DNA of 64,000 bases, taken from the NCBI RefSeq assembly GCF_032854445.1, contig NC_088300.1, forward strand, positions 79,957,084-80,021,083, written 5' to 3'. Source of the DNA: Liolophura sinensis. Its lineage: Eukaryota; Mollusca; Polyplacophora; Chitonida; Chitonidae. Below, piece by piece: positions 1-64,000 of the stretch. The translations under genes and the position numbers were made by a program. The notes beneath the pieces were generated by a model. The model made no database searches and was not told the DNA's origin. It saw nothing but the letters and a program-made list of their open reading frames with translations. Positions within the stretch are counted from its first letter, which is position 1. The number at the start of each line of letters is the position of its first letter.

Positions 1-82
1 CAGAAAAATACAGCATTAAACCTCAAAACCTACTACCATGCTCACTGACAAAAAGATCCTGCCTCAATCATGCACTCTGACC

Positions 83-3000
83 AGGACATGAAGTTCCTGC
101 CACAATCACACACATTACCATACCAGGCTGTCTCCATCTGCCTTATCCAATCACTGACCAGGACACAAAGTTCCTGCCACAATCATGCACATCACCATAC
201 CAGGCTGTCTCCACCTGCCTTATCCAATAACTGACCAGGACATGAAGTTCCTGCCACAATCACACACATTACCATACCAGGCTGTCTCCATCTGCCTTAT
301 CCAATCACTGACCAGGACACAAAGTTCCTGCCACAATCATGCACATTACCATACCAGGCTGTCTCCATCTGTCTTATCCAATAACTGACCAGGACACAAA
401 GTTCCTGCCACAATCACACACATTACCATACCAGGCTGTCTCCATCTGTCTTATCCAATCACTGACCAGGACACAAAGTTCCTGCCACAATCATGCACAT
501 CACCATACCAGGCTGTCTCCACCTGCCTTATCCAATAACTGACCAGGACACAAAGTTCCTGCCACAATCACACACATTACCATACCAGGCTGTCTCCACC
601 TGCCTTATCCAATAACTGACCAGGACACAAAGTTCCTGCCACAATCACACACATTACCATACCAGGCTGTCTCCATCTGCCTTATCCAACAACTGACCAG
701 GACACAAAGTTCCTGCCACAATCATGCACATTACCATACGAGGCTGTCTCCATCTGCCTTATCCAATCACTGACCAGGGCACAAAGTTCCTGCCACAATC
801 ATGCACATTACCATACCAGGCTGTCTCCATCTGCCTTATCCAATCACTGACCAGGACACAAAGTTCCTGCCACAATCACACACATTACCATACCAGGCTG
901 TCTCCATCTGCCTTATCCAATCACTGACCAGGACACAAAGTTCCTGCCACAATAACACACATTACCATACCAGGCTGTCTCCATCTGCCTTATCCAATCA
1001 CTGACCAGGACACAAAGTTCCTGCCACAATCATGCACATTACCATACCAGGCTGTCTCCATCTGCCTTATCCAATAACTGACCAGGACACAAAGTTCCTG
1101 CCACAATCACACACATTACCATACCAGGCTGTCTCCATCTGCCTTATCCAATAACTGACCAGGACACAAAGTTCCTGCCACAATCACGCACATTACCATA
1201 CCAGGCTGTCTCCATCTGCCTTATCCAATCACTGACCAGGACACAAAGTTCCTGCCACAATCATGCACATTACCATACCAGGCTGTCTCCACCTGCCTTA
1301 TCCAATCACTGACCAGGACACAAAGTTCCTGCCACAATCACACACATTACCATACCAGGCTGTCTCCATCTGCCTTATCCAATCACTGACCAGGACACAA
1401 AGTTCCTGCCACAATCATGCACATTACCATACGAGGCTGTCTCCATCTGCCTTATCCAATAACTGACCTGGACACAAAGTTCCTGCCACAATCATGCACA
1501 TTACCATACCAGGCTGTCTCCATCTGCCTTATCCAATAACTGACCAGGACACAAAGTTCCTGCCACAATCATGCACATTACCATACCAGGCTGTCTCCAT
1601 CTGCCTTATCCAATAACTGACCAGGACACAAAGTTCCTGCCACAATCATGCACATTACCATACCAGGCTGTCTCCATCTGCCTTATCCAATCACTGACCA
1701 GGACACAAAGTTCCTGCCACAATCACACACATTACCATACCAGGCTGTCTCCATCTGCCTTATCCAATCACTGACCAGGACACAAAGTTCCTGCCACAAT
1801 CACACACATTACCATACCAGGCTGTCTCCATCTGCCTTATCCAATAACTGACCAAAGTTCCTGCCACAATCATGCACATTACCATACCAGGCTGTCTCCA
1901 TCTGCCTTATCCAATCACTGACCAGGACACAAAGTTCCTGCCACAATCACACACATTACCATACGAGGCTGTCTCCATCTGCCTTATCCAATAACTGACC
2001 AGGACATGAAGTTCCTGCCACAATCACACACATTACCATACCAGGCTGTCTCCACCTGCCTTATCCAATAACTGACCAGGACATGAAGTTCCTGCCACAA
2101 TCACACACATTACCATACCAGGCTGTGTCCACCTGCCTTATCCAGTAACTGACCAGGACACAAAGTTCCTGCCACAATCACACACATTACCATACCAGGC
2201 TGTCTCCATCTGCCTTATCCAATAACTGACCAGGACATGAAGTTCCTGCCACAATCAAACACATTACCATACCATGCTGTCTCCATCTGCCTTATCCAAT
2301 CACTGACCAGGACACAAAGTTCCTGCCACAATCACACACATTACCATACCAGGCTGTCTCCATCTGCCTTATCCAATCACTGACCAGGACACAAAGTTCC
2401 TGCCACAATCATGCACATTACCATACCAGGCTGTCTCCATCTGCCTTATCCAATCACTGACCAGGACACAAAGTTCCTGCCACAATAACACACATTACCA
2501 TACCAGGCTGTCTCCATCTGCCTTATCCAATAACTGACCAGGACATGAAGTTCCTGCCACAATCACACACATTACCATACGAGGCTGTTTCCATCTGCCT
2601 TATCCAGTAACTGACCAGGACACAAAGTTCCTACCACAATCATGCACATTACCATACCAGGCTGTCTCCATCTGCCTTATCCAATCACTGACCAGGACAC
2701 AAAGTTCCTGCCACAATCATGCACATTACCATACGAGGCTGTCTCCATCTGCCTTATCCAATAACTGACCAGGACACAAAGTTCCTGCCACAATCATGCA
2801 CATTACCATACCAGGCTGTCTCCATCTGCCTTATCCAGTAACTGACCAGGACACAAAGTTCCTACCACAATCATGCACATTACCATACCAGGCTGTCTCC
2901 ATCTGCCTTATCCAATCACTGACCAGGACACAAAGTTCCTGCCACAATCATGCACATTACCATACGAGGCTGTCTCCATCTGCCTTATCCAATAACTGAC

Positions 3001-6000
3001 CAGGACACAAAGTTCCTGCCACAATCACACACATTACCATACGAGGCTGTCTCCATCCGCCTTATCCAATAACTGACCAGGACACAAAGTTCCTGCCACA
3101 ATCATGCACATTACCATACCAGGCTGTCTCCATCTGTCTTATCCAACAACTGACCAGGACACAAAGTTCCTGCCACAATCACATACATTACCATACCAGG
3201 CTGTCTCCATCTGCCTTATCCAATAACTGGCCAGGACACAAAGTTCCTGCCACAATCACATACATTACCATACCAGGCTGTCTCCATCTGCCTTATCCAA
3301 TCACTGACCAGGACACAAAGTTCCCGCCACAATCACACACATTACCATACCAGGCTGTGTCCACCTGCCTTATCCAATCACTGACCAGGACACAAAGTTC
3401 CTGCCACAATCATGCACATTACCATACCAGGCTGTCTCCATCTGTCTTATCCAACAACTGACCAGGACACAAAGTTCCTGCCACAATCACATACATTACC
3501 ATACCAGGCTGTCTCCATCTGCCTTATCCAATAACTGGCCAGGACACAAAGTTCCTGCCACAATCACATACATTACCATACCAGGCTGTCTCCATCTGCC
3601 TTATCCAATCACTGACCAGGACACAAAGTTCCCGCCACAATCACACACATTACCATACCAGGCTGTGTCCACCTGCCTTATCCAATCACTGACCAGGACA
3701 CAAAGTTCCTGCCACAATCATGCACATTACCATACCAGGCTGTCTCCATCTGCCTTATCCAACAACTGACCAGGACACAAATTTCCTGCCACAATCATGC
3801 ACATTACCATACCAGGCTGTCTCCATCTGCCTTATCCAGTAACTGACCAGGACACAAAGTTCCTACCACAATCATGCACATTACCATACCAGGCTGTCTC
3901 CATCTGCCTTATCCAGTAACTGACCAGGACACAAAGTTCCTACCACAATCATGCACATTACCATACCAGGCTGTCTCCATCTGCCTTATCCAATCACTGA
4001 CCAGGACACAAAGTTCCTGCCACAATCATGCACATTACCATACCAGGCTGTCTCCATCTGTCTTATCCAACAACTGACCAGGACACAAAGTTCCTGCCAC
4101 AATCACATACATTACCATACCAGGCTGTCTCCATCTGCCTTATCCAATAACTGGCCAGGACACAAAGTTCCTGCCACAATCACATACATTACCATACCAG
4201 GCTGTCTCCATCTGCCTTATCCAATCACTGACCAGGACACAAAGTTCCCGCCACAATCACACACATTACCATACCAGGCTGTGTCCACCTGCCTTATCCA
4301 ATCACTGACCAGGACACAAAGTTCCTGCCACAATCATGCACATTACCATACCAGGCTGTCTCCATCTGCCTTATCCAACAACTGACCAGGACACAAAGTT
4401 CCTGCCACAATCATGCACATTACCATACCAGGCTGTCTCCATCTGCCTTATCCAGTAACTGACCAGGACACAAAGTTCCTACCACAATCATGCACATTAC
4501 CATACCAGGCTGTCTCCATCTGCCTTATCCAATCACTGACCAGGACACAAAGTTCCTGCCACAATCATGCACATTACCATACCAGGCTGTCTCCATCTGC
4601 CTTATCCAATAACTGACCAGGACACAAAGTTCCTGCCACAATCACACACATTACCATACGAGGCTGTCTCCATCTGCCTTATCCAATAACTGACCAGGAC
4701 ACAAAGTTCCTGCCACAATCATGCACATTACCATACCAGGCTGTCTCCATCTGTCTTATCCAACAACTGACCAGGACACAAAGTTCCTGCCACAATCACA
4801 TACATTACCATACCAGGCTGTCTCCATCTGCCTTATCCAATAACTGGCCAGGACACAAAGTTCCTGCCACAATCACATACATTACCATACCAGGCTGTCT
4901 CCATCTGCCTTATCCAATCACTGACCAGGACACAAAGTTCCCGCCACAATCACACACATTACCATACCAGGCTGTGTCCACCTGCCTTATCCAATCACTG
5001 ACCAGGACACAAAGTTCCTGCCACAATCATGCACATTACCATACCAGGCTGTCTCCATCTGCCTTATCCAACAACTGACCAGGACACAAAGTTCCTGCCA
5101 CAATCATGCACATTACCATACCAGGCTGTCTCCATCTGCCTTATCCAGTAACTGACCAGGACACAAAGTTCCTACCACAATCATGCACATTACCATACCA
5201 GGCTGTCTCCATCTGCCTTATCCAATCACTGACCAGGACACAAAGTTCCTGCCACAATCATGCACATTACCATACCAGGCTGTCTCCATCTGCCTTATCC
5301 AATAACTGACCAGGACACAAAGTTCCTGCCACAATCATGCACATTACCATACCAGGCTGTGTCCATCTGCCTTATCCAATCACTGACCAGGACACAAAGT
5401 TCCTGGCCAAACATGCACATCACCATACCAGGCTGTCTCCATCTGTCTTATCCAATAACTGACCAGGACACAAAGTTCCTGCCACAATCATGCACATTAC
5501 CATACCAGGCTGTGTCCATCTGCCTTATCCAATAACTGACCAGGACACAAAGTTCCTGCCACAATCATGCACATCACCATACCAGGCTGTCTCCATCTGT
5601 CTTATCCAACAACTGACCAGGACACAAAGTTCCTGCCACAATCACATACATTACCATACCAGGCTGTCTCCATCTGCCTTATCCAATAACTGGCTAGGAC
5701 ACAAAGTTCCTGCCACAATCACATACATTACCATACCAGGCTGTCTCCATCTGCCTTATCCAATCACTGACCAGGACACAAAGTTCCCGCCACAATCACA
5801 CACATTACCATACCAGGCTGTGTCCACCTGCCTTATCCAATCACTGACCAGGACATAAAGTTCCCGCCACAATCATGCACATTACCATACCAGGCTGTCT
5901 CCATCTGCCTTATCCAACAACTGACCAGGACACAAAGTTCCTGCCACAATCATGCACATTACCATACCAGGCTGTCTCCATCTGCCTTATCCAATAACTG

Positions 6001-9000
6001 ACCAGGACACAAAGTTCCTGCCACAATCACACACATTACCATACCAGGCTGTCTCCATCTGCCTTATCCAATCACTGACCAGGACACAAAGTTCCTGCCA
6101 CAATCACACACATTACCATACCAGGCTGTCTCCATCTGCCTTATCCAATAACTGACCAAAGTTCCTGCCACAATCATGCACATTACCATACCAGGCTGTC
6201 TCCATCTGCCTTATCCAACAACTGACCAGGACACAAAGTTCCTGCCACAATCACACACATTACCATACGAGGCTGTCTCCATCTGCCTTATCCAATAACT
6301 GACCAGGACATGAAGTTCCTGCCACAATCACACACATTACCATACCAGGCTGTCTCCACCTGCCTTATCCAATAACTGACCAGGACACAAAGTTCCTGCC
6401 ACAATCATGCACATTACCATACCAGGCTGTCTCCATCTGTCTTATCCAATCACTGACCAGGACACAAAGTTCCTGCCACAATCATGCACATCACCATACC
6501 AGGCTGTCTCCACCTGCCTTATCCAACAACTGACCAGGACATGAAGTTCCTGCCACAATCACACACATTACCATACCAGGCTGTCTCCACCTGCCTTATC
6601 CAATAACTGACCAGGACATGAAGTTCCTGCCACAATCACACACATTACCATACCAGGCTGTCTCCATCTGCCTTATCCAATCACTGACCAGGACACAAAG
6701 TTCCTGCCACAATCACACACATTACCATACCAGGCTGTCTCCATCTGCCTTATCCAATCACTGACCAGGACACAAAGTTCCTGCCACAATCATGCACATT
6801 ACCATACCAGGCTGTCTCCATCTGCCTTATCCAATCACTGACCAGGACACAAAGTTCCTGCCACAATAACACACATTACCATACCAGGCTGTCTCCATCT
6901 GCCTTATCCAATAACTGACCAGGACATGAAGTTCCTGCCACAATCACACACATTACCATACCAGGCTGTCTCCATCTGCCTTATCCAGTAACTGACCAGG
7001 ACACAAAGTTCCTGCCACAATCATGCACATTACCATACGAGGCTGTCTCCATCTGCCTTATCCAATAACTGACCAGGACACAAAGTTCCTGCCACAATCA
7101 TGCACATTACCATACCAGGCTGTCTCCATCTGCCTTATCCAGTAACTGACCAGGACACAAAGTTCCTACCACAATCATGCACATTACCATACCAGGCTGT
7201 CTCCATCTGCCTTATCCAATCACTGACCAGGACACAAAGTTCCTGCCACAATCATGCACATTACCATACCAGGCTGTCTCCATCTGCCTTATCCAATAAC
7301 TGACCAGGACACAAAGTTCCTGCCACAATCACACACATTACCATACGAGGCTGTCTCCATCTGCCTTATCCAATAACTGACCAGGACACAAAGTTCCTGC
7401 CACAATCATGCACATTACCATACCAGGCTGTCTCCATCTGTCTTATCCAACAACTGACCAGGACACAAAGTTCCTGCCACAATCACATACATTACCATAC
7501 CAGGCTGTCTCCATCTGCCTTATCCAATAACTGGCCAGGACACAAAGTTCCTGCCACAATCACATACATTACCATACCAGGCTGTCTCCATCTGCCTTAT
7601 CCAATCACTGACCAGGACACAAAGTTCCCGCCACAATCACACACATTACCATACCAGGCTGTGTCCACCTGCCTTATCCAATCACTGACCAGGACACAAA
7701 GTTCCTGCCACAATCATGCACATTACCATACCAGGCTGTCTCCATCTGCCTTATCCAACAACTGACCAGGACACAAAGTTCCTGCCACAATCATGCACAT
7801 TACCATACCAGGCTGTCTCCATCTGCCTTATCCAGTAACTGACCAGGACACAAAGTTCCTACCACAATCATGCACATTACCATACCAGGCTGTCTCCATC
7901 TGCCTTATCCAATCACTGACCAGGACACAAAGTTCCTGCCACAATCATGCACATTACCATACCAGGCTGTCTCCATCTGCCTTATCCAATAACTGACCAG
8001 GACACAAAGTTCCTGCCACAATCACACACATTACCATACGAGGCTGTCTCCATCTGCCTTATCCAATAACTGACCAGGACACAAAGTTCCTGCCACAATC
8101 ATGCACATTACCATACCAGGCTGTCTCCATCTGTCTTATCCAACAACTGACCAGGACACAAAGTTCCTGCCACAATCACATACATTACCATACCAGGCTG
8201 TCTCCATCTGCCTTATCCAATAACTGGCCAGGACACAAAGTTCCTGCCACAATCACATACATTACCATACCAGGCTGTCTCCATCTGCCTTATCCAATCA
8301 CTGACCAGGACACAAAGTTCCCGCCACAATCACACACATTACCATACCAGGCTGTGTCCACCTGCCTTATCCAATCACTGACCAGGACACAAAGTTCCTG
8401 CCACAATCATGCACATTACCATACCAGGCTGTCTCCATCTGCCTTATCCAACAACTGACCAGGACACAAAGTTCCTGCCACAATCATGCACATTACCATA
8501 CCAGGCTGTCTCCATCTGCCTTATCCAATCACTGACCAGGACACAAAGTTCCTACCACAATCATGCACATTACCATACCAGGCTGTCTCCATCTGCCTTA
8601 TCCAATCACTGACCAGGACACAAAGTTCCTGCCACAATCATGCACATTACCATACCAGGCTGTCTCCATCTGCCTTATCCAATAACTGACCAGGACACAA
8701 AGTTCCTGCCACAATCATGCACATTACCATACCAGGCTGTGTCCATCTGCCTTATCCAATCACTGACCAGGACACAAAGTTCCTGGCCAAACATGCACAT
8801 CACCATACCAGGCTGTCTCCATCTGCCTTATCCAATAACTGACCAGGACACAAAGTTCCTGCCACAATCATGCACATTACCATACCAGGCTGTCTCCATC
8901 TGCCTTATCCAATAACTGACCAGGACACAAAGTTCCTGCCACAATCATGCACATCACCATACCAGGCTGTCTCCATCTGTCTTATCCAACAACTGACCAG

Positions 9001-11290
9001 GACACAAAGTTCCTGCCACAATCACATACATTACCATACTAGGCTGTCTCCATCTGCCTTATCCAATAACTGGCCAGGACACAAAGTTCCTGCCACAATC
9101 ACATACATTACCATACCAGGCTGTCTCCATCTGCCTTATCCAATCACTGACCAGGACACAAAGTTCCCGCCGCAATCACACACATTACCATACCAGGCTG
9201 TGTCCACCTGCCTTATCCAATCACTGACCAGGACACAAAGTTCCTGCCACAATCATGCACATTACCATACCAGGCTGTCTCCATCTGCCTTATCCAACAA
9301 CTGACCAGGACACAAAGTTCCTGCCACAATCATGCACATTACCATACCAGGCTGTCTCCATCTGCCTTATCCAGTAACTGACCAGGACACAAAGTTCCTA
9401 CCACAATCATGCACATTACCATACCAGGCTGTCTCCATCTGCCTTATCCAATCACTGACCAGGACACAAAGTTCCTGCCACAATCATGCACATTACCATA
9501 CCAGGCTGTCTCCATCTGCCTTATCCAATAACTGACCAGGACACAAAGTTCCTGCCACAATCATGCACATTACCATACCAGGCTGTGTCCATCTGCCTTA
9601 TCCAATCACTGACCAGGACACAAAGTTCCTGGCCAAACATGCACATCACCATACCAGGCTGTCTCCATCTGCCTTATCCAATAACTGACCAGGACACAAA
9701 GTTCCTGCCACAATCATGCACATTACCATACCAGGCTGTGTCCATCTGCCTTATCCAATCACTGACCAGGACACAAAGTTCCTGCCACAATCATGCACAT
9801 CACCATACCAGGCTGTCTCCATCTGCCTTATCCAATAACTGACCAGGACACAAAGTTCCTGCCACAATCATGCACATTACCATACCAGGCTGTCTCCATC
9901 TGCCTTATCCAATCACTGACCAGGACACAAAGTTCCTGCCACAATCATGCACATTACCATACCAGGCTGTCTCCATCTGCCTTATCCAATAACTGACCAG
10001 GACACAAAGTTCCTGCCACAATCATGCACATTACCATACCAGGCTGTCTCCACCTGCCTTATCCAATCACTGACCAGGACACAAAGTTCCTGCCACAATC
10101 ATGCACATTACCATACCAGGCTGTCTCCATCTGCCTTATCCAATCACTGACCAGGACACAAAGTTCCTGCCACAATCATGCACATTACCATACCAGGCTG
10201 TCTCCATCTGCCTTATCCAATAACTGACCAGGACACAAAGTTCCTGCCACAATCATGCACATTACCATACCAGGCTGTCTCCACCTGCCTTATCCAATAA
10301 CTGACCAGGACACAAAGTTTCTGCCCACAATCATGCACATTACCATACCAGGCTGTCTCCATCTGCCTTATCCAACAACTGACCAGGACACAAAGTTCCT
10401 GCCACAATCACATACATTACCATACCAGGCTGTCTCCATCTGCCTTATCCAATAACTGACCAGGATACAAAGTTCCTGCCACAATCATGCACATTACCAT
10501 ACCAGGCTGTCTCCACCTGCCTTATCCAATAACTGACCAGGACACAAAGTTCCTGCCCACAATCATGCACATTACCATACCAGGCTGTCTCCACCTGCCT
10601 TATCCAACAACTGACCAGGACACAAAGTTCCTGCCACAATCATGCACATTACCATACCAGGCTGTCTCCACCTGCCTTATCCAACAACTGACCAGGACAC
10701 AAAGTTCCTGCCACAATCATGCACATTACCATACCAGGCTGTCTCCATCTGCCTTATCCAATAACTGACCAGGACACAAAGTTCCTGCCACAATCATGCA
10801 CATTACCATACCAGGCTGTCTCCACCTGCCTTATCCAACAACTGACCAGGACACAAAGTTCCTGCCACAATCATGCACATTACCATACCAGGCTGTCTCC
10901 ATCTGCCTTATCCAATAACTGACCAGGACACAAAGTTCCTGCCACAATCATGCACATTACCATACCAGGCTGTCTCCATCTGCCTTATCCAATAACTGAC
11001 CAGGACACAAAGTTCCTGCCCACAATCATGCACATTACCATACCAGGCTGTCTCCATCTGCCTTATCCAATCACTGCCCGGGACACAACGTTCCTGCCAC
11101 AATCATACACATCACCATACGAGGCTGTCTCCATCTGCCTTATCCAATCACTGACCGGGACACAAAGTTCCTGCCACAATCATGCACATTACCAAATCAG
11201 GCTGTCTCCATCTGCCTTATCCAATCACTGACCAGGACACAAAGTTTCTGCCACAATCATGCACATTACCATACCAGGCACCTGCCTTAT
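83..11290. repeat. 77-bp satellite array, about 145 copies
   Basis: Head-to-tail 77-bp units fill almost the whole first 11.2 kb. A conserved core is TGACCAGGACACAAAGTTCC, followed by a CCATACCAGGCTGTCTCC block. Copies differ at a few fixed sites: CATGCACA/CACACACA/CACATACA, AATCACTG/AATAACTG/AACAACTG/AGTAACTG, and ACACAAAG/ACATGAAG. The recurring 67-91 aa open frames are only the repeat translated, and they end at TAA/TGA inside the unit. The copies are not independent: blocks of many units are duplicated (see findings). The array decays from about 11040 and ends in unique sequence near 11290. I see no gene in it. It lies about 2.3 kb upstream of the XRCC4 start codon. Confidence 0.97.
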
Positions 11291-11375
11291 CCAATACCTT
11301 ATCAAGTCACAAACTGATGAGCACTTTGTAAACAAGTCCCTGATTTATACCGCATTTACCATTAATGAAATTTTT

Positions 11376-11645
11376 TATTTATTTACTTATTTGATTGGTG
11401 TTTTACACCCTACTCAAGAATATTTCACTTATGCGACGGCGGCCAACATTATGGTGGGCGGAAACCGGGCACAGCCCGGGGGAAACCCACAACCATCCGA
11501 AGGTTGCTGGCAGACCTTCCCACGTACGGCCGGAGAGGAAGCCAGCATGAGCTGTACTTGAACTCACAGCGACCGCATTGGTGAGAGACTCCTGGGTCAT
11601 TATGCTGCGCTAGCGCGCTAACCAACTGAGCCACGGAGGCCCCAA
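11376..11645 (-). mobile_element. tRNA-derived SINE, antisense copy
   Basis: Read on the minus strand it starts at GGGGCCTCCGTGGCTCAGTT, an RNA polymerase III A-box-like tRNA head. A B-box-like GTGAGTTCAAGTAC follows, then AGCTCATGCTGGCTTCCTCT, the conserved CCACCATAATGTTGGCCGCC block, and a TAAAACACCAATCAAATAAA-type A-rich tail. The same element recurs at 39355-39460, 45300-45535 and 59695-59957. The order of head, conserved central domain and tail fits a tRNA-derived SINE. I do not assign a named family. The 65-100 aa frames over it are not genes. Confidence 0.85.
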
Positions 11646-13569
11646 AATTTTTCATGGATTTCCAAATATGAACCAAACTTTACAATACAAAACTATCAGG
11701 AACTATCAGCTATCAACTTTGTTTATGAAATAATATTGAAATACTAATATACTGTATTCTATACATATGAAAGACTCTGACATATATATCACCTCACTAT
11801 GTGGAAATAATAAAGACTGTAACATCGCAAGTAACACAAATGTAACCGAAGCACCCACCCAGGCAGCATCAGAACTTCACTAACCACCATTTTCGAATCA
11901 TGTGACTGTTGCCACGGTGGGCTGGGCTAAGACAATCTCTTTTTTTCACAATAGTTGATAATAGATCCTTTCTGTTTATTATTAATTAACAAATTAAAGC
12001 TATGCTAACAATTTGCCAACCACACTTTAGATGGTGTAGGCCTATATCTCATTGGTTTCAATCAAATCATTCCATCAGTTTATCTTTTTCCAAACAATGC
12101 CAAGTGCGGCTGAAAATGGCAGTTAACAAAGTTTAGCTTGCTGCCGATGTAAGAGGAACATTTATGACAACTATGTCGTTATGGTCTTTACAGTATTATT
12201 GACGAATTAACCAGGTGATAATAAAAGACGGTGATATGAAGTACGAATAACTGAAGGATTACAGGTACAGTTTTGACATGTTGTGGACAGCACAAGCGAA
12301 AGGGCAAACGTCCAGCTTAGCAAATGGAAGAATACAGATCTGTATTTCTGAAAACTAAGCTGGAATGGATGAAACAGATCGAAGATTGAGGGTAGTGACC
12401 AAGCTGGCTGGGCTTAAGTTCAGACAGAACAGAGCAGTGTGTGTTGTTTCATTTCACACAGCACAAACTTTACTCTGACTTTAAAAGCCACTTCAGTTTG
12501 ACTATCTACAGGTTTACTTCAGTCCATAAGGTTTCAGGATGCATAAACGCCATAATTCGCTTAAAAACAACCAAAACCATTCTGTTTTACCATTTCGTAC
12601 TGCTGCCTCAGCTGTCAACGTGTAGGTCTAAAGCCAACAGCCTGCAAAACACGCATTTTGATTGGAACTTATATATCTGGTAACCAATAAAAATAGGTGT
12701 TCCACAATCCGATAGTTAGCGCCCCCTAGTGACAGCATCGAAAACTAAAAAGCACATGTCATTGTTTAGCAGCAGTAAAGCCGTAGGGTTGCTATTATTT
12801 GAAAACTGAAAGGTGATTTATTTTCAGATCTCATATTTCTCAGCGAGATCGTTAAAAGTAACCGTTATGTTTTGTTGAAAACAATGTCGTTTAGAATTTT
12901 AGTGAAGTAAAGTCAAAAAGTTGTTGTTGTTGTTGTAATGATCATAATGTGCGGTGCCGGTATTTGCAGTAGACCAATATACTTTATGTCTGATTTGACC
13001 TGTACTGGTACCGACTACCTTACAAAGAACAAAGTTATTAATTAAGAAGACATGGATTGATTCATCGGGTGTCCTGCAAGTGTTCGTTGTGGTATCTCGC
13101 TATGTGTATCAGTTAGGTCATATAAACAGACAATCTATAGGGCACAGTAAACTAACTGGCACCTCGCTCATAGATTCCACCATTTCTCACAGCCTTGCCA
13201 CATTCCATTTATTTTTTCTTGGAGTACTTAGTGCCAGAGTTCTGCTGCCTTGAACTTCAGACACTTCCTACAAATGTACAGACCTGCTGTGCATAAATAG
13301 GCACACTACAAGTTTATGCCTTAAAAAGTTTGCTGGTCTCGAAGATTATCTGTGTACATAAAACGAACCCAGTCATTCTTTTAAGAATTAGAGGGGTGTA
13401 TTAAAAAACATTAGCAAAAAACATTATTATTTGTAGCAAATGCTGTAAGTTATTTAAATTAATCCAACTTTGTGCATACATGTTGATGAAAATGTATGTA
13501 TGAACCAGGGATATACTTGTATACTTGTTGTAAACTTCATGTTTGTATAAATTATGATCTGTTTCACAG
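11646..13569. other. 5' flank of XRCC4, no coding sequence recognised
   Basis: This is about 1.9 kb of unique, AT-rich sequence between the SINE and the first XRCC4 coding exon. A good 3' splice site (TCTGTTTCACAG) ends at 13569, seven bases before the ATG. This implies a non-coding first exon and the promoter somewhere here. I could not locate that exon or a convincing TATA element. The 80-aa and 99-aa open frames in the region resemble nothing I know. Confidence 0.5.
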
Positions 13570-13576
13570 GTATGAC

Positions 13577-16500
13577 ATGGGTCGAAAGACATTTTGTAAG
13601 CTGACCACAACTGGTAATAAACGGTATTATCTTCTGGCAGATATAGAGGAAGATGGGAAGGAAGGGATACACTTGACTTTATCTGATGGCGAATCTGCAT
13701 GGAGCAGAGAATGTAAGAGAATATAATGTTCCATTTTTCTGTGTGCTACTAAACAGAAAGCATTATATTTCTTTGCAGGGGTATAGATCACTATTGTTCT
13801 TCTGTAATCACTTACACTGACGTTAATATGTTTTTTTTCTCAACAAGAATTGCTTTGTCTACTTGTAGCCTACCTCATAGCAACAGGATTTACAATTTGT
13901 CTTCCTTCAATGCTGCGTACAATTCTGTGTAAATTATTATAATGGAACATTATATTGAATTTTTTATTGAATTGAATCTTTTTTTATACATGGCTGCACG
14001 ATAATGAGTTCAAGATCGTGTTCTAGTTTCATACTGTTCCATGTTGTTTTTGACCAAATTGTTGCTGGCTTAATTTTGTTCTTGGACTTTGACAATTTTC
14101 CTCACTTTTTTGTGAAAATGGTTTTAATTATTTAATTAAATGAAACTTGGGTCATAACTTCTTCCTGTGACGTTACATACAGTTTTGGGCCATTTACAAC
14201 AAAATTATAGTCATTTTTGTTTCATCATACAGTTTGAGCGGCCTTTTTTTATTGGGTTGTTCTGAATGCAACATCATACATGGCATGACTGCTTCATCAA
14301 GGCAAGATACAGACCAAGTCTGAATTTTGGGCCTTTTTTATTTTCAACATGATACCCAAAATGAAAGACATATACTTGTCGCTGTTATTCTGACATCTAT
14401 GGGGCAAAAATGACACTTCCATACTGTTTGCTAATTTGTTTTATAATTTGAAAACTGTATAATGTGTATGTAATGTAATGTTTAGCTAACATTTGGATTT
14501 TACCAGTTATGTAGAGAGCTACATGTATGTGTATGACACACAGAAGATCCATATGTGAGCTAAAGCTTTCATGTTCTGATCTTTTTAGTAACTGGGGACG
14601 ACCTCGAAGATCTCAGTAAAAAACTGAAAATGAAGTTCTCAGATTTTGTCTCAGAAACTGTCAAAGCATTGACAAGAGAAAATGTAGGAAACATGAACTT
14701 CTTGTACGAGGTGAAAACCTGGAAGGATGACGAAATGGAGTTGAAATGGAAAAAACATATGGCCATGGATGATATTAAGGTGAGTTAAATAGCCGTTTGT
14801 TTTACCAGTTTATTTGTTCCTTATTTACCCCTCTTCCAATTTTTGCCTGGGGTATTCCATCCATTTGCCTGTCTGTTCATTTTCTTGATAGCACTCCTGA
14901 ACAGTTTAGTCCAAATGAATGACATGGAAAAAACATAAGGCCATGGATGATATTAAGGTCAGTTAAATAGCTGTTGTTTGTTTGGCCATTTTATTTGTTC
15001 CTGATTTACCCGTCAGCCAGTTTTGGCCCGGGGTAATCCATCCATCTGCCGGTCTGTTCCTGGACATTTTAGTTCTAGCTGACCAATGTTACATCACACT
15101 TGCACTTTGTCCATGTTGTCATGGTGAAGAACCATAGTGATTTTCAAAGACCTTAAGCTAGTGTTTCAAGGTAATTAGGCTCTTAAATTTTGTGAAATTC
15201 TTGTAATGACGATATACCTTGAAATTTGTTTCCAATGATGTACATGAACAGTCACTTTTCCATGACCAATTTTATCCATCAGGCCTCTTCCCACTAAACA
15301 TCCTCTCTGTTGAACAGTTGAAGTGGTGTTACTGGTTTACCAAACCTCTACATGTACCACCCATAATTCACTCTCTTGATTTCCACCGACCTTGCCATAT
15401 TTTCACGTCCATTTATCCATTTTTTTCCCAAGCATTTTGAACAATTGGACCCATTTCCTTGCATATGCAATCTCTTGAACAGTTGAGCTAAAACTGACAC
15501 TTAAACATAAGGAAGATTTTCATTGGAATTGTTCCATTTTTCAAGGTCATTGAGGTCATTAATATTAACTTTATGAAAGGCTTGTGAACATTAATTCTTG
15601 AATGTGACCAATGTGTACTAAACTCGCATCTAGGCATGTAGATCTGCCCTATTAAATTTCAGTCGACAATTAACGACTTGCCTAGCTGTCCCTTGCATTG
15701 TTCAACTCAGATTCACCCAACTTTAAGTTTGTCATGAGATAAAACCCTATTTTTGGATTTTTATTAAGTACATTTGTTCATACTGCAATAAGGATACACT
15801 CTGAAACTGACAGAAACTTTGCAATGACCTAAAACCAAGAAGTTTTCACCTCTAAGAAGATATTCTCATGTTTGATGTTTTCAACTTCTTCATGCTCGTC
15901 AACAAGATCCGTAAATACCTGTTAAATAAGCTGAGGGATTTTGCGTGTATTGCTCGCTATTTTTTGCTTGGTACAATATAAGTAACACTTTGATCATCTC
16001 TTCTGTTAGTTGATGTTGACGGTTTCCCCCTTGTTGACTTTGTTACAGTTCCAGCTTGGGAGAGTGGTGTTACAACCTGTGTCTGATGCCTCTGTCTTTA
16101 CCAGAGATGTGTTTAGTTTCTGTATTGATAACATGGTGGATTTAAAAAACAAAATCAGCAGTCTGGAAACTGATAATCAGAGGTTATCACAAGAAAGGAG
16201 CCAAGCACTGAAGGTAAGCGGAGAGGGAAAAGGACACAGACTTCAGGTATTGTAGTCCATGTGAGTTTACAGTGTAAGCTAAAACTGACATAGTCCATGC
16301 AAGATGACACTGGCATAGGCCATGAAAGATATCGCTGGCATAGTACATGCAAGATTACACTGGCATAGTCCATGCAAGAGTACACTAGTATAGGCTATGC
16401 AAGATGACACTGGCATAGGCTATGCAAGATGATGCTGTTATAGTCCATACAAGATGACACTGACATAGTCCATGCAAGATGACATTAGCATAGTCCAGGA

Positions 16501-19500
16501 AAGATATCACTGGCATAGTACATGCAAGAGTACACTGGCATAGTACATGCAAGAGTACACTAGTATAGGCCATGCAAGATTACACTGGCATAGTCCATGC
16601 GAGGTGATGCTGGTATAGTCCATACAAAATGACACTGGCAAAGTCCATACAAGGTGATGCTGGTATAGTCCATACAAGATGACACTGGCATAGTCCATGC
16701 GAGGTGATTCTGGTATAGTCCATACAAAATGACACTGGCATAGTCCATGCGAGGTGATGCTGGTATAGTCCATACAAAATGACACTGGCATAGTCCATGC
16801 GAGGTGATGCTGGTATAGTCCATACAAAATGACATTGGCATAGTCCATGCAAGGTGATGCTGGTATAGTCCATACAAAATGACGCTGTCATAGTCCATGC
16901 GAGGTGATGCTGATATAGTCCATACAAAATGACACTGGCATAGTCCATGCGAGGTGATGCTGGTATAGTCCATACAAAATGACACTGGCATAGTCCATGC
17001 AAGGTGATGCTGGTATAGTCCATACAAAATGACATTGGCATAGTCCATGCAAGGTGATGCTGGTATAGTCCATACAAAATCACACTGGCATAGTCCATGC
17101 GAGGTGATGCTGGTATAGTCCATACAAGATGACACTGGCATAGTCCATACAAAATGACACTGGCATAGTCTATGCAAGGTGATGCTGGTATAGTCCATAC
17201 AAGATGACATTGGCATAGTACATGCAAGGTGATGCTGGTATAGTCCATACAAGATGACACTGGCATAGTCCATACGAGGTGATGCTGGTATAGTCCATAC
17301 AAGATGACACTGGCATAGTTCATGCAAGGTGATGCTGGCATAGTCCATACAAGATGACATTGGCACACTCCATGCGAGGTGATGCTGGTATAGTCCATGC
17401 AAGATGACATTGGCACAGTCCATGCGAGGTGATGCTGGTATAGTCCATGCAAGATGACATTGGCACAGTCCATGCGAGGTGATGCTGGTATAGTCCATAC
17501 AAAATGAGACTGGAATGTAGGAGCATGTAAGTCTCAGTTTTGTCTATGGTTATTATAATGCTGATTTAACTATATACAGGTAACAGGTTCAATGACATGA
17601 ATTTTTGTGTAAAAATGTTCTAATATGTTGCAAGGTTTGATGCATTATATGGTGAACTCACTTTTTTTTTTGCTCTATGTATCTGATTTTATTTGACAGA
17701 GACTTGACAAATGTGTGGCAGCTAAGGAAGAAATAGAGAAAGAACTTTACTCAAAGGTACTTTGTGATACTAAGTTTAGAATTTCTTCTCGTTCAAAGTG
17801 TATTTTGTCCTGTAATAAACTGTTTTCTCACAAACATGAATACAAGTAATGACATATGCAGTTACCTGTAGATATGTTGGAAAAAAACTTCTTTTGCTAG
17901 GATCTTGGATCTGGGATGTTTGCTAGGTGGTCTTGTGTGGGCGCTCCACTAAGGATATTTAAAATAAAGAAACCTTGTTCTTTTCCAGTTTGTTGCGGTG
18001 TTGAATAGTAAGAAAGAAAAGATCCAAGAATTAAGAAAAGAGAGTGAGTATGTAAGACTTGTTTCAATACCTTTGTCTTGTATTTATGAAGGTTCATATA
18101 CCATTAAGATGTATGGCGCACAGAAAACAAGCGTGATCTTCTGGTTCACACCAGACTGCTAACAATCTTTTCAATTTAATTTAATGGGAAGTTTATGTAG
18201 TGAAGCATTTGTGCATTGTAAAGCTGATGATTAGAGTTATCTGCTCCTGTTGTACGTCAGCATTTTGGTGTATTTCAGTTGAAGAAGGAAGCAGATCAAA
18301 TGGGGCATCAGTTACAGGTCAGTATCTCTCATTGTTAGCCTGAATTGGCACATCATTTAGAACATGGGAATATTTTATCAGTATAATTATAAAGTAGGTC
18401 CTTGTGTATGTTTTGGTTTTAGTGAGATTTGGGTGTTTACAAAAAGCTCTGTCTGGTAATTGCAGAATATGACACGGAATATTACATGACTGTGCTGAAG
18501 TTATTGCATCACATTGATAAAACATTGGGACGAGTGGTCTAGTGGTTGGGAGCACTGGCCTGTCAGGCTCAGACACATCAGGTCCTCGCCTGTTTGAGGG
18601 GCCGTGGTGACTAACCAGTCGGTGATGCTTGTGTGGCCGATTGTACATTGGTTGGAAACCACTTGTCTTCTCCCAATATGATGTGCATGATTGTGAGTGA
18701 CTTGTGGTGAGTTTGGTTTGATAACCTGGTTTCCTCCACTCATAAAACCTGATGTGGATGATTGTGAGTGACTTGTGCTGAGTTTGGTTTGATAACCTGG
18801 TTTCCTCCACTCATAAAACTGACCGCCATAAGTGAAAAATTCACAGGTAAGGCTGTGTAAGTACCAATCATGTTCTTAAATATGAAAAGCGGACAGTTTT
18901 AAAACGTAGCAGAAACTTACATTCCAAGCATGTTTAATTACGAACACTTTGGTGATCAGCTGCTTGGTGTTATACACATACAGATTCTCCCCCCCCCCCA
19001 AGGCCAGTACGTGCAAACAAACATTGTGTACAGTGAGATTGTGGCTGTACACGTACAAATTCTCCTCCCAAGGCCAGTACGTGCAAACAAACATTGTGTA
19101 CAGTGAGATTGTGGCTGTACACGTACAAATTCTCCTCCCAAGGCCAGTACGTGCAAACAAACATTGTGTACAGTGAGATTGTGCCTGTACACGTACAAAT
19201 TCTCCTCCCAAGGCCAGTACGTGCAAACAAACATTGTGTACAGTGAGATTGTGCCTGTACACGTACAAATTCTCCTCCCAAGGCCTGTACGTGCAAACAA
19301 ACATTGTGTACAGTGAGATTGTGGCTGTACACGTACAAATTCTCCTCCCAAGGCCAGTACGTGCAAACAAACATTGTGTACAGTGAGATTGTGGCTGTAC
19401 ACGTACAAATTCTCCTCCCAAGGCCAGTACGTCCAAACAAACATTGTGTACAGTGAGATTGTGCCTGTACACGTACAAATTCTCCCCCCAAGGCCAGTAC

Positions 19501-22500
19501 GTCCAAACAAACATTGTGTACAATGAGATTGTGGCTTTACACGTACAAATTCTCCCCCCAAGGCCAGTACGTCCAAACAAACATTGTGTACAATGAGATT
19601 GTGCCTGTACACGTACAAATTCTCCTCCCAAGGCCAGTACGTCCAAACAAACATTGCGTACAGTGAGATTGTGGCTGTACACGTACAAATTCTCCTCCCA
19701 AGGCCAGTACGTCCAAACAAACATTGTGTACAGTGAGATTGTGGCTGTACACGTACAAATTCTCCTCCCAAGGCCAGTACGTGCAAACAAACATTGTGTA
19801 CAGTGAGATTGTGCCTGTACACGTACAAATTCTCCTCCAAGGCCAGTACGTGCAAACAAACATTGTGTACAGTGAGATTGTGGCTGTACACGTACAAATT
19901 CTCCTCCCAAGGCCAGTACGTGCAAACAAACATTGTGTACAGTGAGATTGTGCCTGTACACATACAAATTCTCCTCCAAGGCCAGTACGTCCAAACAAAC
20001 ATTGTGTACAGTGAGATTGTGGCTGTACACGTACAAATTCTCCTCCCAAGGCCAGTACGTGCAAACAAACATTGTGTACAGTGAGATTGTGCCTGTACAC
20101 GTACAAATTCTCCTCCCAAGGCCAGTACGTGCAAACAAACATTGTGTACAGTGAGATTGTGGCTGTACACGTACAAATTCTCCTCCCAAGGCCAGTACGT
20201 GCAAACAAACATTGTGTACAGTGAGATTGTGCCTGTACACATACAAATTCTCCTCCCAAGGCCAGTACGTCCAAACAAACATTGTGTACAGTGAGATTGT
20301 GGCTGTACACGTACAAATTCTCCTCCCAAGGCCTGTACGTGCAAACAAACATTGTGTACAGTGAGATTGTGGCTGTACACGTACAAATTCTCCTCCCAAG
20401 GCCAGTACGTCCAAACAAACATTGTGTACAGTGAGATTGTGGCTGTACACGTACAAATTCTCCTCCCAAGGCCAGTACGTGCAAACAAACATTGTGTACA
20501 GTGAGATTGTGGCTGTACACGTACAAATTCTCCTCCCAAGGCCTGTACGTGCAAACAAACATTGTGTACAGTGAGATTGTGGCTGTACACGTACAAATTC
20601 TCCTCCAAGGCCAGTACGTGCAAACAAACATTGTGTACAGTGAGATTGTGGCTGTACACGTACAAATTCTCCTCCCAAGGCCAGTACGTGCAAACAAACA
20701 TTGTGTACAGTGAGATTGTGGCTGTACACGTACAAATTCTCCTCCCAAGGCCAGTACGTCCAAACAAACATTGTGTACAGTGAGATTGTGGCTGTACACG
20801 TACAAATTCTCCTCCCAAGGCCAGTACGTGCAAACAAACATTGTGTACAGTGAGATTGTGCCTGTACACGTACAAATTCTCCTCCCAAGGCCTGTACGTG
20901 CAAACAAACATTGTGTACAGTGAGATTGTGCCTGTACACGTACAAATTCTCCTCCAAGGCCAGTACGTCAAACAAACATTGTGTACAGTGAGATTGTGGC
21001 TTTACACGTACAAATTCTCCCCCCAAGGCCAGTACGTCCAAACAAACATTGTGTACAATGAGATTGTGCCTGTACACGTACAAATTCTCCTCCCAAGGCC
21101 AGTACATGCAAACAAACATTGTGTACAATGAGATTGTGCCTGTACACGTACAAATTCTCCTCCCAAGGCCAGTACGTGCAAACAAACATTGTGTACAGTG
21201 AGATTGTGGCTGTAACACGTACAAATTCTCCTCCCAAGGCCAGTACGTCCAAACAAACATTGTGTACAGTGAGATTGTGCCTGTACACGTACAAATTCTC
21301 CTCCCAAGGCCAGTACGTCCAAACAAACATTAACAAACATTGTGTACAGTGAGATTGTGGCTGTACACGTACAAATTCTCCTCCCAAGGCCAGTACGTGC
21401 AAACAAACATTGTGTACAGTGAGATTGTGGCTGTACACGTACAAATTCTTTTCCCAAGGCCAGTACATCCAAACAAACATTGTGTACAGTGAGATTGTGG
21501 CTGTACACGTACAAATTCTCCTCCCAAGGCCAGTACGTGCAAACAAACATTGTGTACAGTGAGATTGTGGCTGTACACGTACAAATTCTCCTCCCAAGGC
21601 CAGTACGTGCAAACAAACATTGTGTACAGTGAGATTGTGGCTGTACACGTACAAATTCTCCTCCCAAGGCCAGTACGTGCAAACAAACATTGTGTACAGT
21701 GAGGTTGTGGCTGTACACGTACAAATTCTCTTCCCAAGGCCAGTACGTGCAAACAAACATTGTGTACAGTGAGATTGTGGCTGTACACGTACAAATTCTC
21801 CTCCCAAGGCCAGTACGTGCAAACAAACATTGTGTACAGTGAGATTGTGGCTGTACACGTACAAATTCTCCTCCCAAGGCCAGTATGTCCAAACAAACAT
21901 TGTGTACATTGAGATTGTGGCTGTACACGTACAAATTCTCCTCCCAAGGCCAGTATGTCCAAACAAACATTGTGTACAGTGAGATTGTGGCTGTACACGT
22001 ACAAATTCTCCTCCCAAGGCCAGTACGTGCAAACAAACATTGTGTACAGTGAGATTGTGGCTGTACACGTACAAATTCTCCTCCCAAGGCCAGTACGTGC
22101 AAACAAACATTGTGTACAGTGAGATTGTGGCTGTACACGTACAAATTCTTTTCCCAAGGCCAGTACATCCAAACAAACATTGTGTACAGTGAGATTGTGG
22201 CTGTACACGTACAAATTCTCCTCCCAAGGCCAGTACGTGCAAACAAACATTGTGTACAGTGAGATTGTGGCTGTACACGTACAAATTCTCCTCCCAAGGC
22301 CAGTACGTCCAAACAAACATTGTGTACAATGAGATTGTGGGTGTACACGTACAAATTTTCCTCCCAAGGCCTGTACATCCAAACAAACATTGTGTACAAA
22401 GAGATTGTGGGTGTTCACATACAAATTCTCTTCCCAAGGCCAGTACATCCAAACAAACATTGTGTACAAAGAGATTGTGGGTGTTCACATACAAATTCTC

Positions 22501-25500
22501 CTCCCAAGGCCAGTACATCCAAACAAACAAACATTGTGTACAAAGAGATTGTGGCTGTACACGTACAAATTCTCCTCCCAAGGCCAGTACATCCAAACAA
22601 ACATTGTGTACAGTGAGATTGTGGCTGTACACGTACAAATTCTCCTCCCAAGGCCAGTACATCCAAACAAATAATGTGTACAATGAGATTGTGGCTGTAC
22701 ACATACAAAATCTCCCCCCAAGGCCAGTACGTCCAAACAAACAATGTGTACAATGAGATTGTGGCTGTACACATATGAACTCTCCCCCCAAGACCTGTAT
22801 GTGCAAACACTGTGCGTCATGAGATTGTGGCTGTACACATACAAAATCTCCCCCCAAGGCCAGTACGTCCAAACAAACAATGTGTACAATGAGATTGTGG
22901 CTGTACACATATGAACTCTCCCCCCAAGACCTGTATGTCCAAACACTGTGCGTCATGAGATTGTGGCTGTACACATACAAAATCTCCCCCCAAGGCCAGT
23001 ACATCCAAACAAATAATGTGTACAATGAGATAGCACAGTTGGTAGAGCATCTGCTTCGGGAGCAGTAGATCCAGGATCAATCCTGGGTCGAGTCACACCT
23101 AAGACTTTAAAAGAGGAAGTTGGAACTTCCTCGCTTGGCGTTCAGCATGAAGGGGATAGTGCAACGACTGGTTGACCCGTAATCAGTATAATGGCTCGGG
23201 CGGGGCGGCTTACTTACCTTCGGTAAGTCGTCACAGTGAAACGCACTAAACAAAAGAGCGGTGGTAATCCGTCCTGCAACAAGGAGATACATTACATACA
23301 CCCTTCGTCGATTCCTTCGTCGTAATATGAAAAATTGTTGAGCACAACGTTAAACCCCAAGCACTCACTCACTCAATCACTCCGCCCAAGGCCAGTACGT
23401 CCAAACAAACATTGTGTACAAAGAGATTGTGGCTGTACACGTACAAATTCTCCCCCCAAGGCCAGTACGTCCAAACAAACATTGTGTACAATGAGATTGT
23501 GCCTGTACACGTACAAATTCTCCTCCCAAGGCCAGTACGTGCAAACAAACATTGTGTACAATGAGATTGTGGCTGTACACGTACAAATTCTCCTCCCAAG
23601 GCCAGTACGTCCAAACAAACATTGTGTACAGTGAGATTGTGCCTGTACACGTACAAATTCTCCTCCCAAGGCCAGTACATCCAAACAAACAATGTGTATT
23701 AAGAGATTGTGGTTGTTCACTTTTAGATTCTCCGCCAAAGGCCAGCACATCCAAACAAACAGCAACGGGAGGTGGAGAAAGTCCAGCACATAGCCTCCAG
23801 GACAGAAGGTGAGCTTCAGGTTATATCAGCCTCAGACATGTAGGGTAGAAATTCTGTTGGGTTTTTGGCTGATTTGTGTACTCCATGCTGACACGGCACG
23901 TGTAGTTTGGACATCCTAGGCACCAATATCAGTGGTATTCCTTTGTGTGAAATGAATACATTTCATCCAAAGATAATTGTAAACAGAATGTCTGCCAATC
24001 CTGCAGTTAACATTTTGATCATTTTTACGATGTTAAAGGGAAGACACTTGGTCAAGGCGAACCCCAAAATGACCGCTCCTGTTAGCAAAGCCATCCAGAA
24101 ATGTCTGACTGTTGCTGTTAGTAAGCTCATCATTTACACAGCCATCCAAAATGCTTGACTGCTGCTGTTAGTAAGCTCATCATTTACACAGCCATCAAAA
24201 ATGCTTGACTGCTGCTGTTAGTAAGCTCATCATTTACACAGCCATCCAAAATGCTTGACTGCTGCTGTTAGTAAGCTCATCATTTACAAAGCCATCAAAA
24301 ATGCTTGACTGCTGCTGTTAGTAAGCTCATCATTTACAAAGCCATCAAAAATGCTTGACTGCTGCTGTTAGTAAGCTCATCATTTACACAGCCATCAAAA
24401 ATGCTTGACTGCTGCTGTTAGTAAGCTCATGATTTACAAAGCCATCAAAAATGCTTGACTGCTGCTGTTAGTAAGCTCATCATTTGCAAAGCCGTCAAAA
24501 ATGTTGACTGCTGCTGTTAGTAAGCTCATCATTTACAAAGCCATCAAAAATGTTTGACTGCTGCTGTTAGTAAGCTCATCATTTACAAAGCCGTCAAAAA
24601 TGCTTGACTGCTGCTGTTAGTAAGCTCATCATTTGCAAAGCCGTCAAAAATGCTTGACTGCTTGCTGTTAGTAAGCTCATCATTTACAAAGCCATCAAAA
24701 ATGCTTGACTGCTGCTGTTAGTAAGCTCATCATTTACAAAGCCATCAAAAATGCTTGACTGCTGCTGTGAGTAAGCTCATCATTTGCAAAGCCATCAAAA
24801 ATGCTTGACTGCTTCTGTTAGTAAGCTCATCATGTACAAAGCCATCCAGAAATGTTTGACTGCTGCTGTGAGTAAGATCATCATTTGCAAAGCCATCAGA
24901 AATGCTTGACTGCTGCTGTTAGTAAGCACATCATTTACAAAGCCATCAAAAAAGTTTGACTGCTGCTGTGAGTAAGCTCATCATTTACAAAGCCATCAAA
25001 GTGTTTGACTGCTGCTGTTAGTAAGCTCATCATTTACAAAGCCATCAAAAATGCTTGACTGCTGCTGTTAGTAAGCTCATCATTTACAAAGCCATCAGAA
25101 ATGCTTGACTGCTGCTGTTAGTAAGCTCATCATTTACAAAGCCATCAAAAATGCTTGACTGCTGCTGTTAGTAAGCTCATCATTTACACAGCCATCCAAA
25201 ATGCTTGCAAAGTTTACTCCAAGGGGTTTTATTCTTCATTTTTTTATTTTTCCTAGTGTCTGATTCTATAGGTCTTCTTTGTTTCCATACATGTATGTGA
25301 ACATCGGATTAAAATGTTTGATTTTATGATGTATGTTTGTTTTATTTCCAGTAATGAAGACACAACAGATGATGAGAAGGTATTAATAGAATATTATATA
25401 CATGTAGTGGTTTATTGAGGTGTTTTTTATGTCGTACTCAAGAACATTTCTTTTTGAGTGTATGAAACTGAGTGAGTACATGTCACAGGTCACACACACA

Positions 25501-28500
25501 TTTGTACATGACAAATGTCCTAGCTTGTGAACTGACTCCAACCATTAGAACTACATTTAGTTGATTAAAGAATGCTCTTATACTTTAAAAAGTGATGTGA
25601 TTCTGGTACTGGGTTTGATATTGATAACACTATTTGGAACACTGTTTCCTCTTGAGTATTGTGCAGAAATATTCTGATACCAGCTGCTGCTCATAACTTC
25701 ATTTGAACACACATTTAAGTCAGAGAGTAAACTATTCTTTACTATTAGTTCACATCTACGCAGTGTAAGCCACTGACAGGTATACATGTGTATACATCAG
25801 TGTATTTTATGAGTTTTTATTTAAATTTTTCAGTATGTTTTTGTTTTCTTCACACAACCACTACATTGCATATGCACATGAAATGACGAATCTATCAATA
25901 TTGCCACAGACTCCTCCCACAAAGAGAAGAAGAGGTGGGGCTAGTGTCAGAAGGATCGAGAGCGACTCCTCCCTGGTGTTGGATGATGGGGATGACATAG
26001 AGTCTACAGCAGCATCCAGACGGTATCCAAAACTTCACTACATTTCTGCACATACATGTAAACCTCAATTGTTTTTAATTAACCTGCATGGGAGATACTT
26101 GTCAATACTTCTGTAGCAGCCATTGGAAGAAGTTGAATGTTGTGTTTTTGTTCCAGCAGCGAATTGTAAGAACTTCATATTTTCCATGTATTGTATTAGC
26201 TGATTGCATGGTGTCTTGATTTTGATTGCTCTAGTCCCAGACGACAGGCAAGTGGTGGAAGGAAGCAGACGCCATCCAAGCCAGTTCTCCCTAGGGTCAG
26301 GTCAGGGGGCAGGGGAGAGGCCACAGACAGGTAAGATTTGTCACTCTGATCATATATTATGACAAGTGGGGTGTGAGTGGGTGGGTGAGATATGGGAGGG
26401 AGCTGACTGGCAAGGTACGAGTCGCGCACATTGTCAAGTGAAAGGATGTCAAAGTTTTGAAATCTTTGAGGAGATTTTCCAAGGAGTTTTGGTACCTAAA
26501 AGCAGCAACAAACAACCAAAGACAAGCTGGGGTGTGTTAAAAAAGTATGACAGCAACAAGACCTGTATGGAAATTCCAGATCATTACAAACCTTAATGAA
26601 TTCCTGCACGTTGCTGTTGAACTCTGCTACATTTAAGTGTGATAACTTGCACTCTAACTGTATTTTAGAATTATGATAATCTTTCCTCATCTGAGTTTTG
26701 CAACAACTGCATAATAATAATTTATGCCCATCAGTTAAGCTCCTTGAAAAGGCATCTGATTATATGCTCCATCTGACTTCAGTTGTGATTTTTAGCAAAA
26801 ACATTTTCTTTCATAATTTGATGAAAAAAATTCAGCATAAAGCATGTAAGCTGAAATAGTCTTGGTCAAGCTAGTCATAATCTGAACATTTATTTAGTTC
26901 AAGTACTGGTAGCACACCTTACATTTGCAAATAGAATATTAATGTTTTTTTCTAGATATGGCCCTGAAAAGTCATCATTTTTCTTGCTGTAAGACCATTT
27001 CTCAGGTGCAGAAGATTGCACCTTCAGTTTGAAACGTTACATATTCAAATGTTTAGTAACATCCTGTAAAACATGTTTTTCTCTACAATTTGTCCAAAGA
27101 AGAAAAGAAAAAAGAAAAAAACAGCATTTTATTCAGGACCCATTAAATACTCCTAGGACCCACTTAAAATGGCCACATGATCCACCAAATACCTGGTGAC
27201 ATCACTGGTGATGGCTGCTGTAGACACGTCAGTTTTAGAAATAATGAGAATCAAAATCATGAGGACAATGCTGATAACAAAGAATAGACTAAGAATAGCG
27301 TCTTTTTCTCTGATTAGGTAGTACTCGTCAGATAAAAGCCAGTTCTCCTCTGCTGAAATTTGGAGGAGTACTGTACTGCCACAAAAATGTATTCATCTGG
27401 AGTACTGAAGTGGGGTATGTGTGGGTGGGTGAGACATGGGAGGGAGCAGACACCATCCAGTCCTCCTCAGGGTGAGGTCAGGGGGCAGGGGGGAGGCTAC
27501 GGACAGGTAAGTTTCCCCCCCCACCCCTGATCATATATGATGACAAATGGGGTATGTGTGGGTGGGTGAGATATGGGAGGGAGCAGACACCTTCCAAGCT
27601 AGTCCTCCCCAGGGTGAGGTCAGGGGGCAGGGGGGAGGCTACAGACAGGTAAGGTCCCCCCCCCCCCTCCGATCATATGTGATGACAAATGGGGTATGTG
27701 TGGGTGGGTGAGACATGGGAGGGAGCGGACACCTTCCAAGCCAGTCGTCCCCAGGGTGAGGTCAGGGGGCAGGGGGGAGGCTACAGACAGGTAAGGTCCC
27801 CCCCCCCCTCCGATCATATGTGATGACAAATGAGGTATGTGTGGGTGGGTGAGACATGGGAGGGAGCAGACACCATCCAGTCCTCCCCAGGGTGAGGTCA
27901 GGGGGCAGGGGGGAGGCTACAGACAGGTAAGCCCCCCCCCCCCCTTCCCCGATCATATATGATGACAAATGGGGTATGTGTGGGCTGGTGAGATATGGGA
28001 GGGAGCAGACACCTTCCAAGCCAGTGCTCGCCAGGGTGATTTCAGGGGGCAGGGGGAGGCTACAGACAGGTGAGGTCTGACCCCCTAATCATATGTGAGT
28101 GGGATATTAAAGTGTATTTGCAACCAACAGAAAATCTATTCATTTTCATTGAGGTAGGAGAGCGGGAAAGCCAGGTGGTATCAGTGAAGTGGAATTTTTG
28201 ACTTTTGTGACAATGTTTATATTGTCATGTATATCATGCATAATCTCTATACCCGTGTGTATGTATGTCTCTATACCCGTGTGTATGTATGTCTCTATAC
28301 CCGTGTGTATGTATGTCTCTATACCCGTGTGTATGTATGTCTCTATACCCGTGTGTATGTATGTCTCTATACCCGTGTGTATGTATGTCTCTATACCCGT
28401 GTGTATGTATGTCTCTATACCCGTGTGTATGTATGTCTCTATACCCGTGTGTATGTATGTCTCTATACCCGTGTGTATGTATGTCTCTATACCCATGTGT

Positions 28501-31500
28501 ATGTATGTCTCTATACCCGTGTGTATGTATGTCTCTATACCCGTGTGTATGTATGTCTCTATACCCATGTGTATGTATGTCTCTATACCCATGTGTATGT
28601 ATGTCTCTATACCCGTGTGTATGTATGTCTCTATACCCGTGTGTATGTATGTCTCTATACCCGTGTGTATGTATGTCTCTATACCCGTGTGTATGTATGT
28701 CTCTATACCCATGTGTATGTATGTCTCTATACCCGTGTGTATGTATTTCTCTATACCCATGTGTATGAGTCCTGTCTCTATACCCATGTGTATGTATGTC
28801 TTTATACCCGTGTGTATGTATGTCTCTATACCCGTGTGTATGTATGTCTCTATACCCATGTGTATGTATGTCTCTATACCCGTGTGTATGTATGTCTCTA
28901 TACCCGTGTGTATGTATGTCTCTATACCCGTGTGTATGTATGTCTCTATACCCGTGTGTATGTATGTCTCTATACCCGTGTGTATGTATGTCTCTATACC
29001 CGTGTGTATGTATGTCTCTATACCCGTGTGTATGTATGTCTCTATACCCGTGTGTATGTATGTCTCTATACCCGTGTGTATGTATGTCTCTATACCCGTG
29101 TGTATGTATGTCTCTATACCCGTGTGTATGTATGTCTCTATACCCGTGTGTATGTATGTCTCTATACCCGTGTGTATGTATGTCTCTATACCCGTGTGTA
29201 TGTATGTCTCTATACCCGTGTGTATGTATGTCTCTATACCCGTGTGTATGTATGTCTCTATACCCGTGTGTATGTATGTCTCTATACCCGTGTGTATGTA
29301 TGTCTCTATACCCGTGTGTATGTATGTCTCTATACCCGTGTGTATGTATGTCTCTATACCCGTGTGTATGTATGTCTCTATACCCGTGTGTATGTATGTC
29401 TCTATACCCGTGTGTATGTATGTCTCTATACCCGTGTGTATGTATGTCTCTATACCCATGTGTATGTATGTCTCTATACCCGTGTGTATGTATGTCTCTA
29501 TACCCGTGTGTATGTATGTCTCTATACCCGTGTGTATGTATGTCTCTATACCCGTGTGTATGTATGTCTCTATACCCATGTGTATGTATGTCTCTATACC
29601 CGTGTGTATGTATGTCTCTATACCCGTGTGTATGTATGTCTCTATACCCGTGTGTATGTATGTCTCTATACCCGTGTGTATGTATGTCTCTATACCCATG
29701 TGTATGTATGTCTCTATACCCGTGTGTATGTATTTCTCTATACCCATGTGTATGAGTCCTGTCTCTATACCCATGTGTATGTATGTCTTTATACCCGTGT
29801 GTATGTATGTCTCTATACCCGTGTGTATGTATGTCTCTATACCCGTGTGTATGTATGTCTCTATACCCGTGTGTATGTATGTCTCTATACCCGTGTGTAT
29901 GTATGTCTCTATACCCGTGTGTATGTATGTCTCTATACCCGTGTGTATGTATGTCTCTATACCCGTGTGTATGTATGTCTCTATACCCGTGTGTATGTAT
30001 GTCTCTATACCCGTGTGTATGTATGTCTCTATACCCGTGTGTATGTATGTCTCTATACCCGTGTGTATGTATGTCTCTATACCCGTGTGTATGTATGTCT
30101 CTATACCCGTGTGTATGTATGTCTCTATACCCGTGTGTATGTATGTCTCTATACCCGTGTGTATGTATGTCTCTATACCCGTGTGTATGTATGTCTCTAT
30201 ACCCGTGTGTATGTATGTCTCTATACCCGTGTGTATGTATGTCTCTATACCCGTGTGTATGTATGTCTCTATACCCGTGTGTATGTATGTCTCTATACCC
30301 GTGTGTATGTATGTCTCTATACCCGTGTGTATGTATGTCTCTATACCCGTGTGTATGTATGTCTCTATACCCGTGTGTATGTATGTCTCTATACCCATGT
30401 GTATGTATGTCTCTATACCCGTGTGTATGTATGTCTCTATACCCGTGTGTATGTATGTCTCTATACCCGTGTGTATGTATGTCTCTATACCCGTGTGTAT
30501 GTATGTCTCTATACCCATGTGTATGTATGTCTCTATACCCGTGTGTATGTATGTCTCTATACCCATGTGTATGAGTCCTGTCTCTATACCCATGTGTATG
30601 TATTTCTCTATACCCATGTGTATGAGTCCTGTCTCTATACCCATGTGTATGTATGTCTTTATACCCGTGTGTATGTATGTCTCTATACCCATGTGTATGT
30701 ATGTCTCTATACCCGTGTGTATGTATGTCTCTATACCCATGTGCATGTATGTCTCTATACCCGTGTGTATGTATGTCTCTATACCCATGTGTATGTATGT
30801 CTCTATACCCATGTGTATGTATGTCTCTATACCCATGTGTATGTATGTCTCTATACCCGTGTGTATGTATGTCTTTATACCCGTGTGTATGTATGTCTCT
30901 ATACCCGTGTGTATGTATGACCCTATACCCGTGTGTGTGTATGTCTCTATACCCGTGTGTATGTATGTCTCTATACCCGTGTGTATGTATGTCTCTATAC
31001 CCGTGTGTATGTATGTCTCTATACCCATGTGCTTGACTCCTGTCTCTATACCCATGTGTATTACTCCTGTCTCTATATTCATGTGTATTACTCCTGTCTC
31101 TATATTCATGTGTATGACTCGTGTCTCTATACCCATGTGTATGACTCCTGTCTCTATACCCATGTGTATTACTCCTGTCTCTATACCCATGTGTATGACT
31201 CCTGTCTGTATACCCATGTGCATAACTCCTGTCTCTGTACCCATGTGTATTACTCCTGTCTCTATACCCATGTGCATGACTCCTGTCTCTATACCCATGT
31301 GCATGACTCCTGTCTCTATGCCCATGTGCATGACTCCTGTCTCTATACCCATGTGCTTGACTCCTGTCTCTATACACAGTGTACGACTCCTGTCTCTATA
31401 CCCATGTGGCCTTCTCTCCAGAGGTTCAAACCATGTTTGTTCAAGTTAGGTTTGTAAGCCTAACTGACAAGATTTGTAGTGAATAGTGCGACAAATGGAC

Positions 31501-32940
31501 AAACAGACGGACAGGAAAACCTGGAAAGTTATTAAGGTGAATTATAAAGGTGAAATAAATCTTCAATCCACCTTTTCGTTCTGGAGATATTAAGCTGACA
31601 TGGTCATCTTCCTCTGAAATAGCATTGATCAGTCAGACAGAGGTTAATATCGGCCCATAAATTTGGGACATATTGGTAATTAATAGTTCTGACAAAATCA
31701 TAAATTCGACATGTGACTCACTGTATGCTTGATGAGGTGTGTCCATATTTAATATGCTGTACGTTCCTTTCTCCATAGACGCTCCAGCATGCAAAAGTCA
31801 GGTTCAGGAGCCTCAATAGTTCTGACAAAATCATAAATTCTGACTTGTGACTCACTGTGTGCTTGATGAGGTGTGTCCATATTTAATATGTTGTGTGTTC
31901 CTTTTTCCATAGACGCTCCAGCATGCAAAAGTCAGGTTCAGGAGCCTCAATAGTTCTGACAAAATCATAAATTCTGACTTGTGACTCACTGTGTGCTTGA
32001 TGAGGTGTGTCCATATTTAATATGCTGTGTGTTCCTTTTTCCATAGATGCTCCAGCATGCAAAAGTCAGGTTCAGGAGCCTCAATAGTTCTGACAAAATC
32101 ATAAATTCGACATGTGACTCACTGTGTGCTTGATGAGGTGTGTCCATATTTAATATGCTGTACGTTCCTTTCTCCATAGACTCTCCAGCATGCAAAAGTC
32201 AGGTTCAGGAGCCTCAATAGTTCTGACAAAATCATAAATTCTGACTTGTGACTCACTGTGTGCTTGATGAGGTGTGTCCATATTTAATATGTTGTGTGTT
32301 CCTTTTTCCATAGACGCTCCAGCATGCAAAAGTCAGGTTCAGGAGCCTCAATAGTTCTGACAAAATCATAAATTCTGACTTGTGACTCACTGTGTGCTTG
32401 ATGAGGTGTGTCCATATTTAATATGCTGTGTGTTCCTTTTTCCATAGATGCTCCAGCATGCAAAAGTCAGGTTCAGGAGCCTCAATAGTTCTGACAAAAT
32501 CATAAATTCTGACTTGTGACTCACTGTGTGCTTGATGAGGTGTGTCCATATTTAATATGCTGTGTGTTCCTTTTTCCATAGACGCTCCAGCATGCAAAAG
32601 TCAGGTTCAGGAGCCTCAATAGTTCTGACAAAATCATAAATTCTGACTTGTGACTCACTGTGTGCTAGATGAGGTGTGTCCATATTTAATATGCTGTGTG
32701 TTCCTTTTTCCATAGACGCTCCAGCATGCAAAAGTCAGGTTCAGGAGCCTCAATAGTTCTGACAAAATCATAAATTCTGACTTGTGACTCACTGTATGCT
32801 TGATGAGGTGTGTCCATATTTAATATGCTGTGTGTTCCTTTTTCCACAGACGCTCCAGCATGCGAAAGTCAGGTTCAGGAGCCTCAAACAAGTCTGCAGC
32901 AGAAGTTGTAGATGCAGATGATCTATTGGACGATTTGTGA
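13577..32940 (+). CDS. XRCC4: DNA double-strand-break repair protein XRCC4 (NHEJ scaffold), 11 coding exons, 350 aa
   Basis: XRCC4 dimerises through a coiled coil, binds DNA ligase IV and XLF, and acts in nuclear end joining. Coding exons: 13577-13712, 14589-14779, 16049-16213, 17700-17756, 17989-18043, 18279-18317, 23727-23808, 25352-25379, 25910-26022, 26235-26330, 32850-32940. All have GT-AG borders, and the sum is 1053 nt, in frame to TGA. Residues 1-~113 form the head domain (THLSDGESAW-type strand near 33-42, then WKKHMAMDDIKFQLG). A long helix with RLDKCVAAKEEIEKELYSKF (165-184) aligns with the human FEKCVSAKEALETDLYKRF region. SNEDTTDDEK (242-251) matches the human CK2 site that binds FHA domains. 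KRRR (256-259) is a likely NLS. The C-terminus DADDLLDDL resembles human DLFDEI. The exon 5 donor (18043 rather than 18051) was chosen because only it keeps exons 6-11 in frame. Introns 6 and 10 are swollen by arrays. Confidence 0.93.
14924..15060 (+). repeat. Tandem duplicate of the XRCC4 exon 2 / intron 2 junction
   Basis: This stretch repeats 14746-14880 at an offset of 178 bp. It covers the last 34 bases of exon 2 (ATGGAAAAAACATA...GATATTAAG) and about 100 bases of intron 2. The copy reads KHKAMDDIK instead of KHMAMDDIK, and its donor is GTCAGT instead of GTGAGT. It has no exon 5' part and no clear acceptor, so it should stay intronic. It provides a second, weaker donor downstream of the real one. 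Confidence 0.85.
16255..17515. repeat. 25/50-bp minisatellite in XRCC4 intron 3
   Basis: Units of 25 bp sharing CTGGTATAGTCCATAC / CTGGCATAGTCCATGC alternate, so the later part has a 50-bp dimer period. It starts about 40 bp after exon 3 and ends about 185 bp before exon 4. The left part (16255-16600) is more irregular, with substitutions such as GATATCACTGGCATAG. The minus-strand frames of up to 312 aa are repeat translations. I see no exon homology in the unit. Confidence 0.95.
18523..18838 (+). mobile_element. SINE-like element with tRNA-type head and internal duplication
   Basis: It begins with GACGAGTGGTCTAGTGGTTG, an A-box-like tRNA head. It ends with GGTTTCCTCCACTCATAAAA and CTGACCGCCATAAGTGAAAA, a diverged relative of the 3' domain of the other SINEs here. 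A segment of about 70 bp beginning GATGTG(C/G)ATGATTGTGAG occurs twice in tandem (about 18678 and 18750). It lies in XRCC4 intron 6, just before the 70-bp array. Confidence is lower than for the other SINEs because the B box is poor. Confidence 0.65.
18965..23030. repeat. 70-bp satellite in XRCC4 intron 6, left block
   Basis: About 58 units of 70 bp, with cores TGTACACGTACAAATTCTCC and CCAAGGCCAGTACGTGCAAA and the word ACAAACATTGTGTACAGTGA. Units near the right end are more diverged (CACATACAAAATCTCC, GACCTGTATGTGC). No minus-strand frame contains a stop in the consensus, which creates overlapping frames of up to 816 aa. Because 70 is not a multiple of 3, each frame runs through all three translations, which marks these as artefacts. 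Part of the unit is homologous to the start of XRCC4 exon 7 (see findings). Confidence 0.95.
23031..23387 (+). mobile_element. tRNA-derived SINE inserted inside the 70-bp array
   Basis: A tRNA-like head (TAGCACAGTTGGTAGAGCAT, then GGATCAATCCTGGGTCGAGT) is followed by ACTTTAAAAGAGGAAGTTGG, a conserved GGCGTTCAGCATGAAGGGG block, and the tail GTTAAACCCCAAGCACTCAC with TCACTCACTCA. It interrupts the 70-bp satellite between a CAATGAGA and a CCCAAGGCCAG sequence. The array therefore existed before the insertion. It differs from the SINE type at 11376. A functional tRNA gene is unlikely because of the mismatched stem and the long SINE body. Confidence 0.85.
23388..23762. repeat. 70-bp satellite in XRCC4 intron 6, right block, running into exon 7
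   Basis: About five further 70-bp units follow the SINE. The last, diverged unit contains the acceptor CACTTTTAG (ending 23726) and the first 36 bases of XRCC4 exon 7 (23727-23762). That exon segment aligns with the AATTCTCCTCCCAAGGCCAG...CAAACAAACA part of the satellite unit. Array and exon therefore overlap here. Confidence 0.85.
24121..25205. repeat. 50-bp minisatellite in XRCC4 intron 7
   Basis: About 21 units of 50 bp with the core TTGACTGCTGCTGTTAGTAA followed by GCTCATCATTTACAAAGCC. Point variants and small indels (CTTGCTG, TGTGAG, TTGCAAAG) distinguish units. It lies between exons 7 and 8. I see no resemblance to either exon and no coding content. Confidence 0.95.
27441..28085 (+). 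repeat. ~141-bp array of partial XRCC4 exon 10 copies with their donor sites
   Basis: Five tandem units. Each contains a sequence like the 3' two thirds of exon 10 (real exon 26235-26330), ending at 27506, 27648, 27790, 27926 and 28069. Each is followed by GTAAG or GTGAG, a C-run and the intronic words GATCATATATGATGACAAAT and GGGTGGGTGAGATATGGGAG, which also flank the real exon. Each copy keeps CAGGGTGAGGTCAGGGGGCA and CTACAGACAG. The original upstream acceptor and the first 20 or so exon bases are missing. A CCTCCCCAG inside most copies could act as an acceptor. Confidence 0.88.
28243..31400. repeat. 24-bp minisatellite in XRCC4 intron 10, about 116 units plus a 27-bp variant tail
   Basis: The unit is 24 bp, with core CTCTATACCCGTGTGTATGT. 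From about 31030 a 27-bp form with GACTCCTGTCTCTATACCCA takes over. 24 and 27 are multiples of three and the unit has no stop in several frames. Open frames of over 1000 aa therefore appear on both strands with 8-residue periodicity. The mirror frames, low complexity and intronic position argue against a gene. A distinctive TATTTCTCTATACCCATG / GAGTCCTGTCTC block recurs at 28745, 29732 and about 30560-30640. Confidence 0.96.
31690..32849 (+). repeat. ~134-bp array carrying eight decoy copies of the XRCC4 terminal-exon acceptor
   Basis: Eight copies precede the real terminal exon. Their exon-like starts are near 31779, 31913, 32047, 32180, 32314, 32448, 32582 and 32716, and the real exon is at 32850. 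Each copy has the pyrimidine tract TTCCTTTTTCCATAG (or TTCCTTTCTCCATAG), then exon sequence beginning ACGCTCCAGCATGCAAAAGT up to GGAGCCTCA. It then jumps to ATAGTTCTGACAAAATCATA. The real exon has CACAG instead of CATAG and continues with AACAAGTCTGC. In the XRCC4 frame every copy reaches a TAA soon after the jump. Confidence 0.92.
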
Positions 32941-34455
32941 TAATGTGATTTGTTCACTTTATAATACATCTGGGAAAAAACAATATTTTATGGACAACAT
33001 GAGGAACATATATTATATGAGAAATCATGACTCACCAAGACAGCAGTTTTTCCTGTTTAATGTGACTGATTTACTTCTGACATAGCTAAATGTACCTTCA
33101 TAGTGTTAATGAGTGAATGTTTGTGGTTTAACCTCATACTTAACAATTTTTCAGTCAGATGACAATGAAAGAATCCTTAGAGTGCCTCCTTGTTGTAACC
33201 CATACCTGTACGTGTAACTCATACCTGTACATGTATGTTCTGTTGTAACCTTGTTCAAAATTTAGTGTCCAGATTCATTATTTATTCCTATTCATGTATT
33301 GTTACTTCGAGACAATAACATTTTATGAAAGTGCATATAAATCCGTTATGTATGATACTGTTATTGAGTAGTCACTGAGGTTGGTTTTATGCATATTTTC
33401 TGCCAACACTTGATAATCTCTAGAATTCTACCTCTATGGTAAAAGCTGCCAGAAGCATCTCAAATTTCTCCAGGAATTGGGTCATTGTTGACACACATAT
33501 TAGGTCAGTGAAGAACCCTGGGGGGAGTTTTTTCAAATTTCCATATTTGGAGCTCAAGAAGGATTCTGCAGCGAGAAAATACATAACACAGTTTGTCTAG
33601 TTGTGGAGGTTGGCAAAGTCAGTATAAAATCTGTTGTTATACTAGAATTAATTTGTGGTGTCGCCTTTGTCTGGAGCCCTTCTCATATGATTTTTAAAAG
33701 ACAACACAAGACCAAATATATAGTGTCGATGAAGTATTCGACATTAAGTTTAAATACCATTTGCGTAAGCGAGGTGTGACAGTTGTTCGTGCACATTGAG
33801 AATTTGGAAAGCACAGCTATGTTATCAATTTTAACCAGTCAAGCGTAAATTATTATGTTTTCATTAATATCGCACAGACAATGTTTTGTGTGTAGGGTAC
33901 AAGTGACCTAATAGCGTCATTCCGGTTTCTCTAACATGGAGTATCCCATGGCTCTGTAAGAATTCCAGATAGCAATTTGATTTATAGTAACTAAGCACAT
34001 AAGAAATAATTGGCTGTAGCATTTTATGTCTGGTTCAGAAATAACAATGGTTATATTATCTATTGTCTTGTCTTTTAATCAGGTTCCATTCTCTCTAAGT
34101 AGGTCAAATACCTAAATCTGGACACTAATTCATAAACAAGAAATACAATGTAACTGTCAGCAAAGATGATTGAAATGTTATCTTAAGACACTGTATTTCC
34201 AATTTTCCCTGTATAGGTGAATGTAACCCATATTTATAAATCCATCATTTGTAGCTTTCATGCATACCTACTGTCTATTTCACATTTTTTCTTTTCACAT
34301 CTTTTTCTCCATGACTTTAAAATCTTGCATTTAAAAGTATTGAGTACATCGTAAAACCCCAAACATACAAATACACCTATTCATACTCTTTCACAGCCTT
34401 CACTTTAATTTAGCAGTGGCTGATGTCATGTGTCTATTTTTGTTTTGCTTGAAAA
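32941..34455. other. XRCC4 3' flank / likely 3' UTR, no gene recognised
   Basis: AT-rich unique sequence downstream of the XRCC4 TGA. Part of it is presumably 3' UTR. I did not find a clean AATAAA close to the stop, so I do not place the polyadenylation site. No ORF here resembles a known protein. Confidence 0.5.
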
Positions 34456-35265
34456 TTATGTGATCCGTGTACATTGTATAAATACAAGTGATTCGTGGAC
34501 ATTGTATAAATACAAGTGATCTGTGGACATTGTATAGATACAAGTGATCCGTGGACATTGTATAAATACAAGTGATCCGTGTACATTGTATAAATACAAG
34601 TGATCCGTGGACATTGTATAAATACAAGTGATCCGTGGACATTGTATAAATACAAGTGATCCGTGGACATCGTAGAAATACAAGTGATCCGTGGACATCG
34701 TATAAATACAAGTGATCCGTGGACATTGTTTAAATACAAGTGATCCGTGGACATTGTATAAATACAAGTGATCTGTGGACATTGTATAAATACAAGTGAT
34801 CCATGGACATCGTTTAAATACAAGTGATCCGTGCACATCATATAAATACCAGTGATCCGTGGACATTGTTTAAATACAAGTGATCCATGCACATCGTATA
34901 AATACCAGTGATCCATGCACATTGTTTAAATACAAGTGATCCATGCACATCGTATGATACAAGTGATCCATGGACATTGTATAAATACAAGTGATCCATG
35001 TACATTGTATAAAGACAATTGATCCATGGACATCGTTTACATACAAGTAATCCATGTACATTGTATACATACAAGTGATCCATTCACATCGTATAAATAC
35101 AAGTGATCCATGGACATCGTTTAAATACAAGTGATCCATGCACATCGTATAAATACAAGTGATCCATGTACATTGTATACATACAAGTGATCCATTCACA
35201 TCGTATACAGACAATTGATCCGTGGACATCATTTAAATACAAGTGATCCGTGGACATTGTATAAA
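34456..35265. repeat. 28-bp minisatellite with a TATAAATA word in most units
   Basis: About 29 units of 28 bp, with core GTGATCCGTGGACATTGTAT then AAATACAA. TATAAATAC is kept in most units, and variants have TTTAAATAC or TATACATAC. It lies between XRCC4 and calpain. The minus-strand frames of 108-162 aa are repeat translations. Confidence 0.95.
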
Positions 35266-37054
35266 GAGTGAACCAAAATTATTTCATGAAATGTTGAGAT
35301 TATTTTGTATATCTAATCAAAGAAGCATTTTTATTTGCCCTGTAAACCTTCTCATATATCGCATTTACTTGGCGACATTTTTTCTTAATATTTGCAAGTT
35401 TTCTACATTTTTAGTACGTGAATAGATGTTGTATTGCCATTGTATGAGAAGTGAGGTGTATAAAATATTTTGTATTATTCCGCTTTAATTTGCATACATG
35501 CACATAATGGTCTGAGAAATGAAAAAACAAAAGCATCATACTGATGTGTTTTGCTGAATACTGGACAGAAACCAGTCATTGGGTATTTTCATTACTATAA
35601 ATAATCAACAAACTTTTGCCCCAAATTTCTTTCCAACCAGGTGAAAGATAATGAACCATCATATTAATTTTAATTGCAATGCTGAGGTTTACATCATATG
35701 AGACTGGTGGATCACATGGGTGGTTATGCTGTGTACCTAGACTATTCATTTAGCTGACCTCGTGACTAATAATGTGATGGTGTGCCGCATGTCGCAGGGG
35801 AACTTTGTCCTAGTAGAACAGTGCAGAAATGCCAGAAACGACAAATAAACTGTATATGTAGGACTGTGAGCAGAAGTCTGTCTAGATTTAAATCATGGTG
35901 AATTCACAAATTTGGTTATTTATGTTATGGGTGTTCTATACAACTGCAGTGAAGAGCTCTTCAGGTACACCATGTCGGAAGGTTTTATGGGAAACCGCAG
36001 TAAACCACCTCTCTTCACCAGGTACTGTCAGGCAACGTTCTGACTTAAAGTCGCCGCCAACCCAGCGAGAGTAAGATGAGAGCCTTCGACCTCACTGGCC
36101 ATTGGTTAATCGGCTTATTGAAGTCAGATCTAGTAGCCTCTACTTGTAAGGTTTTCTGTGTCTGAAGAAAAACCCAGAGCACGTCCAGTGTTCGTCCAGT
36201 TGAATTCTGGCATACATATTTTGGGAAGTTTAGGCGTGGGTTTCGCTCGACTGTGTAGCGAAACGACGGTTCAGGTGCTACCAGGTAGGTTATCAGGCGG
36301 ATCAGAAGTGAGTGGTGCGTCAGATCTAGTTGGCGTCATACATGTACCACGCAATTGGAACTTGTCATAATGAATCTCAAAGTTTTATTCTTTACATCAG
36401 TTCTGAAATTATCACAGTTTGGCTTTCAATTCCATCGTCATATATGTACATGTAGGGGTAAAATATAACATTCTTATGTCCAATGCCAACTTCTGGCAAG
36501 TCCAAGACGTGTGTAAAATACGCCGACGATTTGCCCAGAAAACTTAGTCAACCCACTTACTGTGGAATTGTCTAGGGTCAGGTCTTTATGGTCATAACAA
36601 ATGTTTTTGTATACTCTTGTCTTTCACTTAACTATGGTGTCTACTTTTAGAGGTTGGGTACAAAAGCCAGTCGATCTCCTTTTAGAGATTGGGTATAAAA
36701 GCCAGTCGATCCTTGGTCGACAAAAGGTTGTCTAGTTTTGAACATGATTCGGGAACGTTTCAGCTCTAATTGTTTCTGGCAGTATTTGAATGTTTCGCCC
36801 TGTATTGTGCAGTTGGGTCCATTTATGAAATGAGGCCATTCCTCCCAGGCACCATTCCTCCCAGGCACCATTCCATGGGTTTTCAGGAATTGTTTGTTCC
36901 GTTAAGCCGTCAATATCACCATACATTCGAGTATCTATGTTTGCAGTGCGTGAGGTTCAGTGAGTGTTGTTAGCGACGCGGCGTGGTGGCATGTAACATT
37001 TATATCACAGTCCTTTGTTATCTCCCTTTACAGAGAGAACGTATAGATCAGCCT
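35266..37054. other. Region between the XRCC4 and calpain 3' ends, no gene recognised
   Basis: Unique sequence with small local duplications: about 37 bp in tandem at 36650-36715 (containing AAAAGCCAGTCGATC twice) and a 17-bp ATTCCTCCCAGGCACC repeat at 36838-36871. On the minus strand a TTTATT at 36384-36389 reads AATAAA about 670 bases past the calpain stop. It is a possible but unproven polyadenylation signal for that gene. Confidence 0.45.
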
Positions 37055-40000
37055 TTACAGGTATGTAAGGTCGTGGCTGGATTTCACTTCCACGAAGAGT
37101 TGACCATCTTGCTGGACGTCTTTTTCCTTCTTTCGGCCGAAGAGTTTGTAGGTTTTCTCCACCCCATCTTCTGTCCCGTGGTCATCCACACAAGCCTCTC
37201 CAATGAAGTCGTCCACAACAGCGTTGTGGTTCCAAATCTGAAACATTGAATTTTACTGTTGTAAAGACGTGGACATTAACTGTGCAACTAAAGGCATGTA
37301 TGTAGTACATGTAAAAGGGTCACACATGTATAACTTTGCTTGCAAAAAAGAAAACTTGGTTGCCAAGTGGTGAAGTAACCCTATACTGAGCTGCTCAAAC
37401 TGGTGAATCAAGAATGCATATTACAGGAGAAAGACGTTTGTCAGATCATTCAAATATTTAAATACCCACCTCCACACTAATAGGTAGTTCTGGTTTCTTG
37501 CGGTAGAAGATACACTTGAAGTTCCATTCAGGGTTCTGAGTGTGCTTGTCGGGTGTAGATTTCAACTTCTCTCCCTCACACCGAATGATCACCCGAGGGT
37601 CCAGAGCTGGACACGTGGAAGGAAATAGTTCCGCATACGTTATATCAGGAGATATATGTGAGGAAAGCATGCACAAGTATATGCGGCATCTCTAAGGTTG
37701 ACGATGATGTACTTACGTTATTGGTCAGCTTGGACATTTACACGGTTTTGAGCTGAATTGTAGTAGTTGGCTAGACAAATCATTTTCTGAAACCTTGAAA
37801 TAGAGTGTATGGTTACACTTACTTCCTTTCTCTTGTGGGTTTTTGATTCCCTCTGCCTTCCTTACGTTCAGGAACGTGGCCATGGCGTGTGGCTTGGAAC
37901 AACAGTTCGATGCAGGACATTCCAGAGTTAGCTCTCTGTACAACATACAGTAATTATGAAATATCGCTACAGTCAACATCATACATGATTAATGCGATAC
38001 TGTGAAGGAGAAAGTGTTCGCTGGAAGATCGTATTTAAAGCGACGCCTCGTCCATGCAATGCCGCATTCGAGCTTCAAAAAACGTGCTCTTAGTGCCTGC
38101 TACTCTCCTTATGCGGAGGACCGTAGCCGTATGTCTACTCAACTGGTAGGTTAGGACGGTCCGGTTTACAGAGACTAAGTGCCTGCCTACATCTTAAACG
38201 TTTATAACTGATTTACCGATGTCGCTAAGCATACAGCCAAGGCATTTATTTCTTTACAAGTATATCTTAGTATGATCTGTTTGACTAAACAAGCGGACCG
38301 ACGGGAATTCCTATTTGACATTGTGGTAGAAGCGCAGACTATGGTTCCATTAAGGGTCATTGGTTCAAACTCCAATAGAGCATCCCCGTCACAAAAAGTA
38401 AGTTCATCTTAGTTAATTATTGCCGTAATGTGCCGTAGATTAGGCCCTGTTCGACTGAATGATACCGGCGGGGTGTCCATATAGGCACTCAATATTAAAC
38501 CACACTGGTTTCTAATAAACATTTTCAGAAATATATAAGCTCGTGGCTTATGTAATCGATGTTGATGACCACTGTTTTGATGGTTTCTGAAGTATTTGCG
38601 TAATAACATGACCACCTGTAGCTTGTCTGGACATTTCCCCGAGAATTTCCAGATTATTTAGTGTGCTTCACTTGTGCAAACTTACTTGGCCCCAGCGCTA
38701 GCCCCCGTGAAGAGACGCAGCAGGAACTCTCCGTTTTGCCCCGGTTTGTCTGTGGTGGGGATGAGGACATAGCGACCCCTCTCCATCGTCACCATCTGGA
38801 ACACACTCCGCGACTTACTGTACTCTGACGTAACGATTTTATCCCCAGGGATGTGCACTCTGTACCTCCGGTTCTCTTCCACCTGTCGACGACAAGTAAA
38901 GTATGTTTATATCACACGCGTAGTCTGAAAGAAATGAAGTTCTTTACGATGTTCTCACTACAGTAAGATTATATTTGACAAGCGACGTTCACGTGGTGCG
39001 TGTGTCGAGTCGACTCGTCGAATTCGACTAACTGAATAAAACAAGACATGGGCTATTTCATGTGATTGTAGCAATCAGCAAATCGCATCGGCTTATGAAA
39101 CCGACTAATCCCATACTATCGACGAGTCATTGCGTCAAATCTCCCAACGTGGACGCGACTTTAGGCAGGGCTTCGAGAGAATCAGCAGCTTTTATCACAA
39201 ATTGGCTGTATTTCGTGCATCTAGAAACCCCAAAGTATGAGAATAGTTTCCTCAACAATCGCGAAGACGCTACAGGACAATATCTGAGAAAGCCATTTCC
39301 ACTTATAAGCTCTCCATTGATTAGACTATCACACACTGAAGGTCAAATAACTGGATAACGGTTTCCTCCCACCATAATGCTGGCCGCCATCGTATAAGTG
39401 AAATATTCTTGACTACGACGTAAAACACCAATCAAATAAATAAACAAATAAATCAAATGACTGGAACTATTTACACCCCGCTTTATTCCTGACTGTAATC
39501 TTGGTCTATGCAAGCAGGGTGTTTATTGCAAGATATACATGTAGTCAACTTGTATAATTTGGACAAACCGGAACAAATATGAATTTTCAATATACAAACT
39601 ACTTTTATAATGAAGGAAATATCTGACCTTCATAATATTGAACCCGATTTCGAGAAGTTCCACTTCAAACTGTCGGTCCTGGCGAATGTCGTTCTGCTCT
39701 AGGCACACCATGACATGGTCAGTCGGTGACGTCACATCGAACACGTACTGGGGAGGTAAACAACAATGCGGGATACTGAAGGAAAATGGGTGGTGTGGGG
39801 CCTAAGACGGAGACAGGCGAAAGAAAGTAACCATGCAGTCTAAGAAACCAAGGAGAATGAGAAATGTACATCGCTATAATGTTCAATTGATCTTTATGAA
39901 AGTTTTCTTAAAGGCTGCATTGGCAAATAAACATCACACAAAATAAGTCGTGACCCGGCTAATACGATGAAAATTTTAGAGAAAATTCTTCGATCTCCTT

Positions 40001-43000
40001 GGTGTTCAGATATAAGTGGACACGAGTTGACTACACTTAGACAGCAGATGACTTTAAACTTCATCCAGTCCACGTTTGATATGAAGAAGACTGTCTTTAC
40101 TTGAAATTGTGAGCTAGTTAGCATTATCAGGAAGTGATGATGGTTGGAAGTCAGGTGTTTCACTCACCTGTGGGTTGCTGAGGAACGTGGCGGAGTGTTT
40201 CTCCGATCCACCATTTCGCCCATTCTGAGCCCAGCGGCCGTGAAGAAGAGCCTCGCTATAGGTTTTCTTCATACTGAAGAAAGACGTGTTCACAAAATGG
40301 CAAATATCCACGTTGGTGAAATTGGAGATAAAGTCTGAGAAAGACATCCTGTGGAATAAAGGAAACACTGATCTGAACGCCGATGTCACTACTGGAGTCC
40401 CAACGTTTCTGTGCCAAAAGACAGAGATTAATATATGTAAAGAATGCACAGCTTTTGCTTTATGAATACCTAGGAAGTTATTGGAGCTTGGTAGGCCTAT
40501 TTACCAGAATTCGGCTTCTTGCTGAAATCGGAGTCCAAGTTTGTCCCTTTCGTTAGGATTCATTGAGTTCCACTCCTTTGATCTGATTGCAGAGAAGACG
40601 TAAAACATGTCACATCATATATGGTATTTCATTTCGGTGATATTTCACTGGTCGAGACTGCTAAAGTATCCTGATCACTTGCGTAATTACACGTTGATGA
40701 CTACTATAGTCTAAGAATGAACCACAGATGAACAATATACTCTGTATCGTCCGACATTCGAGTACCACTCGTTAATGGGCGTTCAAAGTCGACAGTCGCA
40801 ATTAAGACCCATTTCCAAAACAACTTGAAATATCCGTTTGCAAAGGAACATATGATAATATAATAGCTAGCAATAGGTAAAAGAGAAGTTGTGTATAGAC
40901 ATGTGTCCAGTGCAGAGCACTCACCCTGAAGACCATGCCCCTGTCCACACGTCCGTGCCCCAGGGGTTGTGTAATCTGACCATGTTCAGTTCGGACGCCC
41001 CCACCGCACCTTGCATGGCCTTGGCTACTTTGATGGATTTGGCGGCAGTGACGACATACCCGTGACCATTGATCAAACCGTGGGACGTCGGCTGACCAAT
41101 CATGTTGGCAGGGCCCTATAAGACATAAGGTAAAGAGATTCGTATGCAGTGTAACAATGAGAGATCGAACAGCGATTTATACACGCCGGACATGATATAA
41201 TAACTTCCAAGTGTAGTTACACGGAACATGAGATAAAGCTTCTGCAGTCTCCATTGTATACAAATGATGTACATCAGAGAAATTAGCAGGCCTGTAGTGA
41301 TAACTGAAAAAGCCACAGATTGCGTACATGTGTCAATCACCATGAATTGCCATGGGAAAGATATACATATACAGGTGTGTGTAAGACATGGGGATATTAA
41401 CTCGTCAGAAATATACACGCAACACTGAGCAGGTCAGAATTGGGCCTTCAAGAAGCACCTGATCAGCAGATTAAAAACAAACCATAATAAGCCATTCGAT
41501 CATTGTGACGTTTGATGCCTCAGGATCTGAGCGCAGGGAAAGCCTCACTCATGTTAAGAACATGTTATGCTTGTACACACAGTACACGAGTGCACGAATG
41601 AACGGACCTGGATGTGACACGTGACCATGGCACTGGAATCCTTGGCAGCACAGAGTTTGCTGAACAGGTTTGTCTTCTCATTCTCGTCCGCGAAGTCATG
41701 TTTGTCCAGGCAGAGAGACTGTGGAACCCCGCCGGTGAAGTCCACCATGGCATCAGCCACGCGACCAGTTCTCAAAGATTCATAATCACCATACAATCTG
41801 CCGGATAAGAAAGGGACAGGATCAACATCAAACACGTGTGGTCAACTGTGGTCAACTCAGGACAGACATACGCACTCTTTACATTGTGGTCAACTTAGGA
41901 CAGACATACGCACTCTTTACATTGTGGTCAACTTAGGACAGACATACGCACTCTTTACATTGTGATAACCTGCGGACAGATATACTCATTCTTTACATTG
42001 TGGTTATGTTCGGAAAGACTTACGCACTCTTTACATTGTGGTTAACTTCGGACAGATATACGCACTCTTTACACTGTGGTCAACGTCGTAGAGATATCTG
42101 TATTTTTTGTACCTAGTTAGTCGTTTGGTCGTTCTGGATGTATACCAAGCAAACTACTCTTCTTCTAGTCCTTATTCATGTCTAATGAAGGTTGATTCTA
42201 TTTTTGTATTTTGATGCCGTCGAAGTTTTGCCGTTTCTGTCATGTCTGAAAACTCATTTTGAACACGGAGTGATCAGGTATAAGGGCTTAATTGTCGAAC
42301 GAAAACAGTAATTATAAAATATAAAAGTGCTCACACCAAACCAGTAATTATAAACTATAATAGTTCTCACACGAAAGCAGTAATTATAAACTATAATAGT
42401 TCTCACACGAAAGCAGTAATTATAAACTATAAAAGTTCTCACACGAAAGCAGTTAATATAAAATATGAAAGTTCTCACACCAAAACAGTAATTATAAAAT
42501 ATAAAACCTCTCACTTGGCATATGCTTTTTCCAGAAGAGCACTCCAGAATTCGTTTCTGGACTTTGACTGACAGAAAATCAATTTCCCATCTTTAGTAGG
42601 CAATCGATCATCGACAACGACTTCCAGCCATTCCCCAAACCTCCAAAACTGGAAGTGAAATATGCCGGCGTAGACGTTCTTCTCATCCCATTCTTGATCC
42701 TTGGCTCCTGGCAACACCTGACAGCAACAACAGTCGCGCTATTACTTAGACATAGGTCTATACATTCACAAGCGCGCCTCAGCTAAATGTTTTCACAAAA
42801 AGGTTTGTATTTGATACATTGACTAGATAACAGTCAGCTGATGGCGTTATGTCTGTCAACAAACCACAACATGAGAAATTATTCCACCGTCACAAGTATA
42901 TGCACATGCTTAGTTTTACTTCATTATACTATAGTAGTCCCTTCGTACCTTCTGAAGAAGTTTTGGCTCCTGTGCTAGAGTCGTGCAGGCGGTGACAAAC

Positions 43001-43444
43001 CAGCAGTTGCCAAGCTCACCCTCCCGGATATCATCACAGCTGACGCCTTCAACAATCAGCTTGGGTGCCTTACAGATTTCCTGGAACAACCATAGTGGCA
43101 ATAAGTGGTTTCGGGGCAAGCACTGCTTGTATGGGATCCATAGAACTCAAGTCAATTGTTAGTTACTATTGCTGACGGAGTGTAAAAACATCTTTTCTGT
43201 TGAGCAGCATTTAAAACATTTCTTCACGTTAAATCAAGCAATTGAACTTATTGGGAAACCACAAATAAACACTATCTTGGCACAGTTCTACCTTTGGTCG
43301 CTTCCACTCGATATCCTTATCAACCTGACTGAAGAAGATAGACTTGTTGCTGGCCGGAAACTCCGGGTCCTCAAACAGAATGCCTTTCTTCGTGCAGTCG
43401 GCCTTCAATGAACTGTACTTCTGGTTCCGAAATCGCCGAGACAT
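37055..43444 (-). CDS. CAPN5: Calpain-5/6-like cysteine protease with C-terminal C2 domain, 12 coding exons, 625 aa
   Basis: Intracellular calcium-regulated cysteine protease. Exons in transcript order: 43444-43292, 43080-42949, 42717-42515, 41797-41608, 41115-40925, 40582-40505, 40348-40168, 39747-39628, 38882-38686, 37935-37823, 37606-37470, 37237-37055. All have GT-AG borders, and the sum is 1878 nt, in frame to TAA. The start [17 protein letters not shown] aligns with the CAPN5 N-terminus. The catalytic core holds Cys77 (GELGNCWFV), His244 (INGHGYVVT) and Asn276 (RLHNPWG). [20 protein letters not shown] and [16 protein letters not shown] are typical. A beta-sandwich domain follows (to about 490), with GRYVLIPTT and [12 protein letters not shown]2 domain (about 500-625) has [27 protein letters not shown] and [15 protein letters not shown]. 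There are no penta-EF hands, as in CAPN5/6. All three catalytic residues are present, unlike CAPN6, so activity is likely. The length is near the 640 aa of human CAPN5. Confidence 0.92.
38325..38395 (+). other. tRNA-like / SINE-head remnant
   Basis: TTGTGGTAGAAGCGCAGACT followed by CATTGGTTCAAACTCCAATA looks like an A-box and a B-box (GGTTCAAACTCC) at tRNA-like spacing. It lies inside a calpain intron. No cloverleaf could be confirmed by eye. It is most likely a SINE remnant. Confidence 0.35.
39355..39460 (+). mobile_element. SINE 3'-end fragment (same family as 11376)
   Basis: Contains GGTTTCCTCCCACCATAATG, CTGGCCGCCATCGTATAAGT and AAAACACCAATCAAATAAAT with an A-rich tail. Only the 3' domain is present and the tRNA head is missing. 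It lies in the calpain intron between exons 8 and 9. Confidence 0.8.
41835..42090. repeat. 38-bp minisatellite in calpain intron 3
   Basis: About six units of 38 bp, with core CACTCTTTACATTGTGGTCA and CTTAGGACAGACATACG. It lies just upstream (in transcript sense) of the exon 4 acceptor at 41798. The last CTGTGGTCAACT words come within about 30 bases of that exon. No exon bases are included. Confidence 0.9.
42290..42514 (-). repeat. 36-bp minisatellite abutting the calpain exon 3 donor
   Basis: About six units of 36 bp, on the plus strand AGCAGTAATTATAAACTATA then ATAGTTCTCACACGA. In transcript sense each unit carries GTGTGAGAAC followed by TTTTATA. The genuine donor at 42514 (GTGAGAGGTTTTATA) is the first, diverged unit. 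The array therefore begins at the real 5' splice site. Confidence 0.85.
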
Positions 43445-43620
43445 TCTCACAGTTTACTGACAAAACAGAAATAGTAAAGGTGATATGAGCTACAAATCGC
43501 CGAGACATTCTCACAGCTGATTGACAAAACAGAAATAATAAAGGTCATATGAGCTACAAATCGTTGAGACATTCTCACAGCTTACTGACCAAAACAGAAA
43601 CAGTGAACGTCACATCGTGA
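43420..43620 (-). repeat. 64-bp triplication of the calpain start-codon region
   Basis: Three tandem copies of a ~64-bp unit containing, in transcript sense, a 3' splice site (TTTTGTCAG or CAATCAG), CTGTGAGAATGTCTC and the first codons of calpain. ATGs lie at 43444 (real), 43508 and 43572. The two extra ATGs are each 64 bp apart and so out of frame with the real one. The real start is the copy nearest the rest of the coding exon. Confidence 0.85.
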
Positions 43621-43905
43621 CGACATTCTTGGTATCTCAAGCGTCATCATAGACATCACTTAGTCCCTAAATGACGGTGAAAACTTACTAACATATGTGC
43701 AAACTTCACTGAAACCAGGTGTATCAGGTATAAAATGTGTAGTTTACAATGGGCTGTAGCGTGTTCCGAACCATACGTGTGTATTTTGGCCGACACCCTT
43801 GACTTTAATGAAGCAAGCTTTCACTGAAGTTAACATCTGACACAGCTCCCAGAAAACATTCAGCCAATGTTTGTCTGATACCGATGATTGGTGTGCGTCG
43901 TTTAC

Positions 43906-43983
43906 CTGGTAGTCGGTGTTAACAGAGCGAAGTCTCCCGGTGCTAGCAGCAGCCGAGATCTGTACTGACACCTGATCCATCAT
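43906..43983 (-). other. Possible upstream exon of the calpain gene
   Basis: A 26-codon minus-strand frame (MMDQVSVQIS...NTDYQ) ends exactly at CAG followed by GTAAAC, a usable donor. Spliced to the acceptor ending at 43457 it would meet TAA at once. It would therefore be 5' UTR or a short upstream ORF, not an N-terminal extension. Evidence is position and donor only. Confidence 0.3.
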
Positions 43984-44164
43984 ATCATGTACACTTTCAC
44001 CACACAGGTGTAATTAGGGCGTGTTGTCGAGTGTCTCTTGTGCGGAAATGGACACCAGTGCTATCAGCACAGTTTGGTTTCAAAGACGGTGTCATATTAC
44101 ATTTTGTCTTGTATCTAACCATCATCGGCCAATCGTGGACGTAGCACTGGGCTGTGCTTAGTAA

Positions 44165-45130
44165 GTAAGCTATATAAGTCAGCTTCAATAGTTAGTCAGG
44201 GATGTAGTCCTAAGCTGTGTTAAGCCATATAAGTCAGCTTCATGAGCTAGTCAGAAATGTAGCCCTAAGCTGTGTTAAGCCATATAAGTCAGTTTCAATA
44301 GTTAGTCAGGGATGTCGTCCTAAGCTGTGTTAAGCCATATAAGTCAGCTTCATGAGCTAGTCAGAAATGTAGCCCTAAGCTGTGTTAAGCCATATAAGTC
44401 AGTTTCAATAGTTAGTCAGGGATGTAGTCCTAAGCTGTGTTAAACCATATAAGTCAGCTTCATGAGCTAGTCAGGAATGTAGCCCTATGCTGTGTTAAGC
44501 CATATAAGTCAGCTTCAATAGTTAGTCAGGGATGTAGTCCTAAGCTGTGTTAAGCCATATAAGTCAGCTTCATGAGCTAGTCAGAAATGTAGCCCTAAGC
44601 TGTGTTAAGCCATATAAGTCAGTTTCAATAGTTAATCAGGGATGTCGTCTTAAGCTGTGTTAAGCCATATAAGTCAGCTTCATGAGCTAGTCAGAAATGT
44701 AGCCCTAAGCTGTGTTAAGCCATATAAGTCAGTTTCAATAGTTAGTCAGGGATGTCGTCCTAAGCTGTGTTTAAGCCATATAAGTCAGCTTCATGAGCTA
44801 GTCAGAAATGTAGCCCTAAGCTGTGTTAAGCCATATAAGTCAGTTTCAATAGTTAGTCAGGGATGTCGTCCTAAGCTGTGTTAAGCCATATAAGTCAGCT
44901 TCATAAACTAGTCAGGAATGTAGCCCTAAGCTGTGTTAAACTATATGAGTCAGTTTCAATAGTTAGTCAGGCACATAGTCCTAAGCTGTGTTAAGCCATA
45001 TAAGTCAGCTTCATGAGCTAGTCCTGAACTGTGCTAAGCTATATAAGTTAACTTCATGAGCTAGTCATGACCCTAGTCCTAAGCTGTGCTACGCCATATA
45101 AGTCAGCTTCGTAATCTAATCATGAACGTA
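44165..45130. repeat. 55-bp minisatellite with 110-bp dimer structure upstream of calpain
   Basis: About 17 units of 55 bp. Two types alternate: one with AGTCAGCTTCATGAGCTAGT and one with AGTCAGTTTCAATAGTTAGT. Both share CCTAAGCTGTGTTAAGCCAT followed by ATA. Left and right ends are more diverged. It lies about 700 bp upstream of the calpain start codon, where a promoter would be expected. Confidence 0.94.
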
Positions 45131-45299
45131 CTCCGAGTTCAGATAGGCTATGTAAATCAGACTGATCGGCTGAAGTCATGAAGTCTTAATTTAAGCAGAC
45201 TATACCAGCCATCCATATGAGCTAGTCATGATCGTAGTTCTGAGACAGTTTCGTGTATCAGAATGGGGCAGTGGGCATGCAGTGCTCTCCAATGACGGT

Positions 45300-45535
45300 G
45301 TCACTAACACAGATTAAGAAATACCGGCGGTCGCTTTGAGTTCAAGTCCAGCTCATGCTGGCTTCCTCTCTGTCCGTACCTGGGAAGGTCTGCCAGCAAC
45401 CTGCAGATAGTCGTGGGTTTCCCCCGGGTTCTGCCTGGTTTGCTCCCACCATAATGCTGGCGGCCGTTGTATAAGGGAAATATTGTTGAATACGGTGTCA
45501 AACACAAATCAAATAAATAAATAAATAAGAAATAC
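45300..45535 (+). mobile_element. tRNA-derived SINE, sense copy, head truncated or diverged
   Basis: Has GGTCGCTTTGAGTTCAAGTC (B-box-like), CAGCTCATGCTGGCTTCCTC, TGCCAGCAACCTGCAG, TTTCCCCCGGGTTCTGCC, GCTCCCACCATAATGCTGGC and the tail AAATCAAATAAATAAATAAA. It belongs to the same family as the elements at 11376 and 59695. The 5' A-box part is poor. Confidence 0.82.
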
Positions 45536-48246
45536 CGGATTCACAGGTTGGTGTAAAAATTCAGGAGCTAATGGGAAAGCGCTGAAGCAAGTATGGTAAC
45601 TAGTAGCCTTTTCACATAAATGTACAGGCCTATTTCGATCGCATTCCCTCAAAGGGCTGTCTCTCGTGTACCAGTACATGGATGTATACGTACATATATT
45701 CCTTGCCGTTCGCCAACAAATGCTGTTTCTCGAAGAATAGATGCCCTTGACACTTACCTTCAGGATTAGTCGTCTAATTGTGGTAGAATTCCATTAGATA
45801 ACCTGTCACAGTGATGTATGGTGTACGCCTACCGTTTGTCTTGTACACAGAAGAAGCTATACAAGAAGGTCTTGATGACGACGGTGCGATATGTCCATGT
45901 AACTACCCAGGCAGTTCAGTGTGTTAGCGGGTAACCTAGTTCAGCCGTGAATGACGCTCTGTCACTAGTGGCAATTCCACATGTTAATGACAACGAATCA
46001 ATCGGTGCCAGTGGAACATCATGACGATTCCATGTACAGGTGTGTAGCCACTGCCCTAGGCTGGCCAGAAAATATCATTCCATATAAACAGGCTCTCCAG
46101 TAACAACAGAATTATCGCGAAAGTTTGGTCATATCCAGGGTCCTACCCTAATCCATTAACTCCGCACTACCAAATTAATCCGCTTATTTCAATACGCAGA
46201 TATTTCACCAAACAACCCTCGTGTCCAGGCAATCAGCGACTCGGACCTTTCGTTATTACACTCATATTTGTAAAGCACTTGATTTGCTACAAACGCCTTG
46301 GTCAGAACAGTCGTGCACCAGAGAGCCGGTAGATTTGTGAAGTACCAGGTAATTTATACCCTGTAGAATGCCTCACCAAGGTACTGATCACAAAAGTAAG
46401 GCTCATTTGGGGATTTTCTCCAAGGATTTATAACGATCCCAAATCCTATGTATCCTATACTCCGTATATATAGTTTACATTTATATTTCATTTTCCCAAT
46501 AAATCATGTTATATAGGCCTATACAAAACATGTTAAAACGATTTTCTCTACAGATGAAAAGGTCTCAGAGGTTTCAAATGCCTAAGCCTATAATGTGTCT
46601 ACGATGTACAACTCAAGAATTAAACATGAATAATATCATCTTTACTTGAGCACGGTCCTCGCTTCTATTTTGACAACGGCATATTTTTGTCACCGCCATG
46701 CACATACTCATGCCTGTCTCCAGGTCTGCCATGATCGAACATCTCTGTTTACGGCGACATTACTGGGGCACCTGTTACCTGGCCATGGCGACGCTGAAAT
46801 ATTTACCACTTTCCATAATCGATCCTCTTATTGTATACAGTCTTTCTATAATTCCTGGGCACTTAATTATTCGTATGGCGCTACTGATCTTATAGGACTC
46901 CAGTATATATGCACTATATATATTTACTGCTTAATAAACACATATCTATTAAGAAGAAAATTATATGTTTTCTTTAAACTGTTATTGGAAAGGTGCGATC
47001 AAATCATTCTGTCCCAAAGTTTCCATATCATACCTACTTAACAGACACTGCCTGGCTTAATTTGTGTGCTAACAGAACACTCATCATTAAACTAAGAGGC
47101 GTAATTCAGTGTAGGTCAAATCTCCTATACTGATTACGGATTTATGTTGTAAGTACTTGCCTGCACTAGGATGACTATACGATCACATTTAATGTAGTTA
47201 AGATCGATTTATCGATATCTATCGCAGTCTTAAGTTGAGTATAAGGTTTTTTTTTATAATGATATCGTTGAGAGGTACGGTGATGAGGAAGCCATATTTG
47301 GCACGAGGATAGGCGACTTGACGCACCGAGGCCACACAGTGTCGTCCATATTAGTCACGGCACAGTGGCGCTGGGTACCGACCCTTAACACAGCCCTAGA
47401 TTCTACTACATGTATATATAGTGCTGACAATCCACTGCTGATGGGTCAATTAATCACCGTACCAATTTCATCAAAACCGGTTGTGCTTCTTCAACACCAC
47501 ACTCATTGACCAATGCATAACATCGATTTTACTTTTCGTTGAATTTTGTGTTGGTTAAAATGGATGTTTTCCTAATGCTATGGCAACCAGCGTAAACAAC
47601 ATGGCCCCGGTCTGCTGTTTTCTTTGATAGCACAACTTCCATCCTGGCCGGGGTTGGGAATGAGGAACAATTCGTACGTCATCCATCACGTGCTCTTTAC
47701 AAACGATGGTCAAATAAAAAAGTATTGGCAGAGTTTACACGGAGAACCTAACAACAAGTAAACAGCCACTGTATAGGAGTGGATTGTGGAGTCTAGCTCA
47801 AACTACCTTGTGGACTACTTCTGTGATAGATGACAAATTAAGCTGTATCGGTAACATCAGAAGTCCATTAGGTAACAGACTTCTGGTAATATATATAAGC
47901 TAAACAAAGACAGGGGATACAAGAGGTAATGTTCTAAGTGTCATCATTCCTGATACAAAAATGCTTCCAATTTTTACTAAATTTGACGAGACTATCTTAA
48001 AAGTGCGCGAAAAACTTTAACTCCTGACTCCTAAAGATGTGAACAGACCCGACGTCAGACTGGTGGGATGCAGTGTGGAGGTCAGTGTTACAGACAAGTG
48101 CACACTATAGGCCCTATTGAGCTTCTGTAAATTCGAATGCGTTCAGCAGACTTAAAATGACATTTTTGCTAAGAAATATGCACCTGGTATAACGCTGTAA
48201 ACCCTGAAGTTGCATACTTATATGGATGGCACATTACTTATATGGA
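45536..48246. other. Intergenic, nothing recognised
   Basis: Unique sequence of mixed composition. The longest open frame (46646-47041, 131 aa) has no motif I recognise and lies in AT-rich DNA. I see no splice-linked coding signal and no tandem array. Confidence 0.5.
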
Positions 48247-48560
48247 TTGCTTCGGTGGCCTTACAGCTAGAGCGTCCGCCTCAAAGACGGAAGACCTGGG
48301 ATCAAAGAGGGGTGGGAATTATACCAAAGACTTTAAAAATGGCACTCGTCGCTGCTTCGCTTGATGCTCAGCACTGAGAGGTTAGAACTAGGAAACAGAA
48401 CTGTTTGGCCCAGTGACACAGTGGAGTGTCTTCGGCATGATACTTCAGAGGTGGCTCGATGTGACGTTGAGCCATAATCATTCAGTCAGTGGCGGCAGCA
48501 CTTTGGCGTAGTGGAATCGCCCTGCATACACAAACACATACATGCATGAATTACTCGTGT
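48247..48560 (+). mobile_element. tRNA-derived SINE, third type
   Basis: Starts with CTTCGGTGGCCTTACAGCTA and GAGCGTCCGCCTCAAAGACG, a tRNA-like head with anticodon-loop-like spacing. It continues with ACCTGGGATCAAAGAGGGGT and then a body with CTTTAAAAATGGCACTCGTC, GCTTCGCTTGATGCTCAGCA and GCATACACAAACACATACAT. The ACTTTAAAA...GCTTGATGCTCAGCA order parallels the SINE at 23031, so the two types may be related. The boundaries are approximate. Confidence 0.7.
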
Positions 48561-50335
48561 TAAAATTCATCTGATTGCGTAAAATCATGATTCAGTTCTA
48601 AACTTAAACGATATTTGTGCTACTTTCACAGACCACATTCCTTTCTGATATATGAGTTTCTTAGCAATTTCATATCACCATTCATTTGCCATCGCAGAAT
48701 GTGTCAGTATACGCACATAGTGAAGTTGGTTTGGGAAATAAAAGCGGAATGTCCAAAACAAGTCCCCACAATTATTTGGTCACCAAATATGGCTGCTTCA
48801 GTTAAACAACAACATCATAGACAATGTTAATATCGTTGTTTCTTGATAAAGTTGAATCCCAAAACATAACTCCATCACATGCCTTTTCGTGGGGGAACTA
48901 CAATTAAAACCTTGGCAGAGGAACCCCCTGTATATTTCAGGGTGGAAGGACGGTGTTGTGGCCTGCATGATGAAAATAACCACCACACCCCGGATGGCCC
49001 CCACATTGAAAACCGACAGAGCTGGAGATTCCAGCACTCACAGCGTCAATGATCACATATCTCTTGTCTGTAACGTAAATCATCAATCTCGAATGGTACG
49101 GCAAACTTGACAGTTCTCATACGAACGTATATTTCTTGTTTCCCCTACAGAGCTTAAAGCCATGTGTCTTCCATGACATTAGCTCCACTCTGAAAAGCGT
49201 TCAACAGAATTGCGGAAGTCACCTGTTGAACTGGGAAGTTTTCCTGGTTTAAACCGCTTTTCAAGCGAAATCTGCACCTTCGGAGATGATTTTTTTGTCT
49301 GTTTGTCCCGGCAAAAGTGTGTTTTACCCTTCATCATAAATGACAACTCTAAATTTCCACACATTTACCACAAAGACACCAACCGCAAACAAAAGTTAAT
49401 TTCAAATATTTATTATTTGAAAGCCAACACTAACAATTTTTTCCCAATCACCTTATTGTCTGAATCACAGATAAGCAGAACTTTGTCTAAATATACATGT
49501 AATGATATGTCTGTTATGTCAGCAGACGGAAGACAATATAAACTTGACTAACCGGACCAGACAAGCTGACAACAAGGCTTCTGTGTAGCTGCTCTAAAAA
49601 TAAGTGAACAAGTTGGTTTTATGTGGGATGGAAGCTTACCGTAAACCAAGGCTAAATGTAAAACATACAGGGAACACACATCAAGGGATTTCATCCTTCC
49701 CCAAAACAGGCTAGCAATTAATCTATGAACAGTTTAAAGCAAGCATGTGGAATGGCCACATAGTATTCTTTCTGTAAAAACTCAGAGCCCTTGGAGTTTC
49801 CTGTACTCCTCTAACATTTATCTTAATGTCACCACAACAATAAAGCATTTTGGGAAGGAACGCCTTTTGCACGGATACATATAGGTTACCTGTAGCTAAA
49901 TGTCTACGATCTGTTGGCATACAGGACTAGCAGTAACATTAGGGCGGTATACCACAAGTCAACAAAGCAAATGAAATAATTAGTCCTAAAGAGTGTTAAA
50001 ACCTTCCTTCAAAACATAAAGAGAAAAACTGAACATTGAGAAGAAAAGATTTGCTGTGTGAGTTGTATGTAAGGAGACCTCTGGTGCATATATCTATGCT
50101 AATTATAACATCACGTTTAATGTACAACCAAATCTACCGTCTTCATGGAGAATTTGTGGTTCAGAATATAAAATGCTCGAAAGCAATGGAATTGTAAATT
50201 AACCATCCACAACAATCCATGTAAAAAAAAGAGCAAAATATATGCTAATAAGCTTTTTTATACACAAAATGATTAAGGTAGCTAGCTATGACAGGGGACT
50301 AATGGGCCAGTCAGCTTGAAAACTGAAGACATCTT
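48561..50335. other. Intergenic or distal 3' flank of the Rab gene, nothing recognised
   Basis: Mostly AT-rich unique sequence. A nested inverted repeat lies near 49190-49265 (see findings). Open frames of 65-113 aa show no known motif. Confidence 0.45.
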
Positions 50336-50339
50336 TCAC

Positions 50340-50990
50340 AAGCCCAAGCATCCACAGTGCTTCTGGATAAAGGATGTCTTTCACAAATCTAAGCACCCAC
50401 AATGCTTCTAGATAGAGGATGTCTTTCACAAAATGTAAGCATCCACTGTGCTTCTAGATAGAGGATGTCTTTCACAAGATGTAAGCATCCTCTGTGCTTC
50501 TAGATAGAGGATGTCTTTCACAAATCTAAGCATCCACTGTGCTTCTAGATAGAGGATGTCTTTCACAAATCTAAGCATCCGCTGTGCTTCTAGAACGAGG
50601 ATGTCTTTCACAAATCTAAGCACCCTCTGTGCTTCTAGATAGACGATGTCTTTCACAAATCTAAGCAACCACTGTGCTTCTAGATAGAGGGTGTCTTTCA
50701 CAAATCTAAACATCCGCTGTGCTTCTAGAACGAGGATGTCTTTCACAAATCTAAGCACCCTCTGTGCTTCTAGATAGACGATGTCTTTCACAAATCTAAG
50801 CACCCACTGTGCTTCTAGACGATGTCTTTCACAAATCTAAGCACCCACTGTGCTTCTAGACGATGTCTTTGACAAATCTAAGCAACCACTGTGCTTCTAG
50901 AAAGGGGATGTCTTTGACAAATCTAAGCACCCTCTATGCTTCTAGATAGAGGATGTCTTTGACAAATCTAAACACCCACTGTGCTCCATG
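50340..50990. repeat. 45-bp minisatellite
   Basis: About 14 units of 45 bp, with core GATGTCTTTCACAAATCTAA and GTGCTTCTAGATAGAG. Two units lack part of the middle (TCTAGACGATGTC). Because 45 is a multiple of three, a 125-aa minus frame with a 15-residue repeat appears. It has no independent support as a gene. Confidence 0.94.
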
Positions 50991-52689
50991 CATATTATCG
51001 ACAAATCAACAGATGATCAAGTAAATCCTGAAGGTGTGCTCATTGTAAGATACTTGCATTCATAAAATAGTGGCCTGTGGTGTTTAGGGACAACTGTGAA
51101 GATGTGAAATTCCAGCAGCCAGAGCAACTCACAAGTCAATATTATCAGATTTCTAAATAATCGGGGTCTTAGTGCTGAAAGAATAAATATAATTCGTCTA
51201 AATTCAAACCTTACTGACTGTACAGATCGCAATACAAATACCATTGATCACAAAATATTTACCTAAAACCAGGTCAAAAATGATCTGAATACAAAACTCA
51301 GTGAATAACAGCAGATGGTAGACGTTTTACAGACATTTTAAAAGTAAGAGAAGATTTAACTAGTAAATAGGGCTTGCTGTCCATTAATGTTAACCACAAC
51401 AACAGAGAATCTGAATGAGCTGCCTGGTGCATTAAACAAGCACTGCTGATACGTTGACTATAGATCATATGTTCAGCAAGCTCACAAGGGAAGTCATGAT
51501 CTCTACTACCAAATACCTTGTCTAAACTGTACACTACTGAAAATGCAACAGTTTCGCAAAACATATCACCATGTGTTTTGTTATGAACACACCATGACCA
51601 TAACTACTGAAACAATGTCCTAAACTACTTGATACCTTACATGATGAAAACTATTTACAGAAGACCATATCTTTGTGTTGATCAATGCATAAAATATAAG
51701 ATCAGGTATGATGTAAGTACATGTACCTGAAACAATTAAAACATAAGGTAAAATAATACTGTGATACGAAAAAAATAAAATATGTTAAAATGTGTACGGT
51801 TAATAAATAAAAATATATAAAATAAAATAAATCTGATGACATTGTGATTTATAGACAACTGAATTCAACCTGAATCAAATGACCTGCATTACATCAAATG
51901 TGTATACCTGTAGATGTATAATTAAAACAGAAGTCACATGATCAACCGATACTAAAACTGTCTAGTACGATAATCCTAATTCCCCAAACACTCTGACAGG
52001 ACGAGTTAGGTTATCCTCCACGACAGCTCAGGGATTGTAGCTGCCAATCACAGCTACATGTACTCAACTCCTCAGCAAAGATCTCTTACCAGGATTTTAC
52101 TTTTAACATTTGCTCAAATTAAAAATTACACGTTCATCACATAAAATTATGAACAAAGACACATACCAAACAAATGATAAAAATCCCCAGGACACAGACA
52201 GGAGCCAGCTCTTGTAGCACACTGATACAAAAGAATGGGCTAAAACTTTGCTATAATGTTGTTAAGATATGTCATGTACAAGTAAACATTTAAATAAATC
52301 TAGAACATCTCAGTCTTGTAAAACAATTAAACTCATTTGCATTAGGTAAGACACAAAGTGGTAAGAATAAAAGAAAAATATTTTACATTTATGACATCAA
52401 GCTTCAACATTAGTAAAAAATCCTGCATGCTGTATATATTCATCCTAAAACAACCCAACAATTGCACTTAACATATCTGGAATGTAATTTTATAATAACG
52501 AGATCTTAGTTCTGCCTTCACCAGCTAGAAACATGAAGTTGACGCTAGCTTGCCTAAACTTGGCATTTACATTTTTTTATGTTTTAGCGCTATTGATACA
52601 CCCAAGAGACAAAGCTTGCTGCTATTACACAATATTAATACATCTGTATTCATCAAGCGTCAATATACAGACAAGTCAAAATATACACT
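50991..52689. other. AT-rich intergenic DNA, nothing recognised
   Basis: Includes a strongly A+T-rich stretch around 51760-51835 with repeated AATAAA-like words on the plus strand. No gene, array or mobile element is recognised. Confidence 0.45.
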
Positions 52690-53180
52690 GGAAATCTGAA
52701 GGGTCTTCATCAGGGTAACCTGGAATAACAGACACAGCCTGGAATAACAGACAACACAGCCTGGATTAACAGACAACTTATCCAGCCATGGAAGAATAGC
52801 CTGCTATAACAGACACCTTACCCAGCCATGGAAGAGTAGCCTGCCATAACAGACACCTAACCCAACCATGGAAGAGTAGCCTGGTACAACAGAAAACTTA
52901 CCCAGCCATGGAAGAGTAGCCTGCTATAACAGACACCTTACCCAGCCATGGAAGAGTAGCCTGGTATAACAGACACCTTATCCAGCCATGGAAGAGTAGC
53001 CTGGTACAACACACAACTTATCCAGCCATGGAAGAATAGCCTGCTATAACAGACACCTTACCCAGCCATGGAAGAGTAGCCTGCTATAACAGACAACTTA
53101 CCCAGACAAGGATGTGTTGACTGTTATAACAGAAGACGTACCCAGACAAGGATATGTAGACTGTTAGAGCCCACCAAGCC
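52690..53180. repeat. 40-bp minisatellite
   Basis: About ten units of 40 bp, with core CCAGCCATGGAAGAGTAGCC and TGCTATAACAGACACCTTA. The flanks are decaying (CCTGGAATAACAGACA on the left, CCAGACAAGGATATGTAG on the right). It lies downstream of the Rab gene stop codon. Confidence 0.94.
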
Positions 53181-53722
53181 TGGCATAACAGAAAACTTGC
53201 TCACAGTAAGGAGGAAAATCACAGCAGTTTCAGAACAAGAGCTGAGAAATTATTGCACATATTTGACTCTAAAAGTCTCATGTCACATCACAAGGCCTTC
53301 AAACCAACAGGCAACAAGGTCAACAAGCTAAGAACAATATCATCTATCATCTTCAGATAACAGCTCTCCAAATAACCAAAATCTAAAGCTATGAGATTCA
53401 GTGAGTGTCACTAAACAGACGGACAGACAGACGGACAGGTGGAGGCAATTAACTGTACAGCAGAGAAAATGACAATCCTTGGGATAAAACATCAACCTAT
53501 CCCTCCTGGAAACAAGCAAATTACAAATCCCTCGCAGAATAACTACATCAAAAATAATCATAGTCAAAATCAGGTATGTAGTCCAGAGAGCGCTTGGCTG
53601 AACCATTATTTTCATAACAGTCTGCAGTTGCTATTTACAACTGTAACAGTGCAAAACCAGCACAACATTTCTCAAACAGATTCTTCTTGTAACAGTAACA
53701 ATTACCTATGCAAATATTTCTT
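53181..53722. other. Likely 3' UTR side of the Rab gene
   Basis: Unique sequence immediately downstream, in transcript sense, of the Rab gene stop. It contains a short GGACAGACAGACGGACAG run at about 53412. No other feature is recognised. Confidence 0.4.
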
Positions 53723-56700
53723 TTAAGAGCAACATCCTTTCTTTTTTGGAGCATCTTCTAACTTGAGAGCATTTTCAATTTCCCGGTCCTCTTTATCTTT
53801 CAGCATTCTGCAAAAGACATAAAGTCATAAATGAAGCTTATATATGTGTCAACATCAATGAGCGTACTAAGTTTTATGACGAAGACACATTGCACAGAAA
53901 ATTAAAATTATTTAGCGCCCTAGTATGAAAGAATACCCAGAAGAACCTTTGCAGTGAAGCCAGTAAACACGCCTGTTGTTTGCTTCAGGAACCTCCAGTA
54001 GAGAGAGGTATACATACCCAGCCATAGCCTCCAACGTTTCTTTCACATTGTCCCCAGATTTAGCACTGGTCTCATAGAAAAAAGCACCATATTCCTAAAG
54101 GTAATACGGAAAAATGTGTAAAATGTATATATGGCATTGGAATATGATTCAAATGATGACAACACTATTTCTGTAAAACTTTATCTAAGTACTATGAAAG
54201 TCAAACTAAACTGATGATATCTTCCTGGTGCCTGTTCTACAAAGCTGTCGGAAGACTGAGTCAAGCGCATTTACTGTAGTGACATATCTCTTCATTGTAT
54301 GTTGTCACTGAAATTACGTCAGGTGCAATTTGCAACTTCTTCATAGAACAGAACCCTGATCTGCATCCATTACTGTTGTGGTAAAAATCAGGCAAGTCAC
54401 TCAATCTCATAAATTTTCAGGAGTGTTACTGTGTGTCATTCAACATGACTCAAACTCACATGATGAAATTTGGATAATCTATAACTTAACTACATGTATA
54501 TTTTGATCCCATTAAAGTGACATGCAATTCTTTCCAAGATTCTCCTTTTCCCAGTAGAAAATCTATGGGCCCATTTCGGCCTAGTACTCACATCGGCCAG
54601 TTTGAGTCCATCCTTTTTCTTCACGACACAGTGCGTGTCATCCTCCAGGAGGTCTGTCTTGTTGCCCACAATGACCAGCACTGTTCCGTCCTCAGCACCG
54701 TCGTGCACACTCTGCATCCAGTTACGCACGCTCATGAATGACGTCTCTGATGTGACATCGTACATGATTAACACACCGTCTGCCTTCCTGAAGTACTGTT
54801 TTGTAATCCCCCTGAATCTGTGATAACACAACCGACATCAGATTCAGAGAACAGGAAATGCTTTCTCCAGCACTTTACTACAATGTGCACAGCTGTTTAG
54901 ACTTTCACTTACATTCTTTAAATTGTTGCCGTCAGAAAAAAATTGATAGGACTGACTGTTGAATGAAGACATATGAAGTACTTGTAACAAAAACTAGTAA
55001 TGCCTCAAAGATTTTTACTTCCTCGTATATGTTTTTATGAATTACTTCAAAACTTGGACAATATTCTCTCTCCCACGAAGATATGAAAATAAAGATGCCG
55101 TAGTCTGTGGAGAGGTGGGGTTCAGGCATGAATGGTATTAAGTTTGTCAGTGTATAGGTTATGTGTTAAAGTTGTTCTACTGCTGACAGTGTTCTGACCA
55201 GACGTCCTTCTCACCTCTCCTGCCCTGCTGTGTCCCAGAGCTGCAGAGCCACCACTTGACCCTCCACCACCAGGTTCCTCACCTGGAAATCAACACCTAT
55301 TGACAAACAACAATTACATGTAGTCAGTACTTCATGAGCCGTCTGTAAGAGCAAATGTCAGCTACATCATGGCTAAGATAATCCACCGTGTAACCCAATA
55401 CACTGGACAAACTTATATACAGCTAAATACATATGTATGGATGATTTCAAACATAAAATGAGAATGCACTATGTGAAATCACGTTACCAGTAAATCTGAA
55501 ATTATGTCACAAGCTTATCTACATTAGGGAGAATAATGTTTTCAAAATCTGACACTTTCATTTTTATTGTCAGGTAATCATGTCTGCTGAAATGATATTA
55601 ATAAAAGAACATTTTATCATTCTTGGCCAAAAATTATCTGTATAGTAAATATCTCACATGAATAATATCAAAACTGAAATTTCTGAGAAAGAAATGCCAG
55701 TCAACATTTTATGAGAATGGGGAAACCACCATAGGGTGATGCGGATATTTTGCAATTTGCAGATATTAAAGATGCGCTTGACAATTTGCAGATATTAAAA
55801 ATGCGTTTGACAATTTGCAGTCGTTAAAGATGCATCTGACAATTTGCAGACATTAAAGATGCGCTTGACAATTTGCAAACATTAAAGATGCGTTTGACAA
55901 TTTGCAGACATTAAAGATGTGTTTGACAATTTGCAGACATTAAAGATGTGTTTGAAACTCCTATTTTAAAGTCTTAAGTAACTACCGAAATCTACGCGTA
56001 AATTATTACACAGAAGAAAATGGAGAACACATACAAATGTTAAAACTTCAGTTTATGCACAAAGTCAGCTTTTCCATGGTACAGTAATCACTGACAAGGG
56101 ACACAACTGCTACTCACCTATTGTTGCACTGAATGTTGCCTTAAAATTGTTGTTACAGAAGCGATGTATAAAGCTGCTCTTGCCCACTCCTGAGTCTCCT
56201 ACAAAGACCACTTTGAACACTCTCTCTGGGGTGGAGGATTCCAGATCCTGAAATAACAGGGGCCCAGTCTTTGTAAAATCACATCAGTGCTACAGTACAT
56301 GACAAACATTCATGCAATGTCTACTTTGACAGTGCAATTTCAGTACTCATGTATAGGAATGCACACATCTGTCTAAGTATCAATCTTTCTATGTCATCTC
56401 ACCCATGGCCCAGGAAAACAGCTATAGTACAGTTCTGAAAATAGTGTACATTATCTCTGTGTTAAATTTGAACAATTTAAAGAACCTAAGACAAGAAAAG
56501 GCTTACAACCAACACTACATGTATCTACATGCCTAATTTAAGCAATAAACACCAATAATGATGTTGCCATTCATTTCAAGCTGAACAGTTACACAGTGTT
56601 GTATATTCTTCAAAATTCCTCTAGACTTTACCTGAACGCCCTTCAGGGCGGGAGAGGCTGAGCGGTCAGTACTTGCATTAGCACCCACAGGCTGCACCCT

Positions 56701-59700
56701 TGGGGACAAGGGAATGCCTGCTTCTATGTGATCTTCTTGTGTTATTCTGTCAGCAACACACAAACACTTATCATTAGGTCCACTCATTTCACAACCACAG
56801 ATCATCAGGTCCACTCATTTCACGATCACATATCCTTAGGTTCATTCATTTCACAACCACATTTCATTACGTCCACTAATTTTACAGTCACTAATCATCA
56901 GGTCTCCTCATTTCACAATCGCTTTACATCCACTCATTTCGCATTCTCTTATCATTGCGTCCATTCAGTTTACAATAACTTCACAGTGGAACACCTAAAC
57001 TACCATTTGACTTGACAATTTGTTTATACTAATATTCATCAACTATTGAGTTCAGTAGATCACTTATTCCTGCCTGAGAGATCAAAGCAGTAAACCTAGC
57101 CATATGCACAGTGTCTAACTTGATCAAATGAGGATTGTGTCCAGCAGAAATCCCTCATCTACATCTACCTGACATGAAGACCTGGCATGTACTCACCTCT
57201 TGTGCTCTGGGGTAAGAGAGATGTCATTCTCTTTGCCTTGAGTGGCCAGAGTTCTCTTCCTTAGACGTCTTAACCTCCTGAGAAGCCAACCAGAAATGAA
57301 TTGTGGTACTTTGCTTTTACAGCATTTCTATCTCTTTGATCAAACTTTTACTGGTGATACCATGATGTGATGTTCAGAAGCATTATCATCACATGTTAAC
57401 AACTACATGTTTTTGCCATACATACATTTAACTGTTTTACATGTACAGTAGAATATGTCACCTGTGTGGGTTGTTTGGCCTGTACATGTACAGTAGAATA
57501 TGTCACCTGTGTGGGATGTTTAGCCTGTACATGTACAGTAGAATATGTCACCTGTGTGGGATGTTTGGCCTGTACATGTACAGCAGAATATATCACCTGT
57601 GTGGGATGTTTAGTCTGTACATGTACAGTAGAATATGTCACCTGTGTGGGATGTTTAGTCTGTACATGTACAGCAGAATATGTCACCTGTGTGGGATGTT
57701 TAGCCTGTACATGTACAGTAGAATATGTCACCTGTGTGGGATGTTTAGCCTGTACATGTACACCGGAATATGTCACCTGTGTGGGATGTTTGGCCTGTAC
57801 ATGTACAGTAGAATATGTCACCTGTGTGGGATGTTTAGCCTGTACATGTACAGTAGAATATGTCACCTGTGTGGGATGTTTAGCCTGTACATGTACAGTA
57901 GAATATATCACCTGTGTGGGAAGTTTGGCCTGTACATGTACAGTAGAATATATCACCTGTGTGGGATGTTTGGCCTGTACATGTACAGCAGAATATGTCA
58001 CCTGTGTGGGATGTTTAGCCTGTACATGTACAGTAGAACGTCACCTGTGTGGGATGTTTGGCCTGTACATGTACAGTAGAATATGTCACCTGTGTGGGAT
58101 GTTTAGCCTGTAGATGTACAGAAGAACGTCACCTGTGTGGGATGTTTGGCCTGTACATGTACAGTAGAATATGTCACCTGTGTGGGATGTTTGGCCTGTA
58201 CATGTACAGCAGAATATGTCACCTGTGTGGGATGTTTGGCCTGTACACGTACAGTAGAATATGTCACCTGTGTGGGATGTTTAGCCTGTACATGTACAGT
58301 AGAACGTCACCTGTGTGGGATGTTTGGCCTGTACATGTACAGTAGAATATGTCACCTGTGTGGGATGTTTGGCCTGTACACGTACAGCAGAATATGTCAC
58401 CTGTGTGGGATGTTTAGCCTGTAGATGTACAGAAGAACGTCACCTGTGTGGGATGTTTGGCCTGTACATGTACAGTAGAATATGTCACCTGTGTGGGATG
58501 TTTGGCCTGTACATGTACAGCAGAATATGTCACCTGTGTGGGATGTTTAGCCTGTAGATGTACAGTAGAACGTCACCTGTGTGGGATGTTTAGCCTGTAC
58601 ATGTACAGTAGAATATGTCACCTGTGTGGGATGTTTAGTCTGTACATGTACAGCAGAATATGTCACCTGTGTGGGATGTTTAGTCTGTACATGTACAGTA
58701 GAACATGTCACCTGTCTGTGATGTTTGGCCTGTACATGTACAGTATAATATGTCACCTGTGTGGGATGTTTGGCCTGTACATGTACAGTAGAATATGTCA
58801 CCTGTGTGGGATGTTTGGCCTGTACATGTACAGTAGAATATGTCACCTGTGTGGGATGTTTAACCTGCACATGTACAGCAGAATATGTCACCTGTGTGGG
58901 ATGTTTAACCTGCACATGTACAGTAGAATATGTCACCTGTGTGGGATGTTTGGCCTGTACATGTACAGTAGAATATGTCACCTGTGTGGGATGTTTGGCC
59001 TGTACATGTACAGCAGAATATGTCACCTGTGTGTGATGTTTGGCCTGTACATGTACAGTAGAATATGTCACCTGTGTGGGATGTTTGGCCTGTACATGTA
59101 CAGTAGAATATGTCACCTGTGTGGGATGTTTGGCCTGTACATGTACAGCAGAATATGTCACCTGTGTGGGATGTTTGGCCTGTACATGTACAGCAGAATA
59201 TGTCACCTGTGTGGGATGTTTGGCCTGTACATGTACAGCAGAATATGTCACCTGTGTGGGATGTTTGGCCTGTACATGTACAGTCGAATATGTCACCTGT
59301 GTGGGATGTTTGGCCTGTACATGTACAGTAGAATATATCACCTGTGTGGGAAGTTTGGCCTGTACATGTACAGTAGAATATGTCACCTGTGTGGGATGTT
59401 TGGCCTGTACATGTACAGCAGAATATATCACCTGTGTGGGATGTTTAGTCTGTACACGTACAGTAGAATATGTCACCTGTGTGTGATGTTTGGCCTGTAC
59501 ATGTACAGTAGAATATGTCACCTGTGTGGGATGTTTGGCCTGTACATGTACAGTAGAATATGTCACCTGTGTGGGATGTTTAACCTGTACATGTACAGTA
59601 GAATATGTCATCTGTGTGGGGTGTTTAGCCTGTACATGTACATAAGCTTTGGCACTGTTGTGTTATTATATCAATGGAATGTAAGTTAGGCGATCAATTT

Positions 59701-62700
59701 ATTTATTTTTTTGATTCGTGTTTTAAGCTGTACTCAAGAATACCTCACTTATACAAGAGCATAATGGTGGGAGAAAACTGGGCAGAGTTTAGGGGAAACC
59801 CATGACCATTTGCAGGTTGCTGACAGACGTTCCAAATGAATAGCCGGAGAGAAAGCCAGCATGAGCTGGACTTGAACTCACAGCAACTGCAATGGTGAGA
59901 GGCTCCTGGGTCATTGATCCGCACTGGTTTGCTAACCACCTCAGCCATGGAGGCCCCTAAGCCATTAAATGCTGATCCCACTGATCATTTCATCAGTAAT
60001 CAATAAACCACAATTTTAGTTTCAAAGCAATATACGCCAGCTGTTGAGACATGATTTACATATATGATGAGTTTAAGCTATTACCTCTCTGCTCTGGCCT
60101 TGCTATTGTCTGGGCCTTCATTTTCACTGCTGGTCATATCCTCACCATTCACCTGCCCTGTTCTACCACGGTTACCCCGACTTTGCCGTCTCTTTTCTCC
60201 ATTAAGTCGAGATAAGATGCCGGATTCAGGCGGATCAACTTCAAGAGCCTCCACATTTTGAAGTGATAAATTCCCATCATTTGATGGTAAGAAACTGCTG
60301 TGAAAACTCCCTTGACCTGATAGGTTTTCCTGTATTAGATCATCGTCACATTCAATATCAAAGTCTTCGTCATCATCAAAATCATAATCACGTGACCCCG
60401 TCAATATGGGGTCAGATCTATCCATTAATGCTCGCACTTCTTCATCAGCACCGTCTACTTCCTCTTCAAATGGCGAATGTTTGGAATCCAGGGACTGTCT
60501 GGCAGCAAACCAAGAAATATGAAATGGAGGTCAGCATCAAGCAAGCATTAGTAGCCAAAGCAAAGGGAAAGAGCAGTTAGTACAAAGGGGAGGCCACTTT
60601 AGGAGAACAATTTCAGATCATCAAGGGTGTGCAATATCTTAGATCCAACATTCTGTGTAAAAGTACCTCAATACATAAATATGCTAACATTCACATACAA
60701 TTTTAAAGAAGTTTAAGTTTCTTTTTATTTCCTTTTTTTTGTAAGGAACCTTGTGAAATGCAGGCATAAGTGTACTGTATGTAATAGTTTTATGATTCAA
60801 CACCATGCACGATTATTGTGGTAAATGTCAAATCTATCAGCACATAGATGTACATTGATGCTTATAAGAAAGTGAAGATAGAAGTAAATCATAGAGCACA
60901 TATTCTTGTCATGTCAAATATCATAAAAGGTTATTAGATTTAGCGGGAGGTAAAATGGTAAAAAGCTTCTGGATAAATACAGGCATGTCATCATTCCTAC
61001 AGGGCAGACAAAGTGCAAGCAACAGAGCGTCATGGGCTGCACAGCGCACACACAACAGAGCGTCATGGGCTGCACAGCACACAACACAGTGTCATGGGCT
61101 GCAAAGCACACACAACACAGCATCATGGGCTGCACAGCACACACAACACAGCATCATGAGCTGCACAACACAGCATCATGGGCTGCACAGCACACACAAC
61201 ACAGCATCATGAGCTGCACAGCACACACAACACAGCATCATGGGCTGCACAGCACACAGAACACAGCGTCATGGGCTGCACAGCGCACACACAACACAGT
61301 GTCATGGGCTGCACAGCACACACAACACAGCATCATGGGCTGCACAGCACACACAACACAGTGTCATGGGCTGCACAGCACACACAACCCAGTGTCATGG
61401 CTGCACAGCACACACAACACAGCTTCTTGGGCTGCACAGCACACACAACACAGTGTCATGGGCTGCACAGCACACACAACACAGCGTCTTGGGCTGCACA
61501 GCACACACCACACAGCGTCATGGGCGGCACAGCACACACAACATAGCGTCTCGGGCTGCACAGCACACACAACACAGTGTCATGGGCGGCACAGCACACA
61601 CAACACAGTGTCATGGGCTGCAAAGCACACACAACACAGTGTCATGGGCTGCACAGCACACACAACACAGTGTCATGGGCTGCAAAGCACACACAACACA
61701 GTGTCATGGGCTGCACAGCACACACAACACAGTGTCATGGGCTGCAAAGCACACACAACACAGTGTCATGGGCTGCACAGCACACACAACACAGTGTCAT
61801 GGGCGGCACAGCACACACAACACAGTGTCATGGGCTGCACAGCGCACACACAACATAGCGTCATGGGCTGCAAAGAACACACAACACAGTGTCAAGGGCT
61901 GCACAGCACACACAACACAGTGTCATGGGCTGCACAGCACACACAACACAGTGTCATGGGCTGCACAGCACACACAACACAGTGTCATGGGCTGCACAGC
62001 ACACACACAACACAGTGTCATGGGCTGCACAGCACACACAACACAGTGTCATGGGCTGCACAGCACACACAACATAGCGTCATGGGCGGCACAGCACACA
62101 CAACACAGTGTCATGGGCTGCACAGCACACACAACACAGTGTCATGGGCTGCACAGCACACACAACACAGTGTCATGGGCTGCACAGCACACACAACATA
62201 GCGTCATGGGCTGCACAGCACACACAACACAGTGTCATGGGCTGCACAGCACACACAACACAGTGTCATGGGCTGCACAGCACACACAACATAGCGTCAT
62301 GGGCTGCACAGCACACACAACACAGTGTCATGGGCTGCACAGCACACACACAACACAGTGTCATGGGCTGCACAGCACACACACAACACAGTGTCATGGG
62401 CTGCACAGCACACACAACATAGCGTCATGGGCTGCACAGCACACACAACATAGCGTCATGGGCTGCACAGCACACACAACACAGTGTCATGGGCTGCACA
62501 GCACACACAACATAGCGTCATGGGCTGCACAGCACACACAACACAGTGTCATGGGCTGCACAGCACACACAACACAGTGCCATGGGCTGCACAGCACACA
62601 CAACACAGTGTCATGGGCTGCACAGCACACACACAACACAGTGTCATGGGCTGCACAGCACACACAACACAGTGTCATGGGCTGCACAGCACACACAACA

Positions 62701-63490
62701 TAGCGTCATGGGCTGCACAGCACACACAACACAGTGTCATGGGCTGCACAGCACACACAACATAGCGTCATGGGCGGCACAGCACACACAACACAGTGTC
62801 ATGGGCTGCACAGCACACACAACATAGCGTCATGGGCTGCACAGCACACACACAACACAGTGTCATGGGCTGCACAGCACACACAACACAGTGTCATGGG
62901 CTGCACAGCACACACAACATAGCGTCATGGGCTGCACAGCACACACAGGTCATGAGGAAATTCATCAACCTTTTCAAATATGAAGGACCAACCTTCAGTG
63001 TAATTTATGCACACTTTTAATTTAATTTTGAGGACAAAACTACACTGGTTGGATTGACCAATTTCACACCTTCACAAAGAGTATAATTTTAACAGTTTAT
63101 AAAGAATAATGCCTTCAGAATATGCTTGAAAAAACACACAAGAGAAAAAGTTGAAGAATTATAGTACCCTTAAAGTTAAATTACGGCCTGTCATCAAATC
63201 AAAATAAAAGTTGGTAAACTTTTGCTTTGCGCTATTCCTAAGGCTGATGCAAAGTGAATATGGCAGTGTAACAGACGCTACATGTAATGCATTCTTCAAA
63301 GTTAGCATCTTCAAAGTTAGCATCTTCACACTGTAGCATCTTCACAGTGTAGCATCTTCACAGTGCAGCATAATCAAGGTTCATGGTGATTAAGTTGCAC
63401 ATAATTTTCCTGTCAAGTTTTAACCTTTAACATTTATCTATTTCTTTTGCCTTTGAATTATCAGATACATTAACACTATATATATATATT

Positions 63491-63539
<49 letters not shown>

Positions 63540-63816
63540 GACTATCTGGTCAACACAAAACTTTAAGCGCAAAATTCTTGAGTACCAAAGCAAACAAAGA
63601 AGGACATACAAGTATAATACACAAATGTCAAACAAAACCTAACCTGGCAGATCCACTGTTAAAATAGTTACTGAGTACTGAACCCTGCTTGATAAGTTCC
63701 TTCTTTCTTGAGCCTTTGCTTAGCCCTCTGCCTGGGGTTGTGGCCCCTGAATGCGAGCTCTTCTCTGAGGCTGCGTCGTTTGGCAGATCCCCTAGATCGG
63801 GGGCTGGTTCCATGGC
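53723..63816 (-). CDS. 3' part of a large EF-hand/Rab GTPase gene (CRACR2A/RASEF/Rab44 family), nine exons, 460 aa, 5' end outside window
   Basis: Exons in transcript order: 63816-63644, 60498-60085, 57277-57197, 56746-56632, 56247-56118, 55296-55215, 54817-54592, 54094-54018, 53807-53723. All have GT-AG borders, and the sum is 1383 nt, in frame to TAA. The first 260 residues visible are a disordered linker: SGATTPGRG, an acidic [13 protein letters not shown] patch, and basic RLRRLRKR. A complete Rab domain follows. P-loop GDSGVGKS is at 278-285, SATIGVDF (switch I), WDTAGQERF at 325-333, NKTD at 384-387 and ETSAKSG at 415-421. The C-terminus KKKGCCS carries a CCx prenylation motif. [16 protein letters not shown] and the KKK-CC ending are closest in memory to CRACR2A, while TYGA-like ETSAK favours RASEF. 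I therefore name only the family. Expected role is calcium-linked vesicle traffic, from the family. The EF hands would lie upstream, beyond 64000. Confidence 0.9.
55750..55965. repeat. 29-bp minisatellite in a Rab gene intron
   Basis: About eight units of 29 bp with core GACAATTTGCAGACATTAAA and GATGCGTTT. It lies between the exons at 55296 and 56118. No exon homology is seen. Confidence 0.92.
57434..59645. repeat. 45-bp minisatellite with a perfect 12-bp palindrome per unit
   Basis: About 49 units of 45 bp: TGTACATGTACAGTAGAATA, TGTCACCTGTGTGGGATGTT, TGGCC. Most units keep the perfect palindrome TGTACATGTACA. Five shortened units read CAGTAGAACGTCACC or CAGAAGAACGTCACC. Open frames up to 413 aa arise because 45 is a multiple of three. 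It is intronic, between the Rab gene exons at 57277 and 60085. Confidence 0.96.
59695..59957 (-). mobile_element. tRNA-derived SINE, antisense copy in a Rab gene intron
   Basis: On the minus strand: GGGGCCTCCATGGCTGAGGT head, GTGAGTTCAAGTCCAGCTCA, GCTGGCTTTCTCTCCGGCTA, and CCACCATTATGCTC with a TTGAGTACAGCTTAAAACAC tail. It is the same family as 11376 and 45300. It follows the 45-bp array by about 50 bases. Confidence 0.85.
61020..62950. repeat. 31-bp minisatellite in a Rab gene intron, about 62 units
   Basis: Unit ACACAGTGTCATGGGCTGCA plus CAGCACACACA, 31 bp. Variants are GTGTCATGG/GCGTCATGG/GCATCATGG and 29- to 33-bp units differing in the CA run. Overlapping frames up to 487 aa are repeat translations that rotate through frames. 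It lies between the exons at 60498 and 63644. Confidence 0.96.
63295..63372. repeat. ~18-bp short tandem repeat
   Basis: Four to five copies of TAGCATCTTCACAGTG / TTAGCATCTTCAAAG in a row, in the Rab gene intron upstream of the exon at 63816-63644. Confidence 0.8.
63476..63536. repeat. (TA)n microsatellite
   Basis: Alternating TA of about 55 bases, interrupted once by TTTGTGTG, about 110 bases from the donor of the exon at 63816-63644. Confidence 0.95.
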
Positions 63817-64000
63817 CTGCTCACAAGATATGAAAAGCCTATTCCAGTTTGGAATATATATGTAACAGGTATGAAATACAAATCCCTAAAATTATTATTT
63901 AAATTAAACCAAATGAATAAGCATTTATTACATCAAATGCTGGCTTGGTTTGCTGATATTTCATCTATTTAAATTAAACTGTGTTTTCTTAACACAAAAA

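Follow-up and report, generated by a model that had tools for sequence, protein, structure and literature searches.

The window analysed here, a 64-kb stretch of DNA from the chiton Liolophura sinensis, contains a gene for XRCC4 on the + strand, with exons named E1 to E11, and a calpain gene on the - strand. A reading-frame check indicated that XRCC4 exons E1-E6 and E8-E11 join in frame, and the resulting model matched PF06632 and PF21924 in Pfam and had XRCC4 chains as its top PDB matches. The calpain model is an in-frame join of 11 exons and matched PF00648, PF01067 and PF00168, and no tRNA genes were found in a scan of the 64-kb window. Exon edges of both genes are spanned or adjoined by repeated sequence, as detailed in Table 1.

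Table 1. Exons, repeats and dispersed elements at the XRCC4 and calpain junctions (window positions; a slash marks the splice junction).
Feature	Position	Strand	Details
XRCC4 exon 2	14589..14779	+	donor GATATTAAG/GTGAGT
Exon 2 boundary duplication, original	14742..14878	+	38 exonic and 99 intronic bases
Exon 2 boundary, intronic copy	14920..15059	+	donor copy GTCAGT at 14958
70-base array upstream of exon 7	18997..23031	+	57.6 copies (TRF)
Dispersed SINE-sized element interrupting the 70-base array	23032..23379	+	genome matches
Remainder of the 70-base array	23380..23761	+	adjoins exon 7 acceptor; copies without AG
XRCC4 exon 7	23763..23808	+	reading frame
XRCC4 exon 10	26235..26330	+	donor ACAGACAG/GTAAGA
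Diverged copy of exon 10 array unit	26256..26407		82% identity
Dispersed element separating exon 10 from its array	26420..27400 (about)	+	genome alignments
Array of exon 10 tail, donor and intron start	27411..28077	+	unit about 142, 4.8 copies, five GACAG/GT
Array of intron end, acceptor and exon 11 start	31682..32887	+	unit 134, 9 copies
XRCC4 exon 11, terminal	32850..32940	+	TGA end
36-base array from the first calpain intron base	42299..42514	-	6 copies; GTGAG donor repeated
Calpain exon 3	42515..42717	-	
64-base array over exon 1 start codon region and presumed acceptor	43430..43612	-	2.8 copies

The donor of XRCC4 exon 2 has a single copy, placed by alignment 178 bases downstream; the two segments are 86% identical across 140 columns, and the GTGAGT of the real donor has become GTCAGT in the copy. 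In the exon 10 array, the five donors returned by a GACAGGT search score 6.8-8.7, compared with 7.2 for the real donor, while a scan without a GT requirement recovered four copies, all of them with GT (4/4), and a stricter scan recovered one. The element standing between exon 10 and this array aligns at 65 other places, spread over many contigs; the longest of these alignments takes in almost the full query at 71% identity, and the others reach 67-97%. At exon 11, the AG is kept in 8/8 upstream copies; all eight inner copies read CATAG and the edge copy reads CACAG, and this last acceptor of the array is probably the real one. Splicing to one of the inner copies would, by computation, end the protein 19 residues into exon 11, versus 30 normally. 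A genome search that passes over very common words found the exon 10 unit only at its own locus and gave no match elsewhere for the exon 11 unit, which rules out dispersed satellites and indicates that both units therefore arose in place.

The reading frame was used to pick the acceptor of XRCC4 exon 7 (AACAAACAG/CAACGG). This site is weak, scoring -1.0, and an AG at its position was sought in the aligned copies of the 70-base array and found in 0/49. Exon 7 is thereby ruled out as a copied acceptor, the array merely adjoining it, and its listing as a case in the preliminary description was a miscount. The element within this array (23035-23375) has at least 39 other genome matches at 89-91%. 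In calpain, the exon 3 array starts at intron base 1 and copies no exonic sequence, only the GT; GTGAG is kept in 5/5 copies, which score from -0.2 to 0.8 against 3.5 for the real donor. The start-codon region of calpain exon 1 has two more copies; an AG lies in register in one of them, the other has a CAG that is 4 bases out of register, and the site copied there is a putative acceptor. Altogether, the six junctions first described as sharing one pattern come down to XRCC4 exons 2, 10 and 11 and calpain exon 3 (for GT only), with calpain exon 1 joining them if its presumed acceptor is accepted.

The same structures occur at other loci of this genome. To sample other conserved gene families, we took 28 loci (40 pieces, 289,927 bases), picked by the number of exon matches and by size, not by repeats. 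Exons were placed by Pfam matches and splice scores, using 47 of 50 Pfam rows (three in long single open frames were dropped), 22 of 24, 37 of 81 and 35 of 109, and the junctions used were 92 of 94 at 47 exons, 116 of 118 at 59 and 61 of 70 at 35. Junctions scoring under -1.5 were left out, as were the acceptors of first coding exons in the third set, and the donors CCT3 1045 and MYO_C1b 5800 were assigned manually. Joined exons of CCT3, CCT5 and myosin-5 aligned at equal lengths with PDB chains of CCT gamma (109 on 109 residues), CCT epsilon (103 on 103) and myosin Va (95 on 95), respectively. In the genic DNA sampled, TRF arrays account for about 13%, against 0.08% given as 'Other (simple repeat, microsatellite, RNA)' and 14.04% as unclassified in the published repeat table (PMC11068029).

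Arrays touch 8 of the 269 sampled junctions (3%) and the splice site itself is copied at seven of the eight, in line with the earlier expectation of many pseudo-splice sites in this genome. Three touched junctions lie in the chaperonin gene CCT3 (two donors and one acceptor) and one each in CCT5, myosin-5 and two other myosin loci; XRCC4 is therefore not special, and the link once suspected with its role in end joining does not hold. The repeated unit spans the boundary in XRCC4 exons 2, 10 and 11, CCT5, CCT3 and the myosin loci, whereas at a tRNA-synthetase acceptor it does not. Both boundary types are hit, with acceptors in XRCC4 exon 11, CCT3 and myosin-5 and donors in XRCC4 exons 2 and 10, CCT5, CCT3, MYO_C1b and MYO_C3. 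The myosin-5 acceptor has 50 copies upstream, 47 of them with AG, and donor 7427 of CCT3 has ten, all with GT and scoring the same as the real donor. GT is likewise kept in 4/4 copies of the MYO_C3 donor, with scores equal to that of the edge copy, in 5/5 at MYO_C1b and in 6/6 at CCT5, where GTGAAT replaces GTGAGT in three. The main scan, in which three junctions had no detected copy, gave 10/10, 47/50, 8/9, 8/8, 5/5 (twice), 4/4 and 4/5 copies per junction with GT or AG; most copies retain these bases, and there is therefore little sign of selection destroying them. However, every copy at XRCC4 exon 11 and calpain exon 3 is weaker than the real site, and these weaker copies, together with the GTGAAT of CCT5, could reflect mild counter-selection.

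These arrays are very probably minisatellites of the type known in amphioxus as mirages, born at random, surviving only where the mRNA is unchanged and leaving the exon-proximal site to be chosen by exon definition. Short tandem duplications would arise throughout this repeat-rich genome through replication slippage or unequal exchange, blind to splice sites; a duplicated segment spanning an exon edge includes the splice site in its copy, as the units described above show. The boundary copy may persist only if the exon-proximal site is still spliced and the mRNA remains the same, after which the array would be free to grow in the intron, where GT or AG persists in most copies, in several arrays at real-site strength. 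The exon-proximal donor or acceptor would be chosen because splicing treats each exon as a unit, pairing the nearest sites on its two sides, as homology and published splicing work suggest; the available text of one such study describes splice-site pairing by proximity across the exon (PMC9225289). The exon-proximal copy is thus predicted to be the one used, in keeping with the equal-length PDB alignments of CCT3, CCT5 and myosin-5 and with the shortened protein that an inner XRCC4 exon 11 copy would give.

All 12 array-junction contacts, window included, fall no further than about one unit from the edge of the array that faces the exon, but exon continuity forces such placement. The real site at the array edge and the growth always into the intron, which the preliminary description had presented as a rule, match the 12 contacts but do not constitute an independent finding, since a duplicated exon edge leaves the spliced mRNA intact only when splicing takes the copy nearest the exon, and protein homology, by which exon ends were placed, picks out that same copy. 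The accompanying proposal that copies are tolerated only where they are intronic is supported and probably correct.

The strongest competing explanation is that tandem duplications have genuine hot spots of birth at junctions, with paused transcription, R-loops or base-composition steps among the conceivable causes, and that arrays are seeded there preferentially, as had been proposed for this locus. Touches exceed the number expected under uniform founding, with eight versus 4.39 in the samples (269 junctions and 73 arrays) and four versus 2.13 in the window alone, and arrays meet the junction within about 12 bases at calpain exon 3 and at the first acceptor and first donor of CCT3. However, the excess in the samples is not significant (P=0.078), with a ratio of seen to expected of 1.8 (95% interval 0.8-3.6), and should be read knowing that three of the eight touches come from CCT3 and that exons missed by Pfam remain in the denominator of random placement, which slightly lowers the expectation. 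The touch criterion was fixed once the CCT set had been seen but ahead of retrieving the second and third sets, which gave four touches versus 2.84 expected. At the interim count of the first two sets there were eight versus 3.66 (P=0.033), and the third set, then added, contributed 0 versus 0.73; across five test settings the sample P ranged from 0.037, at a TRF score of at least 200, to 0.17. Besides, the overlap between array and exon is very uneven, as under random placement: at one extreme the array stops 7 bases short of the exon, and at the other 115 of 124 bases overlap. These counts do not establish preferential seeding and a real twofold preference is possible, but as an account of the arrays we consider hot spots improbable.

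A function for the arrays as clustered alternative splice sites that yield protein isoforms is much less probable. Donor and acceptor copies are intact and, since the 66-base unit of CCT3 is a multiple of three with an open frame, distal donors of that gene would insert 22 in-frame residues per unit. These inserts would nevertheless land within the conserved chaperonin core, and, of the 12 values for unit length or spacing at the copied junctions, nine (31, 32, 41, 64, 109, 124, 134, about 142 and 178, as against 36, 60 and 66) are not multiples of three. Early stops result from all eight XRCC4 exon 11 copies and from the four myosin-5 copies tried (4/4), and the amphioxus mirages are said, in the available parts of the reports, to leave regular splicing intact (PMC3087553; PMC3902484). 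Assembly artefacts or chance TRF calls can hardly account for the arrays, for although such arrays are difficult to assemble, so that copy numbers could be off, and the amphioxus BflGb6 repeat was called aberrantly assembled in the draft (PMC3087553, in part), point changes distinguish the copies, dispersed elements split one array and part another from its exon, and the genome paper, in the portion available, reports PacBio HiFi reads with a mean of 8.3 kb at 14X (PMC11068029).

The preliminary description knew of no named system of this kind, but the mirages of amphioxus already bear that name (PMC3087553; PMC3902484). According to the accessible text of these papers, boundary-spanning repeats lie in Adh3, in the globins BflGb6 and BflGb9 and in troponin C, with similar repeats in PGBD5, and RT-PCR supports undisturbed regular splicing (PMC3087553). 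The chiton arrays likewise span intron/exon boundaries on donor and acceptor sides, with AG or GT in many copies; they differ in belonging to a mollusc, and so to another phylum, in reaching dozens of copies versus 3 to 6 in BflGb6, and in being known from the sequence of one assembly, whereas amphioxus has RT-PCR and haplotype comparison. The amphioxus repeats are further characterised by length instability, between haplotypes or in the soma, and by concerted evolution within the array that spares the edge copy; in the chiton, the inner XRCC4 exon 11 copies (CATAG) differ from the edge copy (CACAG), and those of CCT3 donor 7427 and MYO_C3 score as the edge copy does. In the human IFI6 (6-16) gene (Turri 1995), a minisatellite also supplies repeated splice donors, but two downstream units are said to be used, giving three mRNAs, while the distal chiton copies are sequence features. 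Partial texts describe two further parallels: in potato RdRp, a tandem genomic duplication across an intron/exon boundary provided extra splice sites and a new intron arose, whereas the chiton copies sit within existing introns (PMC4974935); and in human segmental-duplication genes, TRF revealed minisatellite expansion at exon-intron boundaries in many genes, where, among paralogs of recent origin, the repeats alter exon/intron structure and alternative transcripts often occur (PMC2812944). Among the literature matches listed, with limited coverage of subscription papers, none reported mirages from any mollusc; an abalone paper describes an intronic 27-base minisatellite, which the text examined does not locate at an exon edge.

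The phenomenon is thus largely real, although the system is not new, and molluscs are a second phylum for mirage-type repeats, with a first frequency in a mollusc of 3% of sampled junctions touched by arrays. The acceptor copies of myosin-5 and the donor copies of CCT3 are natural duplicated-splice-site constructs for studying site choice, and if splicing takes the exon-proximal site alone, then closeness across the exon counts for more than local sequence that is nearly identical between copies. It is doubtful that exon edges are favoured, about twofold or more, as minisatellite birthplaces in this lineage, with introns growing from their ends by splice-site copying and up to dozens of equal-strength sites silenced by exon definition; if they were, this genome would be rich in natural cassettes from which introns could be born and in which nearest-site choice could be tested. 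Overall, the arrays are a trap for gene annotation and candidate raw material for intron gain.

Copied splice sites were clear at four of the six XRCC4 and calpain junctions at which the preliminary description had placed them; the acceptor of calpain exon 1, where two extra copies lie around the start codon (AG in register in one), is a presumed one, whereas the acceptor of XRCC4 exon 7 fails as a case, since the array reaches it and yet AG was found in 0/49 aligned copies. The identities of both genes are backed by Pfam, and that of XRCC4 additionally by PDB sequence matches. At XRCC4 exon 10 the donor GACAG/GT occurs five times in the array, with GT in 4/4 copies under a scan that did not demand it, while the exon 11 acceptor carries AG in 8/8 copies and the donor of calpain exon 3, an exon that is not itself copied, carries GT in 5/5 copies, the copies at these last two junctions all being weaker than the real site. 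The exon 2 donor has a single copy 178 bases away (86% identity over 140 columns). A genome search returned no match elsewhere for the XRCC4 exon 10 and exon 11 units, and thus these arose locally. Between XRCC4 exons 7 and 8 (23808-25352) the frame does not join with the chosen sites, and a small exon may have been missed within the array-bearing intron.

Features of the window and of the sampled loci (window positions unless a locus is named; L006, CCT3 locus)
Feature	Position	Size	Remarks
77-base unit array	77-11279	11.2 kb	146 copies, 94% match; upstream of XRCC4
SINE-sized element	23032-23379	~340 bases	Splits exon 7 array; at least 39 other matches; 4523 first-look candidates
50-base array	24086-25207		XRCC4 intron, exons 7-8
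Dispersed element	26420-27400	~1 kb	Occupies the space separating exon 10 from its array; 65 other alignments, many contigs
CCT3 66-base array	L006 ~1664-2518, minus		
MYO_C1b motor exon, two similar copies	L021 ~5701-5800, 6794-6887		Profile 118-152, 121-152; uncounted
CCT5 donor			Touched
CCT3, two donors and one acceptor			Touched
MYO_C1b donor			Touched
MYO_C3 donor			Touched
Myosin-5 acceptor			Touched
One tRNA-synthetase acceptor			Touched; array ends 7 bases short

The window, in which TRF reported 41 rows, belongs to an assembly of 609.46 Mb in 632 contigs, and the comparison sample comprised 28 further loci from conserved genes with several exons (269 junctions, 73 arrays): nine chaperonin loci (PF00118), a second set of four tRNA-synthetase and seven myosin loci (PF00133, PF00063) and a third of eight neurotransmitter-transporter-family loci (PF00209), the names CCT3, CCT5 and myosin-5 being those of the best PDB matches. 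Arrays covered 9-15% across these three sets of genic loci; a published repeat table gives 'Other (simple repeat, microsatellite, RNA)' as 0.08% (PMC11068029). A junction was considered touched when it lay inside an array or at most 10 bases from its edge, which applied to 8/269 sampled junctions and to 4/44 in the window (XRCC4 exons 7 and 11, calpain exons 1 and 3). XRCC4 exon 10 escaped this criterion because of the inserted element, and exon 2 because TRF does not call its two copies.

The chance expectation came from uniform placement of the arrays, each reduced to a single unit, with placements wholly within, or swallowing, a known exon excluded. Touches numbered 4 vs 1.55 expected in the chaperonin set, 4 vs 2.10 in the second, 0 vs 0.73 in the third and 4 vs 2.13 in the window. 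After two sets the sample stood at 8 vs 3.66 (P=0.033), and after all three at 8 vs 4.39 (P=0.078; 0.037 to 0.17 under other settings), a ratio of 1.82 (interval 0.79-3.59); the second and third sets alone gave 4 vs 2.84. A margin of 30, at which an otherwise uncounted CCT3 donor enters with an array beginning 12 bases into the intron, gave 9 vs 5.98. The proposal that arrays are seeded at junctions is therefore unproven: a modest preference is possible, and none is shown.

Many of the copies at sampled junctions are well preserved. Upstream of the myosin-5 acceptor lie all 50 of its copies (42 within the main array), of which 47 carry AG and 45 score at least as high as the real site. All ten copies of CCT3 donor 7427 score the same as the real one, as do 4/4 at the MYO_C3 donor, and GT is kept in 5/5 at the MYO_C1b donor (four equal to the real site), in 6/6 at the CCT5 donor (three GTGAGT, like the real site, and three GTGAAT) and in 4/5 at the middle CCT3 donor (one at least as strong). 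The CCT3 acceptor has AG in 8/9 copies, six of them at least equal in strength. The copy scan found none at CCT3 donor 1045, MYO_C11 or the tRNA-synthetase acceptor; separately, the MYO_C11 exon 3 donor has an uncounted copy at +64, seen by BLAST only. The duplicated MYO_C1b exon resembles a mutually exclusive pair.

In 12/12 touches the exon-side edge was no more than one unit (plus 15% and 10 bases) from the true junction, in line with the description of growth always into the intron. This position is forced, however, because homology placed the exon ends and only the exon-proximal copy keeps the mRNA unchanged, so it is a consistency check and lends no support to a growth rule. Most likely, tandem duplications would arise at random, those altering the mRNA would be lost and those staying intronic would expand, with the nearest site across the exon being chosen, a rule assumed for chitons. 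Nor do the arrays lack a named counterpart, as had been supposed: the chiton cases share the sequence-level features of mirages, the amphioxus minisatellites spanning intron/exon boundaries. The Adh paper of Canestro from 2002 is reportedly the source cited for mirages, and that of Turri from 1995 is said to deal with human IFI6. Troponin C is added to the mirages, along with similar repeats in PGBD5, in PMC3902484.

The joined exons of CCT3, CCT5 and myosin-5 match PDB CCT gamma, CCT epsilon and myosin Va at equal lengths, from which we infer that the exon-proximal site is probably the one used in these genes. In most cases, splicing at a copy would disrupt the protein: each of the eight XRCC4 exon 11 copies gives 19 residues and then a stop, and the four myosin-5 copies tried reach stops after 10-21 residues. 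Across the CCT3 66-base array the exon frame is open, with 206 residues from the exon start and no stop, and use of a distal donor there would insert 22 residues per unit.
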